Source: Ruminococcus sp. (GTDB lineage: Bacteria; Bacillota; Clostridia; Oscillospirales; Ruminococcaceae). Taken from it: a stretch of 64,000 nt of DNA. The position numbers and the translations under genes were made by a program. Below the pieces are notes generated by a model, which had not been told where the DNA came from, searched no databases, and worked only from the letters and a program-made list of their open reading frames with translations. Position 1 is the first letter of the stretch, and each line of letters starts with the position of its first letter. Below are positions 1 through 64,000 of the stretch, in pieces. Location of the stretch: contig JAFWTA010000011.1 in the NCBI GenBank assembly GCA_017519145.1, forward strand, positions 1 through 64,000, given 5' to 3'.

Positions 1-742
1 GGGGAGGGGCCGGGGGTGGGGTCTGTAATATTGCTATTTTGCGAAATAATACTGACCCCTTCTTCTTTTTCTTATGGGACTTCTCTGCCGAAGTTTCCTC
101 AGCAGCTCTCATGACAGGCTCAGCCCTTTTCTCCGCAGCAGGCGGAGGAGCCTCCTCATGATGATGTCCCACAGGAGTGAATACCACGGTGTCCTCAGCT
201 GCATCTGCTCTTATGATATCCGCAGCCGTTTCCCGAGCCTCATGCTCATTATAATAGGTATGCTCCTGTTCAGGCTCGCTGTATTCCATATCTGCCGGCT
301 CAGTCTCCGTAAAGTCCATGACCTCATCGGTGACATCGGCACGGACCTCCGAGAAATCCTCGGTTATCTCCTCAGCTATCTCACGGAGCTTCTCTTGTGC
401 GTTAGGCTCCAGTGCGGGGATTATATCCGAGATATCGGGACCTGCCTTTTCCGCAGCAGCGGCAGCAGCCTCAGCCTCACGGGCTGCGATACGTTCAGCC
501 TCCGCCTTCTCATAGGCGATGGCTTCGTCCAGCTCGTCAAGTATATCAGCAGCAGTTGAACCCGACCTGTCCTCAGTGCGTCTGAGGCGTCCCACATTGA
601 CGTCGGCGCGTTCAGTGTCTGCCTTATTTTCATATGTCGTCGGAGCGACTTCCGCTTCTCCGCGGATAGACCTTCTGATAGCTTTTATCTTCTCAGCTCT
701 GCGCTGAGCCTCTGTCATTCCGTCGGTCATTTTTTCGCTCAT
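1..742 (-). CDS. Acidic Ala/Glu-rich protein, 3' end beyond window
   Basis: The frame opens with an ATG at 742-740 that overlaps the TGA of the upstream cinA-type gene (TGATG arrangement) and stays open to base 1, so about 247 residues are visible and the C-terminus lies outside. The visible part is low complexity: basic residues at the start (RRAEKIKAIRRSIR), then a long Ala/Glu/Asp-rich stretch with AEAAAAAAEKAG, then a Pro/Ala patch, then five lysines at about residues 224-228 followed by GSVLFRKIAIL and a Pro-rich run at the edge. This looks like a disordered cytoplasmic segment, possibly leading to a membrane or folded domain beyond the edge. I do not recognise a family. The stop-start overlap implies translational coupling to cinA. 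Confidence 0.7.
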   Translation of the reverse strand, partial: MSEKMTDGMTEAQRRAEKIKAIRRSIRGEAEVAPTTYENKADTERADVNVGRLRRTEDRSGSTAADILDELDEAIAYEKAEAERIAAREAEAAAAAAEKAGPDISDIIPALEPNAQEKLREIAEEITEDFSEVRADVTDEVMDFTETEPADMEYSEPEQEHTYYNEHEARETAADIIRADAAEDTVVFTPVGHHHEEAPPPAAEKRAEPVMRAAEETSAEKSHKKKKKGSVLFRKIAILQTPPPAPP

Positions 743-1278
743 CAGTCTGTCCTCGCCTCCATCAGTATTTTTTCTATCGTATCGAACGCAAAAGCAGCGG
801 CACATCTTCTGATATTGTCCCTGCTCAGGTCACTGAGCTTCCAAAGCTCGGGCAGACACACGAACTGCCTGCCGCAGATATCGAAACCGATATAGACCGT
901 TCCGACGGGAGTCTCGGCAGTTCCGCCCGATGGACCTGCGATACCCGTTACCGAAACGCAGACGTCTGCCCCCGAGCATTCCTTCAGTCCCCTGACCATG
1001 CCCAGAGCTGTCTCCTCGCTGACCACGCCGTACTTACGGATAGTTCCGGCAGGCACATTGAGGAACTTGGTCTTTATCCGCTCGGAATAAGTACATATCC
1101 CCAGCTCAAAGACCGCAGACGCGCCCGATACTGATGTAATAAGCTCTGAAAGAAGTCCGCCCGTACAGCTTTCCGCCGTAGCAATGGTCAGACCTTTCCG
1201 TTCTAATAATTTTACAACATTACTGACCGATTTGTCAAGTTTTTCGGCATTACATTCAGAAAATTTACTGCTTACCAC
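742..1278 (-). CDS. CinA C-terminal family amidase (PncC-like)
   Basis: 178 residues, the size of a stand-alone CinA C-terminal domain, known in the family as nicotinamide-nucleotide amidase (NMN to nicotinate mononucleotide plus ammonia, pyridine nucleotide salvage). Family motifs are all present: TIATAESCTGGL at residues 31-42, SGAS at 51-54, TGIAGPSGGT at 111-120, then PVGTVYIG. The start is GTG at 1278, chosen because the family begins just before LLERKGLTIATAES and AAGGGCGG lies upstream. There is no N-terminal molybdopterin-binding-like CinA domain, so this is the short form. It follows thiI after 70 bp and overlaps the next gene by one base. Confidence 0.88.
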   Translation of the reverse strand: MVSSKFSECNAEKLDKSVSNVVKLLERKGLTIATAESCTGGLLSELITSVSGASAVFELGICTYSERIKTKFLNVPAGTIRKYGVVSEETALGMVRGLKECSGADVCVSVTGIAGPSGGTAETPVGTVYIGFDICGRQFVCLPELWKLSDLSRDNIRRCAAAFAFDTIEKILMEARTD

Positions 1279-1348
1279 TAAATCGCCGCCCTTGCTTTAG
1301 TAAACATTATACAAAATCAGTGTGATAATTTTGTGAGAAAATTAAGAA

Positions 1349-2527
1349 TTATTCGCCATAATTGAAAGTTTTCATCTCCGTGCCCTCAACTGCCTTCTGA
1401 ATCAGAGGCTCGAAATCGAAGCTGTTCTGAGCCTTTTCAACGTCGCTGAGCACGGGACGCACCTTGGGATGACGGGGAGTGAATACGGTACAGCAGTCCT
1501 CATAGGGAAGGACGGATGTATCGAATGTGTCTATCTTGCGCGCAATGTCGATTATCTCGGTCTTGTCCATGCCGACACAGGGACGGAACACGGGTATCCT
1601 GCAAACTGCGTCGGTGCAGGCGATGGCAGCCATGGTCTGGCTCGCCACCTGTCCCACGCTCTCACCTGTGATAAGAGCGAGGCAGTTGTCCTTGGCGGCA
1701 ATGCGCTGTGCTATCTCCATCATGAGCCTTCTCATTATAATTGTAAAGAACTCCTCGGGACAGTGGTCCTTGATAGCCTCCTGAAGCTCCGTAAAGGGCA
1801 CACAGTAGAATGCAATTCCGCCGCAGTAGTCCGTCAGCTTCTGACAGAGCTGCTCCACCTTGAGCTGTGCGCGGTCGGAGGTGTAGGGAGGACTCACATA
1901 GTGGATGGCTGCGATATGGACTCCGCGCTTTGCCATCATGTAGCCTGCAACGGGACTGTCGATACCGCCCGAAAGCAGAAGAAGTGCCTTTCCGCTGCTT
2001 CCCACGGGAAGTCCGCCTGCTCCCTTGATGTTCTCGGCGTGAACAAAGGCGTTCTCGTCGCGTATCTCAACAGTAACAGTTACCTCGGGGGCCTTTACGT
2101 CCACGGACAGGTTCGGGAACCTTTCAAGAAGCTTTCCGCCCAGCTCCGCGCATATCTCGGGAGACTTCATGGGGAAAGCCTTGTCGGAGCGCTTTGCGTT
2201 GACCTTGAAGGTCTTTGCACAGCTGAGCACCGCATCAAGGTACTCATAGCTCTTTGCGCATATGTCCTCGAAATCCTTCTCGCATACGCAGGCACGGCAC
2301 AGAGTTGCGATACCGAATATCTTGCCCACTCTGTCCACTACCTCGTCAAGGTCAATGTCCTCGTCAAGAGGAGTAATGTATGTGGTAGACTGAGCGCTGG
2401 TCATCTGAAAGTGACCGAGGGGCTTCAATCTGCGCTTTATATTCTTGATGAGCATATCCTCGAAGGTCTTTTTGTTCAGACCCTTCAGAGCCATCTCGCC
2501 GTATTTTACAAGTACTAATTCCTTCAT
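1349..2527 (-). CDS. thiI: tRNA 4-thiouridine synthase ThiI
   Basis: 392 residues. ThiI adenylates U8 of tRNA and transfers persulfide sulfur to make 4-thiouridine; it can also supply sulfur for thiazole synthesis. An N-terminal ferredoxin-like region and THUMP domain occupy roughly residues 1-165, followed by the PP-loop ATP pyrophosphatase motif SGGIDSPVAG from about residue 186. There is no C-terminal rhodanese domain, as in many Firmicutes, where a dedicated cysteine desulfurase supplies sulfur; such a gene lies two genes upstream. I chose the ATG at 2527 (MKELVLVKYGE) over the one at 2533, because AGGAG is 7 nt from the former and only 1 nt from the latter. Confidence 0.95.
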   Translation of the reverse strand: MKELVLVKYGEMALKGLNKKTFEDMLIKNIKRRLKPLGHFQMTSAQSTTYITPLDEDIDLDEVVDRVGKIFGIATLCRACVCEKDFEDICAKSYEYLDAVLSCAKTFKVNAKRSDKAFPMKSPEICAELGGKLLERFPNLSVDVKAPEVTVTVEIRDENAFVHAENIKGAGGLPVGSSGKALLLLSGGIDSPVAGYMMAKRGVHIAAIHYVSPPYTSDRAQLKVEQLCQKLTDYCGGIAFYCVPFTELQEAIKDHCPEEFFTIIMRRLMMEIAQRIAAKDNCLALITGESVGQVASQTMAAIACTDAVCRIPVFRPCVGMDKTEIIDIARKIDTFDTSVLPYEDCCTVFTPRHPKVRPVLSDVEKAQNSFDFEPLIQKAVEGTEMKTFNYGE

Positions 2528-2563
2528 ATCCATTCTCCTAATATACTATTATAAATATAAATA

Positions 2564-3082
2564 TCAACTCGTGTAGGTATCTCCCTCGGCAGCGCTGTAG
2601 TAGCCGATGACCAGCTTGTCCTGCTTCATGGGATGCTCGTTGGACTTATCTATCAGCTCCTTGCGGCTGTAGTACCTGAGCTCGCTGTCCTCAATGGGGC
2701 GGAGAGCAGTCCACGCCTCCGCGGCATATCCGTCCTTGAACTTCACCACCCAGTAATACCTGTTGTCGGAGAAATAACGATTTGTCATGCTCTCTCCGAG
2801 AAGCTCGCAGGGATCGTTCATCTGTCCCTTGCCCCTGATGATGTATTCCTTGTCGGCAGGGACCTTCTCACCCTTTTCCTTGTACACATCCTCTACCTGT
2901 GCAGTCACAGCCTTGAGGTAAGACTTTGCCGCTGCATTTCGCGAGCTGACCTTTGAGCCTGTGGTCATCTTCATTCCCTCCAGCAGCAGAAAATAACCTC
3001 CGATGCCGAGCACCACAAGCACAATAAAAATTATTATAAGCACTTTCAGCGGACTTTTCTTCTTTTTCTCTGTCTTTTCCAT
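2564..3082 (-). CDS. Single-pass membrane protein of unknown function
   Basis: 172 residues: a short Lys/Glu-rich cytoplasmic start (EKTEKKKKSPLK), one hydrophobic helix at about residues 13-34, then about 135 residues expected outside the cytoplasm. The outer part contains KSYLKAVTAQVEDVYKEKG, resembling the helix after the membrane segment in pilin-like and type-IV-secretion-like small proteins, but I cannot assign a family. It lies 1 nt after the cysteine desulfurase stop and 36 nt before thiI, so it is in the same transcript, though nothing in it suggests sulfur transfer. Confidence 0.75.
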   Translation of the reverse strand: MEKTEKKKKSPLKVLIIIFIVLVVLGIGGYFLLLEGMKMTTGSKVSSRNAAAKSYLKAVTAQVEDVYKEKGEKVPADKEYIIRGKGQMNDPCELLGESMTNRYFSDNRYYWVVKFKDGYAAEAWTALRPIEDSELRYYSRKELIDKSNEHPMKQDKLVIGYYSAAEGDTYTS

Positions 3083-3083
3083 A

Positions 3084-4214
3084 TTAACCCCTTACCTTTT
3101 CCATACCGATGCGAAGCCCCTCACAGAAGTCATCAAGCTCTGACTCGGCAGTCTCCGCAGTGATACTTATTCTCAGTGCGCTGTCAGCGCGTTTATCCCT
3201 TATGCCGAACTGTCCCAGCACGCCGCTCTGCTGTCCCTTTGAACAGGCTGAGCCGCTGGAAACATATATCTCCCTGCTTTCAAGGAAGTGCAGCATTATC
3301 TCCGACCTTTTGCCCCCTGCGGAGATATTTATGACATATGGCGAACCGTCCTCGGGAGAGTTCACCTCAACTCCTTCGATGTCCTTCAGCTGTTCCAGCA
3401 GATATGCCTTGAGGCGAAGTGCCTTTTCATAGCGCTGTGCAACTGTGGGCAGATATTTCTCCACGGCAGCTCCGAATGCTGCTATGAGGGGAACGCTCTC
3501 TGTTCCCGAGCGTATGCCCTTTTCCTGCTTGCCGCCGGTAACTACGGGAAGCACACGGACTCCCTTTCTGATGTAGAGTGCTCCCACTCCCTTTACGCCG
3601 TGTATCTTGTGGGCGCTGAGGGAGACAATGTCGGCATTGAGTGCGCTGACCTTGACGGGAAGCTTCATGTAGGCCTGAACACAGTCCGTATGAGTCACGA
3701 TATCGGGCATACGGCGGTTTATCGCCGAGAATACCTCTTTGACAGGGAGTATATAGCCCGTTTCGTTGTTGACGTACATCATGCTTATCAGGCAGGTGTT
3801 CTCATCGCAGGCACTTATGAAGTCCGCCGCATAGAACCTTCCGTCCTCACGGGGCGACACCCTTACCACCTCAAAGCCCTTAGTCTCAAGGTCGGCAGCA
3901 GTCTCCTCCACCGAGGCGTGTTCGACTGCGGAAATGACTATCTTTTTCCGCTTTCTGCCGTAAGCTGCGGAAGCTCCGCGGAGTGCAAGATTGTTGCTCT
4001 CGGTAGCTCCCGATGTGAAGTATATACAGCCGCTGTCCGCGCCTATGGAGTCGGCTATGGTCTTTCTTGCGCTGTCCATAAGGAGCTGCGCTTCGAGACC
4101 TGCGCGGTGGAGCGACGATGGATTACCGTATTTCTGTGTCATTGCGGTCACCGCTGCCGCCACTGCCTCCTCGCAGGGCTTGGTGGTCGCCGCATTATCA
4201 AGGTAAACTTCCAT
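3084..4214 (-). CDS. Cysteine desulfurase (NifS/IscS family)
   Basis: 376 residues, full length for a class V aminotransferase-fold cysteine desulfurase, which takes sulfur from L-cysteine as an enzyme persulfide. Visible are the N-terminal DNAATTKP, the PLP-binding SLSAHKIHG with Lys203, the RSGTES segment and the active-site loop SSGSACSKGQQSG with Cys324. With thiI two genes downstream it is probably the dedicated sulfur donor for tRNA thiolation (NifZ/IscS pairing known in Firmicutes), although a general iron-sulfur role is possible. First gene of the operon: a promoter with -10 at 4254-4259 and AGGGGAAC ribosome site precede it. Confidence 0.93.
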   Translation of the reverse strand: MEVYLDNAATTKPCEEAVAAAVTAMTQKYGNPSSLHRAGLEAQLLMDSARKTIADSIGADSGCIYFTSGATESNNLALRGASAAYGRKRKKIVISAVEHASVEETAADLETKGFEVVRVSPREDGRFYAADFISACDENTCLISMMYVNNETGYILPVKEVFSAINRRMPDIVTHTDCVQAYMKLPVKVSALNADIVSLSAHKIHGVKGVGALYIRKGVRVLPVVTGGKQEKGIRSGTESVPLIAAFGAAVEKYLPTVAQRYEKALRLKAYLLEQLKDIEGVEVNSPEDGSPYVINISAGGKRSEIMLHFLESREIYVSSGSACSKGQQSGVLGQFGIRDKRADSALRISITAETAESELDDFCEGLRIGMEKVRG

Positions 4215-4253
4215 TATATGTTCCCCTTTTATCAGTATAGTAGCATACCCTAT

Positions 4254-4282
4254 ATTATAACATATTATTATAAAAAAGGCAA
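4254..4282 (-). promoter_or_regulatory. Sigma-A-type promoter of the desulfurase-thiI operon
   Basis: On the minus strand, -35 TTGCCT (4282-4277), 17-nt spacer, -10 TATAAT (4259-4254). The -35 box is formed by the edge of the dispersed repeat at 4278-4350. Confidence 0.75.
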
Positions 4283-4390
4283 GGGGCGCGGAGAAAAAGC
4301 TTCCGCTGCGTCATTTCTGCCGCGAAACAGCCGGCGGGGGCTCCCCGCTTATAGCATACTATAAAAATTGCAAGGGGCGCGGTGAAAAAT
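4278..4390 (-). repeat. Dispersed promoter-linked repeat, copy A, with partial second copy
   Basis: The full copy covers 4278-4350 and a partial one 4368-4390, both on the minus strand. Shared features with 44328-44401 and 48920-48993 are: the hairpin GCGGGGAGCCCCCGC, the word GGCTGTTTCGCGG, a variable centre of about 25 nt, then CGCGCCCCTTGCC whose end is the -35 box of a promoter. The partial copy carries CGCGCCCCTTGCAA followed by an AT spacer and TATAAG, like a decayed or too closely spaced promoter (14-nt spacer). Confidence 0.75.
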
Positions 4391-4428
4391 ATTCCGAGAA
4401 CAAAATCGAAAATATATTCTGTTTTTTG

Positions 4429-4457
4429 TTGCTTTTTTTCGGCTGTTATGTTATAAT
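4429..4457 (+). promoter_or_regulatory. Promoter of yfhO-like gene
   Basis: TTGCTT at 4429-4434, 17-nt spacer, TATAAT at 4452-4457; 36 nt upstream of the TTG start. It diverges from the minus-strand promoter at 4254-4282, with copy A of the dispersed repeat between them. Confidence 0.75.
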
Positions 4458-4493
4458 CAATATGTATATCTATTTTTTACGGAGGAAGGAACC

Positions 4494-7025
4494 TTGAAGA
4501 GAAGTGTCGCCGCCAAGGGCTGTACAAAAGAAAAATATCTGCTGGCTTTCCTGCTGGGCTTCGGCACAATGCTGTTCACCGTACTGCCCATGATGCTCAC
4601 CGAGCGCGGCTATTTCATATACTACGGCGATTACAACGCTCAGCAGATTCCCTTTTACAGCCTCGCCAATGACGCGGCAAGAAGCGGCGGACTCGGCTGG
4701 AACTGGTTCACGGATCTGGGCTCGGACTTCCTTACCTCATATTCATTCTACCTCAGCGGCAGCCCCTTTTTCTGGCTGACCGTCCTGCTCCCGAGGGGAC
4801 TGGTGCTGTATGCCATGCCCGTTATCCTCGCACTGAAGCACGGCATCGCCACACTGACCGCATATGCCTATATCAGGCGTTTCGTCCGCGGCAAGAACGC
4901 CGCTGTAACAGGAGCTCTCCTCTACGCTTTTTCGGGCTTTCAGGTATACAACCTCTTTTTCAACCACTTTCAGGACGTCACAGCTCTGTTCCCTCTCATG
5001 CTTATTGCCATGGAGGAGAATATCAACTGCCGCCGCAGAGGCGTTTTTGCACTGACCGTGGCACTCTGCGCCTGCGTGAACTACTACTTCTTCGCAGGTC
5101 AGGCTGTGTTCCTGATCCTTTACTACCTTTTCCGAATGAGGTGCAGGGACTTCCACACCTCATGGAAAAAATTCTTCGGGCTGGTCTTTGAAGCCGTTAT
5201 CGGCTCCCTTATGGCAGCATTTATACTGCTGCCGTCGGCTATGGCTCTCATGGGCAATTACAGGATAAGTGAGAGGCTCTACGGCGCGGATATGACCGCT
5301 TACACCGACAAGACACTCCTGCCCCGTCTGGTGCAGACCCTGTTCATGCCTGCGGATCCCCCTGCCTACCCGAATCTGTTCAGCTCGGAGTACGAAAAAT
5401 GGGCGTCCATCGGCGCGTACCTGCCCCTTTTCTCAATGGCAGGAGTCATCTCATTCGTACACCTTCGCAGGAAGCACTGGGCTTCAAAGCTGCTTTTCTG
5501 CTGCGGAGTCTTCGCAGTGATCCCCATACTCAACAGCCTGTTTCAGGCGGTAAACTCCTACTACTACGCGCGGTGGTTCTATATGCCCATACTGATCATG
5601 GCAATGATGACCGCACACAGCCTCGACGACGAGGATAACAGCGGCTTTACGGGACTGAAGGTCTGCACCGCCATGACAGCTGCCTTTGCGGTCATCGGCT
5701 GCTTCCCTGCCAAGCCCAAGGACGGCGAGAAGGCAAAGCTGTTCACCATGCCGGAGGATGTGCTCTACTTCTGGATAACCGTAGGTGTTACGGTATTGTT
5801 CCTTGTCTGCGCCCTCCTTATCTTCCGCAGAAAGAAAAAGGGCAGACTCAGCACCATATTCGTGGTGTTCGTCACAGCGGTCTCCTCTATAATCTGCGTG
5901 TTCACCACCACTCTCTATGCCGCAAACAGCGTTTCCTCCGCCCGCGATTACATTGACACTGCCATCGACGGCGAGGACGAGGTATGGGAGCCCGTCAGCG
6001 ATAACAACTTCTTCAGGATAGATATCTCCGCAGACTGCGATAACTACCCCATGATCTGGGGGCTCCCCACCATGAGAGCCTTCCAGAGCGTGGTAAATAC
6101 ATCCATCATGGACTTTTACAGCTATGTGGGAGTACCGAGAGATGTGGCTTCCAGAGCTAAGCTCAGCCACTATACTCTCCGCGGTCTTTTCTCCGTAAAA
6201 TATTACTACAAGGAGAAAAAGGAGGGCTTCTCCTATGAGGAGCTCCTACGCTCCATCCCCGAAAGCTCCTCGTCATCATCTTCTAATTCTGCGGACGAGA
6301 ATACAGATATCGCCATTATCCCCGATGAACTCCCCGATTTCAGATACGTCGGTGAGACCGAGCATTTCGAGATATACGAGAATGAGCTGTATGTGCCCAT
6401 GGGCTTTGCATATAATACCTATATCACCAAAAAGGCTGCCGATGACAAGGGCAAGCTTCAGCGCGAGAAGGTAATGATGAAGTCCCTGATACTCACCGAC
6501 GAGCAGGCTGAGAAGTACAGCGATATCATCAGGGAGTACGATCCCGAGAGAGATACTTCCATGTCGCGGGAGTCATACAGGATGTTCTGCCGCGAAAAGA
6601 TAGCCTGCTCCGCAAAGAGCTTCGTATATGACTCCCACGGCTTCACTTCGGAGATAGACCTTGATGCGCCCAAGCTGGTATTCTTCAGCGTGCCGTACAG
6701 CAGCGGCTGGACCGCCGAGGTAAACGGCTCCCCTGCCGATGTGGAAAAGGTCAACGAGGGCTTTATGGCTGTCAGAGCCGAAAAGGGCAGCAACACTATT
6801 GTTTTCAGATACAGAACGCCTTACCTCAGGGAGGGCGTTATCATAAGCTGCATAAGCACAGCAGTGCTGGCGGTCTATGTACTCATATTCCGCAGAAAGC
6901 GCAGCAAGGGAGACTACGCCGACCACAGGCACTTCTACGATTACAGCTCCTGCGAAAAAATAAAGGCAGCGCAGGAATACTGCGACAGCCTGTTCAATAC
7001 CAAAGCAGCCAAGGAGGAAAAATAA
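4494..7025 (+). CDS. YfhO family polytopic membrane protein
   Basis: 843 residues, starting at TTG (4494) 8 nt after a strong GGAGG; no in-frame ATG has a better site. About a dozen hydrophobic helices fill residues 15-460, then a large outside segment with a Ser run (ESSSSSSSNS) and a C-terminal beta domain with FFSVPYSSGWTAEVNG, followed by a last helix and a basic tail. The SSGW..VNG signature is typical of YfhO proteins. In Bacillus subtilis YfhO is implicated in lipoteichoic acid glycosylation as a GT-C-type membrane glycosyltransferase; substrate here is unknown. Its stop overlaps the next start (TAATG). A paralogue lies at 35142-37796. Confidence 0.88.
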   Translation: MKRSVAAKGCTKEKYLLAFLLGFGTMLFTVLPMMLTERGYFIYYGDYNAQQIPFYSLANDAARSGGLGWNWFTDLGSDFLTSYSFYLSGSPFFWLTVLLPRGLVLYAMPVILALKHGIATLTAYAYIRRFVRGKNAAVTGALLYAFSGFQVYNLFFNHFQDVTALFPLMLIAMEENINCRRRGVFALTVALCACVNYYFFAGQAVFLILYYLFRMRCRDFHTSWKKFFGLVFEAVIGSLMAAFILLPSAMALMGNYRISERLYGADMTAYTDKTLLPRLVQTLFMPADPPAYPNLFSSEYEKWASIGAYLPLFSMAGVISFVHLRRKHWASKLLFCCGVFAVIPILNSLFQAVNSYYYARWFYMPILIMAMMTAHSLDDEDNSGFTGLKVCTAMTAAFAVIGCFPAKPKDGEKAKLFTMPEDVLYFWITVGVTVLFLVCALLIFRRKKKGRLSTIFVVFVTAVSSIICVFTTTLYAANSVSSARDYIDTAIDGEDEVWEPVSDNNFFRIDISADCDNYPMIWGLPTMRAFQSVVNTSIMDFYSYVGVPRDVASRAKLSHYTLRGLFSVKYYYKEKKEGFSYEELLRSIPESSSSSSSNSADENTDIAIIPDELPDFRYVGETEHFEIYENELYVPMGFAYNTYITKKAADDKGKLQREKVMMKSLILTDEQAEKYSDIIREYDPERDTSMSRESYRMFCREKIACSAKSFVYDSHGFTSEIDLDAPKLVFFSVPYSSGWTAEVNGSPADVEKVNEGFMAVRAEKGSNTIVFRYRTPYLREGVIISCISTAVLAVYVLIFRRKRSKGDYADHRHFYDYSSCEKIKAAQEYCDSLFNTKAAKEEK

Positions 7026-7561
7026 TGCATCTTCAGGAAAAAACTCTCACCAGCGATGTCAAGTATGAGGGAGTCATCTTCACCATAACCCACGACACTG
7101 CCGAGCTTGAAAACGGCAAGACCGCTCCACGCGACGTTCTCCATCACAACGGCGGAGTCTGCGTGATACCCGTTACGGAGAACAATGAGATATTCCTCGT
7201 TAAGCAGTTCCGCTATCCCTTTCAGACGGTGACGAGAGAGGTCCCCGCAGGCAAGCTTGAAAAGGGCGAGGACCATGCAGAATGCGGACGCCGCGAGCTC
7301 CTTGAGGAGACAGGCTGCACCTGCTCTGAATACATCTACCTCGGGGAGATGCTCCCCACCCCTGCCTACAACAGCGAGATAACATATATGTACCTCGCAA
7401 AGGGACTTACCTTTACCGCACAGAGTCTCGACCCCGACGAGTTCCTCGATGTTGAGCGCATACCGCTCTCAGAGGCTGTTGCACAGGTCATGGACGGCAC
7501 TATCCGCGACGGCAAGACCCAGATAGCAATACTCAAGGCGGCAAGAATGCTGGGTATATAA
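7025..7561 (+). CDS. NUDIX hydrolase, ADP-ribose pyrophosphatase type
   Basis: 178 residues. The NUDIX box is complete: G76, five residues, E82, seven residues, R90-E-L-L-E-E-T-G97. The arrangement VFLVKQFRYPF..T.EVPAGKLEKGE is that of the NudF-like ADP-ribose pyrophosphatases, which split ADP-ribose to AMP and ribose 5-phosphate in the cytoplasm. The start ATG overlaps the stop of the YfhO gene by one base, so translation is coupled; a functional link to YfhO is not evident. A terminator follows at 7565-7591. Confidence 0.9.
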   Translation: MHLQEKTLTSDVKYEGVIFTITHDTAELENGKTAPRDVLHHNGGVCVIPVTENNEIFLVKQFRYPFQTVTREVPAGKLEKGEDHAECGRRELLEETGCTCSEYIYLGEMLPTPAYNSEITYMYLAKGLTFTAQSLDPDEFLDVERIPLSEAVAQVMDGTIRDGKTQIAILKAARMLGI

Positions 7562-7564
7562 CAA

Positions 7565-7591
7565 AAAGACCCACCTAACAGGCAGGTCTTT
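7565..7591. terminator. Bidirectional terminator between NUDIX gene and spoVG
   Basis: AAAGACC pairs with GGTCTTT around an inner CCT/AGG helix. Convergent genes end on either side, so it can serve both. Confidence 0.65.
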
Positions 7592-7606
7592 ATGTAAGAT
7601 CACTGA

Positions 7607-7915
7607 TCAAAGCTCGTCAGCTTCTTCGTTTGCTTCCTCGGAAGCCTCTGTCTCCATGATCGCAAGCTGTCTCTCATATGCATCAAGGATGTTCTCCTCA
7701 AAGAGCTTTCTTGCTGAAGGTGAGATAGGATGAACGATATCGCGGAAGACGCCATTCTCATCCTTGCGGCTGGGCATTGCAACGAACAGTCTTTCATCGC
7801 CCTGAACGACCTTGATATCATGTACGGCAAACATATCGTCGATAGTTACCGAAACTACCGCTCTGAGTCGTCCGTCAGACATGATCTTCCTGATCTTCAC
7901 ATCTGTAATTTCCAT
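7607..7915 (-). CDS. spoVG: SpoVG family RNA/DNA-binding regulator
   Basis: 102 residues, typical SpoVG length. The conserved core is intact: MEITDVKIRKI at the start, RAVVSVTIDDMFAVHDIK, then FVAMPSRKDENG and DIVHPI. SpoVG proteins bind nucleic acid and act as pleiotropic regulators, first noted in Bacillus stage V sporulation but present in non-sporing Firmicutes too. The C-terminus is a short acidic tail (EASEEANEEADEL). AGGAGG lies 8 nt before the ATG. It is monocistronic: its promoter is at 8014-8042 and a terminator follows. Confidence 0.95.
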   Translation of the reverse strand: MEITDVKIRKIMSDGRLRAVVSVTIDDMFAVHDIKVVQGDERLFVAMPSRKDENGVFRDIVHPISPSARKLFEENILDAYERQLAIMETEASEEANEEADEL

Positions 7916-8300
7916 AATTTTTCCTCCTTATATGTGGTGTGACTCCTTGGTTATACGCTGAAAAATTATTTCTTTTTCTCAACCGTTTTCAGCAGAAAGT
8001 AAACCTGTAAACTATTATACAGCATATTTTGTAAAAATGCAAGCTATTTTTTCGTTGGTTTAAGGAAAAATTATAATTATTTCGTTTTAAAGCGGTGAAA
8101 GAACGGTGAAAACAACGTGATAGAGCCAAATAATTACTCATCGGTGTCATATTAATTTACATTAAATCTTAATTATTTAATTTTTTACGCTATAAAAGTA
8201 CAGTTTTTTCACTCGAAAGTCCTGTCCGCACAGCAGCGGACTGCTTATATACGCCTCTCATATCGGGGCTATTCTATTCATTCAAAGAAAGGTGATCATT
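7916..8300. other. Intergenic region between spoVG and murC
   Basis: 385 bp, AT-rich, between divergent genes. It holds the spoVG promoter (8014-8042). On the plus strand I find no convincing consensus pair for murC: TATAAT at 8072 has TTGGTT only 11 nt away, and TATAAA at 8191 lacks a good -35. A small stem GTCCGC/GCGGAC (8224-8241) sits in the probable murC leader. No ORF or riboswitch was recognised. Confidence 0.5.
8014..8042 (-). promoter_or_regulatory. Promoter of spoVG
   Basis: Minus strand: TTGCAT (8042-8037), 17-nt spacer, TATAAT (8019-8014), about 100 nt upstream of the ATG. Confidence 0.75.
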
Positions 8301-9716
8301 TTGGATATCAACATCTTAAAAGGAAAAAAGCACATTCACTTCATCGGTATCGGCGGCTCGGGTATGTACCCCCTCGCACAGATACTCCACTCTCAGGGCT
8401 ATTACCTGACAGGCTCGGACAATAACGAGACAGAGACTCTCGACGCCGTAAGAAAAATGGGTATCCCCGTTTTCGTAGGGCAGCGCGCCGAGAACATCGA
8501 GGGCGCAGACCTTATCGTCCACACCGCTGCTATCATGGCTGACAACCCCGAGCTCATGGCGGCAAGAGCCAGCGGAGTTCCCGTACTTGAACGTGCTGAC
8601 CTTCTCGGTATCGTCACAAGCTGGTACGACAACGCTATCTGCGTTTCGGGAACTCACGGCAAGACCTCCACTACCTCTATGATCACTCAGATACTCTATA
8701 CCGCAGGAGTTGATCTCTCCGCATATATCGGCGGAAAGCTTCCCTGCATCGGCGGAAGCGGCATCGCAGGCAAAAGCGATATCATGGTATGCGAGTCCTG
8801 CGAATTCGAGGACCACTTTCTCAAGTTCTTCCCCGATATATCCGTTATACTCAACATCGACGCCGACCATCTGGACTACTTCGGCACTCTCGAGAACATC
8901 ATCAAGTCCTTCCGCAAGTTCAACGAGAACACCACAAAGTGCATAATCATCAACGGCTCAGACGAGAACTCCATGAAGTCTCTGGAGGGTATCAGCGGCA
9001 AGGAGATAATCACCTTCGGCAGGGACAGCTCCTGTGACTACTATCCCGAAAACGTAAAGCACGAGAACGGTCTCCTCACCACCTATGACGCCATGTATAA
9101 GGGCGAAAAGCTGGGAACAGTAACTCTCCATGTGGCAGGTATCCACAATGTGCTCAACTCACTGGCGGCAGTTGCCGCTGCACGATATGTGGGCGTTGAC
9201 TTCCAGTTCATACAGAAGGGGCTGGAGGAGTTCCGCGGAGCCAAGCGCCGCTTCGAGAAGCTGGGCTTTGAGAAGGGCATAACCGTTGTGGACGACTACG
9301 CTCACCACCCCACAGAGCTTGAGGCTACCCTCAATGCTGCTATGGAGATGAACTTTAACCATGTATGGGCAGTTTTCCAGCCATTCACCTTCTCCCGTAC
9401 AAAGCTCCTGCTGGACGACTTCGCAAGAGTATTGCAGATACCCGACCATGCTGTCCTCACCGATATCATGGGAAGCCGCGAGAAGAACACCTACGGTATC
9501 TTCACACGACACCTTGCGGAAAAGATACCGGACTGCATATGGTTCCCGCAGGACGAGTCAGCCGAATGGACTGACGAGAGAAAATACGCAAACTTTGAGC
9601 AGATATGCGACTATGTCTGCGAACACGCTCAGGAGGGAGACCTTGTCATAACTCTTGGCTGCGGAGACGCCTACAAGATCGCTAAAATGATACTGAAAAA
9701 GCTTTCGGAGGAATAA
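8301..9716 (+). CDS. murC: UDP-N-acetylmuramate--L-alanine ligase MurC
   Basis: 471 residues. MurC adds L-alanine to UDP-MurNAc, the first amino acid of the peptidoglycan stem, in the cytoplasm using ATP. The Rossmann start HFIGIGGSGM is at residues 13-22, the ATP-binding GTHGKTST at about 117-124, and VDDYAHHPTE is in the C-terminal domain. I prefer the TTG at 8301 (LDINILKGKKHIHF): AAAGGTGATC, a near-perfect anti-16S match, ends 3 nt before it, whereas the GTG at 8292 lies inside that ribosome site. lexA follows after 3 nt. Confidence 0.95.
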   Translation: MDINILKGKKHIHFIGIGGSGMYPLAQILHSQGYYLTGSDNNETETLDAVRKMGIPVFVGQRAENIEGADLIVHTAAIMADNPELMAARASGVPVLERADLLGIVTSWYDNAICVSGTHGKTSTTSMITQILYTAGVDLSAYIGGKLPCIGGSGIAGKSDIMVCESCEFEDHFLKFFPDISVILNIDADHLDYFGTLENIIKSFRKFNENTTKCIIINGSDENSMKSLEGISGKEIITFGRDSSCDYYPENVKHENGLLTTYDAMYKGEKLGTVTLHVAGIHNVLNSLAAVAAARYVGVDFQFIQKGLEEFRGAKRRFEKLGFEKGITVVDDYAHHPTELEATLNAAMEMNFNHVWAVFQPFTFSRTKLLLDDFARVLQIPDHAVLTDIMGSREKNTYGIFTRHLAEKIPDCIWFPQDESAEWTDERKYANFEQICDYVCEHAQEGDLVITLGCGDAYKIAKMILKKLSEE

Positions 9717-9719
9717 GCT

Positions 9720-10301
9720 ATGCTGAAGGATAAGGAAATCGCTGTTTTCAACTATATAAAGGCTCGACTCAGCGACGGAATGTCGCCGTCGGTAAGGGAG
9801 ATAATGGACGCTATGGGCTTCAAGTCCACGTCCACTGCCCATCGCTACATAGAGACCCTGGTCCGTGAGGGACTTATCGAAAAGACAGGAAATCTCAACC
9901 GCACCCTGCGCCTGCCCAACAGCGGCACCACTTCCGTGCCCGTTATGGGTACTGTTACCGCAGGTCAGCCTATCACTGCCGTTGAGGACATCACAGGCTA
10001 CATCGGCTTTGAAGCTCCCGGTGTTGACCCTCAGGAGCTGTTTGCACTGAAAATACGCGGCGAGAGCATGATAGACGCAGGTATCCTCGACGGTGATATT
10101 GTCATCGTCCAGCGCGTAAACTACGCTGAAAACGGCGATATTGTCGTTGCCTTCATCGACCGTGAGGAGGCTACCGTAAAGCGCTTCTTCAAGGAGAGAG
10201 GACACTACCGTCTCCAGCCCGAAAATCCCACCATGGAGCCTATCATCGTGGACGAAGTGGAGGTCCTCGGCAAGGTCATAGGCTTAAAACGGTACTATTG
10301 A
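9720..10301 (+). CDS. lexA: LexA SOS repressor
   Basis: 193 residues. The N-terminal winged helix (residues 1-65, GMSPSVREIMDAMGFKSTST) is followed by the autoproteolysis site Ala81-Gly82 in GTVTAGQP and the S24 peptidase domain with the catalytic pair Ser116 (RGESMIDAG) and Lys154 (ATVKRFF). RecA-stimulated self-cleavage therefore looks intact. Unusually it lies 3 nt after murC and has no promoter of its own in the gap, so transcription is probably tied to murC. I saw no GAAC-N4-GTTC SOS box directly upstream. The stop is followed by a cluster of hairpins. Confidence 0.95.
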   Translation: MLKDKEIAVFNYIKARLSDGMSPSVREIMDAMGFKSTSTAHRYIETLVREGLIEKTGNLNRTLRLPNSGTTSVPVMGTVTAGQPITAVEDITGYIGFEAPGVDPQELFALKIRGESMIDAGILDGDIVIVQRVNYAENGDIVVAFIDREEATVKRFFKERGHYRLQPENPTMEPIIVDEVEVLGKVIGLKRYY

Positions 10302-10307
10302 GCAGTT

Positions 10308-10345
10308 AGCTTGCAGGGGACGGCGCCAGCGACGTCCCGCAAGCT
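10308..10345. terminator. Long hairpin downstream of lexA
   Basis: AGCTTGC pairs with GCAAGCT and an inner GGGACG with CGTCCC. There is no U-tract, so it may be a repeat-derived stem or an mRNA 3'-end stabiliser instead of a classical terminator. Confidence 0.5.
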
Positions 10346-10380
10346 GATAAACATTGCTGAGATAAATCGGAATTTATATG

Positions 10381-10457
10381 TGTAGGGAACGCCGCCCTCG
10401 GCGTTCCGTTGGACATGTAATACATTTTGCGGAACGGCGAGGGCGCCGTTCCCTACA
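10381..10457. repeat. Imperfect inverted repeat with nested hairpins
   Basis: The left arm 10381-10410 (TGTAGGGAACGCCGCCCTCG...) is complementary to the right arm 10429-10457 (...CGCCGTTCCCTACA). Each arm is itself palindromic (GGAACGCCG..CGGCGTTCC). It belongs to the non-coding mosaic at 10302-10580, which has no ORF. Confidence 0.75.
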
Positions 10458-10485
10458 TTATGCTAATGGCTATGGGCTAACGGCT

Positions 10486-10520
10486 TAAATCATAATTTAG
10501 CTTTGCTAAATTATGATTTA
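10486..10520. repeat. Perfect 16-bp hairpin with TTT loop
   Basis: TAAATCATAATTTAGC, TTT, then its exact complement. A sister element with two changed base pairs is at 47558-47590. Confidence 0.85.
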
Positions 10521-10534
10521 TCTCAGTAATACAT

Positions 10535-10576
10535 AACTCTAAACTCTCAACTCTCAATTCTCAACTATCAACTTCT
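10535..10576. repeat. Heptamer tandem repeat tract, locus 1
   Basis: Six head-to-tail heptamers: AACTCTA, AACTCTC, AACTCTC, AATTCTC, AACTATC, AACTTCT. The same unit, with the same AACTATC-AACTT ending, recurs at 47678-47710. Confidence 0.85.
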
Positions 10577-10642
10577 GAAGCGGCGTTTACTACAAAAATA
10601 AATATTTTTCAAAAAACACTTCCCTTTTCATAAAAAATAGTG

Positions 10643-10648
10643 TATAAT
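10643..10648 (+). promoter_or_regulatory. Likely -10 element of zapA transcript
   Basis: TATAAT 41 nt before the zapA ATG; the hexamer 17 nt upstream (TTCCCT) is a poor -35, so confidence is modest. Confidence 0.4.
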
Positions 10649-10688
10649 GTAAGGTGGTTAAATTTACGCCACGGAAAGGACGATACAA

Positions 10689-11051
10689 ATGCTTAATGAA
10701 GTAAAAGTCATCATCTGCGGTAAGGAGTACAAGATAAAGACCGCCGAAGCTCCGAATTACGTTTTCGCCCTCGCAAGAGCGCTGGAGACTAAGATCAACG
10801 AGATCACCTCGGCAAACGGTTCTTCTCCCTATGCCGCTTCCATAATGGTGTCGCTGGCTCTCCTCGACGACCTCAACAAGGCTAATCAGCGCCTTGACAA
10901 TATCCGCGACCAGACAAAGGAGTACGTTGACGAGGCTGGCAGGACACGCATCGAGCGTGACGCTGCTCAGAAGGAGATCGAGGTTCTCAAGTCCAAGATC
11001 GTTCAGCTTGAGAATATGGTCAAGCTCAAGCAGCTCAGCGACAGCATTTAA
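10689..11051 (+). CDS. zapA: Cell division protein ZapA
   Basis: 120 residues. ZapA binds FtsZ and promotes bundling of Z-ring filaments. The N-terminal half (VKVIICGKEYKIKTAEAPNYV) matches the ZapA fold; residues 65-115 form a predicted coiled coil rich in Glu, Lys, Arg and Ala, ending QLENMVKLKQLSDS. AAAGGA precedes the ATG. The TAA overlaps the ATG of the U32 gene (TAATG), a coupling of zapA and a U32 gene that is common in clostridia. Confidence 0.88.
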   Translation: MLNEVKVIICGKEYKIKTAEAPNYVFALARALETKINEITSANGSSPYAASIMVSLALLDDLNKANQRLDNIRDQTKEYVDEAGRTRIERDAAQKEIEVLKSKIVQLENMVKLKQLSDSI

Positions 11052-13084
11052 TGAAACAAACCGAGATACTGGCTCCCGCCGGCAGCATGGAAACTCTCCG
11101 TGCAGCTCTCCGCTCGGGTGCTCAGGCTGTATACATAGGCGGAAAGCGTTTTTCCGCACGAAGCAGTGCCGCCAACTTCTCCCTTGAGGAGATAGCTGAG
11201 GCAGCAAGCCTTTGCCACAGGTACGGCGCAAAGCTTGATCTGGCTGTGAATACTGTCATCTCCGACGATGAGGCTGACGATTTCTGTCAGTACATCAAGT
11301 CCGCCGCTCAGTGCGGTGTTGATGCCTTTATTGTTCAGGACTGGGGCTGTGCGGAGCTTATCCGCCGCTGCGTTCCCGATGCTGTGCTCCACGGCTCAAC
11401 TCAGATGTCGGTACACACTGCCGCAGGCGCCTGTCTGCTCCGCGATATAGGCTACGCAAGAGTTGTCCCCGCAAGAGAGCTGGACAAGGACACTATTTCC
11501 CGTATCTGCCGCACAGGTATCGAGACCGAGATATTCGTTCACGGCGCCCTGTGTATGTCTGTGTCGGGACAGTGCTATATGTCGGCAATGATAGGCTCAC
11601 GCTCCGCTAACCGCGGCTGCTGCGGACAGGCTTGCAGACTGCCCTTTTCCGCTGTGGGAAATAAGGACAGGGCTTCCCTTTCCCTGAAGGACCTGTCTCT
11701 GCTGCCAAAAGCCCGTGAGCTTGCGGATATGGGCGTTGACTCCTTCAAGATAGAGGGACGCATGAAGCGCCCCGAATATGTGGCTTCCGCTGTAAGCGAG
11801 CTGAAGTCTTCTCTTGAAGGCGGTACCCCCGATATGGCTATGCTCAGGGGAGTTTTCTCCCGAGGCGGCTTCACCGACGGCTATTACACAGGCAAAAGGC
11901 AGGATATGTTCGGTGTCCGCGAAAAGGACGACGTTATCTCTGCCCATGAGCTGATACCCAAGATACATGAGCTGTACCGCTTTGAGCGAAAAGCCCATAC
12001 TGCGGACTTCCGCGCTGCCATAAAAGAGGGACAGCCTGTGGTCATAGAGGCTGTTTGCGGCGGTATCACCGCTTCCGCTCAGGGCGATGTCCCCGAAAAG
12101 GCTATGAACCGTCCCACCGATGAGGCTATGCTTGTCAAGCAGCTTTCCAAACTGGGTGACACGGTGTTCAGCTTCGGCAGGCTCACTGCCGACATAGATG
12201 AGGGGCTTATTGTTCCTGCCGGAAAACTCAATGAGCTCCGCAGACAGGTGACGGAGAAGCTGACAGAACTCGTCACACAAAAATATACCCCGGAATACAC
12301 GGTCACGAACTACTCCCCTGCCGCACCTGCTGCTCATGCAGTGCAGTCTGCGGACAGGCTGCCTGTAAGGACCTTCTGCCGCACTGCCGAACAGATAACT
12401 GCGGCGGCTGATATGTCGGAGTTTCTCATCATCCCCGAGGAGCTGCTCACAGATGATATTCTCGGCACCGTGGACGGTAATAAAATAATAGTATCACCTC
12501 CACGCTTCATCACCGACGAGGACAGGCTCACAAGCCGTCTTGAGGAGCTTATATCCAAGGGCATCGGCAGGCTTTACTGCCACACCCCCGACTCCGTCGC
12601 CATCGGCAAGAAGCTGGGTATGAAGCTCCACGGCAGCTTCACCCTCAATGTGTTCAACTCTTACAGTGCAGAATATCTGCACGGGCTGGGACTTGAGGAC
12701 TGCATTTTCTCCGTGGAGGCTACTCTCGGTCAGCTGAGCAGCGTCAGCACAGCTCTCCCGCTGGGAGCTGTCATATACGGACGTCTGCCGCTTATGCTAA
12801 CAAGGAACTGCCCCATCAAAAACGAGGTGGGCTGCGGAAAATGCACGAAAAAGCTCATCGACCGCACAGGCAGGGAGCTCCCCGTTGTCTGTACAAGGGA
12901 CTACGCCGAGATACTCAACTCAGACAGACTGTGTATGCTGGACAGGCTCGACGAAATACATAACATCTCCTTCGGCGTGATTTACCTCTCCGATGAGGAC
13001 GCCGACGGCACTAAAGCTGCCCTCTCAGGGCGCAAGCCGCAGGGAAATATCACCCGCGGACTTTATTACAGAGGTATCCAATAA
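11051..13084 (+). CDS. Peptidase U32 family protein with C-terminal DUF3656-like region
   Basis: 677 residues, the long form of the family. Named as peptidases, characterised U32 members (RlhA, TrhP/TrhO partners, UbiU/V) are iron-sulfur proteins that work in RNA or quinone hydroxylation, so the likely role is modification of rRNA or tRNA. Visible: the U32 start EILAPAGSMETLRAALRSGA, cysteines in SVSGQCYMSAM and RGCCGQACRLPF, the signature KIEGRMKRPEYVASAVS, then in the C-terminal half NCPIKNEVGCGKC. It overlaps zapA and dut by one base at each end. Confidence 0.87.
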   Translation: MKQTEILAPAGSMETLRAALRSGAQAVYIGGKRFSARSSAANFSLEEIAEAASLCHRYGAKLDLAVNTVISDDEADDFCQYIKSAAQCGVDAFIVQDWGCAELIRRCVPDAVLHGSTQMSVHTAAGACLLRDIGYARVVPARELDKDTISRICRTGIETEIFVHGALCMSVSGQCYMSAMIGSRSANRGCCGQACRLPFSAVGNKDRASLSLKDLSLLPKARELADMGVDSFKIEGRMKRPEYVASAVSELKSSLEGGTPDMAMLRGVFSRGGFTDGYYTGKRQDMFGVREKDDVISAHELIPKIHELYRFERKAHTADFRAAIKEGQPVVIEAVCGGITASAQGDVPEKAMNRPTDEAMLVKQLSKLGDTVFSFGRLTADIDEGLIVPAGKLNELRRQVTEKLTELVTQKYTPEYTVTNYSPAAPAAHAVQSADRLPVRTFCRTAEQITAAADMSEFLIIPEELLTDDILGTVDGNKIIVSPPRFITDEDRLTSRLEELISKGIGRLYCHTPDSVAIGKKLGMKLHGSFTLNVFNSYSAEYLHGLGLEDCIFSVEATLGQLSSVSTALPLGAVIYGRLPLMLTRNCPIKNEVGCGKCTKKLIDRTGRELPVVCTRDYAEILNSDRLCMLDRLDEIHNISFGVIYLSDEDADGTKAALSGRKPQGNITRGLYYRGIQ

Positions 13085-13521
13085 TGAAACTTACATTCAA
13101 AAAGCTGGACCCGAGGGCTGTTATCCCCACAAGGGCCACCGCAGGAAGTGCAGGCCTTGACCTTTGCGCATGTCTTGACGGACCCGTCACACTTGCTGTC
13201 GGAGAGATAAAAATGATCCCCATAGGCATAACTGCCCAGACAGATTCCGACGATATAGCGCTCCTCATCTATCCGCGGTCGGGACTCTCCTCAAAATTCG
13301 GAGTCTCCCTCGCCAACTGCGTGGGCGTTGTGGACAGCGACTACCGCGGAGCATGGTTCGTACCCCTCATAAACCACGGCAGAGAGCCCTTTACCGTTGA
13401 GCACGGTATGCGTATAGCCCAGCTGATACCCACCCGTATATTAATGCCCGATATCGAAGTCAGCGACGAACTCACCGAGACCGAAAGAGGCAGCGGCGGC
13501 TTCGGCTCATCGGGTATATGA
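13084..13521 (+). CDS. dut: dUTP diphosphatase
   Basis: 145 residues, trimeric-type dUTPase: hydrolyses dUTP to dUMP and pyrophosphate, keeping uracil out of DNA and feeding thymidylate synthesis. Motifs in order: motif 1 ATAGSAGLDLCA, motif 2 YPRSGLSSK, motif 3 GVVDSDYRGAW, motif 4 GMRIAQLIP, and the C-terminal P-loop-like motif 5 RGSGGFGSSG. All five are present. It is coupled to the U32 gene by a TAATG overlap. Confidence 0.95.
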   Translation: MKLTFKKLDPRAVIPTRATAGSAGLDLCACLDGPVTLAVGEIKMIPIGITAQTDSDDIALLIYPRSGLSSKFGVSLANCVGVVDSDYRGAWFVPLINHGREPFTVEHGMRIAQLIPTRILMPDIEVSDELTETERGSGGFGSSGI

Positions 13522-13555
13522 TAAATGCTTTATAACAAAAGATAGGAGATCGATC

Positions 13556-13816
13556 ATGAAAAAAACACTCTATTTTCTGCTTCTTCTGGTTTGTGCCTGC
13601 GTCCTCGGAGGCGTGATAGCCAATGCCGCTTCAGGCTCATTTGCATGGTTGGGCTGGTCAAGAGGTATCTCACTTTCGCCAAGTACATTCTCAACTGACA
13701 TAATCTCACTGACCTTCGGCTTCAGCCTCAGCATCAGCGTGGCTCAGGTCATCTTCATCGCCATCGCGATATACACCTACATCAAGACAGTAGGCAAGAT
13801 CTGCGCTGACAAGTGA
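13556..13816 (+). CDS. DUF4321-like small membrane protein
   Basis: 86 residues with two hydrophobic helices (about 4-25 and 62-78) flanking a short outside loop, plus the pattern ISLTFGFSLSISVAQVI typical of the small DUF4321 proteins found near mre genes in clostridia. Function is unknown. GGAGATCGATC precedes the ATG; it lies 34 nt after dut and 176 nt before mreB, which has its own promoter. Confidence 0.7.
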   Translation: MKKTLYFLLLLVCACVLGGVIANAASGSFAWLGWSRGISLSPSTFSTDIISLTFGFSLSISVAQVIFIAIAIYTYIKTVGKICADK

Positions 13817-13917
13817 TCATTATTGTATTTTTCGACAGTTTTTTATCACCTGCCTCCCCTTTAGTTTCCGTATTATACTAAATTTTCCGACACGGGTAAA
13901 ATCCCCGCGGAATAAAC

Positions 13918-13946
13918 TTGTACATATTTCCCATTGGTGATATAAT
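13918..13946 (+). promoter_or_regulatory. Promoter of mreBCD-PBP operon
   Basis: TTGTAC at 13918-13923, 17-nt spacer, TATAAT at 13941-13946, 46 nt before the mreB ATG. Confidence 0.75.
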
Positions 13947-13992
13947 ATAATGTGAGTAAATACGATAACAGCATAAATTAAGGAGCTTCAAA

Positions 13993-15009
13993 ATGTTTAC
14001 AAAAGATATCGGCATTGATCTGGGAACTGCTAACACCCTTGTATATATGAGGGGAAAAGGTATAATAATAAGAGAGCCTTCGGTAGTTGCCGTAAATACC
14101 AGAACTGATAAATGCCGCTATGTCGGCAAGGAGGCTAAGGACGTCATCGGCAGGACCCCCGGTTCTATCGTTGCCGTAAGACCTCTCAAGGACGGCGTTA
14201 TCGCTGACTTCGACATCGCGACGACTATGCTTCAGGAATTCATAAGGAAAGCCCTCAAGGGCACCCTTTTCACCAAAGCCAATGTTATCATCTGCATCCC
14301 CTCGGGCGTTACTGCCGTTGAGCGGCGAGCTGTTCGCGAATCCTGCAAGAAGGCAGGCGCTAACAACGTCCTCATCATCGAGGAGCCTATGGCTGCGGCT
14401 ATCGGTGCAGGTCTCCCCACCAACGAGCCCGCAGGCAGCATGATAGTGGATATCGGCGGCGGCACCAGTGAGGTGGCTGTTATATCCATGGGCGGCATCG
14501 TGGCTTCACGCTCTGTAAGATGTGCAGGCGACGAGTTCGATGCGGCTATCATCAACTATATCAAGAAAAAGTACAACCTCCTCATAGGCGAAAGAACTGC
14601 CGAGAACATCAAGCTTGACATCGGCTCAGCTTTCCCCAGCGAGAAGGAGGAGTCTCAGGAGATCAAGGGCAGAAACCTCCTCAACGGTCTCCCCGAGAAT
14701 ATCATCGTTACCTCTGCGGAGATCCGTGACGCTCTGGTAGAGCCCCTTTCAAGGGTCATCGACGCTATCAAGTCCACCCTTGAGGAAACTCCCCCCGAGC
14801 TTTCCGCAGACATCATCGACCACGGTATCACCCTCGCAGGCGGCGGTGCCCTCCTGAGAGGTCTGGACAAGCTCATCAACCGCGAAACGGGTATGCCCGT
14901 TTATATCGCGGAATATCCGCTGGACTGCGTCGCTGAAGGCACAGGCAAGATACTGGAGAACATCAGCGATTATCAGGACGCTCTCACCGAAAACGTCAAG
15001 TACTATTAA
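13993..15009 (+). CDS. mreB: Rod shape-determining protein MreB
   Basis: 338 residues, an actin-fold ATPase that forms membrane-associated filaments and guides elongation-mode wall synthesis. Phosphate 1 motif [14 protein letters not shown] near the start, phosphate 2 [15 protein letters not shown] near the middle, and the adenosine motif [15 protein letters not shown] near the C-terminus are all intact. AAGGAG precedes the ATG. It heads mreB-mreC-mreD-PBP, the usual elongasome order. Confidence 0.96.
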
Positions 15010-15020
15010 GGAGGAGCGCC

Positions 15021-15887
15021 ATGCGTGATTTCTTGAAAAGCACCCGATTCAAGATCCTTCTCGGGTTTCTTGCGTTCCTTGTGGGCATTATGATCTATGC
15101 TGTCACCAAGGGCGGCTATTCCGTTTCGGGAGCTTCCTTTATCAACACCATAACCAAACCCTTCCGCTCTGCCTCAAACGGCATAAGCATGAAGATGGAG
15201 GGTACGGTGGATAAGCTCTCCAACGCGGATAAGTACTACGAGGAAAACCAGCAGCTGAAAAAGCAGATAGGCGAACTCAATGCCCAGCTCACCGAGTACG
15301 ACGCCATAAAGGCTGAGGTGGAGGAGCTCCGCAAGTTCGTTTCCATAAAGGAAGAGCATGAGGACTATATGCTCTCACAGCCCTGCGGCGTTCTCGGCTA
15401 TGTCACCAATGATCCCTTCAAGTCCTTCACCATCGACAAGGGCTCAGCGGACGGCATTCTGGTGAACTGCCCCGTTGTTACCGCTGAGGGACTTGTGGGC
15501 ATTACCGTTGAGGTGTCCGAACACGTTTCCACCGTAAGGACTATCCTCTCACCCGATCTTTCCGTAGCCGCGATGGCTTCATCATCAAGTGCCGATCAGG
15601 GCATAATCGAGGGCAATGTGCTCTCATCGGAAAGCGGTCAGACCAAGCTCATCCACGTTCCCAAGAAGAACAAGCTGAAGCGCGGCGATCTCATGATCAC
15701 CACCGGAACCAGCGGACTCTTCCCAAAGGATTACCCCATAGGTACCATCCTCGATATCGGCATCGACTCCAACGGACTTTCTGTATGTGCCGATATACAG
15801 CCTTGTGTGGACGTTACCCGTCTTACCTCTGTCATCGTTATAACCGATTTCAGCGGCAAGAAGGAGGAAGACAAGGATGAGGATTAG
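15021..15887 (+). CDS. mreC: Cell shape protein MreC
   Basis: 288 residues. One N-terminal membrane helix (about 10-28), then a coiled coil (about 65-105, YYEENQQLKKQIGELNAQL) and two beta-barrel subdomains with VTNDPFKSFTIDKGSADG and GDLMITTGTSGLFPKDYPIG, the known MreC plan. It joins MreB to the periplasm-side elongation enzymes. It overlaps mreD by 11 nt. Confidence 0.94.
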   Translation: MRDFLKSTRFKILLGFLAFLVGIMIYAVTKGGYSVSGASFINTITKPFRSASNGISMKMEGTVDKLSNADKYYEENQQLKKQIGELNAQLTEYDAIKAEVEELRKFVSIKEEHEDYMLSQPCGVLGYVTNDPFKSFTIDKGSADGILVNCPVVTAEGLVGITVEVSEHVSTVRTILSPDLSVAAMASSSSADQGIIEGNVLSSESGQTKLIHVPKKNKLKRGDLMITTGTSGLFPKDYPIGTILDIGIDSNGLSVCADIQPCVDVTRLTSVIVITDFSGKKEEDKDED

Positions 15888-16455
15888 AACTACCCGTGAG
15901 CAGCATATCCTCCGCTTCAAGACCACTCTGCGGTGGATAATATACTACCTGCTCATTTTCATAAGCTTCATCATAATGACCTCGGGCACTCTCTATAAGC
16001 CCATACTGCTTGTGCCCCTTGCCGTGGGTATTGCTGTCAACAACAATATCTATGCCTCTGCGGTCACAGGAGCCATCTGCGGATTTCTCATCGACATCTG
16101 CTGCGGTAAGCTCTTCGGCTACAATGCCGTCATACTCACGGTGTTCTGTATCGCCGCAAATCTGGTTTTTGAGCTGTATCTGAAGGACAGGTTCATCAAC
16201 TACTTCATCATTACTGCTGCCGCTGCTTTTTTACAGTGCTGGCTGGATTACAAGTTCTACTACCAGATATGGGACTACGAGCACGTCGGACGCATCTTCA
16301 GGAAGGTATCCATGAAGGTATGGCTGTATACGGTCATTTCGTCAGTATTCGTGTTCCTTGTGCTGAAGCTGGTAAACCGTCTCCTCATGCCCCGTGAGCA
16401 CCTGACCATCGAGGAGGCTATCAACACTAACATACAGACGGAAAACAGAAGATAA
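15877..16455 (+). CDS. mreD: Rod shape-determining protein MreD
   Basis: 192 residues with five or so hydrophobic helices between residues 20 and 165, including the family segment GAICGFLIDICCGKLFGYNA. MreD is the integral membrane member of the MreBCD complex. The start overlaps the mreC 3' end by 11 nt, typical of this operon. The C-terminal tail is hydrophilic. Confidence 0.9.
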   Translation: MRIRTTREQHILRFKTTLRWIIYYLLIFISFIIMTSGTLYKPILLVPLAVGIAVNNNIYASAVTGAICGFLIDICCGKLFGYNAVILTVFCIAANLVFELYLKDRFINYFIITAAAAFLQCWLDYKFYYQIWDYEHVGRIFRKVSMKVWLYTVISSVFVFLVLKLVNRLLMPREHLTIEEAINTNIQTENRR

Positions 16456-16462
16456 ATACACA

Positions 16463-16484
16463 GACCGCACTTTCCCGTGCGGTC
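16463..16484 (+). promoter_or_regulatory. Intercistronic hairpin between mreD and PBP gene
   Basis: GACCGCAC, loop TTTCCC, GTGCGGTC, with no U-tract, 23 nt before the PBP start. It could tune the level of the downstream cistron by RNA processing or stability. Confidence 0.5.
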
Positions 16485-16507
16485 ATAATCATAAAGGAGG
16501 CAGACCT

Positions 16508-18781
16508 TTGAAAGGATTTGCGGAAAATCTCAAATCTATCATTATTATACTGCTGGTAGTGATGCTGGCTCTCCTCAGCTCCTTCCGACTTATGAAAATT
16601 CAGGTGGTGGGCGACAAGGAGATAGCTACGCCTCAGCTCTATGAGCCCGGCACCCTCACCTACACCAAGGGCGTCAAGGCTACTCGCGGAGAGATAATGG
16701 ACTATGCGGGAAATGTGCTCATCACCAATGACTCCCGTACAGACCTTGTGCTCCAGATGGCTTTCTTCCCCACCGACTTACAGGAGGGAAACAAAGCTCT
16801 GCTGGGCATTTACAGAGCCCTTGAAGAAAGAGGTATAAAGTTCGAGGAGAGTATCCCTATCTCCTTCAGCAAGCCCTATGTGTTCAAGTCCAATGACACA
16901 GAGGAGCTTATCTCAGACCTTAACCTCAACGTGTATGCGACTGCGGAAAACTGCATAGACAAGCTCATTTCCGACTATGAGATAGACGAGAAGTACACCG
17001 ACGAGGAGAAGCGTATCATCGCAGGTATGCGCTATCAGATGATAGACAAGGACTTCTCATACAGCAACGACCTCCTCCTTGCTGAGGGAGTGGACGAGCA
17101 GACCGTTATCGACATGAAGGAGCTTGGCAACTTCTACCGCGGGATCGAGGCTGTTGACGCTTCCGAAAGACGCATAGTCCGCGGAGATATCCTCCCCCAC
17201 GAGCTGGGTACAGTCGGTCCTATCTACGCCGAGGAGTACGACGAGCTGAAAACAAAGGGATACAGCTACAATGACACCCTCGGAAAAAGCGGTATCGAAG
17301 CCGCTATGGAGACTCCCCTCCGCGGTATCAACGGCGAGGAGCAGATAGCTGTCAAGGACGGAAAGGTCCGCGACGTAAAGACGATCTCCGACGCTACCTC
17401 AGGCGAGACAGTAAAGCTCACAGTGGACGGAAGCTTCCAGCTGAAGCTCCAAGGCATACTTGATAACTTCATTGCAGGCTTCCCTGCTATCAACCCGAAG
17501 CCCGGCGTACTCAATGCCAAGTGCGGAGCAATCTGCGTTCTCGATGCTAAAACAGGCGCTGTTAAGGGTATGGCTTCCGCTCCCACATACAACCTCAAGG
17601 ACTATGTGGAGAACTACGATTACTTCCTACAGGCTGAAAATTCACCTCTGGTAAACCGCTGCACCTACGGTCTCTACCGTCCGGGCTCCACATTCAAGAC
17701 CGTTACCGCTACGGCAGGTCTCAACGAGGGCGTGGTTACAGGCGGAACTCCTCTGGTATGTAATCAGGGCTACGATTTCTACGGCACCCACTATTCCTGT
17801 ACGGGATATCACGGCAATATCACCGTGCGCCGTGCCATTGAGGTATCATGTAACTCCTATTTCTATGAAGTTTCCCGAATGCTGGGTATCGACAACATCA
17901 CAAAGTATGCAAAGCTCTACGGACTCGGCTCTAGTACGGGCATTGAGACAGGGGACGCTCCCGGTTATCTCTGTAACCCCGAGACCTTTGCCGAGAACGG
18001 TCAGGAATGGTATATCGGTTATGTTATTCAGGCGGGTATCGGTAACCAGGACTGCGGTATGACTCCCCTCCAGATGGCTGTTGTGGCAAATACCATCGCT
18101 AACCGCGGTGTAAGATATCAGCCCTATCTGGTGGACAGCTATTACAGCTACGGCTCGGGCAGTCTCATCAAAAAGACCGAGCCCACTATCGCACAGCAGA
18201 TCGAGCTCAACACTCCCGACCTCTATGACTTCATCATAGGCGGTATGATAGACGCATCTCACAATATGCCTGCAAACCACTCTCTCAGCAACCTTGGCTT
18301 CGATGTGGCTATAAAGACAGGTACTCCTCAGACAGGCGCAAACCTCGAAAAGCAGAACTCCTTCTTCATCGGATTTGCTCCGGCAAATAACCCCGAGATA
18401 GCCTTCGCAGGCGTTATCGAGGACGGTGAGTACTCCAAGTATATGATACGCGATATCATTCTCGCTTATCAGGAGTGCTATGGTCTCAACGGCGTAAAGC
18501 CCACCAAGCAGAAGCTTCCCGAGGAGATACGTCCCGAGCTTACTACTACCACATCTACCGAGTCTACCACAACAACTACCACAACTACCACAGAGGAGAT
18601 AACCACAGAGCTCTATACAGAGCCTGTTGCCGAGGCTCCCTACAGCGAGCAGCAGCCTTGGGCTCCTCAGGAACAGCAGCCTTGGACAGAATATCCCGCA
18701 GCTGTTCCCACTGAGCCCGTTATCCCCTATGACCCCAACGCATACGCTCCCGAGGCTTCTCAGGATCCCAACTATAACTGA
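16508..18781 (+). CDS. Class B penicillin-binding protein (PBP2/MrdA-like)
   Basis: 757 residues. Starts at TTG (16508), 7 nt after AAAGGAGG. One N-terminal membrane helix (about 10-28), a dimerisation/pedestal domain, then the transpeptidase with Ser394 in STFK, the SxN motif Ser447-Cys-Asn449 and KTG at 603-605. It crosslinks peptidoglycan during elongation with MreBCD and a SEDS partner not seen here. Odd feature: after the enzyme domain there is a Thr-rich tract (about 18541-18600, runs such as STESTTTTTTTTT) and a Pro/Gln/Tyr tail of about 60 residues. The codons form a near-repeat ACAACTACC tract that could vary in length. Confidence 0.93.
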   Translation: MKGFAENLKSIIIILLVVMLALLSSFRLMKIQVVGDKEIATPQLYEPGTLTYTKGVKATRGEIMDYAGNVLITNDSRTDLVLQMAFFPTDLQEGNKALLGIYRALEERGIKFEESIPISFSKPYVFKSNDTEELISDLNLNVYATAENCIDKLISDYEIDEKYTDEEKRIIAGMRYQMIDKDFSYSNDLLLAEGVDEQTVIDMKELGNFYRGIEAVDASERRIVRGDILPHELGTVGPIYAEEYDELKTKGYSYNDTLGKSGIEAAMETPLRGINGEEQIAVKDGKVRDVKTISDATSGETVKLTVDGSFQLKLQGILDNFIAGFPAINPKPGVLNAKCGAICVLDAKTGAVKGMASAPTYNLKDYVENYDYFLQAENSPLVNRCTYGLYRPGSTFKTVTATAGLNEGVVTGGTPLVCNQGYDFYGTHYSCTGYHGNITVRRAIEVSCNSYFYEVSRMLGIDNITKYAKLYGLGSSTGIETGDAPGYLCNPETFAENGQEWYIGYVIQAGIGNQDCGMTPLQMAVVANTIANRGVRYQPYLVDSYYSYGSGSLIKKTEPTIAQQIELNTPDLYDFIIGGMIDASHNMPANHSLSNLGFDVAIKTGTPQTGANLEKQNSFFIGFAPANNPEIAFAGVIEDGEYSKYMIRDIILAYQECYGLNGVKPTKQKLPEEIRPELTTTTSTESTTTTTTTTTEEITTELYTEPVAEAPYSEQQPWAPQEQQPWTEYPAAVPTEPVIPYDPNAYAPEASQDPNYN

Positions 18782-18786
18782 TGATC

Positions 18787-18830
18787 TGCCCCTGAATGTT
18801 CAGATGAACGCTCGGGGGCAATATTTTTTT
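18787..18830 (+). terminator. Terminator after PBP gene
   Basis: TGCCCC pairs with GGGGCA across a 22-nt loop region, followed by ATATTTTTTT. Confidence 0.75.
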
Positions 18831-18850
18831 CACATACCGCAAATATTGTA

Positions 18851-18879
18851 TTGACACAATTATGCATATGATGTATAAT
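18851..18879 (+). promoter_or_regulatory. Consensus sigma-A promoter of vanW-like gene
   Basis: Perfect TTGACA at 18851-18856, 17-nt spacer, perfect TATAAT at 18874-18879. The expected transcript start (about 18886) leaves a leader of only about 13 nt. Confidence 0.85.
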
Positions 18880-18898
18880 TGTTATAAAATAAACAAAC

Positions 18899-19744
18899 AT
18901 GGAGATGACAACTATAAAACGCAGACTTTTCTGTGAGATATCCCCTCTTACTTACGCTATTTCCGAGAAGAAATGCATTTTTCTCAGGTCGGCAAAGAAT
19001 CTCATCACTGCACGGCATCTTGCCTCTTCTAAGCAGGAGGAGCCTCTGGAATATCTCATATACAGGCATAATTCACTTATCAGGCGCAGGCTCGGCAACG
19101 TAAATATGGCGCTTCAGGAGAACAAGGCGGTAAATCTGTCGCTGGCTGCTCCCAAGATAAACGGAATCATCATACGTCCCCACGAGACCTTCTCGTTCTG
19201 GTATCTGGTGGGTAAGCTCACCGAGAAAAAGGGTTTCAAGGAGGGACTCACCATCTTTGCCGACCACCCGTCTTCGGGAGTGGGCGGTGGTATGTGCCAG
19301 ATGACCAACCTGATACACTGGATGATACTCCACTCGGATATGGATATCACCGAGCACCACCATCACGACGGTCTTGACCTTTTTCCCGATTTTCAGAGAA
19401 AGATCCCATTCGGCACAGGTACTTCCATAATGTACAACTACCTTGACTACCGTTTCACCAATAATACGAACAGGACCTATCAGCTCCTTGTCCACACTAC
19501 GGATGAGTACCTCTGCGGTGAGCTGAGAGCGGACAAGCGTCAGCGGTACAAGTACCATATTTCCGCCGAAAACGTCTTCTTTTCCCGTGAAAACGGCACC
19601 GTTTACCGCAACGGCGAGGTCTATCGCGACAAGGTGGACTGCAAAACAGGCAACCATATAGAAAAAAAGCTTATCCGAAAAAACCACGCCAAGGTCATGT
19701 ATGATACCTCAGGCCTTGAGATAAGAGAGGAAGCTCCTGTATAG
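18899..19744 (+). CDS. VanW family protein
   Basis: 281 residues. The order LFCEISPLTYAIS, LIRRRLGNVNMALQENKAVNL, HETFSFWYLVGK, SSGVGGGMCQMTNLIHW and the HHHHDG segment matches VanW proteins. VanW occurs in some vancomycin-resistance clusters but its activity is unknown, and most chromosomal copies have no proven link to resistance. Start is ATG 18899 or the ATG two codons later; neither has a good Shine-Dalgarno and the leader from the consensus promoter is very short. A terminator follows at 19755-19779. Confidence 0.88.
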   Translation: MEMTTIKRRLFCEISPLTYAISEKKCIFLRSAKNLITARHLASSKQEEPLEYLIYRHNSLIRRRLGNVNMALQENKAVNLSLAAPKINGIIIRPHETFSFWYLVGKLTEKKGFKEGLTIFADHPSSGVGGGMCQMTNLIHWMILHSDMDITEHHHHDGLDLFPDFQRKIPFGTGTSIMYNYLDYRFTNNTNRTYQLLVHTTDEYLCGELRADKRQRYKYHISAENVFFSRENGTVYRNGEVYRDKVDCKTGNHIEKKLIRKNHAKVMYDTSGLEIREEAPV

Positions 19745-19754
19745 CCTCAAACAT

Positions 19755-19784
19755 AAAGTCCCCGTTTTTCGGGGACTTTTTCAT
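19755..19784 (+). terminator. Terminator after vanW-like gene
   Basis: AAAGTCCCCG, five-T loop, CGGGGACTTT, then a further T run. Confidence 0.85.
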
Positions 19785-19835
19785 GTTATGTATATTTTCC
19801 GATTTTATGTCAAAAATAAAGTCGGAGGTGTTAGT

Positions 19836-20621
19836 GTGAAAAAAAACGAACTGACCGATAAGAATTACGCAAAAGTTTCAAAAGGCTTCTATGCCGCTCT
19901 GGTTATAAGCGTGGCAATGGTGGGAGCTGCCTGCCTTTTCGCCCATAAGCAGGGAGACAAGCTGTCACAGAAGCAGACTTCGCCTATTGTGCAGGAAGCA
20001 CAGGTAAACAAGCCTGTTACCGACATACCGAAAGTCACTGCTCCTGCGCAAAGAGCCACAGCTCCTGCGGTGACTGCTCCCGTTTTCAATGACGAGCCGC
20101 AGGTCACCATTCCTGCCGCCGAGATAACCGTGGATGCAGCCCCTCCCGAGGAACACGGCTTTGCCGAGCAGCCCGAGGCTCCTGCCGCTGCGGTAAACAA
20201 TATGTCTGAGGCAAAGGCTCCGCTCAGCGATATGAGCAATGTGCTCTCGCCTTTCAGCAGCGGCGAGCTTGTGAAAAATGAGACCACAGGCACATGGCAG
20301 ACCCATAACGGCACCGATATCGCAGCTGAGGTCGGTGCAGATGTTTTTGCTGCGGAAAACGGCGAGATAGCTTCCGTGACCAACGATCCGCTGTGGGGAG
20401 TCTCAGTCCTCATCGACCACAAAAACGGCTTCACCACCAGATATTGCGGACTGGGCGCCGACCTTGCCGTGCAGCAGGGCGACACCGTGGACTGCGGCGC
20501 TGTCATCGGAGCAGTTGGCGAAACTGCCGACATAGAAAGCTCTATGCCGTCACATCTGCATATCGAAGTCACTCACAACGGTAAATTCATCGACCCCATG
20601 ACAGTTCTCGGCTCACAGTAA
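19836..20621 (+). CDS. M23 family metallopeptidase (SpoIIQ/LytM-like)
   Basis: 261 residues. I chose GTG 19836 because GGAGGTG lies 7 nt before it; a longer reading frame from 19788 has no ribosome site. One membrane anchor (about 18-37), an Ala/Pro/Thr-rich linker, and a LytM domain with the zinc ligands His157 and Asp161 in HNGTDIAAE and His242 in the HLH motif (240-242). Thus it looks catalytically competent, a Gly-Gly or cross-bridge endopeptidase acting outside the membrane. SpoIIQ of clostridia has the same plan; no SpoIIIA genes are nearby, so the name is left open. Terminator at 20624-20660. Confidence 0.85.
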   Translation: MKKNELTDKNYAKVSKGFYAALVISVAMVGAACLFAHKQGDKLSQKQTSPIVQEAQVNKPVTDIPKVTAPAQRATAPAVTAPVFNDEPQVTIPAAEITVDAAPPEEHGFAEQPEAPAAAVNNMSEAKAPLSDMSNVLSPFSSGELVKNETTGTWQTHNGTDIAAEVGADVFAAENGEIASVTNDPLWGVSVLIDHKNGFTTRYCGLGADLAVQQGDTVDCGAVIGAVGETADIESSMPSHLHIEVTHNGKFIDPMTVLGSQ

Positions 20622-20623
20622 CA

Positions 20624-20660
20624 AAAGATCACTTCCGCAAAAACGGGAGTGATCTTTTTC
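20624..20660 (+). terminator. Terminator after M23 peptidase gene
   Basis: AAAGATCACT pairs with AGTGATCTTT with an inner CCG/CGG helix, followed by a T run. The next promoter begins at 20661. Confidence 0.8.
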
Positions 20661-20689
20661 TTGACAAAGCAATGCTTCTGTGATATAAT
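20661..20689 (+). promoter_or_regulatory. Consensus extended -10 promoter of flavodoxin-like gene
   Basis: TTGACA at 20661-20666, 17-nt spacer, TATAAT at 20684-20689 preceded by TGA (an extended -10). It starts at the very end of the preceding terminator. Confidence 0.88.
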
Positions 20690-20722
20690 CAGATTTATAT
20701 TTTTATTAACGGAGGTATTATC

Positions 20723-21262
20723 ATGAAAGCACTCGTTATCAATTGCAGTCCCGTGAGAAACGGCGCTACGGCGGAGATAGTCAGGATAGTCTCGGAGGAG
20801 CTTTCCGCGAGGTACGAAACCAAAAGCATATGTATTGACGACTATAAGTTCAGCTTCTGCAAGGGCTGCCGCAGCTGCCATGAAACTGCCCGGTGCGTGC
20901 AGACTGACGATATCGACCGTATAATGGAGGAATTTGACAGCGCTGACATCATAGTGTCCGTAGCGCCCTCATACTGGGCAGATATCCCGGGCCAGTTCAA
21001 GGCGTTCATCGACAGGTGTACTCCGTGGTGCAATACCCATGAACCCCACGCCGCTATAAAGAACGGCAAAAAAGGATACTCCGTCGCTCTGAGGACGGGT
21101 CCCTCCATGAGAGAGTGTGAACGGATAATAGGCAGCATCGAGCATTTCTACGGTCACCTTGAAATAGAGTGCTGCGGAAGTATGGGGCTGTGCTCCGTGG
21201 AATACAGGGAAGCAGTTGAGCCGCGAAAAGCCGAGATAATAAACTTCTGCAAAAACATATAA
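20723..21262 (+). CDS. Flavodoxin-fold NAD(P)H-dependent reductase / iron-sulfur flavoprotein
   Basis: 179 residues. The FMN phosphate loop INCSPVRNGATAEI is at residues 6-19, followed by CKGCRSCHETARCVQTDDI, the cysteine cluster typical of the iron-sulfur flavoprotein branch, and SPSYWADIPGQFKAFIDR-like text (here APSYWADIPGQ) that contacts FMN. It likely moves electrons in the cytoplasm; the partner is not visible. Single gene between its own extended -10 promoter and a terminator, with GGAGG before the ATG. Confidence 0.85.
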   Translation: MKALVINCSPVRNGATAEIVRIVSEELSARYETKSICIDDYKFSFCKGCRSCHETARCVQTDDIDRIMEEFDSADIIVSVAPSYWADIPGQFKAFIDRCTPWCNTHEPHAAIKNGKKGYSVALRTGPSMRECERIIGSIEHFYGHLEIECCGSMGLCSVEYREAVEPRKAEIINFCKNI

Positions 21263-21292
21263 AAAAGCCTGAGGGATAACCCTCAGGCTTTT
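21263..21292. terminator. Bidirectional terminator between convergent genes
   Basis: AAAAGCCTGAGGG, loop ATAA, CCCTCAGGCTTTT: a 13-bp perfect stem with A and T runs on both sides. Confidence 0.88.
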
Positions 21293-21300
21293 ATGCTTAT

Positions 21301-21630
21301 TTATCTTGGCGGAAGGAATGTATTGAGTGCATTTACTAATTTCAGAACATTGCTCTCATTTCTTGACTTTGCAGCGATCTCTGTTCCAAGATTTGACGAG
21401 CTCCTTATGTTTACTCCGGTCTTTCCGTCAGGAAGGACTCCCAGAGTAACAAAGACTTCCTCGCCCCATGTAAAGAGCGACATTCCTGTACTGAACTTAA
21501 CTTTGTACGCAGCTCTGTCAGCTTTCTTCAGCTTCAGTTTTACCTGTTCTGCTGCGCGCATAACTGCATCAAGAACCGCATTTATGTCGTAATTGTAGAC
21601 ATAGTTCTGTTCATAATGTCCCCAAGCCAT
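21301..21630 (-). CDS. Conserved-looking small hypothetical protein
   Basis: 109 residues, no signal or membrane helix. The N-terminal half is helical and charged (INAVLDAVMRAAEQVKLKLKKA), the C-terminal half beta-like with WGEEVFVTLGVLPDGKTGV and a final helix NVLKLVNALNTFL. I do not recognise the family. AGAAGG precedes the ATG. It lies 20 nt after the aldolase gene on the same strand, so it is probably co-transcribed, and ends at the bidirectional terminator. Confidence 0.7.
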   Translation of the reverse strand: MAWGHYEQNYVYNYDINAVLDAVMRAAEQVKLKLKKADRAAYKVKFSTGMSLFTWGEEVFVTLGVLPDGKTGVNIRSSSNLGTEIAAKSRNESNVLKLVNALNTFLPPR

Positions 21631-21650
21631 ATCTTATACCTTCTTTACGA

Positions 21651-22514
21651 TCAAGCCTTGTTTACGCTTCCGAAGAGCTCCATCTTCTCCTTGACCTTAG
21701 CCTTGATAGCCTCAAAACCGGGTGCGAGAAGCTTTCTGGGATCGAAGCCCTTGCCCTGCTTGTCCTTGCCGGCTTCAACATAGCCTCTTGTAGCCTCTGC
21801 GAATACCAGCTGGCACTCTGTGTTTACGTTGATCTTTGCAACGCCGAGAGAGATAGCCTTTGTGATCTGGTCGTCAGGGATACCTGTACCGCCGTGGAGA
21901 ACGAGGGGCATCTCGCCTACTGTCTTGTTGATAGCCTCGAGAGTTTCAAAGCTGAGTCCCTCCCAGTTTGCGGGATATACACCGTGGATGTTACCGATAC
22001 CTGCAGCGAGGAAATCTACGCCAAGATCAGCGATCTGCTTGCACTCTGCGGGATCTGCACACTCGCCCTTACCGATAACGCCGTCCTCTTCACCGCCGAT
22101 AGCGCCTACCTCAGCCTCGATGGAAAGACCAAGACCGTGAGCAACGTTAACGAGCTCAGTTGTCTTAGCAACGTTCTCGTCGATGGGGAAGTGTGAACCG
22201 TCGAACATGATAGATGTAAAGCCTGCCTTGATGCACTTGTAGCAGCCGTCATATGAGCCGTGATCAAGGTGAAGTGCAACAGGAACTGTGATACCGAGAG
22301 ACTTGTCCATAGCTGCAACCATAGCTGCAACAGTCTCGAAACCGCACATATACTTGCCAGCGCCCTCAGAAACACCGAGGATAACAGGGCTGTTGAGCTC
22401 CTGAGCTGTGAGAAGGATAGCCTTTGTCCACTCAAGATTGTTGATATTGAACTGACCTACTGCGTATTTGCCTGCTCTTGCTTTCTGGAGCATTTCTGTA
22501 GCTGAAGTTAACAT
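21651..22514 (-). CDS. fba: Class II fructose-bisphosphate aldolase
   Basis: 287 residues. Interconverts fructose 1,6-bisphosphate with dihydroxyacetone phosphate and glyceraldehyde 3-phosphate, with zinc. Zinc and active-site segments: ALHLDHGSYDGCYKC (metal His, catalytic Asp), MFDGSHFP, EAEVGAIGG, HGVYPANW and LHGGTGIPD. The start ATG 22514 follows GGAGG; a reading frame from 22553 would begin upstream of that ribosome site. The short length and lack of long insertions put it with Gram-positive FbaA-type or tagatose-type aldolases, so sugar preference is not certain. Confidence 0.93.
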   Translation of the reverse strand: MLTSATEMLQKARAGKYAVGQFNINNLEWTKAILLTAQELNSPVILGVSEGAGKYMCGFETVAAMVAAMDKSLGITVPVALHLDHGSYDGCYKCIKAGFTSIMFDGSHFPIDENVAKTTELVNVAHGLGLSIEAEVGAIGGEEDGVIGKGECADPAECKQIADLGVDFLAAGIGNIHGVYPANWEGLSFETLEAINKTVGEMPLVLHGGTGIPDDQITKAISLGVAKINVNTECQLVFAEATRGYVEAGKDKQGKGFDPRKLLAPGFEAIKAKVKEKMELFGSVNKA

Positions 22515-22568
22515 AGATATAATTCCTCCTGAGAATTCATTTACGGGGCTCATGACCCCATCGTTAAT

Positions 22569-22597
22569 ATTATATCATAGCTTGCTGTGAATTGCAA
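22569..22597 (-). promoter_or_regulatory. Promoter of fba
   Basis: Minus strand: TTGCAA (22597-22592), 17-nt spacer, TATAAT (22574-22569). Confidence 0.75.
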
Positions 22598-22690
22598 GAG
22601 TTTCCGAAAAATTTAGCAATATAAGTTAACGATGGGCAATTATTGAGAGTAGGGGTCCCGTGTCTGCTTTTAATGATACACAGTATCAGA

Positions 22691-22714
22691 TTATCAGTTT
22701 ATCAGTTTATCAGA
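22691..22714. repeat. Three tandem TTATCAGN octamers
   Basis: TTATCAGT, TTATCAGT, TTATCAGA, preceded by CAGA. About 40-60 nt further on (22755-22781) the complementary words GATAATCTGATAATG occur, so an imperfect foldback is possible. It lies in the gap between the zinc-ribbon gene and fba. Confidence 0.6.
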
Positions 22715-22781
22715 TGCTTTAAGACACAATGCACTTTATCATTTTAAATTGTAATAGTGATAATCTGATAATGTGATAATG

Positions 22782-23027
22782 TTATTCTTCAAGCCTGTAA
22801 ATGTGCTCGGGGACGGTGCCGCCATTTTCGCTGAAAACATAGAGTCTGCCGCATTTCGGGCAGCGCCATACATTATGATCGTGCTTGCTGTGCAGAGAGA
22901 GAAACGGGATATTATCTTCCATTGAGATCTCATCCATGGTTTTGTCCGAATACACCCAGAATTCAATATCGTTGGGCGACTCACCATTCCACATATCATA
23001 TCCGCATCTGCATACCAGATGTGCCAT
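22782..23027 (-). CDS. Small zinc-ribbon-like protein
   Basis: 81 residues from ATG 23027, which follows AGGAGG by 6 nt; an upstream in-frame ATG lies inside the preceding terminator and is rejected. Two cysteine pairs, VCRCGYDMWNG near the start and WRCPKCGRLYVF near residue 60, could hold one zinc. The middle has an acidic patch. I do not recognise it beyond a possible zinc ribbon; NCBI-type families of such proteins are uncharacterised. It is separated from murD by a terminator. Confidence 0.75.
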   Translation of the reverse strand: MAHLVCRCGYDMWNGESPNDIEFWVYSDKTMDEISMEDNIPFLSLHSKHDHNVWRCPKCGRLYVFSENGGTVPEHIYRLEE

Positions 23028-23042
23028 AGCAGTCCTCCTTAC

Positions 23043-23066
23043 AAAAAAGGGCGGATAGCTCCGCCC
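23043..23066 (-). terminator. Terminator after murD
   Basis: Minus strand: GGGCGGA, loop GCTA, TCCGCCC followed by TTTTTT. Confidence 0.85.
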
Positions 23067-23073
23067 CATACTT

Positions 23074-24423
23074 TTATTTATCAAGCTCTGAAACCAGCTT
23101 CTTGAAAGCGTCGCCGCGCTCCTCAAAGTTCTTGAAAATGCCGTAGCTTGCAGCCGCAGGCGACATTACGCAGCTCTTGCCCTCGGGAGTTATCTCCGCA
23201 GCAAGCTTTACAGCTTCTGCAAGGTGGTCGGCGTAGTGTACGCGGGACTTGTCCGGGAAGTCCTCTCTCTCCTGTATCATATCGAAGACTCTCCTGCCCG
23301 AAGCCTCCATGCAGATGACCTTGACACCGAAGTCCGCAAGGAAGTCCACAAGAGAGGTGTAGTCGATACCTCTGTCCATGCCGCCGATGAGGATAGTTCC
23401 CACCTCGGGAACGCTCTGAAGGGCGGATATCGCAGTAGCGCAGGCTGTTGAGATAGAGTCGTCATACCAGCGTATGCCCTTTACCGTATCAACATATTCC
23501 AGACGGTGAGCCAGAGGATCAAAGCTGCAGAGAGCCTTTGTGAAGTCCTCCTCCTCTACCCTGTCCTTGCATACGTCCCATGCAATGGCGATATTGTAGT
23601 GGTTGTGAGTTCCCAGAAGCTTTATGCTGTCCACGGGTATCTCGTACTCCTCGTCGTCGGAGTCGTATACGATACCGTCTGCAACGTAAACATCGGCGCT
23701 GCTGTCAGTATTTGACACAGTTACCGCGATTGACGGTATATCGTCAGTCCTGATAGCTTCATTGCACCACAGAACGTCGCATACGTCCTGATGGAGGTAG
23801 ATGTTCTTCTTTGCATTGTAGTAGTTCTCCATAGTGCCGTAGTGGTCGAGGTGCTCCTCATAGAGATTGAGGAATACCGCACATCTTGGCGAAACTGTCA
23901 TATACTCCAGCTGGTGGCAGGAAAGCTCGCAGACCACAACCGTGTCCTCGTTCATGCCCTCGGCGATGTCGAATACGGGGATACCGATATTTCCTGCGAT
24001 ACGGCAGTCTATACCGCTCTCCTTCAGCACATGGTAGATAAGTGAAGTCACCGTGCTCTTGCCCTTGGTGCCCGTAATTCCGATTATCTGCTCACGGAAC
24101 ACCTCGAAGAACACCTGTGTCTCGCAGGTTATATAGCATTTAAGCTCCGAAAGAGCCTTCTCCAGCACGATACCGGGGCTCTTGAACACCATGTCAAAGC
24201 GGTCCAGACACTTCTGATAGTCCTCGCCGCAGATAAGCTCCACATTTTCGGGAAGACCGTTTGCAGCGGCGTCCACGGGATTGAGGTCGGCGATGGCAAG
24301 TGAAGCCTGTGCGCCGTACTTCTCCAGTATCCTGTATGTTGACTTGCCCTCTCTGCCGAAGCCGAGTATGCAGACTGTCTTTCCCTTGGTATATTCCTTT
24401 ATATAGTCGCAGAATTTGTTCAA
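23074..24423 (-). CDS. murD: MurD-type UDP-N-acetylmuramoyl-L-alanine--glutamate ligase
   Basis: 449 residues. A Mur ligase: CILGFGREGKST near the start, the ATP loop GITGTKGKST from residue 116, and GTHNHYNIAIA and HRLEYVD in the middle. MurD adds glutamate to UDP-MurNAc-L-Ala. It starts at TTG (24423), overlapping the stop of the MurL-like gene by four bases, with GGAG 8 nt upstream. Coupling to a MurL homologue raises the possibility that this is the MurD2 type, which accepts L-glutamate, instead of the D-glutamate enzyme; sequence alone does not decide it. Confidence 0.9.
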   Translation of the reverse strand: MNKFCDYIKEYTKGKTVCILGFGREGKSTYRILEKYGAQASLAIADLNPVDAAANGLPENVELICGEDYQKCLDRFDMVFKSPGIVLEKALSELKCYITCETQVFFEVFREQIIGITGTKGKSTVTSLIYHVLKESGIDCRIAGNIGIPVFDIAEGMNEDTVVVCELSCHQLEYMTVSPRCAVFLNLYEEHLDHYGTMENYYNAKKNIYLHQDVCDVLWCNEAIRTDDIPSIAVTVSNTDSSADVYVADGIVYDSDDEEYEIPVDSIKLLGTHNHYNIAIAWDVCKDRVEEEDFTKALCSFDPLAHRLEYVDTVKGIRWYDDSISTACATAISALQSVPEVGTILIGGMDRGIDYTSLVDFLADFGVKVICMEASGRRVFDMIQEREDFPDKSRVHYADHLAEAVKLAAEITPEGKSCVMSPAAASYGIFKNFEERGDAFKKLVSELDK

Positions 24424-25802
24424 AGCAGACGCTCCATTTCATTTTTAAGTATTTTTGCAAATTCAGCAGGCAGCAGGTTCTGCTCGTTGAACGAGCCGCA
24501 GTACTCCTTGTTGATACCGTCGATGGTCTCGGGGCGGTAGAGTCCGCGGGACTTGTATTCCTCAAACAGCAGCGGCAGCTTCTCGCCCTGCTGTTCAAGC
24601 TTCCGTATTGCAAGTGATACGGCTAAATTCACCTCATCTATACTTCCCACGCATTCAAATGGCTTATGCAGGGACTGTCCGATAAGCTCGATGAAGTACT
24701 CCTTCATCTTCGGATCGTCAAGCATATCCTTGCCGAAAATGTCCCTGAGCTCCGAAAGGCTGAGGAACGGCGAAAGTATCAGGCTTACGAAAAGGCACTT
24801 GGGGCACTCGCCGCACCATATGTCCGGCGAGACCTTGCTGCCCAGATTGCAGCTTCTGAACACGGACAGGTATTTTCTGTGTGACACGAACATCTTGGCT
24901 ATCTGGAACTCCGAAAGAGGTCTCAGGAAGCTGAAATAGTACTGTCCCGTGCGCAGGTATTTCTCCTCATAGCTGTGGAAGTCCTCCTCGAACTCAAAGC
25001 TCTTGGAGTACTGGTGGTTGACGTCCTGTCCCACGACTGTGCTCTCATTGGCACTGGACTCGTTGGAAAGAACGATGTATTTCAGGCTGTTAAGGTATGC
25101 GGTTATCTCCGCAGAAAAGGCAACTATCGCCGAGAACGGAGTATGACCGTTGATGAAGCCCTTGTTGTTCAGCTCTATCAGAGAGCGGTCAAAATGGCGA
25201 TGTGCGGTGATAAGGGAGCTCTCGGGGAGTCCTGCTGCCGCAACGGTGCCGCTGATGGAGCGGCGCTTGTTGATGGAATAGCACATACAGCCCATTCCTG
25301 CGTTCACGAGGGTCTCAAGGGTGAGAGCGGAATCCTTTCCGCCGCCGATAGGCACCAGACAGCCCTTTGGCTGACGCTCCTGTTCCACGAGTGAGCTGTC
25401 AAAGCTTCCCTCGGAGATTATCTCCACGAAGCTGTCAGGATCAGCGTTGATGCCGTTTACGAAAAACAGCTCGCCCAGTCCCATGAACCACAGCTTTTTC
25501 CACCACTTCTTCTGATCCTCGTCCAGCTCGCCGCACTCCACGCGGAACTTCGGTGAACAGGCAGCCTTCCAGTAGCTTACGGCTTCTGCCATTCCCAGTG
25601 AGAAAGCCAGCCTTTCAAATTTAAGGTCGCCCTTGACGGACATACCCGCAGGCTTGCCGAAGGTCCAGCTGGGGCGGAACTCCGCAAGTCCCTCTATCTT
25701 GAACTTGTATCCTATCTCCACGGTCTCAGCCGTTTCGTTTATATTATAAGATCTGTATACAAAAACGGGGTATTTCTCCCTGAATTCTTCATACTTACCC
25801 AT
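24420..25802 (-). CDS. MurL-like UDP-MurNAc-L-Ala-L-Glu epimerase
   Basis: 460 residues from ATG 25802, which has GGAGG 6 nt upstream; an in-frame extension to 25853 runs into the preceding gene. A PP-loop-like ATP site GGGKDSALTLE starts at residue 153, and a cysteine cluster WCGECPKC is at 329-336 (Cys330, 333, 336). These features and length match MurL, described in Xanthomonas as an ATP-dependent epimerase that turns the terminal L-Glu of UDP-MurNAc-L-Ala-L-Glu into D-Glu. Assignment rests on my recall of the family plus the overlap with murD. It is the second gene of a DtxR-murL-murD operon. Confidence 0.78.
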   Translation of the reverse strand: MGKYEEFREKYPVFVYRSYNINETAETVEIGYKFKIEGLAEFRPSWTFGKPAGMSVKGDLKFERLAFSLGMAEAVSYWKAACSPKFRVECGELDEDQKKWWKKLWFMGLGELFFVNGINADPDSFVEIISEGSFDSSLVEQERQPKGCLVPIGGGKDSALTLETLVNAGMGCMCYSINKRRSISGTVAAAGLPESSLITAHRHFDRSLIELNNKGFINGHTPFSAIVAFSAEITAYLNSLKYIVLSNESSANESTVVGQDVNHQYSKSFEFEEDFHSYEEKYLRTGQYYFSFLRPLSEFQIAKMFVSHRKYLSVFRSCNLGSKVSPDIWCGECPKCLFVSLILSPFLSLSELRDIFGKDMLDDPKMKEYFIELIGQSLHKPFECVGSIDEVNLAVSLAIRKLEQQGEKLPLLFEEYKSRGLYRPETIDGINKEYCGSFNEQNLLPAEFAKILKNEMERLL

Positions 25803-25824
25803 TACTATCCTCCGCTGACAGGGT

Positions 25825-26214
25825 TCAATTGCTGTTTTCGCCGTCTCCTGCAAGCTTTCTGTAATGTGCCTTCAGAAGTGCGAAAGTCTCATCGGAAATA
25901 TCATGCTCTACCTTGCAGGCGTCCTCAGCGGCAACGTCGCGGTTAACACCGAGAAGAATAAAGAAATCGGTGAGCACAGTATGGCGGTCATAGATGTGTT
26001 CTGCAACGCTTCTGCCTGCGTCCGTAAGGCGGATGTGATTGTCGCCGTCAACGGTAACAAGTCCCTCGTCCTTCATCTTCTTGAGGATTATGGAAACTGT
26101 GGGGCGTGAATATCCGAGATATGAACAGATATCTATTGCGTGAACGTCGGGCTGCTTCTGGGAGAGTATGAGTATTGTCTCCAGATAATTTTCAACTGCT
26201 TCAGTAATAGCCAT
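25825..26214 (-). CDS. DtxR/MntR family metal-dependent regulator
   Basis: 129 residues from ATG 26214 (GGAGAATC upstream). A winged helix occupies residues 1-65 (AIDICSYLGYSRPTVSIILKKM), followed by the dimer and metal-binding helix with DRHTVLTDFF and AAEDACKVEHDISDE, where Cys, Glu and His of the CxxEH motif are metal ligands. No SH3-like third domain is present, as in MntR. Such proteins sense Mn2+ or Fe2+. It lies 22 nt upstream of the MurL-like gene and shares its transcript, an unusual pairing. Confidence 0.9.
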   Translation of the reverse strand: MAITEAVENYLETILILSQKQPDVHAIDICSYLGYSRPTVSIILKKMKDEGLVTVDGDNHIRLTDAGRSVAEHIYDRHTVLTDFFILLGVNRDVAAEDACKVEHDISDETFALLKAHYRKLAGDGENSN

Positions 26215-26270
26215 TCTGATTCTCCTTTGCAATATAATGATTGCCAATTGTTTTAATGGTATACAAATAC

Positions 26271-26299
26271 ATTATAGCATATTATTATAAAAATAGCAA
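26271..26299 (-). promoter_or_regulatory. Promoter of DtxR-murL-murD operon
   Basis: Minus strand: TTGCTA (26299-26294), 17-nt spacer, TATAAT (26276-26271). The sequence around the -35 belongs to the repeat family discussed at 26294-26345. Confidence 0.75.
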
Positions 26300-26345
26300 C
26301 AGCCGCGGCAAAAAAACTCTGTTTTGCTTATGTAAAACGCGAAAA
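26294..26345 (-). repeat. Promoter-linked repeat, subfamily 2, copy D
   Basis: Minus strand: CATAAGCAAAAC, T-rich centre, CCGCGGCTGTTGCTA, then the spacer. The same words occur in the outer copy at 48994-49058 (CATAAGCAAAACGG ... CGCAGTTGTTGCTATTTTTAT). It lies between the pglX-like stop and the DtxR promoter. Confidence 0.6.
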
Positions 26346-26385
26346 CGGAGGTCTTCTCTTTATTCTTATGACATAGAAAGATAAT

Positions 26386-28443
26386 TCAGACCAGCGGATG
26401 ACGCCTGAAGTCCCATGAGGTCTCGAAGCTGTCCCAGTCCTCGCGGCAAAGCTCGGTGTTCTCCCTGACGAGAGAGCTTATTTCCGCCGTATAGCCCATT
26501 TTTCCGGGCAGAGGGAGTCGTGCAATGTCACCGGGGTTCATGTTCATGGTGGGGTTCAGCACCTCCGAAAGCACCTGCACTGGCTTGCTGTTAAGGAGTC
26601 CCAGCAGAAAGATCAGACTTTCCCCGTCCTCGGGGAAGGCACTTGTGCCTGCGACGTTGAACATGAAGTTCTCGTCGAAATACCGTACGGAAATGGCTCC
26701 GCTGGTTATCTGTGACCAGCTCACTGAAGGACGGAAATTATAGGAAAGCCCCTGCGGACGGGAGCGGAGCTTTCCCTTTTCGTCGCGGAAATCCATTATC
26801 TCCTCGCCCTCGTTCTCCCAGTTCACCACATATTCGCGGTTGCCGTACCACCTGCGGTAGCTGCCGCCCTTGTTCAGCAGATACCACTTGCATTTCCGAC
26901 TGCCCGAAAATGCTATCTTGTCAGCCTCGACCTCGAACCACCTCCGCAAGAAACGGTCATTGTCGCCTGTGATGAGTCCTTCTCTGACGGGCACGACCTC
27001 TCCCAGAGCAGTGCCATAAAAAGCCCGAAGTACAGGCTCTCCCAGCCAGTAGGCTATGGGAGCCGCGGGAAGTGCAGCCAGTTTACTTGCATCAGCCCTG
27101 AAACGGCAGCTGCAATCCTCATCTCCTGCCGCTGCTATCACACTGCGGCGCTGCTGCTCCATATCTCCCCTGATATCGGCAAGTCTGACGTATATACCGA
27201 CGCTTTGTGAGCTGTCCCTCACCGCAGTGAATGCACACAACGGCACTGTCGCGTCATCAAATGCAGAATATTCAAAATGTATCAGCGTACTGATCGGGCA
27301 CTCCGTAAGGATAAGCCTTCGAAGCTTCTCATAGGACTGGAGAAACAGCCATGTGGCAGGGGTGAGAAATCCCATGTATCCGCCGTTTTTCAGCATTTCC
27401 ACGCTCTTTGCCATGAATGCCGAGAACAGATCCGCGCAGTAGTCACCGTAGTTTCCGCAGACGTAATCCCTGAGTTCGGTGTTCATTGCAGGCTTTCCCA
27501 GATAGGGCGGATTGGTCACGATAATGTCGTATTTCTGACGTAACAGCCGACCAATAATTGCGCTCTTACTATCTTGCTCCGAAAGCTCATCGCTGTTTAT
27601 GAGTGATCCCACAGTCTCATTCACTCCAGAAAAGTCATACACCTGAGGAGCTGTGTCAGCTCCGTAACGTGCTGCCTTCATGCGCAAAGCTGTTTCCGCA
27701 AGACTGCAGGCACGGGGCTCAAGCTCCAGACCGAACAGATTATGGGTAAGGATTTTCTCCGCCGCCTCCTTGTCCGTACAGCCGCAGCTGCGGTAAAGCT
27801 CCATGAAAACATCAAAGGCGAAAAGCAGCACATTGCCGCTTCCCATGCACGGGTCTATGAGCTTTATCTCCTCGGGAGCTATCCGTTTTGTCCCAAGGGA
27901 GGCGCCGAAGCTCAGCTCCCCCTCCGCAATGTCATGTCCGTATCTGCGGATATAACGTACCAGCGTGTTCTGAACCATGTACCGCACTACCCACTCGGGA
28001 GTGAAGATCTGCGTTGCAGCTGCCACTTTGTCACCGCTGAGGCGCTTGCTGTTTTTCAGTCCCACAGCTATCTCCTGCCTGTATGGCTCGTTGAAGTACT
28101 GGTGGAGCTGTCCCAGTACCATGTCGCTGCCAAAGTACTCGCCGCCAAGGCGGAGGAGCTTCGCAGCTGTTCCGCCGTCAGCCAACAGCTGCGGCGGAAC
28201 GGGCAGCTCGGGTGAAAGACTGAATATACCGCCAAATCTGCTGCCGAGCTGCCTGCACTTTTCCTTGAAAAGTGCGCTGCGAAGCTCCTCTGCCGTGCTC
28301 AACAGCTCCGCCGCAAAGGACGGCTCCGCCATATGCAGAGCACAAAGGCGCATAAAGCCGAAGTATGCAGTTTTCTCGTCGGACTCCGCCATAAGCTCGC
28401 TGCGGGCATTCATGGCGAATTTCTTCAGAAGTGATATATCCAC
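26386..28443 (-). CDS. Orphan BREX-type adenine methyltransferase PglX, C-terminally short
   Basis: 685 residues from GTG 28443, chosen because GAGG is 8 nt upstream and VDISLLKKFAMNARSEL matches the PglX N-terminus; a longer start would run through a terminator. Motif ATQIFTPEWVVRYMVQNT, SAM loop DPCMGSGN at about 197-204 and catalytic NPPY at 311-314 are intact, then the specificity region with FLRRWFEVE, KWYLLNKGG, NPTMNMNPGDIARLPLP and DWDSFETSWDF. Full PglX proteins run to about 1,200 residues; this one stops right after SWDFRRHPLV, so the C-terminal third is absent. No brxA/B/C/L or pglZ is nearby. Confidence 0.85.
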   Translation of the reverse strand: MDISLLKKFAMNARSELMAESDEKTAYFGFMRLCALHMAEPSFAAELLSTAEELRSALFKEKCRQLGSRFGGIFSLSPELPVPPQLLADGGTAAKLLRLGGEYFGSDMVLGQLHQYFNEPYRQEIAVGLKNSKRLSGDKVAAATQIFTPEWVVRYMVQNTLVRYIRRYGHDIAEGELSFGASLGTKRIAPEEIKLIDPCMGSGNVLLFAFDVFMELYRSCGCTDKEAAEKILTHNLFGLELEPRACSLAETALRMKAARYGADTAPQVYDFSGVNETVGSLINSDELSEQDSKSAIIGRLLRQKYDIIVTNPPYLGKPAMNTELRDYVCGNYGDYCADLFSAFMAKSVEMLKNGGYMGFLTPATWLFLQSYEKLRRLILTECPISTLIHFEYSAFDDATVPLCAFTAVRDSSQSVGIYVRLADIRGDMEQQRRSVIAAAGDEDCSCRFRADASKLAALPAAPIAYWLGEPVLRAFYGTALGEVVPVREGLITGDNDRFLRRWFEVEADKIAFSGSRKCKWYLLNKGGSYRRWYGNREYVVNWENEGEEIMDFRDEKGKLRSRPQGLSYNFRPSVSWSQITSGAISVRYFDENFMFNVAGTSAFPEDGESLIFLLGLLNSKPVQVLSEVLNPTMNMNPGDIARLPLPGKMGYTAEISSLVRENTELCREDWDSFETSWDFRRHPLV

Positions 28444-28464
28444 TTTGTTTTCCTCACAATTTCC

Positions 28465-28489
28465 AAAGGCGGACATTAAGTCCGCCTTT
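28465..28489. terminator. Terminator between acetyltransferase and pglX-like genes
   Basis: AAAGGCGGAC, loop ATTAA, GTCCGCCTTT, usable on both strands. It supports placing the pglX start at 28443, downstream of it. Confidence 0.8.
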
Positions 28490-28492
28490 TGT

Positions 28493-28996
28493 TTATTTGA
28501 TATGAAGCTCTGCAATTATTGCCTCAAAGACTACTTTTCCGTTGTCACGGGAGTACTGCCCGGTATATTCCGGCACAAAGCCGCATTTCTCCAGAACTCG
28601 CCCCGAAGCAGCATTGTCCTTGGCATAATACGCCATGAAATCGCGGATACCATCGGACACAGCCTGCTGTATGACAGCCTTAGCCGCCTCTGTGGCATAG
28701 CCCCTGCCCCAGAAGCTGCGGTTGAGATTATAGCCCAGCTCCACAAGCTTGTCGCCGTCACGGGGACTGAGACTTATATCTCCGATGACCTTTCCCGTTT
28801 CTTTCAGCACGATAGCCATACGGTACTTTTTCTCCGTCCAGTCCGCTATCCGCTGCCTTGTCTCACTGATATCAGCGTCGCAGGGATAGGGCATGAACCT
28901 GTTGACCTCGGGATCAGAGCGAAGCTCATAAACATCCTCTGCGTCAGTCTCGCGGAACTGCCGTATTATAAGTCTTTCGGTAGTAATTGTTTCCAT
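28493..28996 (-). CDS. GNAT acetyltransferase (RimJ/RimL type)
   Basis: 167 residues with the GNAT plan: ITTERLIIRQFRETDAED at the start, LVELGYNLNRSFWGRGYATEA (acetyl-CoA pyrophosphate loop in RSFWGRGYATEA), and SGRVLEKCGF in the C-terminal part. The N-terminal ERLIIR and this loop resemble ribosomal-protein N-acetyltransferases, but the substrate is unknown. It starts 3 nt after the xylulokinase stop, so it is probably in the same transcript. Confidence 0.88.
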   Translation of the reverse strand: METITTERLIIRQFRETDAEDVYELRSDPEVNRFMPYPCDADISETRQRIADWTEKKYRMAIVLKETGKVIGDISLSPRDGDKLVELGYNLNRSFWGRGYATEAAKAVIQQAVSDGIRDFMAYYAKDNAASGRVLEKCGFVPEYTGQYSRDNGKVVFEAIIAELHIK

Positions 28997-28999
28997 TTA

Positions 29000-30523
29000 T
29001 CAGAGTGAAGCCAGCTTTGCGAACTGTGCCTTCAGTGCAGGGTAGATCTCCCTGTAAAGCTGATAGTATTTCTCATACTCGGGAACATTCTTCTCGTCGG
29101 GAGCCTGAACCTTGTCGGTCTTGATGATAGCTCCGCAAGCCTCAGTAACACTGCTGTAGATGCCTGCGCCAACGCTTGCAAGGATAGCCACGCCCAGTGC
29201 GGGACCTTCCTTGGAAGCCACTGTCTTTACGCTGCAGTTGTAAAGATCAGCAAGCATACTTCTCCAGAGGGGGGATGAACCGCCGCCGCCGCAAGCCATC
29301 ATGTCGCTTACGTTTACGTTCATCTCGCGGAATACCTCTACGCAGTCGCGGAGTGAATATGTTACACCCTCAAGAACAGCGCGGAGCATATCCTTTCTGG
29401 TGTGAATAGCAGAAAGTCCGAAGAATACTCCTCTTGCATCGGGATCAAGGTGAGGGGTTCTCTCGCCCATGAGGTAGGGCAGATAGAGAAGTCTGTTAGC
29501 GCCTACGGGAACAGTCTCAGCCTGCTTGTCCATAAGGTAGTATTCGTCAACGCCCATGAGCTTTGCAGTCTCCTTCTCGGTCATGCAGAAGTTGTCTCTG
29601 AACCACTTCAGTGAAAGACCTGCACCCTGTGTAACGCCCATAACGTGCCATGCATTGGGAACAGCAGCACAGCAGGTGTGGACTCTGCCCTGCTTGTCGA
29701 TGGATATATCAGAGGTATGAGCAAATACAACGCCCGAAGTACCGATAGTTGTAAATGCCTTGCCGTCCTCAACAACGCCTGTGCCGACAGCAGCTGCCGC
29801 ATTGTCGCCTGCACCGCCAACAACGATGGTGCCCTCGCAGAGACCGATCGTCTCAGCCATTTTCTTTGTGAGCTTTCCTGTTACCTCACAGCTCTCGTAT
29901 ACCTTGCCCAGCCAGTTCTTGTCGATCTCGAAAGCGCTGAGGAGCTCGTCGGACCACTTACGGTTGGGAACATCGAGAAGCTGCATACCGGAAGCGTCTG
30001 ATACCTCGGTAGCGTACTCGCCTGTGAGGATAAATCTCAGATAGTCCTTGGGAAGAAGGATATGGGCTACCTTTGAGTAGATCTCGGGCTCATTGTTCTT
30101 TACCCAGAGTATCTTTGCAGCTGTCCAGCCTGTAAGGGCAGGATTGGCTGTGATATCAACAAGCTTTTCTCTGCCGACGATGCGGTTCATCTCCTCCACC
30201 TCGGCAGCTGTTCTCTGGTCGCACCAGATTATAGACTTGCGGAGAACATTGTTGTCCTTGTCCAGCATAACGAGACCATGCATCTGTCCCGAGATACCGA
30301 TACCCTTTACGTCCTCCTTCTTAACACCGCTCTTAGCCATAACAGCCTTTACGGTCTCGATCATTGCGTTTGCCCAGTCCGCAGGATCCTGCTCCGCATA
30401 GCCGTTCTTAGGCTGATACATGGGATATTCGATAGTCTTTGAAGCGATAACGCTTCCCTTCTCGTCAAAAAGGACTGTTTTTGTACCGCTGGTACCGCAG
30501 TCCACACCAATTACATATGCCAT
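29000..30523 (-). CDS. xylB: Xylulokinase
   Basis: 507 residues, FGGY carbohydrate kinase. Phosphorylates D-xylulose for entry to the pentose phosphate pathway. N-terminal ATPase motif GVDCGTSGTKTVLFD, QMHGLVMLD, WCDQRT, and in the second domain IGTSGVVFAH and MACGGGGSSPLW are seen. The MHGLV and WCDQRT words are characteristic of xylulokinases within FGGY. No xylose isomerase is in the window. GGAG lies upstream of the ATG. Confidence 0.92.
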   Translation of the reverse strand: MAYVIGVDCGTSGTKTVLFDEKGSVIASKTIEYPMYQPKNGYAEQDPADWANAMIETVKAVMAKSGVKKEDVKGIGISGQMHGLVMLDKDNNVLRKSIIWCDQRTAAEVEEMNRIVGREKLVDITANPALTGWTAAKILWVKNNEPEIYSKVAHILLPKDYLRFILTGEYATEVSDASGMQLLDVPNRKWSDELLSAFEIDKNWLGKVYESCEVTGKLTKKMAETIGLCEGTIVVGGAGDNAAAAVGTGVVEDGKAFTTIGTSGVVFAHTSDISIDKQGRVHTCCAAVPNAWHVMGVTQGAGLSLKWFRDNFCMTEKETAKLMGVDEYYLMDKQAETVPVGANRLLYLPYLMGERTPHLDPDARGVFFGLSAIHTRKDMLRAVLEGVTYSLRDCVEVFREMNVNVSDMMACGGGGSSPLWRSMLADLYNCSVKTVASKEGPALGVAILASVGAGIYSSVTEACGAIIKTDKVQAPDEKNVPEYEKYYQLYREIYPALKAQFAKLASL

Positions 30524-30613
30524 AGATTAGCAACTCCTTTTGAATATTTACAGGGAGCCTCCCCTGCATTATAATTCTCTAAATCATAATATCCCTGATA
30601 AGCTATAATTCAA

Positions 30614-30657
30614 GCGCTGCGGGCAGCTCACTTACGGAGCTGCTGAGTCCGCAGCGC
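30614..30657 (-). terminator. Strong hairpin after membrane-protein gene
   Basis: GCGCTGCGG pairs with CCGCAGCGC, with an inner CAGCTC/GAGCTG helix. There is no clear U-tract, so it may stabilise or terminate only weakly. Confidence 0.55.
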
Positions 30658-30668
30658 CTTTCGTCGGA

Positions 30669-31970
30669 TCAGTTGAGAAGATCTACCGAGAAATGTCTCG
30701 AGTTAACATCGTAGTAGTCCTCAAGCTCAGCTACATAATAGCGGAATACCACCTTATCGGTAATGACCTCTGTATCGTTGACGCCCTCGGGTATCTCCTC
30801 GTCCTCTGCATAAACATGAGGCTCAGCCGATACGGTCATAACGTCGCCGCTTTCGGAAACTCCCAGATATGCAAGCTGCTCGTCCGAGAGAGTATTGAGC
30901 ATTACAGTGTGGCTCTTTCTTACATGGAAATAGGTAATTCCCGTAGCCTCATCAACGTGCTCTGTATTGTACTGCTTGAGTGCTCCCGCAGTCATATCGC
31001 TGAAGTAAACTCTCTTGCCTGCTGTATAGTCCATTTCCTCAAGGACCTCCTTTGAGGGCTCCTTGATGTAGTATCTGCCGTCTGCCTCCTTGCCGATGCC
31101 GAAGAAGTCAAGCTGCTCATCGGTGAGAGTGTCCATGGGCACGGGATCAACGTCGGAAGCGGTCTTGTTTATAGCGAACTTACGGCTTGCGGACAGGTCT
31201 GCCAGCATAAGCTTATTGTCGTAGGTGTAGCCCAGATGCTCAAGCTCGGCATCTGTCAGCGTTACCTCTATCCTGTCAGAGATAGAGTTGAGATGGTCGG
31301 TGATCTCCTGACGGTTCTGTGAAGTCCAGTTCACCGTAACATTATCCTGAGTAGGTCTGTGCATATATACTACCCTCTCCATATCCTTGAGGGTAAATGT
31401 TGCCAGAGAATACTTGAGATCGGCTGTATTCGGCTCAACGTAGATAGCCGTGCTGCCGTTTGAGGTGTCCTGAGTATTGACTATCCTGTAACGGTATGTT
31501 CCAGAGGGAGACACACCTGTCTCGATGACCTCCTCCTTTGTAGCTGCTACAAAGAATGTGGTAAAGAGGAAGTAGCCCAGCGCACCGAAGATATACAGAA
31601 GAAGTATGATGGTGGCAAGGGCGGTCTTGGCGCCTTCTCCTGCCCCCGAGAGCAGAAGTATGACTATACCGGTCACGATTATGGGGATGATCAGTCCCCA
31701 CTCACCGAAGTACAGCAGTACGACGGGGAGCATGGCAGGCAGTATGATGAAGCTGCATATCCTCGTGACTATCTGATGGCGGGTATACAGCATGATTATC
31801 AGTGCAAGAAGGGATATACCCGTGACTGCAAGACAGAGTGATGTACGCTGCTGAACGTGAATATCATAGAATATGGATATGTAGCCCAGCCTGCAGACAA
31901 AATAGGTGTAGATTATACTAAGAACCGAAATGACTCTCTTTGTCCAGACATTTCCAAAAAAACTTTTCAT
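30669..31970 (-). CDS. Polytopic membrane protein with three LTDxQL-type repeats
   Basis: 433 residues. Five or so hydrophobic helices fill residues 10-145, then a large outside domain. In that domain a short word recurs three times: LTDAELEHLGYT, LTDEQLDFFGIG and LSDEQLAYLGVS, each near a spacer of 60-80 residues, suggesting a three-fold repeat. I recognise no family. It is a single gene with its own promoter (32033-32061) diverging from vanZ. Confidence 0.75.
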   Translation of the reverse strand: MKSFFGNVWTKRVISVLSIIYTYFVCRLGYISIFYDIHVQQRTSLCLAVTGISLLALIIMLYTRHQIVTRICSFIILPAMLPVVLLYFGEWGLIIPIIVTGIVILLLSGAGEGAKTALATIILLLYIFGALGYFLFTTFFVAATKEEVIETGVSPSGTYRYRIVNTQDTSNGSTAIYVEPNTADLKYSLATFTLKDMERVVYMHRPTQDNVTVNWTSQNRQEITDHLNSISDRIEVTLTDAELEHLGYTYDNKLMLADLSASRKFAINKTASDVDPVPMDTLTDEQLDFFGIGKEADGRYYIKEPSKEVLEEMDYTAGKRVYFSDMTAGALKQYNTEHVDEATGITYFHVRKSHTVMLNTLSDEQLAYLGVSESGDVMTVSAEPHVYAEDEEIPEGVNDTEVITDKVVFRYYVAELEDYYDVNSRHFSVDLLN

Positions 31971-32032
31971 TATTGCCTCCGAAATCTGATCTATATATAA
32001 AAGCTATGCGGCTATAAAGTCACACACAGTAT

Positions 32033-32061
32033 ATTATATCATTTTTCTTTTAGGTTTACAA
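32033..32061 (-). promoter_or_regulatory. Promoter of membrane-protein gene at 30669-31970
   Basis: Minus strand: TTGTAA (32061-32056), 17-nt spacer, TATAAT (32038-32033). Confidence 0.75.
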
Positions 32062-32096
32062 GGCATTTTTGAAATTTTTTCTTTAAAAAACCGCTC

Positions 32097-32125
32097 TTTA
32101 CAAAAGTCCGCAATAATTGTATAAT
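32097..32125 (+). promoter_or_regulatory. Promoter of vanZ-like gene
   Basis: TTTACA at 32097-32102, 17-nt spacer, TATAAT at 32120-32125, 31 nt before the ATG. Confidence 0.75.
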
Positions 32126-32155
32126 ATATAGAGCAAGAAATGAAAGGAAAAAACA

Positions 32156-32671
32156 ATGGCAGATAAAACCAAAAAGCTTAAAATATATCAGATAGTATTC
32201 GCTGTCCTCACGCTGGCAGTGATGGTCATCATATTCATCTTTTCCTCAGAGGACGCCGACACCTCATCGCAGACCAGCTCCTCGCTGACAAAGGTGGCAG
32301 TTACCATCATCGACAAGAACTACTATAACGAGCCCCCTGCAAAGCAGCAGGAGATCTGGCATCAGGCGTCATTCATCGTTCGCAAGCTTGCCCACTTTTC
32401 CATATATGCGGCGCTGGGCTTCTGCGCTTCCATTGCCGCAGGCAGGCGCAGGCTCTTTACTCTCAGGAGCCTCGGAACAGTTGTATTCAGCTTCCTGTAC
32501 GCTCTCTCCGACGAGTTCCACCAGAGCTTTTCCGCAGGACGCTCCTGCGAATTCCGCGACATGATGATAGACACGGGCGGAGCCGCTCTGGGGCTGGTCA
32601 TATCTGTTGCATTCATGGGCATAGCCGGTATATTAGCCGCAAAACGCCGCAAAAAAGACATTGAACATTAA
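32156..32671 (+). CDS. VanZ family membrane protein
   Basis: 171 residues, about four hydrophobic helices. Family signposts: FSSEDADTSSQTSSSLT after the first helix, RKLAHFSIYAALGF, and SDEFHQSFSAGRSCEFRDMMID, the conserved VanZ core. VanZ of Enterococcus gives low-level teicoplanin resistance; the role of chromosomal homologues is unknown. Single gene with its own promoter and a terminator right after the stop. Confidence 0.9.
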   Translation: MADKTKKLKIYQIVFAVLTLAVMVIIFIFSSEDADTSSQTSSSLTKVAVTIIDKNYYNEPPAKQQEIWHQASFIVRKLAHFSIYAALGFCASIAAGRRRLFTLRSLGTVVFSFLYALSDEFHQSFSAGRSCEFRDMMIDTGGAALGLVISVAFMGIAGILAAKRRKKDIEH

Positions 32672-32697
32672 AAGAGTGCCCTGAGGCACTCTTTTTT
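32672..32697 (+). terminator. Terminator after vanZ-like gene
   Basis: AAGAGTGCC, loop CTGA, GGCACTCTT, then TTTT. Confidence 0.85.
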
Positions 32698-32711
32698 CTT
32701 TCCGGTAACAA

Positions 32712-32746
32712 AAAAACCTGAAAGAGCAAAGCTCCTTCAGGTTTTT
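32712..32746 (-). terminator. Terminator after ROK regulator gene
   Basis: AAAAACCTGAA pairs with TTCAGGTTTTT around GAGC-AAA-GCTC. It is paired back to back with the vanZ terminator. Confidence 0.8.
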
Positions 32747-32751
32747 GATCT

Positions 32752-33972
32752 TTACTGCATTCCGCCTCTTACATAGAAGTTATCCTGAATGATAAGTGCG
32801 CAGCCGCCGAGGAAATTGTTCTTTCCGTCCAGCTTGCTGAGGACAACTCTGTCAGCGATCTCCTCACTTACAAGACGTATCATCTCACGCTTGCAGTAGT
32901 CGAACTGCTTCTCGTTGAGCTTGAAGTTGTGGAGAACTATCCTCTTTGCAAAGTGGCTGATAGCCAGATTGTTGATGAGGACCGTATACTTTGCGATAAG
33001 GTCGTCCACAACGTTCTTGACAGGCTCCTCGCCTCTCATGAGCGCCATGAATACGTTATCGGTATTGATTCTGGTCTTGTCGCCCTCTGTGAGCTCATAG
33101 AGCACAGGGGTCTTATCCTTTGAATAGATCTCATAGAAGGCATTGAGCATAGCTGTTCTTGAGAGCTCTGCCTTTACCGAGCCATTGGGATAGCCCTCAT
33201 AGGACTTTCCGTTGGGACAAACGATATATCTCTCGATAGTTGAGGTATATGAAACGTAGTCCGCAGACAGCTCGTTCTTGTTGATGATAGCGAGGTTCAC
33301 CTGATTTCCGTTGTGGATGAACGCCTGATTGGTTTGATAGCCGTTCTGTGTTCTGAAATCGTTGCTTGCCAGAGCCATGAGACCGATGGCATTTCCGCAG
33401 TGTATCTCAAAATTGAGACCGCCCGAGAGCTTGTCGATAAAGTTTGTGAAATCAAGCACTCCGTCCTTGTAGAATATCTTCAGCTTGCCCCACATAGAAG
33501 GCACGACGCCTACACCGAGACCCAGTATCTTATCCTTGGTGAGAGCGCTGTTCTCGACCATTTCGTTGCTGGTCTTGATTATGTAGTTTATGATATCCTT
33601 GCTTGTGGTCCTGTCGTCGATGACCATGCTTGCCTTGTCGAGAACCTCGGAATTAAGGTTGGTAAGACCGATGCTTACCTCCTTTTCATCAACGGTAGCG
33701 CCCAGTGCAAAACGGCTGTTCACGTTGATATCGATAAGTATCTTTCTTCTTCCCTTCTGAAGCTTCTCTGTGTTTACGGGAGCTTCACCGATCTCTACGA
33801 GAACTCCCTCCTCGATCATTTCGTTAGTGATGATAGTAACGGCAGCTCTTGTGATCTCCAGAGCACTTGCCACATCGACTCTGGAAATAGGTCCTGATTC
33901 TCTGATGACCCTGAGTATCTGCATTCTGTTACGTCTTTTCAGATCAAGCTTACTAATACCTCTTTTTTCCAT
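32752..33972 (-). CDS. ROK family transcriptional regulator
   Basis: 406 residues. A MarR-like winged helix occupies residues 1-75 (LKRRNRMQILRVIRESGPISR, ITRAAVTIITNEM), then a ROK sugar-kinase-fold domain. The kinase part looks degenerate: the phosphate loop DxGxT is replaced by ALGATVDEKE, and the zinc motif CxCGxxGC is missing, only EIHCGNAIGLMA remains. Therefore it is a XylR/NagC-type repressor and unlikely to phosphorylate. The target is unknown; xylulokinase is about 2.3 kb away on the same strand, not adjacent. Confidence 0.87.
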   Translation of the reverse strand: MEKRGISKLDLKRRNRMQILRVIRESGPISRVDVASALEITRAAVTIITNEMIEEGVLVEIGEAPVNTEKLQKGRRKILIDINVNSRFALGATVDEKEVSIGLTNLNSEVLDKASMVIDDRTTSKDIINYIIKTSNEMVENSALTKDKILGLGVGVVPSMWGKLKIFYKDGVLDFTNFIDKLSGGLNFEIHCGNAIGLMALASNDFRTQNGYQTNQAFIHNGNQVNLAIINKNELSADYVSYTSTIERYIVCPNGKSYEGYPNGSVKAELSRTAMLNAFYEIYSKDKTPVLYELTEGDKTRINTDNVFMALMRGEEPVKNVVDDLIAKYTVLINNLAISHFAKRIVLHNFKLNEKQFDYCKREMIRLVSEEIADRVVLSKLDGKNNFLGGCALIIQDNFYVRGGMQ

Positions 33973-34132
33973 ACTTCAACAACTCCATTTCTTCTTGATT
34001 CTGTTTCGGGACCATATCCCACGCTGTACAAACTGCATATCCCCACAGGAGTTTTAAACAGCCAAGACTGTTATAACTGCCTGTATAATTTTATCTTTTT
34101 ATAAAAAAGACAATCTCTTTTAACGTATTTAT

Positions 34133-34161
34133 ATTATAACACAATATTATTAAAATTCAAA
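34133..34161 (-). promoter_or_regulatory. Promoter of ROK regulator
   Basis: Minus strand: TTTGAA (34161-34156), 17-nt spacer, TATAAT (34138-34133); the long leader of about 160 nt might hold an operator. Confidence 0.6.
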
Positions 34162-34207
34162 CCTTTTAACGCAAATAATTATAAAATCAGCGTTTTTGAC
34201 AAAGTAC

Positions 34208-35140
34208 TCAGAGTATTTTTGTTAAATATTCCGTAGCTTTAACGACCAGCGGAAGGGTCGCTACAGATAGTATAGTTCCTGCCGTGAATATCTCCGAAGC
34301 GTACACGGAGTTTCTGCCGTATCTTATGCTCAGGAGAGTACACATTGCCGCAGGCGGTGCAGAGGCTGCTATGAGCACTGTCATACGCACCTTTTCGTCT
34401 ACTCCCGTCAGTAGAGCCAGAGGCACTGCAAGTATCAGCGGCACCACAATGAGCTTCAGCAGGCAGACATAGTATACCCTGAGGTTTTTCAGCAGCTTCG
34501 GCACATTTGTCGCCGCTATGGTGACTCCCGAAACTATCATCGCCATGGGAGTGTTTACCTCCTTGATGAAGCCCAGTGCGCTCAGCGCCGTTGAAGGCAG
34601 CCTTATCTCGAAGAAGAATGTGATAAGTCCGAGGACTATGGAGATGATAGTAGGCGAATAGAACACCTTTACCACCTGTCGGAAATCCTTTTTCCCCGAT
34701 ATGAGTATCACACCGTGAGTCCATACGATAAGGTTGAACACGGTTATGAATGCGGTCAGGTAGAAAACTCCCTCATCGTGGTAAATGGCATCCACAAGCG
34801 GGATGCCCATGAAGCCGCAGTTGGAGTACACCGACGAAAAACGCTCTATCTCGAATTCCCTGCCCTGCTTTTTTCTGACGAACAGGTATGACAGCAGTAT
34901 CACAAGAGTCATTGCTGCCACGGAGATAACAAAGGTTATGAGGAGATTTCTCGCAAGCTCCGTGCGGTAGGGCTTCTGGTAGGACATGAATATGACCACG
35001 GGGTTCACCACCTGAAGCACAAACTTTGACAGGTCCTTGTTGGAAGCCTCGCTTATAAGCTTTGTTTTTGCGCAGACAACGCCTATGGCTATGAGTATGA
35101 GCATTATCAGCGTCTGGTTGAAGATAGTCGATGAAACCAT
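34208..35140 (-). CDS. AEC family transporter
   Basis: 310 residues with about ten hydrophobic helices. The start TLIMLILIAIGVVCAKTKLIS, then NPVVIFMSYQKPY, NCGFMGIPLV and ASAPPAAM.TLL are typical of the auxin efflux carrier (AEC) family, which moves malate, other organic anions or amino acids in bacteria. Substrate cannot be told. It starts 1 nt after the stop of the YfhO paralogue and so is in its transcript. Confidence 0.9.
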   Translation of the reverse strand: MVSSTIFNQTLIMLILIAIGVVCAKTKLISEASNKDLSKFVLQVVNPVVIFMSYQKPYRTELARNLLITFVISVAAMTLVILLSYLFVRKKQGREFEIERFSSVYSNCGFMGIPLVDAIYHDEGVFYLTAFITVFNLIVWTHGVILISGKKDFRQVVKVFYSPTIISIVLGLITFFFEIRLPSTALSALGFIKEVNTPMAMIVSGVTIAATNVPKLLKNLRVYYVCLLKLIVVPLILAVPLALLTGVDEKVRMTVLIAASAPPAAMCTLLSIRYGRNSVYASEIFTAGTILSVATLPLVVKATEYLTKIL

Positions 35141-35141
35141 T

Positions 35142-37796
35142 TTATCCTCCGATAAGGTAGATTATATTGACGACAGTCCATACCAGCGGAGCTGCCGCAT
35201 AGAATAACAGTACAGTGACCGCACTCAGGGCGTACACAGCTTTTGTGGCTGCCTTTCCCGTCACGCCGCTGTTTTTTCTGCGGAGCACTATAAGCAGCAC
35301 TCCAAAGAGAAGCACTCCCACGCAGGTGAGCAGCCCTCCCGTTTTCAGCCCCTTGGGACAGAAATCCATACGCACTGTACCGCCGCCATCCGGCAGCTTT
35401 ACAGCACAGAAGCTGCCAAGAGTCTTGATGAGTTCAGCCTTTTCACCGTTGACAGTGCAGCTCCAGCCCTCAGACCACGCCACGGGGAGATATACATATC
35501 CCCCCGACTCCGCCTGTGCAGTAAGGGTATTGCCCTCAATGCCGACGGAAGCAGTCTCCGCAGCGGCTATCGCCTTAGCCGCTCTCTCCGCGTCAAAGGT
35601 GTACACTCCGAAGCTTGCAGCCTTGAAGTCCTTCAGCACCCTCACCTTTACGGTGACGTTCTCGTTCTCATAGGTGCCCAGATCCACTATGCCGTTGACA
35701 GAACTGCTTGGGTAGCTGCTCACTTTAAGGCTGCCGTTGACACTGACCTCAACGCTGTTATAATACTCCTCCTCGACGTCGGTGGAGTAGCGGTCAAAAA
35801 GGTCGAAATACAGCTCCTTGCAGCCTGTCACATCTATCTCGTAGACAAGCTCCGCAGGCTCATCGGGAATGACCGAGACTATTGTCTCGCCGTCGGTGCT
35901 GCTTACAACAGCTCCGCTTACGGTATTCGGGAAATGCTTCATAACAGTGCCGCTCTCACCGAAAAGTCTGTCGGCAATGAAGTCCGTAGTCTCCATGCGC
36001 TGTAAGTCCTCAAAGCCGTAAAGCTCCTCGGGTGAGACAGATGAAATAACAGCACCCTCGGGAACATAGGGATCTGTGCGGATGGAAAGATTTCCTCCGA
36101 GGTCATATGACTCATAGAAGCGGTTGCCCGAAGAGTCGCCCACGATGTATTTATTGAGCAGCAGCTCATCTGTCAGCATAGTTCCACCTGTGGAGTCCAT
36201 ATCCAGCCAGTGGGAGGAGTAACCCATACGCTTGAGAGTGTACAGCACATCACAGTCAGTAAGGGAGGTATAGTGCCCGATGGAGTATTTTCCCATGGCT
36301 TCGGCGTAGTTGGGATAGTAATATCGTCTTGTCTCCTTCACGCGGACAAATCCCTCATCGGGAATGCGCTCAAGGGTATCGCAGGTAACACGGAAATAAT
36401 CCGAGGACTCCCCTGCTTCGGCAACATTTATACCGAAGGTCATAAAGCTCTCGCTGAAAAGCACGGAAGCCATGACCGTCACCGTGAGCCATTTCGGGAT
36501 ACTGCCCCTGCGGAAGCTGTAAAGACTGATAAAATAGACCGCTCCGCCGAAAAGTCCCAGAACCGAGATGATGATACCGTCCTTTTTGTCCACCCATAGA
36601 CTGTGGGCATAGGAGCTGAGAGAGCTTCGGTGGAAATAAGCTGTAAAGGCTGCGGTGATGTATAAAGCCGCAGACACGGCAGATACCGCGCAGGCGGAAA
36701 GCCTGTGCTTTTTTTCCTTGGTCTCCTCCATAAGCGCTCCGCAGGCTGAAAACATCAGCAGGATAACGATAAAGCCGTATCTCAGCGGATATGCCTGATA
36801 GCTGCCCGTCTGGAGCAGCTTGTTCACAGGCTCCGCAAAAACACCTATAAGGGCTGCAAGTCCCGAAGCACCGAATAAAAACGCCTTTCCCGACTTCAGC
36901 TTCTTTCTGAATACTAAAATGAGCACAGCTCCCGCAAAAACAAGGGAGCTTCCCGACAGCACAGCCATCTTGTCGAAGTTCCTGTCCACAAAATAGCCGC
37001 CGAAAAAGGCGTCACTGAGGGAATTGCCTCTGCCCGAGGCTGTGTACTGCGCAAAAGCAGGCAGCCAGACAGCTCCGCTTATAAGGGCTGCACACAGGTC
37101 GGCTGCAAGGAGCCTCAGGGCTCTGCTGCCGCGGTCATCAGGCTCACAGCACAGGTACAGAGCAGCTCCCCCGAGCATCGCTATGAAAACTATGACCATG
37201 AAGCTGATATAGAAGTTCATTATCACGCACATTGCCAGACAAAGGGCGTAAGCACCCCATTTGCCGCTGCGGGTAAGCCTGAACAGCGCTGTCAGCAGCA
37301 GCGGGAATACTATCATCATATCCAGCCACATATTGTTCTGATAATACAGCATAACATAGCCGCTTGTGCCGTACATCACCGACATGAGCACTCCCATGGA
37401 TACATTGAGCCTCGGCAGCACTCTTCGGAAATAAAACTCCGCAGAAGCTGCACTAAGTCCTGCTTTTATGACGATAAGTATATTCACGAACCATATCATA
37501 TGAGAGTTGTCCACTGCAAGGCTTATCAGGGACAGCGGTGAGGACAGAAAGAACAGGAAGACTCCGTAAAAGCTCATCACACCGCCTCCGCGCCCCAGAA
37601 GCAGCGAGCCGTCCGAGAAAGCGGTCTTCAGCTCCATAAGCAGCGGAACGTACTGCTGGTCCATGTCGCACCATGCCGCGGAGCGCTCACCGAAAGGATA
37701 ATAACCGTGTATCAGATAGAACAGCATGAACAGCACAGCCGTAACTGCTCCTGCCATGAGCGGAGCGGTAAATATTGTTATATCTCGTTTTTTCAT
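35142..37796 (-). CDS. YfhO family polytopic membrane protein, second copy
   Basis: 884 residues from ATG 37796 with GGAGGG 6 nt upstream; an in-frame ATG at 37853 would lie in the promoter. A dozen or so helices fill residues 10-460, then a large outside part ending with LPVAWSEGWSCTVNGEKA, the YfhO C-terminal signature, a last helix and another at the end. It shares architecture with 4494-7025 but sequence is diverged. Probable GT-C-type membrane glycosyltransferase of a wall polymer; substrate unknown. The AEC gene follows immediately. Confidence 0.87.
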   Translation of the reverse strand: MKKRDITIFTAPLMAGAVTAVLFMLFYLIHGYYPFGERSAAWCDMDQQYVPLLMELKTAFSDGSLLLGRGGGVMSFYGVFLFFLSSPLSLISLAVDNSHMIWFVNILIVIKAGLSAASAEFYFRRVLPRLNVSMGVLMSVMYGTSGYVMLYYQNNMWLDMMIVFPLLLTALFRLTRSGKWGAYALCLAMCVIMNFYISFMVIVFIAMLGGAALYLCCEPDDRGSRALRLLAADLCAALISGAVWLPAFAQYTASGRGNSLSDAFFGGYFVDRNFDKMAVLSGSSLVFAGAVLILVFRKKLKSGKAFLFGASGLAALIGVFAEPVNKLLQTGSYQAYPLRYGFIVILLMFSACGALMEETKEKKHRLSACAVSAVSAALYITAAFTAYFHRSSLSSYAHSLWVDKKDGIIISVLGLFGGAVYFISLYSFRRGSIPKWLTVTVMASVLFSESFMTFGINVAEAGESSDYFRVTCDTLERIPDEGFVRVKETRRYYYPNYAEAMGKYSIGHYTSLTDCDVLYTLKRMGYSSHWLDMDSTGGTMLTDELLLNKYIVGDSSGNRFYESYDLGGNLSIRTDPYVPEGAVISSVSPEELYGFEDLQRMETTDFIADRLFGESGTVMKHFPNTVSGAVVSSTDGETIVSVIPDEPAELVYEIDVTGCKELYFDLFDRYSTDVEEEYYNSVEVSVNGSLKVSSYPSSSVNGIVDLGTYENENVTVKVRVLKDFKAASFGVYTFDAERAAKAIAAAETASVGIEGNTLTAQAESGGYVYLPVAWSEGWSCTVNGEKAELIKTLGSFCAVKLPDGGGTVRMDFCPKGLKTGGLLTCVGVLLFGVLLIVLRRKNSGVTGKAATKAVYALSAVTVLLFYAAAPLVWTVVNIIYLIGG

Positions 37797-37824
37797 GCTG
37801 TCCCTCCTTTGCATTAACCAAATT

Positions 37825-37853
37825 ATTTTATCATATTTCACCGCAATAGTCAA
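37825..37853 (-). promoter_or_regulatory. Promoter of second yfhO-like gene
   Basis: Minus strand: TTGACT (37853-37848), 17-nt spacer, TAAAAT (37830-37825). Confidence 0.75.
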
Positions 37854-37859
37854 TAAAAA

Positions 37860-37883
37860 ATCCGAAGCATTTCTGCTTCGGAT
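37860..37883 (-). terminator. Terminator after zinc-ribbon/helical-repeat gene
   Basis: ATCCGAAGCA, 4-nt loop, TGCTTCGGAT, then TTTTTTATT on the minus strand. It immediately precedes the yfhO promoter. Confidence 0.8.
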
Positions 37884-37904
37884 CTTTAAAGTCTTCAGTC
37901 TTTA

Positions 37905-38987
37905 TCAGTCATAGTAATCCAGACCGTCAGCTGACATGGGAATGATCTTCCAGCCGTCGCCCTTGATCTTTACAACGCAAAGCTTTGTGGATTCGTGCTT
38001 TGTATCGCCGTCCTCGTCCTTGTGCTTTGTCTTGACCTTCATCTCATAGCCCTGTGAGATCTCGATATCGTCATCATCAGCATCATAGTCCTCACACATA
38101 TCCTCGAAGTAGTTCTCAGCCTGTCTGATATCGGACTTCTTGAGCTTTTCCTTACGAGAGATCTTGTCAAACTTGGGAAGAGTCTCCTTATCCTCGAGAT
38201 CGTCGATCATATCCTCGACCATCTCGTTATAGCTGTCTACCTTATCCTCATACTCGTCCTCGTCCTTGAGTTCCTTGATAACGGACTTGGGAAGAGTGAG
38301 CTCCATCATTGCCTTGCCGCCGTGCTTGTTGGAAGCAGACTTTACATACTTCTTTACAGCGCCCTTTGCACCGCCGCCTAAGCAGAGTGCACAGATAAGC
38401 AGTAAGATGAGTGCAGCGATAGCAGCTACTGCTATATAAACGGCATTCTTGTTGTTCTTCATTCCGCCGGGAAGGTTCTCGGAGATCTCACCTGCGATGT
38501 TATCGACCTTCTTTGCGATGTCGGCACCGTTGAGCTGCTTCATTCCGTTGCCTGCCTTCTGAGCAGCATTGTTTACCTGCTGACCTGCATTCTGAGCAGC
38601 ATTGTTGATCTGCTGTCCTGCATTCTGAGCAGCCTGTACTGCGTCATTCTTTACTTCGTTAACAGCGCTTGCTGCATTGTTAACAGCCTGTGCAGCGTCA
38701 TTCTTGACCTCGTTAACAGCGTTGTTCACTGCATTTGCAGCGCCGTCAGCAGCACCGCTTACAGTCTCTGCTGCCTTCTGCTCTGCGTTCTGAGCAGCGT
38801 CAGCAGCCTTCTCTGCAACATTGTTTACAGTCTCTGCTGCCTCGTTCTTAACTTCGCTTACAGCGTTTTCAGCAGTGTTGACTCCGCTCTCTACGGTGTC
38901 CTTTACTTCAGCTGCTGCCTTAGCGCCTGCACAGTCGCAGGAGCCTCCTTCGGGGATCTGCTTTCCGCAGTACTTACAAAATGCCAT
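37905..38987 (-). CDS. Zinc-ribbon, Ala/Asn-rich helical-repeat, membrane-anchored protein
   Basis: 360 residues from ATG 38987 (GGAGGTTATCTT upstream). Layout: a four-cysteine zinc ribbon at the start (FCKYCGKQIPEGGSCDC), about 130 residues of short amphipathic repeats with periodic words such as NAVNEVKNDAAQAVNNAAS and AAQNAGQQVNNAAQKAG resembling LEA-type 11-mers, a membrane helix at about 185-210, then about 145 acidic residues ending GYEMKVKTKHK...VVKIKGDGWKIIPM. The last segment resembles that of the lipoprotein at 40193-40729. Function unknown; single gene with its own promoter and terminator. Confidence 0.8.
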   Translation of the reverse strand: MAFCKYCGKQIPEGGSCDCAGAKAAAEVKDTVESGVNTAENAVSEVKNEAAETVNNVAEKAADAAQNAEQKAAETVSGAADGAANAVNNAVNEVKNDAAQAVNNAASAVNEVKNDAVQAAQNAGQQINNAAQNAGQQVNNAAQKAGNGMKQLNGADIAKKVDNIAGEISENLPGGMKNNKNAVYIAVAAIAALILLLICALCLGGGAKGAVKKYVKSASNKHGGKAMMELTLPKSVIKELKDEDEYEDKVDSYNEMVEDMIDDLEDKETLPKFDKISRKEKLKKSDIRQAENYFEDMCEDYDADDDDIEISQGYEMKVKTKHKDEDGDTKHESTKLCVVKIKGDGWKIIPMSADGLDYYD

Positions 38988-39021
38988 AAGATAACCTCCA
39001 GAATAAAATATTTCAATCATT

Positions 39022-39051
39022 ATTTTATCATATAACCCTATATGTTGTCAA
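39022..39051 (-). promoter_or_regulatory. Promoter of zinc-ribbon/helical-repeat gene
   Basis: Minus strand: TTGACA (39051-39046), 18-nt spacer, TAAAAT (39027-39022). Confidence 0.7.
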
Positions 39052-39113
39052 GCAAAACCATTTATTTTGCATCACAAAAATTCTTTTTCGTCAGTTTGCA
39101 TAAAAATGCAGAA

Positions 39114-39145
39114 AAGCGCCGATTTTGCTTTAAAAATCAGCGCTT
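39114..39145 (-). terminator. Terminator overlapping the stop of the membrane-protein gene
   Basis: AAGCGC.GATTTT pairs with AAAATC.GCGCTT, then TTTT. The TGA stop of the gene at 39137-39640 is inside the left arm. Confidence 0.75.
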
Positions 39146-39640
39146 CCCGTTATTATTTTTCTGTGCGGCTGTATAGGAGATCAGCAGTGCAAGTGCAGGT
39201 ACTGCCGCAGCAGGCATCACTGCCGCAAGCTCCGCCGCCGAAAGATCAGCCGAACAGGCTGAGGGCTCTATATAGTTGTAAAGCTGAAGGAAAGAGGGCT
39301 CCAGAAGCTTGAAAATGCCATAGAACTCAAAAACTCCGCCAAGTGCCGATACGAACAGCACTATCCTGTTCACTGCGGGGAGCAGTGTAACAGCCGCAGC
39401 TGCACATATCATCTCCGCAAAAGGTACTCTTTCTCCGCTGATACGCTCCCGTTTCAGGTCAGCCGCCGCTTCCTTGATACCCAAGTCCGCCATCACGCAC
39501 ACCAGCACAGCTGCGGTACACACAAGGCAAAGCGCCCTGACAATTCCGTGTCCCAGTGCAGCCAGCATTATATTCACGAACAGGCAGAGTATCTGTGCGG
39601 CGATATATCTGACAATGGCTTTTATGATCTTAGCTTTCAT
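39137..39640 (-). CDS. Small polytopic membrane protein of unknown function
   Basis: 167 residues from ATG 39640; AAGGTGAT lies 4 nt before it, favouring this ATG over the two earlier ones. Four hydrophobic segments (about 8-30, 32-52, 75-105 and 143-160), a central basic stretch and a polar C-terminus QKNNNGKR. No family recognised. It seems to be a single gene ending in its own terminator. Confidence 0.65.
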   Translation of the reverse strand: MKAKIIKAIVRYIAAQILCLFVNIMLAALGHGIVRALCLVCTAAVLVCVMADLGIKEAAADLKRERISGERVPFAEMICAAAAVTLLPAVNRIVLFVSALGGVFEFYGIFKLLEPSFLQLYNYIEPSACSADLSAAELAAVMPAAAVPALALLISYTAAQKNNNGKR

Positions 39641-39702
39641 GGTCATCACCTTCCGCGTATATGCTGTCTCTTTCCGCACATAATAATATCGGAGGTGTTA
39701 CT

Positions 39703-39801
39703 ATGCACGAAAATGACGAACAGGACGTGAAGATCTACATTCCAAAGGGCTCCGCAGACAGCGGTCAGTCCTTGCCGCCGCAGTCCGAACAGCGTCCGTA
39801 G
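39703..39801 (+). CDS. Possible 32-residue peptide, convergent with fur
   Basis: A short frame on the plus strand begins with ATG 7 nt after a textbook GGAGG (39691-39695) and reads MHENDEQDVKIYIP and on to SEQRP, then TAG. It diverges from the membrane-protein gene and its last 37 nt are antisense to the 3' end of fur. The strong ribosome site in an otherwise empty gap is the only support; composition is not decisive and no promoter is clear. Confidence 0.4.
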   Translation: MHENDEQDVKIYIPKGSADSGQSLPPQSEQRP

Positions 39802-40181
39802 AACACCGTCTGGGAGTAGTCTATGGCAAAGCCGTGTTCCTCCTCAATATGACGGGTAAGGTCTGCAAGGTGGTCGCAGTCAAGATGTATGAGCCTGCCG
39901 CAGCTGAGACACTTCAGGTGGAAATGACTGCGGCACTGCTCCTCGTCCTCGATATACTGATAGCAGGCGCAGGTCTTTCCGTCAAAGGCATACTTGCGCA
40001 CCAGTCCCTGCTCCACCAGACGGTCGAGCTGTCTGTATATGGTGGCAACACCGACGGGAGTCCCCTCTGCAGACAGAAAGGCGCTTATCTCCTGAACGTT
40101 GGTGTGCTTGTTCTTGTTTTTCATTAGATAGGACAGAAGGTTCTCCTTCTGCTTTGTATTGTATCCAGAGTCCTTTTTCAT
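39765..40181 (-). CDS. Fur family metal-dependent repressor
   Basis: 138 residues. Winged helix with GVATIYRQLDRLVEQGLV, the HFHLKCLSCGRLIHLDC metal region and a final CSDCGG: two CxxC pairs form the structural zinc site. Residues around HFH fit a regulatory site, but I cannot tell Fur, Zur or PerR apart; the C-x-x-C...C-x-x-C and short length are seen in all. It starts 11 nt after the lipoprotein stop, so both share a transcript. Confidence 0.9.
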   Translation of the reverse strand: MKKDSGYNTKQKENLLSYLMKNKNKHTNVQEISAFLSAEGTPVGVATIYRQLDRLVEQGLVRKYAFDGKTCACYQYIEDEEQCRSHFHLKCLSCGRLIHLDCDHLADLTRHIEEEHGFAIDYSQTVFYGRCSDCGGKD

Positions 40182-40192
40182 TTTCCCCTCCG

Positions 40193-40729
40193 TTACTGTG
40201 TGATGACCTTCCAGCCCTCGTCGTTGAGTTTCACTGCAATAACAGTCTCCTCTCCGTTCTTCTCGTCATTCTTGAGGTAGTCAAATGTGAGCTCATAGCC
40301 CTCCTTGACATCGAACTCCTTCTCTGTCATCTGTATATACGGCTCGCAGAGATTGACGAAATATCTCTTTATGGCATCGCGCTGCTCATCGGTTATCTCC
40401 TTTGATTCAAGAATGGTACCGAAGGTATATTTTGAATCGTCAAGGGCAAAGCTCTTCTGCTGTCCGTCATTGAAGGTCTTTACCAGCTCATCATAATTGC
40501 CGTCGTCCTTGATGGCCTGTACCGCTGCATCGGGGAACATATAGGAATAGAAAACTGCTCCGCCGCCGTTTGAATACATAGCGTTGAAGCACTCCTTAAC
40601 GGCATCCTCATAGGAAGCGCTGTCCTGCATAGTCGCCTGTACGACCGAACTTTTATCCTTGGACTGACAGCCTGTGAAAACGCAGAAAGCTGCTGCACAG
40701 GCAAAAAGAACTGCTGCTGATCTTCTCAT
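40193..40729 (-). CDS. Secreted lipoprotein of unknown function
   Basis: 178 residues. A signal peptide with lipobox FTGC (Cys about 21) marks it as lipid-anchored. The mature part is acidic, with TFGTILESKEITDEQRDAIKR and the C-terminal EGYELTFDYLKND...IAVKLNDEGWKVITQ. That last part resembles the C-terminus of the protein at 37905-38987, suggesting a shared outside domain. It precedes fur in the operon; a link to metal uptake is possible but not shown. Confidence 0.82.
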   Translation of the reverse strand: MRRSAAVLFACAAAFCVFTGCQSKDKSSVVQATMQDSASYEDAVKECFNAMYSNGGGAVFYSYMFPDAAVQAIKDDGNYDELVKTFNDGQQKSFALDDSKYTFGTILESKEITDEQRDAIKRYFVNLCEPYIQMTEKEFDVKEGYELTFDYLKNDEKNGEETVIAVKLNDEGWKVITQ

Positions 40730-40771
40730 TTATTTTTTCCTCCGTGATGATCGTTTTGTATATTCATTCAG

Positions 40772-40800
40772 ATTATAACACTATTCTGCCTTATTGTCAA
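40772..40800 (-). promoter_or_regulatory. Consensus promoter of lipoprotein-fur operon
   Basis: Minus strand: TTGACA (40800-40795), 17-nt spacer, TATAAT (40777-40772). I did not find a clear Fur-box palindrome over it. Confidence 0.85.
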
Positions 40801-40818
40801 TGAATTATCCCGACATAA

Positions 40819-40840
40819 AGCCGCACCATCAGGTGCGGCT
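40819..40840 (-). terminator. Terminator after tex
   Basis: AGCCGCACC, loop ATCA, GGTGCGGCT, with a short T stretch on the minus side. Confidence 0.65.
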
Positions 40841-40900
40841 GTTATATATATTATATTCTCGTGAACGGTAACTGCTGCCGCTCACGGCAGTGGCATCCGC

Positions 40901-43180
40901 TTACTTCTGCTTTATGCGGAAGCTGCTGTTGCGGAGCTGAGAAGCGTCAAAGCCCTTGGGCTTGCGGTCCTCGCGCTTTTTGTTATTGGGTCTGCGGTCG
41001 GATTTCTTCTGCTGCTTCTTCTCCTCCTCGTCATTAAGGCGCATGGTGAGGGAGATACGGTTTCTCTTGAGGTCAACGTCAAGGACTCTTACCTTGACTA
41101 CCTCGCCCACCTTTACAGCCTCGAGAGGGTGCTTGATGTAGCGGCTGCATATCTGCGAGATATGCACCAGACCGTCCTCGTGAACGCCAATGTCCACGAA
41201 GCAGCCGAAGTCGATGATATTGCGGACAGTTCCCACAAGCTCCATGCCGGGCTTTAAGTCCTTTATCTCCATAACATCTCCGCTTCTGAGGAGAGGTGCG
41301 GGAAGCTCGTCACGGAGGTCGCGTCCCGGCTTCTTCAGCTCACCGATGATATCGGTAAGGGTGGGAACGCCTATGCCCAGCGACTTGCTGATGTTCTCAA
41401 TGCCGATGCTGTCAGCCTTTTCGTTTATGCCCTCAGCTCCGCCGCCTGCAATATCGGCAAGAGTGAAGCCGCACTCGCTGAGCAGTGAAGAAGCTGCCGC
41501 ATAGCTCTCGGGGTGAACTGCAGTATTGTCAAGAGGATTCTTGCCGTCGCGGACTCTCAGGAAGCCTGCACACTGCTCGAAAGCCTTCTTGCCCAGCTTG
41601 GGGACCTTGAGGAGCTCCTTGCGGTCGGTAAATCTGCCGTTCTCCTCACGGTAGGTAACGATATTCTTTGCAACTGTGGCATTAATTCCCGAAATATAGG
41701 ACAGGAGCGAATGCGAAGCTGTATTCAGGTCAACACCTACGGAGTTAACACAGTCCTCGACTACGCCGCCAAGAGCCTCGCTCATTCTTGCCTGAGGCAT
41801 ATCGTGCTGATACTGTCCTACGCCGATAGCCTTGGGGTCTATCTTTACCAGCTCGGCAAGGGGGTCCTGAAGACGTCTTGCGATGGAGATAGCTCCTCTT
41901 ATGGATACGTCATATTCGGGGAACTCCTCGGCAGCTACCTTGGAAGCTGAGTATACAGAGGCTCCTGCCTCGCTTACTACCATGTAGCTTACGTCCTGAG
42001 GAACTTCCTTGACTATCTCTGCGGCAAAGCTCTCGGTCTCGCGTGAAGCGGTGCCGTTTCCGATGGAGATGACGTTTACGTTGTACTTCTGTATGAACTC
42101 CTTGACCTTGCGCTTTGCAGCCTCAACTGCTCCTGCCGAGCCAACGGGGTAGATGATAGCAGTATCAAGCACCTTGCCTGTGCCGTCGATGACTGCGGTC
42201 TTGCAGCCGTGAGCGTATCCGGGGTCAAGTCCGAGGATGATGCTGCTCTTGAGCGGGGGCTGAAGAAGCATCTGACGGAGGTTTGCAGCGAATACCTTTA
42301 TAGACTCCTCGGCAGCCTTCGCGCTCATCTCGGAGCGTATCTCACGCTCGATGGAAGGGAATATAAGTCTCTTGTAGCTGTCTGCGGCAGCGGCTCTCAC
42401 AAGCTCTCCGCAGGCGTTGTTAGCCTTTATGTACTTTCCGAAGATCACATCTGTGGCAAGGTTCTCGTCAAGAGTCACAGATACCTTGAGGAATCCCTCC
42501 TTCTCGCCTCTGTCAAGTGCGAGGACGCGGTGATTTGCCACCTTGGGGATACCCTCGGAGTACTCATAATAGTTCATGTATACGCTCTCAGCCTCGGGGT
42601 CGGAAGCCTTCGATACCAGCTCTCCCTTTTCACCTGCAAGAGCACGGAGCTTCTTTCTGATATCCGCATCATCGGAGATGTCCTCGGCGATGATGTCCAT
42701 AGCTCCCTGAAGTGCTGTCTGGACGTCGTTTATCTTCTTCTCCTCGTTGAGGAAAGCCTCTGCTTCCTTCTCGGGGTCTGTTGAGTTCTCCTGTGCCATG
42801 AGCATCTCAGCCAGCGGCTCCAGTCCGTTCTCACGGGCAATGCTTGCACGGGTACGGCGCTTGGGCTTGAAGGGACGATATATGTCCTCCACCTCTACCA
42901 GAGTAACGGCAGCGCTTATGGCAGCCTCTATCTCGGGAGTCATCTTCTCCTGCTCCGTAATGGCGTTTGTTACCTCCTCCTTGCGCTTTTCAAGGTTGCG
43001 CAGGTACATGAGCCTGTCGTAGAGCTCACGGAGTATCTGGTCATCGAGGGAGCCTGTGAGCTCCTTACGGTAACGGGCGATAAAGGGTATGGTCTTATCG
43101 TCATCTATGAGAGCAACGGTGTTGTCCACCTGCTCCTGCTTCAGTCCGAATTCCTTTGCGAGTGTCTTGTTGATATCCAT
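40901..43180 (-). CDS. RNA-binding protein Tex (S1 domain)
   Basis: 759 residues from ATG 43180, preceded by AAAGGA; an in-frame extension to 43405 lies inside the upstream gene and has no family likeness. Tex is a multidomain nucleic-acid-binding protein: N-terminal helices, YqgF-like domain (GLDPGYAHGCKTAVIDGTGK), HhH region (LNTASHSLLSYISGINATVA) and C-terminal S1 domain (GMELVGTVRNIIDFGCFVDI). The tail is Lys/Arg-rich. It acts in RNA metabolism; exact role in clostridia is unclear. It lies 67 nt after the hydrolase stop. Confidence 0.94.
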   Translation of the reverse strand: MDINKTLAKEFGLKQEQVDNTVALIDDDKTIPFIARYRKELTGSLDDQILRELYDRLMYLRNLEKRKEEVTNAITEQEKMTPEIEAAISAAVTLVEVEDIYRPFKPKRRTRASIARENGLEPLAEMLMAQENSTDPEKEAEAFLNEEKKINDVQTALQGAMDIIAEDISDDADIRKKLRALAGEKGELVSKASDPEAESVYMNYYEYSEGIPKVANHRVLALDRGEKEGFLKVSVTLDENLATDVIFGKYIKANNACGELVRAAAADSYKRLIFPSIEREIRSEMSAKAAEESIKVFAANLRQMLLQPPLKSSIILGLDPGYAHGCKTAVIDGTGKVLDTAIIYPVGSAGAVEAAKRKVKEFIQKYNVNVISIGNGTASRETESFAAEIVKEVPQDVSYMVVSEAGASVYSASKVAAEEFPEYDVSIRGAISIARRLQDPLAELVKIDPKAIGVGQYQHDMPQARMSEALGGVVEDCVNSVGVDLNTASHSLLSYISGINATVAKNIVTYREENGRFTDRKELLKVPKLGKKAFEQCAGFLRVRDGKNPLDNTAVHPESYAAASSLLSECGFTLADIAGGGAEGINEKADSIGIENISKSLGIGVPTLTDIIGELKKPGRDLRDELPAPLLRSGDVMEIKDLKPGMELVGTVRNIIDFGCFVDIGVHEDGLVHISQICSRYIKHPLEAVKVGEVVKVRVLDVDLKRNRISLTMRLNDEEEKKQQKKSDRRPNNKKREDRKPKGFDASQLRNSSFRIKQK

Positions 43181-43247
43181 AATTGATCCTTTCATTTTTA
43201 CGATGATAAGGACCGACGGGTGCTGCCGCGGTCCTGATATCCGTAAT

Positions 43248-44255
43248 TTATTCGTTAACCTCTTCCACAGGCTCCTCCTGCTGAACGGGCAGCTCCTCAG
43301 CCATAGCCTCAAAGCGTTCCTCATTCCAGCGGTCCAGCCACGAGAACAGGGTCTTTGCAATATCCTTATACACGTTGACGGAGTTCTTCTCCATGAGCAC
43401 ATCATGTCTCATACCGTCAAACAGACGGTGGGATATACTCTCATAGCCCAGCTTTTCCAGCTTCTTCATGGAGCCCATGAACTTTCTCTCCGATATCATG
43501 GCGGAGTCGTCCCTGCCCGAGATAAAGCGTATGGGCAGTGAGGGATTGGCAACATTCCAGCCGCGTCCCGACTCGGACTGCTTCACCAGCCAGAGCAGCT
43601 CCTGATAGGCATTGAGAGTGGGCTTGAAGTTGCAAAGGGGATCCTCGTTGTACGCAAGGACTGCGTCGGGATCGCTGCATCTCCATGAATTTATGGGATC
43701 CTCAAAGAACTTGCCGAAGCTGTCGTCGATAGTATCGAATATCTTCTCGCTCCTGAAACGGCTTCCGGGGCGCTTTGAAGCTACCGATCCTATGATACGG
43801 GCAGGCTGAGAAAATGCGCTGTGGCAGATAGTACCCAGAAGAACTATACCGTTTATTTCAGCGTCGTGCTCCTTCATGAAGCATCTTGCAGCTGCGGCTC
43901 CCATGCCGCTTGCGGCGATAAATACGGGAACATCCGGATAGGCAGCCTTCACCTTGCGGTTGAGCTGAGCAATATCGCTGATAAGTCCCTCTCCGCCTCT
44001 TCTGAACATAAAGCCGATGTCATCGGGCTCAACGATACTTTTTCCGTGTCCTCTGTTGTCGCTTATGACCGTAATGAAGCCCTGCTCCGCAAGGTAGTCC
44101 ATAAACGGGTAATAGCGCTCCTTGTGCTCATTCATGCCGTGGATCACCTGAACAATGCCGTTTATATCTCCCGAGGGCACCGCCAGTACAGCTGAGACAA
44201 CAAGCTCGTCATAATCGGAAGTAAATACAAATTCCTTCAGATCAGCATTAAGCAT
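43248..44255 (-). CDS. Alpha/beta hydrolase fold protein lacking the nucleophile serine
   Basis: 335 residues resembling monoacylglycerol lipase/lysophospholipase-type hydrolases: VQVIHGMNEHKERY, SDNRGHGKS, FISGRDDSAM (acid) and LFDGMRHDVLME (His). At the nucleophile elbow, where the family has GHSMG, this protein has ASGMG (residues 115-119), so the serine is replaced by Gly117 and the preceding position by Ser116. It may be catalytically dead or have shifted chemistry. The C-terminus is acidic (VQQEEPVEEVNE). Promoter with -35 in the dispersed repeat B. Confidence 0.85.
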   Translation of the reverse strand: MLNADLKEFVFTSDYDELVVSAVLAVPSGDINGIVQVIHGMNEHKERYYPFMDYLAEQGFITVISDNRGHGKSIVEPDDIGFMFRRGGEGLISDIAQLNRKVKAAYPDVPVFIAASGMGAAAARCFMKEHDAEINGIVLLGTICHSAFSQPARIIGSVASKRPGSRFRSEKIFDTIDDSFGKFFEDPINSWRCSDPDAVLAYNEDPLCNFKPTLNAYQELLWLVKQSESGRGWNVANPSLPIRFISGRDDSAMISERKFMGSMKKLEKLGYESISHRLFDGMRHDVLMEKNSVNVYKDIAKTLFSWLDRWNEERFEAMAEELPVQQEEPVEEVNE

Positions 44256-44303
44256 AAAGATCCTCCTGTCAAAAATCGGGGAAAAATAAAGTGTATACAG
44301 TTA

Positions 44304-44332
44304 ATTATAACATAATTATTTTAAAAAGGCAA
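44304..44332 (-). promoter_or_regulatory. Promoter of alpha/beta hydrolase-tex genes
   Basis: Minus strand: TTGCCT (44332-44327), 17-nt spacer, TATAAT (44309-44304). Same layout as at 4254-4282. Confidence 0.75.
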
Positions 44333-44401
44333 GGGGCGCGGCGTTAAAGTTCCGTTTCTGCCGCACTTCACCGCGAAACAGCCAGCGGGGGCTCCCCGCT
44401 T
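44328..44401 (-). repeat. Dispersed promoter-linked repeat, copy B
   Basis: Same family as 4278-4350: hairpin GCGGGGAGCCCCCGC, then GGCTGTTTCGCGG, variable centre, CGCGCCCCTTGCC at the -35. The first 34 nt (44401-44368) also encode the last ten residues and stop of the upstream YjbR/EVE gene. Confidence 0.8.
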
Positions 44402-45153
44402 CTGCAAAGCTCCCTGAGCCTGCACGAAAGAGTGTTGGGGACACCTCTTGCTCCTCTTACTGCCGACACTCCCAGCTCCCTCATCTCCGAGAGAGGCATA
44501 TCCTCACGGGTAAGCCTGTGGGTAAGTCTCAGCTTCATAGCCTTTTTTATACGGTAGCTGCCGTCATCGTAGTTGTAGGGGATATTGACCTCCTCAGCCA
44601 CGCACCTGTACATTATGGCAGAAATAGGAGCTGCCATATAGATATAGACCGTGTCCCCCACTATCACATCCGAGGTCTGCTTCCAGATTATAGCACCGTC
44701 CCGTCGGAAGTCCTGCTCAACATCGTACATGGCAGGTGCAGCAGGGATTAGCCATTCCTTGGGCTCGGTGCGGAGCCTTTTGCCGCTGCCGCTCTGTGAG
44801 GCAAGCTCATAGCTCATGTCCAGCAGTCCAAACAGCTGCTCCTCATCCACTGTGCCGTCAAGGAGCACCGACACCCACTGCTCCTTCTGCATATGGTATG
44901 CAGGCAGTATGCCCTTCATAGCAAGGAGAGAGCCTGTCATCAGGGGGCTGCACTTCACGTTGACTATTTCGTACTTAACGCCCTTTTCCAGCCCGAGACT
45001 TTTCCCGTCAACTCCCATGGAAATGGCGTACCACTTCTTGTTGGCAGCGCAGCGGAACACTGCAAAATCAGGGTATCTTTTCCACAGATACTCGGGCTCT
45101 GTGCCGTAACGCTCACGGGCATATACGAACAGTTTTTCTCTCAGCCCGCCCAT
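44368..45153 (-). CDS. MmcQ/YjbR-like protein with EVE-like C-terminal domain
   Basis: 261 residues. The N-terminal half (FVYARERYGTEPEYLW, YPDFAVFRCAANKKWYA) matches the MmcQ/YjbR fold with an insertion; the second half (IIWKQTSDVIVGDTVYIYM, APISAIMYRC) looks like an EVE/PUA-type domain that may bind modified bases or nucleic acid. Function is unknown. The C-terminus SGEPPLAVSR is encoded by the dispersed repeat B, so the native end was probably replaced. It starts 1 nt after the exonuclease stop. Confidence 0.82.
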   Translation of the reverse strand: MGGLREKLFVYARERYGTEPEYLWKRYPDFAVFRCAANKKWYAISMGVDGKSLGLEKGVKYEIVNVKCSPLMTGSLLAMKGILPAYHMQKEQWVSVLLDGTVDEEQLFGLLDMSYELASQSGSGKRLRTEPKEWLIPAAPAMYDVEQDFRRDGAIIWKQTSDVIVGDTVYIYMAAPISAIMYRCVAEEVNIPYNYDDGSYRIKKAMKLRLTHRLTREDMPLSEMRELGVSAVRGARGVPNTLSCRLRELCRSGEPPLAVSR

Positions 45154-45154
45154 G

Positions 45155-45727
45155 TCAGTCAGTCTCCTCAGTCATTTTCTTCAGCTCGTCCCTGAGACAG
45201 AGATAGCAGGCATTGCATATCTCGCAGTCCTTTTCCGCTCGGTGAGCGCCCTCTATCTCGATGCCGTAATGAGCAGCCACAGTGGTCTGTCTCCTGTTGG
45301 GCAGCATAGGCAGAGCCTTCCGTGAAAATCTCAGAACGTCCACAAAATCATTGGTGAGATATATCCCGTGGCATCGCAGAAGATTGTCGTAGAGGAAGTT
45401 TATATCGAAATTCACATTGTATCCCATGAGCATATCGCTTCCTGCGAACTCATAAAAATCCATTATAGCCGAGGTTATATCGGGAGCATCCTTTACCATG
45501 TCGTTGGTGATACCCGTAAGTTCGGTAATAAACGGGGAGATACTGTTATGAGGCTTTATTAGTGTGGTGAATACCGCTGCTTTTCTGCCCTTCCTGTATC
45601 GTACAGCCGCTATCTCGATTATCTCGCACTCCTCGGGAGCAAGTCCCGTGGTCTCTATATCCACTACGCAGTAATCCTCGGGGAAAGCCATCCTGCTTTT
45701 TCCCTTGCGGCGTTTAGTCTCGCTCAC
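45155..45727 (-). CDS. DnaQ-like 3'-5' exonuclease (DEDDh)
   Basis: 190 residues. Exo I motif VVDIETTG, Exo II NVNFDINFLYDN and Exo III HRAEKDCEI (His-x4-Asp) give a complete DEDDh set, as in DNA polymerase III epsilon subunits and related nucleases. It is stand-alone, not fused to a polymerase, so it may act in repair or RNA/DNA trimming. GGAG precedes the ATG. It heads an operon with the YjbR/EVE gene. Confidence 0.9.
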   Translation of the reverse strand: MSETKRRKGKSRMAFPEDYCVVDIETTGLAPEECEIIEIAAVRYRKGRKAAVFTTLIKPHNSISPFITELTGITNDMVKDAPDITSAIMDFYEFAGSDMLMGYNVNFDINFLYDNLLRCHGIYLTNDFVDVLRFSRKALPMLPNRRQTTVAAHYGIEIEGAHRAEKDCEICNACYLCLRDELKKMTEETD

Positions 45728-45763
45728 ATCAATGCTCCTTCCCTTTTCGCATTATACCCTACA

Positions 45764-45792
45764 ATTATAATATATAGCGGAGCAATTGTCAA
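45764..45792 (-). promoter_or_regulatory. Consensus promoter of exonuclease operon
   Basis: Minus strand: TTGACA (45792-45787), 17-nt spacer, TATAAT (45769-45764). Confidence 0.85.
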
Positions 45793-45946
45793 ATCAGCAG
45801 TTGTTCTCCTCTGTTTTACTGTAATGATAATAAATATTTCACATTATTTATCAAAAATACTTGATTATTACCGTAAAGAGTGCTATCATTATAATGGACA
45901 ATATTATACACCCACCAACCACTTCTTACAGAAAGGGGTAATAATC

Positions 45947-47485
45947 ATGAAGAAACTTTTAGCACTTACCGCAGCACTCTCCGTCGCAGCAGGAGCAGCT
46001 TCCCTGCCTGCATCCGCTGCATATGAGCACATTCCTCAGAGCAGGATATGGGATGAGGAAATAGAAATGTTCGATGCCTTTGACAAGGGCGAGATACCTA
46101 CCGATGTCAACGGCGACGGCACTTTCGATCTCATCGACTGCCTTATCTATTGGGCATATACCAACAGACTTGACTACAACGAAGAATACAAGGATACACT
46201 TGAAGCGCTGGGTGACCTTACCGGTGACGGCATGGAGAATTGGGATGACGCAGAACATCTCATCAGATACTACATCACTACTCACCATATGTCATTAAAG
46301 GACTTCGATCCTGATACCTATGCTGACTATGAGCAGATATATGAGGTCACACATACAGGCTTCTTATGCCATACGCCCTCTGTAACTACCCATTCTCTGG
46401 TAGAAGGTTTTATCGGACAGCTCAAGATGGACTGTGACTATCTTATGGCAGGTTATGATGTCTACTGCGAGTATGTGGACAACGGCACTCTTGATCCCGA
46501 CCTTAACGCCGACGGAAACTGCGATCTGACCGATCTTACATATTTCTGGGCATATTCCCTCAACAGAGAAGTATTTACCGTTGATCCTGCGGACGACTCT
46601 ATCAGCGAGAACATGGATAAGGATATTTTCGCCCGCGCCAAGGCTCTTTATGATGATCTGCCGGATAACGCTCCCTGCGGAGACTGGAGATTCAACTTCA
46701 CTAATATGTACTATTACGAGCACGGCAATGTTTCCAAGGATATGATAACAGACGAGTTCTTTGAAAGCGTTCTGGAGGGCGCCTCCAAGCTGGAGCTCAC
46801 TCGATTTGTCAAGGAGGATTACTTCAGTTTCGTTCCTCAGAATGATCCGTACATCGACTACGACGCCAAGATGTTCGACAGAGAGTACAATGCCTTTGTG
46901 GACGCGGTACATAACGGCGAAAAGCCTCTCCCCGACACCAATGACGACGGTATACTTAATTCTCTCGACTCATTCAACACATATATCTTCAAGTGCGAGC
47001 AGAGATCAGGAGTCACCGATGAGCAGTCCATACTCCCCAAGGATGTGCGCAATACGTTCATAAATGATATGGATGTTAACGACAACGGTCTCAGCGGAGA
47101 TATGAACGACCTCGAAGTCATCGACCTTTTCATCTCCATAGAAGATAAGACCGAAGAGGAAGTTGATGAGGTCTGCAATAATTATATGGCTCGTCTCAAT
47201 GAGTATGCCGCTCAGCTCGCCTCATTAAAGAGTCTGCCGCCCGTTAAGTTCAGTCCTGAAGGCAAGATGTCAAGTATGACAGACGATGACCGCACAGGCG
47301 ATGCCAACAGCGACGGCAATACCGATCTTGCAGATGCTATACTCATCATGCAGTCACTTGCAAATCCCGATAAGTATCAGCTCTCTGCACTCGGCAGGTT
47401 CAAGGGTGATGTTTACGAAGCAGGCGGCGGTATCACCGCAAACGACGCCCTCGCCATCCAGAACAGTCTCCTTAAAATCCAATGA
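45947..47485 (+). CDS. Secreted protein with several EF-hand-like modules and a C-terminal dockerin
   Basis: 512 residues from ATG 45947 (AAAGGGG upstream). A signal peptide ends near ASAAYE. Three related segments each carry a Ca-loop: DVNGDGTFDLID near residue 53, DLNADGNCDLTD near 185 and DTNDDGILNSLD near 330, the first two followed by YWAYTNR/FWAYSLNR; two of the modules also have a second loop (DLTGDGMENWDDA, DVNDNGLSGDMND). The C-terminus is a dockerin (GDANSDGNTDLADA ... ILIMQSLANPDKY ... NDALAIQNSLL), of the type that docks on cohesins in cellulosomes. No catalytic or carbohydrate-binding module is recognised. A terminator follows. Confidence 0.85.
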   Translation: MKKLLALTAALSVAAGAASLPASAAYEHIPQSRIWDEEIEMFDAFDKGEIPTDVNGDGTFDLIDCLIYWAYTNRLDYNEEYKDTLEALGDLTGDGMENWDDAEHLIRYYITTHHMSLKDFDPDTYADYEQIYEVTHTGFLCHTPSVTTHSLVEGFIGQLKMDCDYLMAGYDVYCEYVDNGTLDPDLNADGNCDLTDLTYFWAYSLNREVFTVDPADDSISENMDKDIFARAKALYDDLPDNAPCGDWRFNFTNMYYYEHGNVSKDMITDEFFESVLEGASKLELTRFVKEDYFSFVPQNDPYIDYDAKMFDREYNAFVDAVHNGEKPLPDTNDDGILNSLDSFNTYIFKCEQRSGVTDEQSILPKDVRNTFINDMDVNDNGLSGDMNDLEVIDLFISIEDKTEEEVDEVCNNYMARLNEYAAQLASLKSLPPVKFSPEGKMSSMTDDDRTGDANSDGNTDLADAILIMQSLANPDKYQLSALGRFKGDVYEAGGGITANDALAIQNSLLKIQ

Positions 47486-47489
47486 TATA

Positions 47490-47518
47490 AAAGCCCGTCT
47501 GTAAAGGCGGGCTTTTTT
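47490..47518 (+). terminator. Terminator after dockerin gene
   Basis: AAAGCCCG, loop, CGGGCTTT, then TTT. Confidence 0.85.
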
Positions 47519-47557
47519 GACATTCCGGCATGGCAGCGCTCCCCCCTCTACTGACGT

Positions 47558-47590
47558 AAATCAAAATTTAGCTTTGCTAAATTTTGATTT
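47558..47590. repeat. Perfect 15-bp hairpin with TTT loop, locus 2
   Basis: AAATCAAAATTTAGC, TTT, exact complement. Same element as 10486-10520 with compensatory changes in the stem. The gap 47486-47813 between dockerin and galE genes holds only repeats and terminators. Confidence 0.85.
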
Positions 47591-47625
47591 GAGTTTAGAG
47601 TTTAGAGTTTAGAGTTGAAAGTTGT
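47591..47625. repeat. Heptamer repeat tract, forward arm
   Basis: GAGTTTA three times, GAGTTGA, AAGTTGT. It is the complement-type of the tract at 47678-47710, so the two can pair as a large inverted repeat around a GTCGCC/GGCGAC stem (47629-47644). Confidence 0.8.
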
Positions 47626-47677
47626 GGAGTCGCCTACGGCGACAATATTTAAATATTGTGAGCGAAGCGAACACATT

Positions 47678-47710
47678 AACTCTCAACTCTCAACTTTCAA
47701 CTATCAACTT
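47678..47710. repeat. Heptamer repeat tract, reverse arm
   Basis: AACTCTC, AACTCTC, AACTTTC, AACTATC, AACTT, the same unit order as at 10542-10574. Confidence 0.8.
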
Positions 47711-47764
47711 AGCGCATACGCGCTAAATTCCGATTTAGCTTTGCAATCGTATAAAATACAATGT

Positions 47765-47789
47765 CCCGAAGCATTTTATGAGCTTCGGG
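47765..47789 (-). terminator. Terminator after galE
   Basis: CCCGAAGC pairs with GCTTCGGG across a 9-nt loop. The T-rich stretch follows only after ACATTG, so it is a moderate candidate. Confidence 0.6.
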
Positions 47790-47813
47790 GCTTGTTTTCA
47801 TGTATACCTGATA

Positions 47814-48836
47814 TCAGTTTTTATTGTATCCGTCAGGGTTATTCTTCTGCCAGTTCCACGAGTCGCGGCACATATCCTCCAGTGTCTTCTCGGTCTTCCA
47901 GCCAAGTACCTTCAGCGCCTTGTCTGCATTTGCATAGCACTCCGCAAGGTCTCCCGGACGTCTTGCACCGTAAACGTGGTTCACCTTGATGCCGTTGACG
48001 CGCTCAAATGTGTCTACTATCTCGGTAACGCTGTAGGGCTTGCCTGTACCGAGATTGAATATCTCAACTCCGTTGTGTTCAAGGATATAGTCAATAGCCT
48101 TGACATGACCCTTTGCAAGGTCTACAACGTGTATGTAATCCCTTGTGCAGGTACCGTCGGGTGTGGGATAATCGCTGCCAAAGATGGTCAGGCATTCTCT
48201 CTTGCCCACTGCTACCTGTGACACATAGGGCATAAGGTTGTTGGGGATGCCCTGAGGGTCCTCGCCTATCATGCCTGACTCGTGTGCGCCGATGGGGTTG
48301 AAGTATCTCAGCAATATCACAGACAGCTCCTTATCGGCATTTGCGGCGTCCTCGAATATCTGCTCCATCATTGCCTTTGTCCAGCCGTACGGATTTGTGC
48401 AGACTCCGCGCTTCATCTCCTCGGTATAGGGAACGGGGTTCTCCTCGCCGTAGACCGTTGCGCTTGACGAGAAGATGATGTTCTTAACGCCGAAACGGCT
48501 CATATTCTCAAGAAGCGAAAGTGTGGTGTCGATATTGTTCCTGTAATACATAAGAGGCTTTGCCACGGATTCGCCAACTGCCTTGAGTCCTGCAAAATGT
48601 ATGACCGCGTCAATGCTGTTCTCGCTGAAGACCTCCGCCAGCTTCTCTGTATCCTTGATATCCATTTCGTAAAGCTTTACGGTCTTTCCTGTTATCTTTT
48701 CGACTCTGCGTATCGCCTCGGGAGAGCTGTTTGCGAAATTGTCCGCAACAACTACATCATAGCCTGCCCCGAGAAGTTCAACTGCTGTATGTGAGCCAAT
48801 ATATCCTGCTCCTCCTGCAAGTAGTATCGTAGCCAT
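47814..48836 (-). CDS. galE: UDP-glucose 4-epimerase
   Basis: 340 residues. NAD-binding start LLAGGAGYIGSHTAVEL, HFAGLKAVGES, SSSATVYGEENPVPY, the catalytic YGWTK with Ser and Tyr-x3-Lys, and the C-terminal RRPGDLAECYANADKA are typical of GalE, which interconverts UDP-glucose and UDP-galactose. It lies downstream of rfbC but behind a terminator and with its own promoter, so it can be expressed apart from the polysaccharide locus. Confidence 0.93.
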   Translation of the reverse strand: MATILLAGGAGYIGSHTAVELLGAGYDVVVADNFANSSPEAIRRVEKITGKTVKLYEMDIKDTEKLAEVFSENSIDAVIHFAGLKAVGESVAKPLMYYRNNIDTTLSLLENMSRFGVKNIIFSSSATVYGEENPVPYTEEMKRGVCTNPYGWTKAMMEQIFEDAANADKELSVILLRYFNPIGAHESGMIGEDPQGIPNNLMPYVSQVAVGKRECLTIFGSDYPTPDGTCTRDYIHVVDLAKGHVKAIDYILEHNGVEIFNLGTGKPYSVTEIVDTFERVNGIKVNHVYGARRPGDLAECYANADKALKVLGWKTEKTLEDMCRDSWNWQKNNPDGYNKN

Positions 48837-48895
48837 TTTCTTAGTCCTTTCATATGTATTATCCGCATTTATTGCGGAAAGATGCTATTTTTATA

Positions 48896-48924
48896 ATTAT
48901 ATCACAGAAATACGAAAATAGCAA
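48896..48924 (-). promoter_or_regulatory. Promoter of galE
   Basis: Minus strand: TTGCTA (48924-48919), 17-nt spacer, TATAAT (48901-48896). Same layout as at 4254-4282 and 44304-44332. Confidence 0.75.
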
Positions 48925-49060
48925 GGTGCGCGGAGAAAAACTACCGGTTTTGATATTTATTCCGCGAAACAGCCTGCGGGGGGCTCCCCGCTTATATCAT
49001 ATGATCATAAAAATAGCAACAACTGCGAAGAAAAAGTTCCGTTTTGCTTATGAAAAAGCA
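48919..49060 (-). repeat. Dispersed promoter-linked repeat, copy C, in tandem with a subfamily-2 copy
   Basis: The inner copy 48920-48993 has GCGGGGAGCCCCCCGC, GGCTGTTTCGCGG, variable centre and CGCGCACCTTGCTA. Upstream of it (minus strand) a second unit 48994-49058 has CATAAGCAAAACGG, CGCAGTTGTTGCTA, 17-nt spacer and TATAAG, so a second promoter-like pair is retained. Confidence 0.75.
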
Positions 49061-49091
49061 AAAAAGCTTTCGGGAACTCACCCGTATACAA

Positions 49092-49117
49092 AAAGCCGCT
49101 CCTTTACGAAGCGGCTT
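49092..49117 (-). terminator. Terminator at end of rfb/polysaccharide operon
   Basis: Minus strand: AAGCCGCT, loop, AGCGGCTT, then TT. Confidence 0.75.
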
Positions 49118-49122
49118 CGTTA

Positions 49123-49731
49123 TCAGAATTTGAATGTGTTCTCAAGAGTATCCCACTTCTTGTCCTTGTCGGAAAGATTGAGAACTGTGCCATCCTTGAG
49201 GGTATAGCCCTCGCTGTCAGCGCTGCCCTTGTACTCGCCTACAAGCTCGGGCCACTCGATTCCGATAGCAGGGTCGTTCCAAGCAAGACCGCCCTCATCG
49301 TTTGGATGCCAGAAATCATCGCACTTGTAGCAGAACTCCGCAACATCAGTCAGTACGAGGAAACCGTGTGCAAATCCCTTGGGAATGAGGAACTGCTTCT
49401 TGTTCTCCTCTGTAAGAAGAACACCGTACCACTTTCCATAGGTAGCACTTCCGCTTCTCAGGTCAACTGCAACGTCGAAAACGCTGCCTTTGATAGCTCT
49501 TACCAGCTTGGTCTGAGGGAATTGCTTCTGGAAGTGAAGTCCGCGGAGAACTCCCTTTGTGGAACAGGACTGGTTGTCCTGTACAAATACGATATCTATG
49601 CCTGCTTCCTCCATGTCGCGCTGTGAATAGGTCTCCATGAAGTAGCCTCTGTTGTCGCCGTGAACGGCAGGAGTTATAACACAGAGTCCCTCTATGCCGC
49701 CGACATTCTTTTCAACTGTTATCTGTCCCAT
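49123..49731 (-). CDS. rfbC: dTDP-4-dehydrorhamnose 3,5-epimerase
   Basis: 202 residues, cupin fold. Catalytic His in VLRGLHFQKQFPQTKLVR, then GSVFDVAVDLR, IPKGFAHGFLVL and the Tyr region EFCYKCDDF. It does the third step from dTDP-glucose to dTDP-L-rhamnose. It is the last gene of the long operon: 1 nt after rfbD and just before a terminator. Confidence 0.94.
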   Translation of the reverse strand: MGQITVEKNVGGIEGLCVITPAVHGDNRGYFMETYSQRDMEEAGIDIVFVQDNQSCSTKGVLRGLHFQKQFPQTKLVRAIKGSVFDVAVDLRSGSATYGKWYGVLLTEENKKQFLIPKGFAHGFLVLTDVAEFCYKCDDFWHPNDEGGLAWNDPAIGIEWPELVGEYKGSADSEGYTLKDGTVLNLSDKDKKWDTLENTFKF

Positions 49732-49732
49732 T

Positions 49733-50620
49733 TTACTGAATCTCCTTTAAATAGCGTGAAAGTGCATCCTGCCATGTGGGAAGGGGCTTGAAGCCGTTTT
49801 CAAGCAGCTTTGACTTGTCAAGCCTGCTGTTGAAGGGTCTTGCCGCCTTGGAAAGTCCGTATTCTGCGGTGGTAACGGGTGTTACCTTTGTGGACATTCC
49901 TGCCTGACGGTATATCTCCACTGTGAAGTCATACCATGAGATATAACCGCCCTCGTTTGTGGCATGGTAGTAGCCGTACTTCTCTGTCTCAGCCATGTCA
50001 ACAAGAAGCCTTGCAAGGTCGAGAGTATATGTGGGAGTTCCTATCTGGTCGGAAACTACCCTTACCTCGTCGTGAGTCTTTCCCACGTTTATCATTGTCT
50101 TGATGAAGTTCTTGCCGTTTACGCCGAATACCCATGCGATACGCACGATGAAATACTTATCCAGTGTATTTGCAACTGCAAGCTCGCCGTCCAGCTTGGA
50201 CTGTCCGTATACGTTCTGGGGAGCATAGTCCTTGCAGTCGGGCTGCCACGGCTCTGTTCCCTGTCCGTTGAAAACGTAGTCAGTGGAAATGTATATCATC
50301 TTGCAGCCCAGCTTTTTGCAGACATCAGCTATATTCTGTGTACCGTCAACGTTGATAGCCTTTACCTTGGGCTTGTTCTCCTCGTCCTCGGCAGCGTCAA
50401 CTGCTGTCCATGCGGCGCAGTGTACAACAACATCGGGCTTAGCCTCGGTTATTGCCTTCTCAACTGCCTCAGCGTCTGTGATGTCAAGCTGAACATAGGG
50501 ATAGTCTGTGGGGACAGACTCCAGTATATCGGAGCCTACACCCTCATATCCGCGCTTTGCCAGCTCGTCCATTACATCATGACCCAGCTGTCCGCCTACG
50601 CCTGTTACAAATGCCTTCAT
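49733..50620 (-). CDS. rfbD: dTDP-4-dehydrorhamnose reductase
   Basis: 295 residues, short-chain dehydrogenase fold. VTGVGGQLGHDVMDEL at the start, STDYVFNGQG, catalytic YGQSK and the C-terminal RPFNSRLDKSKL are typical of RfbD, the last step to dTDP-L-rhamnose. Between rfbB and rfbC with gaps of 3 and 1 nt. Confidence 0.94.
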   Translation of the reverse strand: MKAFVTGVGGQLGHDVMDELAKRGYEGVGSDILESVPTDYPYVQLDITDAEAVEKAITEAKPDVVVHCAAWTAVDAAEDEENKPKVKAINVDGTQNIADVCKKLGCKMIYISTDYVFNGQGTEPWQPDCKDYAPQNVYGQSKLDGELAVANTLDKYFIVRIAWVFGVNGKNFIKTMINVGKTHDEVRVVSDQIGTPTYTLDLARLLVDMAETEKYGYYHATNEGGYISWYDFTVEIYRQAGMSTKVTPVTTAEYGLSKAARPFNSRLDKSKLLENGFKPLPTWQDALSRYLKEIQ

Positions 50621-50623
50621 ATC

Positions 50624-51652
50624 TCAGACCTCCGCACGGTTGCCGTACATCTTCTCATAGTAGTTCTGATACTCGCCTGAGATGATAGTCTCCCACCACT
50701 CACGTTTCTCAAGATACCACTTGATAGTCTTCTTGATGCCGTCCTCAAACTTTGTCTCGGGCAGCCAGCCAAGCTCGTTGTGGATCTTTGTGGGGTCGAT
50801 AGCGTAGCGCATATCGTGTCCCTTCCTGTCCTCAACGTGTGTGATAAGGCTCTCAGGCTTGCCAAGCTCCTTGCAGATGAGCTTTACGATGTCGATGTTC
50901 TTCATCTCGTTGTGGCCGCCTACGTTGTAGACCTCGCCTACCTTGCCCTTGTGAATGATAAGGTCGATTGCACGGCAGTGATCCTCAACATAGAGCCAGT
51001 CGCGGACATTGAGTCCCTCTCCGTATACGGGAAGAGGCTTGTCAGCCAGTGCGTTTGCGATCATAAGGGGTATCAGCTTCTCGGGGAAGTGATAGGGACC
51101 GTAGTTGTTTGAGCATCTGGAAATTGTCACAGGCAGTCCGTAGGTTCTGTGGTAAGCCATTACCAGAAGGTCTGCGCCTGCCTTTGATGAGCTATAGGGG
51201 CTGCTTGTGTGGATAGGAGTTTCCTCTGTGAAGAAGAGGTCGGGGCGGTCAAGAGGAAGGTCGCCGTAAACCTCGTCTGTGGAAACCTGATGATAACGCT
51301 GTATGCCATACTTGCGGCAGGCATCCATAAGCACCTGTGTGCCGAGGATGTTTGTCTGGAGGAATATCTCGGGGTTCTCGATAGAGCGGTCAACGTGTGA
51401 CTCAGCCGCAAAGTTTACAACGATGTCTGGCTTCTCCTCCTCAAAAAGCTTGTAGATAGCCTCTCTGTCGCAGATGTCTATCTTCACGAAGCGGAAGTTG
51501 GGGTTCTTCATCACAGGCTCAAGTGTTGAAAGGTTGCCTGCGTATGTGAGCTTGTCCAGACATACTATGCGGTAGTCGGGGTAAGTGTTGAGCATATGGA
51601 ATACGAAATTTGCGCCGATAAAGCCTGCGCCGCCTGTTACAAATACTGTCAT
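50624..51652 (-). CDS. rfbB: dTDP-glucose 4,6-dehydratase
   Basis: 342 residues. FVTGGAGFIGANFVFH, FAAESHVDRSI, STDEVYGDLP and YSSSKAGAD with catalytic Tyr-x3-Lys define RfbB, the second step of dTDP-L-rhamnose synthesis. It lies 12 nt after rfbA. Confidence 0.95.
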   Translation of the reverse strand: MTVFVTGGAGFIGANFVFHMLNTYPDYRIVCLDKLTYAGNLSTLEPVMKNPNFRFVKIDICDREAIYKLFEEEKPDIVVNFAAESHVDRSIENPEIFLQTNILGTQVLMDACRKYGIQRYHQVSTDEVYGDLPLDRPDLFFTEETPIHTSSPYSSSKAGADLLVMAYHRTYGLPVTISRCSNNYGPYHFPEKLIPLMIANALADKPLPVYGEGLNVRDWLYVEDHCRAIDLIIHKGKVGEVYNVGGHNEMKNIDIVKLICKELGKPESLITHVEDRKGHDMRYAIDPTKIHNELGWLPETKFEDGIKKTIKWYLEKREWWETIISGEYQNYYEKMYGNRAEV

Positions 51653-51664
51653 TTTCAGTTCTCC

Positions 51665-52552
51665 TTAATACATAACTTTTCCTTCGGCAACTCTTCTCAG
51701 GTGAGCTCCGTAAGGTGATTTACCGTATTTTTCTGCGGACCTGAGCAGTCCGTCTCTGTCTATCCAGCCATTTATAAAGGCTATCTCCTCGGGTGCTGAT
51801 ATCTCGATGCCCTGACGGTTCTGTACCATCTGTACGAAGTTGGTAGCCTCTGCAAGGCTGTCCATGGTTCCTGTATCCAGCCATGCAAAGCCGCGTCCAA
51901 GAAGCTGTACATCGAGAAGCGCGTCATGAAGGTACATTTCGTTGAGGGTGGTTATCTCAAGCTCTCCTCTTGCAGAGGGCTTTACCTGTTCTGCTCTTGC
52001 GCTGACGCCTGAGGGATAGAAGTAAAGACCCGTTACAGCGTAATTGCTCTTGGGCTGAGCGGGCTTCTCCTCGATCGAGAGTGCTCTGCCGTTCTCGTCG
52101 AAATCAACTACGCCGAATCTCTCCGGATCGGGAACGTAGTAGCCGAAAACTGTTGCGCGTGAGTTCTTCTCGGCATTTTCCTTTGCGGCTCTGAGGATAG
52201 TTCCGAAGCCGTTGCCGTAGAATATATTGTCGCCAAGCACCATCGCACAGGAGTCATCGCCTATGAACTCCTTGCCGAGGATGAATGCCTGTGCAAGTCC
52301 GTCGGGACTGGGCTGCACCTTGTAGCTGAGCTCTATGCCGTACTGTGAGCCGTCACCGAGAAGTCTCTCAAAGTTGGGCAGATCTGTTGGAGTTGAGATT
52401 ATCAGTATCTCCCTGATGCCTGCCAGCATAAGTGTTGACAGAGGATAATAAACCATCGGCTTGTCGTAAACGGGAAGCAGCTGCTTCGACGTTACCATCG
52501 TAAGCGGATACAGTCTTGTGCCTGAGCCGCCTGCTAAAATAATACCTTTCAT
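51665..52552 (-). CDS. rfbA: Glucose-1-phosphate thymidylyltransferase
   Basis: 295 residues. [35 protein letters not shown], and [29 protein letters not shown] identify RfbA, which makes dTDP-glucose from glucose 1-phosphate and dTTP. It leads the four rhamnose genes in the order rfbA-B-D-C. Confidence 0.95.
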
Positions 52553-52576
52553 TTTTTCACCTCGTATATTATATTT

Positions 52577-53158
52577 TTATAATATTGTTCTTATATATTC
52601 TTCCACCTGAGAGAAACATTCCTCAAAGGTGCCGCTGTTGCTGAACCTGCGTTCAATGCCTGCTTCCTTCAGCTTCTCCTCGGAGAAATCCTCGCTGTCG
52701 GCGATAAATCTGCGGCAAAGCTCGGTGTACTTGGGCTTTTCCTCGCGCATCTCGCGCTCAACGGCTCTGATGAGCCTGATACCGTCATCCACCTCGATAT
52801 AGACAGGAACGACCTTTTCGCTGCCGAAAAATGCGTTTATCTTCACAAAGGACTCAAGTGTTCCTATGCCGAGATAGTTTCCCTTTTCAAGGTTGATATT
52901 GTCGCTGCAGGTAAAGTACGTCCAGTCGCCGTATACCGTATCATAGGTCCTTTCCTCTATGACCGTTCCCGAGGCGAGCTTTTCCTCAAAGCCCTTCCTG
53001 TCGGTGAAGTAGTACTCCCTGCCCTCCTGCTCGTTCTCGCGCATGGGGCGTGTGGTATAGAGGACAAGGGGCAGCAGATCGTCGCTTTCCAGCAGCTTCT
53101 TATAAATGGTATCCTTGCCCGATGAGCTTTTACCCATTATATAGAAAATATGGTTCAT
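52577..53158 (-). CDS. Guanylate-kinase-like P-loop protein in the polysaccharide locus
   Basis: 193 residues. P-loop GKSSSGKDTIYKKL and the guanylate-kinase-type nucleotide segment LYTTRPMRENEQEGREYYF are intact, and later IRAVEREMREEKP resembles the lid. It is close to Gmk but sits within a polysaccharide operon, between a sugar epimerase and rfbA, and its C-terminal half differs from housekeeping Gmk. It may be a NMP kinase or a bacterial guanylate-kinase-like regulator; substrate unknown. Confidence 0.75.
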   Translation of the reverse strand: MNHIFYIMGKSSSGKDTIYKKLLESDDLLPLVLYTTRPMRENEQEGREYYFTDRKGFEEKLASGTVIEERTYDTVYGDWTYFTCSDNINLEKGNYLGIGTLESFVKINAFFGSEKVVPVYIEVDDGIRLIRAVEREMREEKPKYTELCRRFIADSEDFSEEKLKEAGIERRFSNSGTFEECFSQVEEYIRTIL

Positions 53159-53160
53159 TT

Positions 53161-54213
53161 TTATCTCCCCGTTCCCATGACTTCCATCATGCGTCTGTAA
53201 ATGTCTGCAAGGTCGCCCTCCGGCTTCCAGCCCAGAGCCGTTATGGCGTCGATGGAAAGGTTGAGGAAGGTAGTGTCGGGATACTTTGAGGTATCACCGT
53301 TCTCGGCAAAGGTAACGGCTATCTTTCCGCCGCCCAGCTTCTCCGCTACCATCTCGCCCATCTCTGCGATGGAGCAGTAGGTGTCAGGATTTGCGGCGTT
53401 GTAGCTCTTTCCTGCCTGTCCGCTGAGAAGAACTGTCAGTATGGCTGTTGCAGCCTGAGCGGTGTACAGATAGGGGTGCTTGCTCTTGCCCTTTGTGAGG
53501 AGCTGTATGTTCTCGCCGTTCATGGCACATCTTGCCATCATGGCAAATACTCTCTGGTCGTCATAGAGCACTCCCGGACCGAAGGTCTGTGCGAGGCGGA
53601 TATTCATTGCTCTTATGCCGTACTCATGGGCATATGAAGCTGTGAGGGCTTCGCTCATCCTCTTTGTCTCGGGGTAGCAGCTTCTTATGGTAAGGGGATC
53701 AATATATCCCAGCTTGTCCTCGGTAAGTATCTCCTCGGTAGTTACCTTTCCGTAAATCTCCATGCTTGAGAGGAAGAGGAAGGCTTCCGACTTCTTCTGC
53801 ACAGCAAGCTCAAGAAGGTTCATGGTGCCCATGATGCCTGCCTTGATAGTCTCAACGGGGTGTGAAGCAAAGTAGGCGCTGGCTGTGGGACTTGCCCCGT
53901 GGATAATGTAATCCACATCGCCTTCGATGTCGAATGGCGTATCCAGATCCTTGCATATGAAGCTCATGCACGGATCGGCAGCTTCTGCTTCTTCAAAGAC
54001 CTCCCTGACTCTGTCAAGTGATCTCACAATAAGCTTTATCTTCAGACCAAGCTGTCTCTCTCTGTTTGCAAGGAGCAGACCTCTTATTAGTGTCGAGCCT
54101 ATAAGACCTGTTCCTCCGGTAATGAGAAGTGTCTTGTTTTTCAGCTTTTCCCATGGGATATTATCCGCCTTGCAGATATATTCCATATCCTCCTGAATGA
54201 CCTTATGGGGCAT
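53161..54213 (-). CDS. NAD-dependent nucleotide-sugar epimerase/dehydratase
   Basis: 350 residues, extended SDR. LLITGGTGLIGSTLIR, HGASPTASAYFASHPVET, SSMEIYG and catalytic YPETK (Tyr-x3-Lys). HGASPTASAYFASHPVET is like UDP-glucuronate decarboxylases and related enzymes, but the precise sugar is not clear. Probably makes one precursor of the surface polymer. It lies 2 nt before the guanylate-kinase-like gene. Confidence 0.82.
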   Translation of the reverse strand: MPHKVIQEDMEYICKADNIPWEKLKNKTLLITGGTGLIGSTLIRGLLLANRERQLGLKIKLIVRSLDRVREVFEEAEAADPCMSFICKDLDTPFDIEGDVDYIIHGASPTASAYFASHPVETIKAGIMGTMNLLELAVQKKSEAFLFLSSMEIYGKVTTEEILTEDKLGYIDPLTIRSCYPETKRMSEALTASYAHEYGIRAMNIRLAQTFGPGVLYDDQRVFAMMARCAMNGENIQLLTKGKSKHPYLYTAQAATAILTVLLSGQAGKSYNAANPDTYCSIAEMGEMVAEKLGGGKIAVTFAENGDTSKYPDTTFLNLSIDAITALGWKPEGDLADIYRRMMEVMGTGR

Positions 54214-54226
54214 TTCCCTATCCTCC

Positions 54227-55702
54227 TTATTTAGACCTTATCATCTTCCACGATGATATTATCTTCTTTCTGAATATTATTACAGCCGCAACGATGCAGG
54301 CTACCATCAGGTATCTGACGATGATGCTTCCGTAAAAGACGTCTGCTATACCGAAGATCGCAAGCATAAGGAGACTGAATCCCCATATTGCCTTTGAATC
54401 CACAGGGCTCTCCTCAACGTGCGCCTTCTTACAGGTTATCTGCATGAATACGAAGTGCAGGAAAGACATGAGGGCATAGCATATGAGTGTTGTATATGCA
54501 CAGGCAATGTAGCCGAACATCTTTATTCCGATGTAGTTGAGTCCGATATTGAGCAGCGCGCAGAATGTGGATACATATGCGATGTATTCGGTCTTTCCGT
54601 AGTATGACTCAACGTCAACAAAGAGGGTATACAGAAAGAGGAAGTACACGCCGATAGTAACGGGAGGCGCTACCTTCAGTGCTTCGTGATAGCTTTCGGG
54701 GAATATGAGGAACACCTCCGGAAGCAGGAGCATGAACATTACGATGACTGCACCCACCAGAATGACCAGAACATTGGAGATGTCCCTTACCTCCTTATAG
54801 CCCTTCTTGTCAAGCTTCTGGAAGCGCCACGGCTTCAGCACCTGATTGAGAGAGTTCTGGAAGATGATGATAACACTGGCAAATGAATATGCCACCGAGT
54901 AGAAGGCTACGTCAGCCTTGGTCGCAAACTTGTCTATCATTATTCTGTCGGACTGGTTCAGCACATAGTATGACAGAGAGTGGAATACCAGCGGTCCCTG
55001 AAATCTCAGGGCATATTTGATGTAGTTGATGGTCCTTGCCTTGTTTCTGAACACATTTGCAAAGTTCAGATGCTTTATCCAGAAGGGCAGACAGAACAAT
55101 ATCTGTATAACGAGGGTGCTTATTACCTTGACATTGGCAGTAGCACCGATGAGCTTCAGGGTGATGATAGGTGCAAGATTTGACACAAAAGCCATGAGTA
55201 TGGTGATTATTACCGCAGCTTTGTAGTCGTACTCGAACCTCTTCTTGTTGAGCCAGCAGTTATACGGCGTATAGACTAAGAAATACACCGAGAATATTGA
55301 GTAAAGAGCAGTGGTGACTCCCGTAAAGCCCGATATGGGCTTGCTCAGGAGCATGAATATGAAGAAGCAGATAACAGTCAGGATATTGGAGATGAAAACT
55401 ATTGTCTGCTCGAAATTCTTGGTATCATCCTTGTATTTGAGCAGTCCCCTCTGATAAGCTCCGAGGTATAGCTCAAATGTAGCGAATATATTGAATATGA
55501 GCTCATAGGATGTAATAAGGCTCATGGTGCCGTATTCGTCCTCAGAGAGAAATCTCGCATAGATAGGCATACATATGAAGCTTATGCCCTTCAGTACGAA
55601 ATTACATACCGTAAACCAGAACGCTGCCCTGAGAGTTACAGGGAATGAGCGATATTTATCAAGAATTTTACGGGGAATTATCCTTTCTGCTATCTTTACC
55701 AC
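54227..55702 (-). CDS. Polysaccharide flippase (Wzx/MATE-like)
   Basis: 491 residues with 12-14 hydrophobic helices. The N-terminal ISFICMPIYARFLSEDEYGTMSL and the central LSYYVLNQSDRIMIDKFA are typical of the oligosaccharide flippase (polysaccharide transporter, PST) family, which turns undecaprenyl-linked repeats outward. It belongs to a Wzx/Wzy-type set with the EpsG-type gene upstream. Confidence 0.9.
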   Translation of the reverse strand: MVKIAERIIPRKILDKYRSFPVTLRAAFWFTVCNFVLKGISFICMPIYARFLSEDEYGTMSLITSYELIFNIFATFELYLGAYQRGLLKYKDDTKNFEQTIVFISNILTVICFFIFMLLSKPISGFTGVTTALYSIFSVYFLVYTPYNCWLNKKRFEYDYKAAVIITILMAFVSNLAPIITLKLIGATANVKVISTLVIQILFCLPFWIKHLNFANVFRNKARTINYIKYALRFQGPLVFHSLSYYVLNQSDRIMIDKFATKADVAFYSVAYSFASVIIIFQNSLNQVLKPWRFQKLDKKGYKEVRDISNVLVILVGAVIVMFMLLLPEVFLIFPESYHEALKVAPPVTIGVYFLFLYTLFVDVESYYGKTEYIAYVSTFCALLNIGLNYIGIKMFGYIACAYTTLICYALMSFLHFVFMQITCKKAHVEESPVDSKAIWGFSLLMLAIFGIADVFYGSIIVRYLMVACIVAAVIIFRKKIISSWKMIRSK

Positions 55703-55729
55703 TATACTACCGACCTTTTCATTTTTTGA

Positions 55730-56776
55730 TCATGCAGCGGACTTTTTGTTTTCAAGTCTGTCCACGATGCTGTTATAGATCTTCGAGAAGATCCACGCGA
55801 TGATAACTGATATGACCATAACCGCTGTCATTACTGCAAATTTTATGGGATATCCCTTGTTTTCTATAAAACCTGTCTTGGTGATGATGTTGGTAATGAA
55901 AACATGGATAAGGTATATCTCAAGAGTTATGCCGCCAAGGAAAGAGAGTCCCTTTTTGACGCCTGCCATCTTCACCTTCTCAAAGAGCAGACAGAGCAGA
56001 ACGATGACAAGTATTGCCGCGCCCTGTCCGCCGAAGCGTATGAGCAGCTTTGCCACGGGCTTGCTGAACCAGTCAAAGCCGTATTCCGCGGACAGTATAC
56101 CGATGATGTACATAACGAGCATAGCTCCAGAATAAGCCATGAATATCCCGTGCTTTTTGCTGTCCCAGCTCTTTTTCTTCAGCACCTCGCCTGTGAGGCT
56201 TCCAAGGAAGAATATCAGCATACGGGTGAAAGCTCTTTCCCTCGAAGCGTAGAAATCGGGCACCGTCGTCAGCATAACTATATTCACCGCGAACAGACAG
56301 CCCATAATAAGCGCTATGAACAGACTGTTTTTCTTTTGCAGTCTGTATATGAACGGGTACAGGAAGTAGAGCACAACGATAAGGGAAATGTACCATACCG
56401 TTGTCACGCCCTTGGTCCAGAGTGATACACCGCTCCAGTTCTCAAGGAACACCATCGCTCCGTCATGGTCAACGATAATGCTTTTCAGTATCCAGTAGGG
56501 ACAGGAGATGATGAGCCACGGGATTATGACGCGATTTATCCGTCTCCGGTAAAAGGGAAGTACAGCCTCGTTCTTGCTCATTGAGTAGAACAGACCGATA
56601 CCCGAAAGGAAAAGGAATAATTCAACGCCAAGATCTCCCTGCTTTGACAAGAATGACAGCACAGGTATCCCTAAAGCTTTGATATGGTCAGAGAGACAAT
56701 GGAAGATCATTATCCAGATTATTGCAAAGCCCATCAGCTCTCTGCGGAACTTATTGACAAGAGCTATATCAAACAT
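55730..56776 (-). CDS. Acyltransferase family membrane protein
   Basis: 348 residues, about ten helices. The N-terminal FRRELMGFAIIWIMIFHCLSD (family His) and QGDLGVELFLFLSGIGLF are typical of the acyltransferase-3 family, which adds acetyl or other acyl groups to exported sugars. AAAGGA precedes the ATG. Likely decorates the polymer made here. Confidence 0.88.
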   Translation of the reverse strand: MFDIALVNKFRRELMGFAIIWIMIFHCLSDHIKALGIPVLSFLSKQGDLGVELFLFLSGIGLFYSMSKNEAVLPFYRRRINRVIIPWLIISCPYWILKSIIVDHDGAMVFLENWSGVSLWTKGVTTVWYISLIVVLYFLYPFIYRLQKKNSLFIALIMGCLFAVNIVMLTTVPDFYASRERAFTRMLIFFLGSLTGEVLKKKSWDSKKHGIFMAYSGAMLVMYIIGILSAEYGFDWFSKPVAKLLIRFGGQGAAILVIVLLCLLFEKVKMAGVKKGLSFLGGITLEIYLIHVFITNIITKTGFIENKGYPIKFAVMTAVMVISVIIAWIFSKIYNSIVDRLENKKSAA

Positions 56777-56832
56777 TCTCTTTTTCCTTTCGTGATGTGT
56801 TTATGAAACAAATCATCTCAAGCCTAAAATTC

Positions 56833-57981
56833 TTACGCTATAAGTGAGTTATGTTCAAATAACGGATAGAAAGCTATATCAAGATATCCTCCGCGAACAT
56901 AGAAATAATACGCGGTATGTACCAAATAAAAAGCAATAAAAACAAAATATGTAACAGGTATTTTCTCTGCTTTTACTTTCTTCTGCATCAGAAAATCCGC
57001 AAAAATGCAATATGATAACAATAGTGTAACACGAGCCAGCCTTTCGTAATCCTTTACATAAAGCTCCAATGATAAAAAGGAAAGGCTGATAAGCGTTGTT
57101 TTAAACACCATCTCTACAAAATGTAAGTATTCTTTTGAGACAGAACCACTTTTACGGTAACTGTCAAGCATAAAGTATTCAACGATCACCGTACCTATCC
57201 TTACAACAACAAGGAAAAACAAGCCAACGATCGTTCTTGTACCATCAGACAGAAGCCATGTATTTATCTTGCTGCGTGACATGAAATGTGAAAGGAAATT
57301 TGCCATGAAAGGCAGATGCAATGCAAATAACATTACAAACAGAACGCTTGTAATGATCACAAGTCTCTTGGTATCAAACTTCTTGGCAATGTAGAATATT
57401 GCAAAGAATACCGCGGTCCTATGAAAAAGAACTCCGATAAAGATGAAAACAAAAAACATTGCACTTCTAAAAGTATCGCTTTGCATTATTCTCTGAATTT
57501 TATTGTTCCTTTTAAAGAAATACCGTGATTCCTTTTTAGGATCAAAAAACAGGAAATATATACCTATCATCGAAAAAAGCGTTGCAATATACGATCTATA
57601 TTGGCATACCATTATCCAATACGGATAGAGAATCGATAATGCCAGAACTGTGTTCGGACGTTTTGAAAAGAGATCAGCGACTATCTTCAACAATATCGTG
57701 CAGACAGTTGCAACAAAAACAAGAAATTCAGCGTAAGTCAGTCCGAGATTATGCCTGAAGAAATAGCATAGATATACAAATCCTTCTTCACTGACAGTCG
57801 TGCCCCAAAGATCACCAGTTCCTATCCTTTCATATATCCAATAATAATTCATATAATCCGCATTCCAAGTGTTGAACGCGAACAATACCCACATATAAAG
57901 AAGGATAACTATATTTACAATTTTGTTTTTAGGGAAAACGAACCCAAGAACTATTAGAATAGCGGCTGCCGCATATAACAT
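56833..57981 (-). CDS. EpsG/Wzy-type polysaccharide polymerase
   Basis: 382 residues, about ten hydrophobic helices. NTWNADYMNYYWIYERIG after the first helices and the DLFSKRPNTVLALSILYPYW and GVLFHRTAVFFAI words are typical of EpsG family proteins, which are thought to polymerise repeat units. Base composition is visibly richer in A and T than the genes on both sides, suggesting a later arrival. It has no near homologue in the window. Confidence 0.82.
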   Translation of the reverse strand: MLYAAAAILIVLGFVFPKNKIVNIVILLYMWVLFAFNTWNADYMNYYWIYERIGTGDLWGTTVSEEGFVYLCYFFRHNLGLTYAEFLVFVATVCTILLKIVADLFSKRPNTVLALSILYPYWIMVCQYRSYIATLFSMIGIYFLFFDPKKESRYFFKRNNKIQRIMQSDTFRSAMFFVFIFIGVLFHRTAVFFAIFYIAKKFDTKRLVIITSVLFVMLFALHLPFMANFLSHFMSRSKINTWLLSDGTRTIVGLFFLVVVRIGTVIVEYFMLDSYRKSGSVSKEYLHFVEMVFKTTLISLSFLSLELYVKDYERLARVTLLLSYCIFADFLMQKKVKAEKIPVTYFVFIAFYLVHTAYYFYVRGGYLDIAFYPLFEHNSLIA

Positions 57982-57985
57982 CGCA

Positions 57986-58852
57986 TTACCTGCCCTTTTT
58001 CTTACGTTTATAATCCCTCACGCCTCTGATAAGGGCGCGGAGATTTGCTATTCTGTGCTTCTCGAGAAGAAGCTTTTTTGTCTCCCATTTTATGAGAAAG
58101 TTATATTCTCCCCTGACGTTCAGGAAGTCCCTGTGCTTGTTGATGTAGTACAGACCATTTCTGACGAAATAGTAGTTTCTGAACGGAGAGTGGTTATATG
58201 TGGTCGCAAAGTTGCAAAGCTTTTTCACATGGAGCAGCTTGCCCATACCGTAAAAGAACTTGTTGACGCTGAGCTTGCCCAGCTCCTGTATTATCCTTGT
58301 GGTATTGATCCTGTATATCTTATAGCCTGCTTTTCTCAGGCGGGTCTCTATGTCGTAGTCAACATAGTCGATGAACATCCATTCATCGTACTCCCCTACT
58401 TTATTCCATGCCTCTGTGCTGATGAAAAAGCCTGCTGTGGGGCATTTTTTCACGACCTCCACCTTCTTGCTGAGATTGCCCACAATGCCCTCTCCCCTTT
58501 TTTCGACCGCAGGGCACAGTGCGCCTGCTTCGGGGAGCCTGAGGTACTTCTTATACTCCTCAAGGAGGTTCTCGGCGACCATGGTATCCTGATCCAGTGA
58601 AAGAGTCCACTGAGCGCCGTTCTCCACAGCCGCTCTCATTCCCTCATTGAGGGCAGCGGCTATGCCTTTATTTTCGGGGAGCTCCACAAGCTTGTCACAG
58701 CCCGATCTCTCCCTTATTTCCGCGATACTATCCGAAAAGTTATCAACGATCACAACATAAAAGCCCTGTCTCTGAAGCTCTCTGACGTTTCCGACAACGC
58801 GCTCGATATCGGGCTGGAATGTGACGATGACAACAGCATATTTACTCTGCAT
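57986..58852 (-). CDS. Glycosyltransferase family 2, rhamnosyltransferase-like
   Basis: 288 residues, GT-A fold. VVIVTFQPDIERVV, VVIVDNFSDS, ELPENKGIAAALNEGM and SLDQDTMVAENLL (the DxD-like acceptor/metal site) match GT2 rhamnosyltransferases. With rfbABDC in the operon, dTDP-rhamnose as donor is plausible. It ends with a Lys-rich tail RDYKRKKKGR. Confidence 0.87.
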   Translation of the reverse strand: MQSKYAVVIVTFQPDIERVVGNVRELQRQGFYVVIVDNFSDSIAEIRERSGCDKLVELPENKGIAAALNEGMRAAVENGAQWTLSLDQDTMVAENLLEEYKKYLRLPEAGALCPAVEKRGEGIVGNLSKKVEVVKKCPTAGFFISTEAWNKVGEYDEWMFIDYVDYDIETRLRKAGYKIYRINTTRIIQELGKLSVNKFFYGMGKLLHVKKLCNFATTYNHSPFRNYYFVRNGLYYINKHRDFLNVRGEYNFLIKWETKKLLLEKHRIANLRALIRGVRDYKRKKKGR

Positions 58853-58854
58853 AA

Positions 58855-60081
58855 TTACTTCCTTGCGATCTTTTTGATTTCCCTGTAAACACGGTCACAG
58901 TTACCGTTATCGTGGTGAGCGAAAAATTCATCGACTCTCTTCTTATACTTTTCGTCCATGGTGAAGCCGCCCTCATAGGAGGTCTTTACCGCTTCGATGA
59001 GCTTTTCTTCGTCAAAGAATACCTCTCCGAAGCCGTCCTCATCGTATGAGAAGCTCTCTCCGGGAGCGTACTGATACTTTTCAAACTCATCCACATCGAA
59101 CTGGTAGTACATAACGGGCTTATACATATAGGCGAAGTCATATACAACACTTGAATAGTCAGTGATGAGAAGAGCCGAGGATCTGAGGAGATCCTGTATG
59201 GAGTAGTCTGAGGTCTTTCCCACCTTTATCCTCGGTGAGGATGACTTTATGTACTTTGAGTACTTCTGAGCGTACTCATGGAAATAGAATATCACATTGA
59301 GGTCATTCTTATCCAGAAAGCTTATGAATTTCTCGCTGTTCACAAGGCTCTTCAGGCAGTTATAATACCTTGAAGCGAAGAATTTCTGCATATTCTCCTT
59401 TTTCTGCTCATCAGTGGTAAGGAGTCTGTAATCGATCCATTTTCTCCATGTAGGCATAATGAGGATCTGCTTCTTATTAAGGATATCATCATTGAGGGTA
59501 TCGTGTCTGGGATATCCGGGGCAGCGCATTATCTTAGGCGACTGACCGTTGTCCCTTCTGATGATATCGGCGTCCTTTTCAGAGCAGGTGAACAGGAGCT
59601 GATAATTTGTCTCCTTGGCGTCAACGATGGAGGAATAGCCTCTTGTGAAGCCGTGATTGAGGAAGACATACTTGAAGCCTGTCAGCTTCCACTGGACAAG
59701 GTCCTCACAGATCCTTCTGTACGGGAAGCCGTAGCATTTTGTAGTACCTATATATACGTCCGCAGCCCAGAAAAGGAGATAGTGCTTCCAGCCGCCGAAA
59801 GGGATAACATTTCCCAGCTTTTTTATAAGCTTGTAGTCAGGTGCGCTGAACTCAATGGGGTAATACACCTTCTGGTCCTTATGCTTTTCGCGCATATACT
59901 TGAAGAACCAGTATCCGTTGTCTCTTGCAAGAGCCTCATACTCCGAGACCACCCACATCTTCGGGGAAGCCAGCTTCCAGATCTTGCCGGGGATAAACGA
60001 AAGACCGAGCTTGATGATGGACTTCCAGTCCTCGGCCTTCATTTTTTTGATCTGATCCGTAATCTTATTCACTGCAGACAT
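58855..60081 (-). CDS. CDP-glycerol glycerophosphotransferase family protein
   Basis: 408 residues. FLNHGFTRGYSS, MRCPGYPRHDTL, and the C-terminal LLITDYSSVVYDFAYMYKPVM are family motifs of TagB/TagF-type transferases, which pass polyol phosphate from CDP-glycerol or CDP-ribitol. It is 24 nt after a cytidylyltransferase gene, which probably makes its donor. Peripheral membrane protein; the polyol is not determined. Confidence 0.88.
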   Translation of the reverse strand: MSAVNKITDQIKKMKAEDWKSIIKLGLSFIPGKIWKLASPKMWVVSEYEALARDNGYWFFKYMREKHKDQKVYYPIEFSAPDYKLIKKLGNVIPFGGWKHYLLFWAADVYIGTTKCYGFPYRRICEDLVQWKLTGFKYVFLNHGFTRGYSSIVDAKETNYQLLFTCSEKDADIIRRDNGQSPKIMRCPGYPRHDTLNDDILNKKQILIMPTWRKWIDYRLLTTDEQKKENMQKFFASRYYNCLKSLVNSEKFISFLDKNDLNVIFYFHEYAQKYSKYIKSSSPRIKVGKTSDYSIQDLLRSSALLITDYSSVVYDFAYMYKPVMYYQFDVDEFEKYQYAPGESFSYDEDGFGEVFFDEEKLIEAVKTSYEGGFTMDEKYKKRVDEFFAHHDNGNCDRVYREIKKIARK

Positions 60082-60105
60082 TTCTAATTCATCCCTTCGT
60101 CAAAA

Positions 60106-60828
60106 TCAAAGTCCGAATATCTGAGAATCTTCTCTTGCGTCAACTATGGCGCGGAATATATAATAATCCGAGGGAGTTGTTATCTTGATATTCTCGATAG
60201 CTCCGGGGACTGTATACAGCTCATGCCCGTAATAGCGCATCATGCTTGCAGAGTCGATGAACTGCTTGTTTCCCTCGGCAATAGCCCTTTCATGAGCGGC
60301 AATGATATCCTTCAGCACAAAGCACTGGGGAGCTCTTGCCATACAGCATCTTGATCTCTCGAATATATCGCTGATCCTGCCGTCGTCATCGGTAAGGGAA
60401 ACTGTTTCTATGGCGGAAGTCACCGTGATGGCGTTTCCGTTCTTCTTTGCGCACTCGATATCCGCCGTGATAGTAGCCTCGTCGATGAGAGGCCTTACGC
60501 CGTCGTGGATGAGTACGATGCTGTCATCGCCGAAAAGCTCGGCAGCCTTCTTTATACCGTTGCAGATGGAAGCCTGTCCCGTATCGCCGCCTGCGATAAC
60601 AGCCCTGACCTTTGTAAGGCGGAACTTCTCCACCAGCTCATTGCAGTAGTCTATCCAGCTCTCAAGGATGACCAGCACTACGCCGTCGATGTCCTTGTGC
60701 CTTTGGAAATGCTCTATTGTATAGACAAGTATGGGCTTGCCGTGGAGCTCAAGGAACTGCTTGGGTTTAGTTTTGGAATTCATTCTCTGGCCTGTACCGC
60801 CTGCAAAAATCACAGCAACATTTGACAT
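60106..60828 (-). CDS. IspD/TarI-type cytidylyltransferase
   Basis: 240 residues. FAGGTGQRMNS..KPKQFLELHGKP, HDGVRPLIDEATI and APQCFVLKDIIAAH match both IspD (CDP-methylerythritol) and TarI (CDP-ribitol). Context (LicD upstream and a CDP-polyol transferase downstream) favours a CDP-ribitol or similar role over isoprenoid synthesis. The ATG overlaps the LicD stop (TAATG). Confidence 0.85.
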   Translation of the reverse strand: MSNVAVIFAGGTGQRMNSKTKPKQFLELHGKPILVYTIEHFQRHKDIDGVVLVILESWIDYCNELVEKFRLTKVRAVIAGGDTGQASICNGIKKAAELFGDDSIVLIHDGVRPLIDEATITADIECAKKNGNAITVTSAIETVSLTDDDGRISDIFERSRCCMARAPQCFVLKDIIAAHERAIAEGNKQFIDSASMMRYYGHELYTVPGAIENIKITTPSDYYIFRAIVDAREDSQIFGL

Positions 60829-61739
60829 TACATTGCTCCTCCGAACTTTCCTTTTCTTCCTGGGAAGTATTTTTTATTCTTATAATATGTATAAGGGTGA
60901 TCCATATCCACGAACTCAAGCTGATGCTTTGCGTGCTGCTGATCCTTGGGAGGACGCTGCATATAGTTTCCGAAGATACGGGTGAGGTAGTGGTCATAGC
61001 CTGCCATAACAGGTACCTTATAGCCCTCAAAGTCCACCCACTTCTGAGAAGCGAACCACTTCTTGGGGTGCTTGTAAAGCATACCCTTTACGCTTCCGAT
61101 AAGCTCGGTAACGTACTCGCACTCATCCCATGAGTACTTGGACATCTCGCGCTCGGCGCGCTTCCAGATCTTGTATCTCACCTTTGGCGAGGGAATGAGC
61201 TTGTACAGAACGGTAGCCATAGTCCTGAACATCTTGCCCTTGTTGTTGGGAAGTCTCTGGGTATTGAAAAGGGCATACACGAAAGCGTGGAAAAGCTGTA
61301 TCCTTCTTGCCAGCTTTGATGAAGGACAGCCGTCTATGGGAGCTATCTCGAAAGCAACTCCGTGACAGATATCCAGATTCTGGTTATAGGAACAGATGAA
61401 AGTCGTGCTCGGATCACGCAGAGATGTGCAGGAGTGGTGGAAGTTTACCTTATCATTGGTGCGGCAGTAAACAAATCTGTCCTTGTCGCCGTACTTCTTC
61501 CACAGCTCGGCAAACCTTTCGTAATCGGCTCTGGGCATGAACACATCTATATCGTCATCCCACGGAACAAATCCGTGCTCTCTGATAGCGCCGATGGCAG
61601 CGCCTCCGCAGAGATAGAACATAAGGTCGTGCTTAGCGCAGAAATCCTTGAAATACAGAAGCATTTCAAGCATTTTCTTCTGCATTTTCCTGAATGTCTC
61701 ATCGCTGATCTCATATGCTTCAAAAAATTCTTTTCCCAC
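60828..61739 (-). CDS. LicD family phosphotransferase
   Basis: 303 residues. The LicD core is clear: LCGGAAIGAIREHG, VPWDDDIDVFMPRADYERF. LicD proteins attach phosphocholine, or other CDP-carried polyol phosphates, to glycans. Here it is coupled to the cytidylyltransferase gene. A choline kinase is not in the window, so the donor is open. Confidence 0.88.
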   Translation of the reverse strand: MGKEFFEAYEISDETFRKMQKKMLEMLLYFKDFCAKHDLMFYLCGGAAIGAIREHGFVPWDDDIDVFMPRADYERFAELWKKYGDKDRFVYCRTNDKVNFHHSCTSLRDPSTTFICSYNQNLDICHGVAFEIAPIDGCPSSKLARRIQLFHAFVYALFNTQRLPNNKGKMFRTMATVLYKLIPSPKVRYKIWKRAEREMSKYSWDECEYVTELIGSVKGMLYKHPKKWFASQKWVDFEGYKVPVMAGYDHYLTRIFGNYMQRPPKDQQHAKHQLEFVDMDHPYTYYKNKKYFPGRKGKFGGAM

Positions 61740-61757
61740 GATCGCACCTCATTAAAA

Positions 61758-62372
61758 TTATTTATTCTTTATAAGCTTTCTCACGGGGACGCCCACATAT
61801 GTGCCGCTTTCCGTGATATCCGCAACAACTGCTCCGCCTGCTCCCACGATGACGTTTTCACAGACAGAGGTATTATTCTTTACAACAGCTCCCGCGCCGA
61901 TATGTGTCAGTCTTCCGACACTGACGGTACCGCAGAGAGCTGCATTGGGAGAGACGTGGACATAGTCCGCAAGACAGTTGTCATGCTCGATGACAGCACC
62001 TGTATTGATGATACAGTGCTTTCCCACTCTTGCGGAGGTATTCACAACGGCATTAGCCATTACCGCTGTACCCTCGCCTATGGAGGTATCCATTGCTATC
62101 TGCGCGGAGGGATGGATCGCCGTATACCACTGAACATCCATCTCGCCTGCAAGTCTCTCTCTGACCCTGTTATTGCCTATTCCTATGATAAACAGGCAGC
62201 CGCTGAACTTAACATAGTCGGATATTTTCCCCAGATAGGGATACCCGATTATCTTTTCGGGGAGCTCTGTATTGTCATCGAGAAATCCCACAAGTTCATC
62301 GCCGCTTCTTATTATAATGTCGGCAATGACCTTTGCGTGTCCGCTCGCCCCGATTATTATGACTTTTTTCAT
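61758..62372 (-). CDS. PglD/NeuD-type sugar O/N-acetyltransferase
   Basis: 204 residues. An N-terminal Rossmann-like part IIGASGHAKVIADIII and a left-handed beta-helix made of hexapeptides (NCLADYVHVSPNAALCG, RLTHIGAGAVVKNNT). Such proteins acetylate the amino group of UDP-amino sugars (PglD) or sialic acids (NeuD). It lies 4 nt after the phosphoglycosyltransferase stop, in the order aminotransferase, PglC, PglD as in bacillosamine loci. Confidence 0.86.
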   Translation of the reverse strand: MKKVIIIGASGHAKVIADIIIRSGDELVGFLDDNTELPEKIIGYPYLGKISDYVKFSGCLFIIGIGNNRVRERLAGEMDVQWYTAIHPSAQIAMDTSIGEGTAVMANAVVNTSARVGKHCIINTGAVIEHDNCLADYVHVSPNAALCGTVSVGRLTHIGAGAVVKNNTSVCENVIVGAGGAVVADITESGTYVGVPVRKLIKNK

Positions 62373-62376
62373 CCGA

Positions 62377-62997
62377 TCACTTACCTGCTGTCTCGGGAGT
62401 TCCCATGAATTCCTCCATGGTCACGCAGGTCTCGGAGTTGATGCCGTCACGGTGAAGAACAGCCTTGACTGTCTTCATTATGATATCCAGATCGCCCTTG
62501 AAGGTGACATTATTCACATACTTTACGTCGTATCTGAACTTGTCCTCCCATGAAATGGCATTTCTGCCGTTTACCTGAGCCAGACCTGTAAGACCCGGAC
62601 GTACTCTGTGGCGCTTGTGCTGCTCCTTGTTGTATCTGGGGAGATACTTTACAAGCAGCGGTCTGGGACCAACGATGGCCATATCGCCTCTGAGGATGTT
62701 GAAAAGCTCGGGGAGCTCGTCAAGGCTTGTGCTTCTGAGCCACTTGCCGTAAGCTGTAAGGCGCTTTTCATCGGGGAGGAGATTGCCGCGCTTGTCCTTT
62801 TTATTGTTCATGGTCCTGAACTTGATAAGCTTGAATATCCTCTCGCGCTTGCCGGGACGCTCCTGAGTAAAGAAAGGATTGCCGCCCATTGCCACAGCTC
62901 CCACGATCATCAGCACGATGAGTATGGGTGAAAGGACGATTATAGCACCGAGAGAGAGAATGAAGTCGAACATTCTCTTGAAACACTTAGCATACAT
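62377..62997 (-). CDS. PglC-type monotopic phosphoglycosyltransferase
   Basis: 206 residues, the short form. One N-terminal membrane-dipping helix (about 8-35), FFTQERPGKRERIFKLIKF, KWLRSTSLDELPELFN with the catalytic Asp-Glu pair, VGPRPLL and RPGLTGLAQVNGR. It loads a sugar 1-phosphate onto undecaprenyl phosphate and so starts the repeat unit. It overlaps the aminotransferase stop by one base. Confidence 0.92.
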   Translation of the reverse strand: MYAKCFKRMFDFILSLGAIIVLSPILIVLMIVGAVAMGGNPFFTQERPGKRERIFKLIKFRTMNNKKDKRGNLLPDEKRLTAYGKWLRSTSLDELPELFNILRGDMAIVGPRPLLVKYLPRYNKEQHKRHRVRPGLTGLAQVNGRNAISWEDKFRYDVKYVNNVTFKGDLDIIMKTVKAVLHRDGINSETCVTMEEFMGTPETAGK

Positions 62998-64000
62998 TAT
63001 TCAAAACAACTCCTGATAAGATCTATTATGATATCCTGCTGTTCGGGGGTCATCTTATTGTCGCTGGGGAGACACAGTCCCCTCTCGAAAATGTCAGCGC
63101 CTACGTCTGTAGCCTCGCCGCGGTCGATATAGGCATTGGACTGACCTCTGCCGCTGCCGTTTGCGGTAACGAAGCCGTTCATGCGGTAGATAGGCTGCAT
63201 ATGCATGGGCTTCCAGATAGGACGTCCCTCAGCATTGAAGCTTGCCAGAGTCTCAAGTATCTCCGTAGGACAGCTCTTGCCCTTTTCGGGGATATAGAGA
63301 GCCTCGTTCTCGCCTCTCACCTGTCTGCACATTGCGTCCTTGTCGATAAGGAGGCAGCTGAGCCAGAAATTGGGAGAGCTGTTCTTCTCATCGAAGGGGT
63401 TCACGGTAACGGGAAGACCCTTGAGTCCCTCCTTATAGCGCTCGTATATAGCTTTTTTCTGAGCGATATGCTCGTCAAGATAGTTCATCTGACCGCGGAT
63501 AACACCAGCGATGATGTTGGACATACGGTAGTTATATCCGACCTCCTCATGCTGATACCACGGAGCAGCCTCTCTTGACTGAGTTGACCACTTGCGCACC
63601 TTGTCGGCGTCGTCCTTGCTGTCTGTCAGGAACATTCCGCCCGATGAACCTGTGATTATCTTGTTTCCGTTGAAGCTGATGGCGCTGTAATCTCCGAAAC
63701 AGCCTGTTTCCCTGCCCTTGTATGTAGCGCCGAAGGACTCGGCAGCGTCCTCGATTATGAGAGCGCCGTGCTTCTCACAGACAGCGCGTATCTCGTCGAT
63801 CTTTGCGGGGACACCGTAAAGGTGAACGAGGACTACCAGCTTTACATCGGGATAAAGCTCGAAAGCCTTTTCCAGAGCCTCGGGGCTCATGTTCCATGTA
63901 TCACGCTCCGTATCAATAAAAACGGCTTCACCATCTTCATATGCAACGGGATTGATAGTAGCGTCAAAGGTCATATCAGCACAGAATACTTTATGTCCCT
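62997..64000 (-). CDS. DegT/DnrJ/EryC1/StrS aminotransferase, 5' part beyond window
   Basis: The frame is open through base 64000, where the reading is GHKVFCADMTFDA, so the first 70-90 residues are missing. Visible are DLVVLVHLYGVPAKIDEI-like text (KLVVLVHLYGVPA), IIEDAAESFGATYKG, and the PLP lysine segment ISFNGNKIITGSSGGM, then the conserved end. PLP enzymes of this family aminate 4-keto nucleotide sugars; with PglC and PglD neighbours a UDP-bacillosamine-type precursor is plausible. The dehydratase would lie outside. Confidence 0.9.
   Translation of the reverse strand, partial: GHKVFCADMTFDATINPVAYEDGEAVFIDTERDTWNMSPEALEKAFELYPDVKLVVLVHLYGVPAKIDEIRAVCEKHGALIIEDAAESFGATYKGRETGCFGDYSAISFNGNKIITGSSGGMFLTDSKDDADKVRKWSTQSREAAPWYQHEEVGYNYRMSNIIAGVIRGQMNYLDEHIAQKKAIYERYKEGLKGLPVTVNPFDEKNSSPNFWLSCLLIDKDAMCRQVRGENEALYIPEKGKSCPTEILETLASFNAEGRPIWKPMHMQPIYRMNGFVTANGSGRGQSNAYIDRGEATDVGADIFERGLCLPSDNKMTPEQQDIIIDLIRSCFE

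Follow-up and report, generated by a model that had tools for sequence, protein, structure and literature searches.

In the 64,000-nt window of Ruminococcus DNA that was analysed, three genes of the minus strand, encoding a cysteine desulfurase-type protein (the nifS locus; 3084-4214), an alpha/beta hydrolase (43248-44255) and a galE-type epimerase (47814-48836), are each preceded by a copy of the same GC-rich repeat. An earlier note on this DNA had named these genes, had placed the three copies upstream of them on the minus strand, and had described a TTGCCT, TTGCCT or TTGCTA exactly 17 nt from a TATAAT. The window sequence bears out the positions and strand of the copies, as well as the spacing in 3 of 3 cases, and the gene names agree with Pfam (Aminotran_5 of the cysteine desulfurase type, Hydrolase_4, and GDP_Man_Dehyd/Epimerase of the GalE type, respectively). 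Each copy consists of a GC-rich box followed by a 3' arm. The boxes, given with their scores under a box-only model (R2), lie at 4287-4348 for copy 1 (GCGGGG-AGC-CCCCGC, TTTCGCGG, centre, CCGCG; E = 9.5e-13), at 44337-44399 for copy 2 (E = 2.3e-13) and at 48929-48991 for copy 3 (E = 2.6e-13), and the corresponding arms, likewise on the minus strand, occupy 4254-4286 (-35 TTGCCT, 4282-4277; -10 TATAAT, 4259-4254), 44304-44336 (TTGCCT, 44332-44327; TATAAT, 44309-44304) and 48896-48928 (TTGCTA, 48924-48919; TATAAT, 48901-48896). The repeat had been taken for the -35 end of these promoters; it does include the -35, but continues past it through the -10.

The window contains the motif GGCTGTTTCGCGG exactly three times. 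Upstream of copy 1 stands a promoter-like half-unit (CCGCGCCCCTTGC...TATAA; 4349-4396, minus strand; E = 3.5e-6 under R1, a model of the unit with its promoter), whose TATAA touches the box, with a spacer of only 14 nt as counted by hand and no TTG at 16-18 nt. Copy 3 is in tandem with a degenerate upstream unit (48992-49083, minus strand; R1 E = 4.9e-10), ending in TTGCTA-17-TATAA and also touching the box. A fourth, degenerate copy with TTGCTA-17-TATAAT (26271-26350, minus strand, R1 E = 1.6e-11; R2 box 26304-26353, E = 7e-4) precedes an ORF at 25825-26247 of the minus strand, the product of which presumably resembles a metal-dependent regulator of the DtxR/MntR type. At copy 2, an upstream YjbR-type ORF (44368-45153) extends into the box and has its stop inside it, so that the unit provides the last codons of this ORF.

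Alignment of the copies defines a unit of about 95 bp, made of a box of 62-63 nt and an arm of 32-33 nt. The box starts with GCGG(G/C)GAGC(C/G)(C/G)CCGC, a 6-bp hairpin with a 3-nt loop, and continues with TTTCGCGG, a variable centre and CCGCG, while the arm runs from four bases through TTGC to a terminal TATGnTATAAT, with ACACA or ACATA as alternative ends to TATGnTATAA. Among the 51 boxes of the genome (see below), that TATAA end was found for 35, and in 24 of them it lies 94 or 95 nt from the box start. The promoter form of the arm, composed of TTGC, 17 nt and TGnTATAAT, has the -10 as the right edge of the unit and is predicted to be a complete sigma-A-type promoter. This Ruminococcus genome appears to carry dozens of copies of such a dispersed repeat, the tail of which resembles a complete promoter.

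The genome searched (3.17 Mb in 65 contigs, 94% complete; labelled G000, with contigs C1 and so on) contains the 13-mer GGCTGTTTCGCGG 15 times, 7 forward and 8 reverse, and its backward-read control pattern 0 times. Model R1, a sequence-only model based on 29 units, gave 119 matches at E <= 1 and 86 at E < 0.01, the latter falling into 61 places. Because R1 itself includes the promoter, we built R2 on the box only, from 38 sequences (one with two mistyped bases), and obtained 51 boxes at E <= 0.01. According to a loose rule, which 1173 of 20000 random positions of these loci also satisfied, a -35/-10-like pair lies behind 41 of the 51 boxes, with C21:17275 and C21:17355 as weak cases; for 39 of these 41 the -35 begins 4 nt past the box, and for 39 the spacer is 17 nt. 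As to the ten boxes devoid of a promoter pair, five lie in one tandem array beside what by eye appears to be the end of dnaK, two directly behind tRNA genes (C1:38655 and C57:21565), two are of that same repeat kind (C1:38571 and C14:21783), and the last is C1:3012. At the 5' edge, a TATAA-type pentamer abuts the box in 22 of 51 cases, 17 of them with a TTG -35 at 16-18 nt, so that tandem promoters separated by a box are common; the last two nucleotides before the box are AA in 31 of 51 cases and CA in 5.

For the position of the repeat relative to genes, the 51 boxes were merged into 37 places, and a gene start was counted when an ORF of at least 120 aa with a ribosome-binding-like motif began within 300 nt. 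A gene start lay downstream at 32 of the 37 places and on the other side at 12, with 11 places having both, only one having the reverse side alone, and four having neither. The association with gene starts, in one orientation, that the earlier note had proposed survived this check. Since units are present on both contig strands of the genome, the shared minus strand of the window copies need not mean anything.

Other repeated sequences were seen near the units. On C6, downstream of the unit at 29831-29995 (minus strand), lies a second dispersed repeat, a 150-base piece of which has at least 13 matches in the relative G071 and at least 16 in the relative G069. Inverted sequences similar to one another (GATACGC...GCTCCCTGC...) follow three promoter places (C52:171-270, C27:52339-52387 and C46:2429-2509) and apparently represent another repeat family. 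Beside the apparent dnaK (by eye), a terminator-like hairpin (CTTTAGGGCGG...) contains tandem boxes both in G000 (C47:9669-10112) and in another species, G008 (C8:174649-174805), the box sequences of the two being different.

With strict filters, 22 of 35 relatives of the same genus had R1 matches at E <= 0.001 (at most 71, in G009), and 5 of 24 genomes from the same order had weak ones. Scanning GTDB contigs for an exact pattern yielded 73 stretches, of which 36 are titled R. flavefaciens; the titles of the others name other or uncultured Ruminococcus, MAGs of Clostridia, Clostridiales or Bacillota, and, in one record, Alistipes. The three window sites are thus members of a family of repeats found in Ruminococcus (R. 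flavefaciens group). The Alistipes record (L206, Alistipes sp. NALB_7813_19) has one exact pattern match and is perhaps a mislabelled bin. Carriage on phages, viruses or plasmids was rejected, as two patterns had no exact match in viral contigs and window positions 4250-4396 gave no match among plasmids and phages. At four loci of G009 (L184, L185, L186 and L192), boxes form arrays with a period of roughly 97-103 nt and an arm of neither the promoter nor the tRNA type (see below), and some of these arrays terminate in a normal promoter.

The relatives G071 and G069 have one promoter before nifS (ACCGCGCCCCTTGC...TATAATATAGGG), of the kind of the half-unit at 4349-4396, as against promoter-box-promoter in this genome. 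At the same gene, two boxes are present in G019 and one in G035, the hairpin being of another sequence (GCGCGG-AGC-CCGCGC), and only a remnant of the box centre is left in G073. The ancestral member of the nifS promoter pair was not derivable, the promoters having diverged too far. Before the hydrolase gene, G071 and G069 carry two units, the last of which differs in its centre from the single unit here, and the remaining relatives read carry none; before galE, no unit is present in G019, G071 or G069, the upstream neighbourhood being different in the latter two. A further 33 promoters were searched in G071 and G069 via joined gene starts, and 27 were compared with G071 in alignments. By HMM counts, the number of boxes differed at 17 of these 27 and agreed at 10, some of the agreeing ones involving copies that are weak or eroded. 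The clearest example is C51:44371, with a single promoter in G071 and one extra unit here, the promoter copies flanking the box being identical over 44 nt; C50:23596 has 3 boxes against 2 in G071, C21:24803 has 2 against 1, and the C54 and C24 arrays are permuted between the two genomes rather than simply longer or shorter. Remnants are kept in some relatives, not only at nifS in G073 but also in G071 at C6:39532 and C53:23737. Because each site was without an outgroup, loss in the relative is at any one of them as possible as gain here; the proposed reading is that gain, and not only loss, lies behind the differences.

A sister form of the unit, often with the hairpin GCGCC-GAGCG-GGCGC, begins directly behind tRNA genes in G008, G009, G000 and others. 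In the fetched loci, 13 first boxes behind tRNA genes were found, on ten kinds of tRNA and a few of them orthologous: 11 start at 0 nt from the annotated tRNA end, one at 1 nt and one at 3 nt, the last at a tRNA annotated without its CCA. Most of these loci were fetched for the boxes that they contain, and hence carry no information on the share of tRNA genes with boxes. Three tRNA-type stretches fold far better than their shuffles (z = -4.4, -6.5 and -3.7) and form a long stem with a U-rich stretch behind it, the shape of a terminator; as predicted from sequence, the box centre of the sister form holds a terminator-like stem, and the form is placed before the native terminator.

The tRNA-Gly-Arg-His cluster of G009 has a match at E <= 1e-20 in 67 of 80 genomes, and in G001, G011, G024, G067 and G081 the matches up to the CCA and beyond the unit abut, so that the 95 bp are absent there. 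Among 30 tRNA-His loci read, a box was detected by HMM in five and a degenerate one by eye in two, one lies at a contig edge, and 22 have none. In five of these 22 (L463, L464, L469, L470 and L475) the empty junction reads CCCCA/GAAGAATAGGCAC and contains no box part; the filled junction of G009 reads CCCCA/GCGCC...ACATA/GAAGAATAGGCAC, the terminator-like stem after GAAGAATAGGCAC being the same as in the empty sites. In G099, G094 and G073 the tRNA-His unit directly abuts GGCAC, and the empty site has lost about 8 nt there; the right border is therefore not one fixed event, and these cases are other events or later changes.

The pairing of the hairpin at the box start was assessed in 121 TATAA-anchored units, defined by their right part only and pooled from the fetched loci, orthologues included. 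Its positions pair in 95.2% of cells, against 82.7% with shuffled arms (0 of 2000 shuffles as high), and the 30 distinct hairpins pair in 82.8% against 71.9% (0 of 2000). In alignment A2, which leans toward the hairpin because the gathering pattern had fixed hairpin letters, 24 cells changed on both sides against a shuffle mean of 10.1 (0 of 500), and without the mistyped row hairpin 1 has 23 of 220 such cells against a mean of 8.5 (0 of 500). Two of five covariation measures on A2 fail to exceed the shuffles, namely the number of pairs with a change on both sides (2; 351 of 500) and that of further pair types (4; 134 of 500). All these controls ignore relatedness, and palindromes can stay perfect through self-correction; the data support, without proving, that the hairpin keeps pairing through changes and has a structural role.

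The CGCG/CGCG arms further along the box are nearly invariant, with no compensating changes, and are evidence neither way. RNAalifold on alignment A1 predicted only four pairs, all in these arms and with no compensating change. Folded as RNA, two of the window boxes are within the shuffle range (z = -0.74 and -0.77), and the third has z = -2.26, with 4 of 200 shuffles as good. Reading the repeat as an RNA element was rejected on the RNAalifold result, and because shuffled sequences fold as well as two of the three window boxes. Rfam gave no match at gathering score in the window, and at E <= 1 on 12 loci it returned five tRNAs, one T-box leader and two weak miRNA-model matches far below the cut-offs, with no family over the unit. 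The T-box leader (RF00230, 117 bits; L203 1767-1975, in G008) adjoins tRNA-Thr(GGT) and its units.

We compared 207 distinct contexts from the fetched loci, orthologues from several genomes included. Boxes of at least 90% identity without similarity of the flanks formed 190 pairs, and variable centres are common to unrelated loci. At least 90% identity over 95 nt was seen in 53 pairs after same-locus pairs had been dropped; in 49 of these 53 the similarity ends on the right 93-98 nt past the box start, that is, at the end of the -10 or of the arm, while on the left it stops at the edge of the box or at the preceding TATGnTATAA, or else reaches farther, through the preceding promoter (tandem neighbours included). 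One 95-bp unit is 100% identical at the unrelated G069 loci L358 and L359, and also at L011 of this genome.

Overall, we consider it quite probable that the units are non-coding, non-autonomous dispersed repeats that give a promoter on landing, the arrays of which change by recombination, and which have a sister form of tRNA/terminator type. Dispersal is supported by the 51 boxes, the orientation at 32 of 37 places, the fusion with a promoter in 41 of 51, the sites with and without a unit, and the identical 95-bp unit at unrelated loci. The anatomy of the unit, its right border and orientation, the presence or absence at given sites and the copying between loci are shown by the sequences, and the promoters are probably active. 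The earlier view of a mobile promoter cassette found partial support and was largely right about the dispersal of a promoter-bearing unit; boxes that lack a promoter exist as well (10 of 51), as do boxes behind tRNA genes and boxes in arrays. Most likely, the unit would be copied as box plus arm; on landing behind an existing -10 (TATAA/GCGG...TATAA/T) or at another A-ended site, it would confer on the gene a promoter, often a second one in tandem, and recombination between the repeated promoters could then lengthen or shorten the arrays. New sites such as tRNA 3' ends would need a process with site choice, and may be reached via an enzyme acting in trans on the hairpin; with Y1 as the family sought in G000-G035, no transposase, recombinase or autonomous partner came to light. 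No target duplication appears to be common to the sites, with at most 1-2 ambiguous nt at tRNA-His and 44 nt, representing the local promoter, at C51.

It is also conceivable, though rather unlikely, that no transposition is involved and that both the spread and the changes in number stem only from replication template switching, unequal crossing-over and ectopic gene conversion, which would start from short stretches in common (TATGnTATAA on one side and TTTTTCTCCGCG on the other). The identical promoter copies on both sides of the box at C51:44371 and the permuted C54 and C24 arrays of G000 and G071 argue for it, as do the several single promoters in which CCGCG-N4-TTGC, the unit's right edge, is already present, and the fact that G000, G008 and G009 have no match to a Y1 transposase. 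It fits poorly, however, with tRNA-type units whose start abuts the tRNA end in ten kinds of tRNA gene, with an empty tRNA-His site that holds no box part to seed recombination, and with identical units at unrelated loci. Improbable is a fixed regulatory architecture, in which the box would be the binding site of a regulator (an inverted CGCGG...CCGCG of near-constant spacing) and the places a regulon rather than a mobile element: a near-constant box length (60-64 nt across the 38 boxes of A2), a fixed distance from box to -35 and nearly invariant CGCG/CGCG arms without compensating changes would suit such a site, but the box number differs from G071 at 17 of 27 orthologous promoters, promoter-less boxes lie behind tRNA genes and in arrays, and unrelated loci have variable centres in common. 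An element derived from REP/RAYT or IS200/IS605 and moved by a Y1 (HUH) transposase is highly improbable. The hairpin at the left edge, the same short sequence at left flank and right end (TATAA/TATAA, CA/CA) and, at tRNA-His, an insertion 3' of the flank that left no long target duplication recall such elements. Y1 was rejected as the mover because PF01797, the only family sought in G000-G035, gave no match in the copy-rich G000 (94% complete), G008 and G009; 14 of 36 genus genomes have a match at E <= 0.001. Also against this reading, the hairpin lies at nt 0 of the unit and so leaves no room within it for a guide sequence 5' of the hairpin foot, and a TATAA-type sequence precedes the box (22 of 51) where most REPs, in the available part of PMC3733652, have GTAG or CGTC tags.

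Returning to dispersed, promoter-giving repeats as the preferred reading, we hold only tentatively, and with more doubt than belief, that they represent a hitherto undescribed kind of dispersal system in Ruminococcus, with a hairpin-led carrier, single-strand- or RNA-based movement, exact insertion at the borders of transcription units (tRNA 3' end, -10, stop codons) and interchangeable promoter or terminator cargo, the genome being rewired by standard parts. We know of no enzyme or process that would place such short repeats, with a terminator-like stem, exactly behind tRNA ends. If true, the preferred reading would clearly exemplify how promoters multiply in the form of repeat units before ordinary genes in a Gram-positive gut/rumen bacterium. 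The sharp right border, the tandem stacking and the frequent differences between near relatives would make promoter turnover countable, and both annotators of Ruminococcus genomes and modellers of expression would need to mask or model the units.

That promoters may be copied between unrelated genes is a known idea, that of putative mobile promoters or "promoter propagation"; compared with that idea in outline, rather than by sequence, the Ruminococcus case differs in that the borders of the unit, sites that have or lack it, and a sister form can be seen. In the literature, judged mostly by titles and the beginnings of abstracts, we found no such repeat in Ruminococcus, nor, judged mostly by listings, a unit that ends at its own -10, stacks in tandem and has a tRNA/terminator sister. 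Promoters are listed in several bacterial MITEs in the portion of a review at hand (PMC10969869), so that a promoter on a short repeat is already known. The suggestion that the repeat is MITE-like or REP-like holds loosely, in that it is short, non-coding, intergenic (one window copy overlapping the end of an upstream ORF) and present or absent between relatives, but G000, G008 and G009 lack a Y1 match, and the unit has no GTAG/CGTC tag, no terminal inverted repeats and apparently no fixed target duplication. Unlike the ends of a MITE, its start GCGG(G/C)GAGC is not complementary to its end, as read from the alignments. REP and REPIN sequences with RAYT, as presented in excerpts of PMC6006769, PMC3733652 and PMC3116915, are likewise palindromic, intergenic and present in many copies; the Ruminococcus unit is larger, carries a promoter, has no Y1 match in three copy-rich genomes, and shows no GTAG/GTGG (or CGTC) tag at the hairpin foot, the five nucleotides before the box being of TATAA type in 22 of 51. 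In IS200/IS605 a guide sequence lies 5' of a subterminal hairpin inside the element, which is absent here with the hairpin at nt 0; insertion 3' of a fixed short target without duplication, in IS200/IS605 style, would fit tRNA-His in G009, and the flank is mostly A-ended with no fixed tetranucleotide.

Among promoter-bearing repeats, BrickBuilt, a MITE of Porphyromonas gingivalis with 23-nt repeats, inverted-repeat ends and bidirectional promoter capability according to the accessible text of PMC4596501, is similarly a tandemly repeated intergenic element with promoter segments, and differs in that the Ruminococcus units measure 94-95 nt, point in one direction and have their right edge at the -10. 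BOX and RUP of Streptococcus pneumoniae have terminal inverted repeats and target duplications; BOX resembles our units in its modular build with a variable number of inner units, and SPRITE in being terminator-like, as is the tRNA type (PMC3049150, in the part available), whereas in Ruminococcus promoter and terminator-like cargo ride on one chassis, and placement at tRNA 3' ends is exact. The Correia element (CREE) of Neisseria, from the sections of PMC2649163 to hand, has inverted-repeat ends, a target duplication and strain-variable placement, often 5' of genes, and can generate a sigma-70 promoter, "Black" at the gene-side end, with a -10 only partly in the element, or "Snyder" at the far end, borrowing a native -35. 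Both are short, non-coding, dispersed and, in Ruminococcus probably, mobile repeats that differ in placement, often lie 5' of genes and bear promoters, the gene-side promoter being present in Ruminococcus as a sequence feature, at 41 of 51 boxes. The two were set apart by description rather than by alignment with the Correia inverted-repeat sequence, the one occurring in Ruminococcus and related MAGs, the other being described from Neisseria only; the Ruminococcus unit is further distinguished by the lack of terminal inverted repeats, by having the whole -35/-10 inside it, by its tandem arrays, and by its tRNA/terminator sister.
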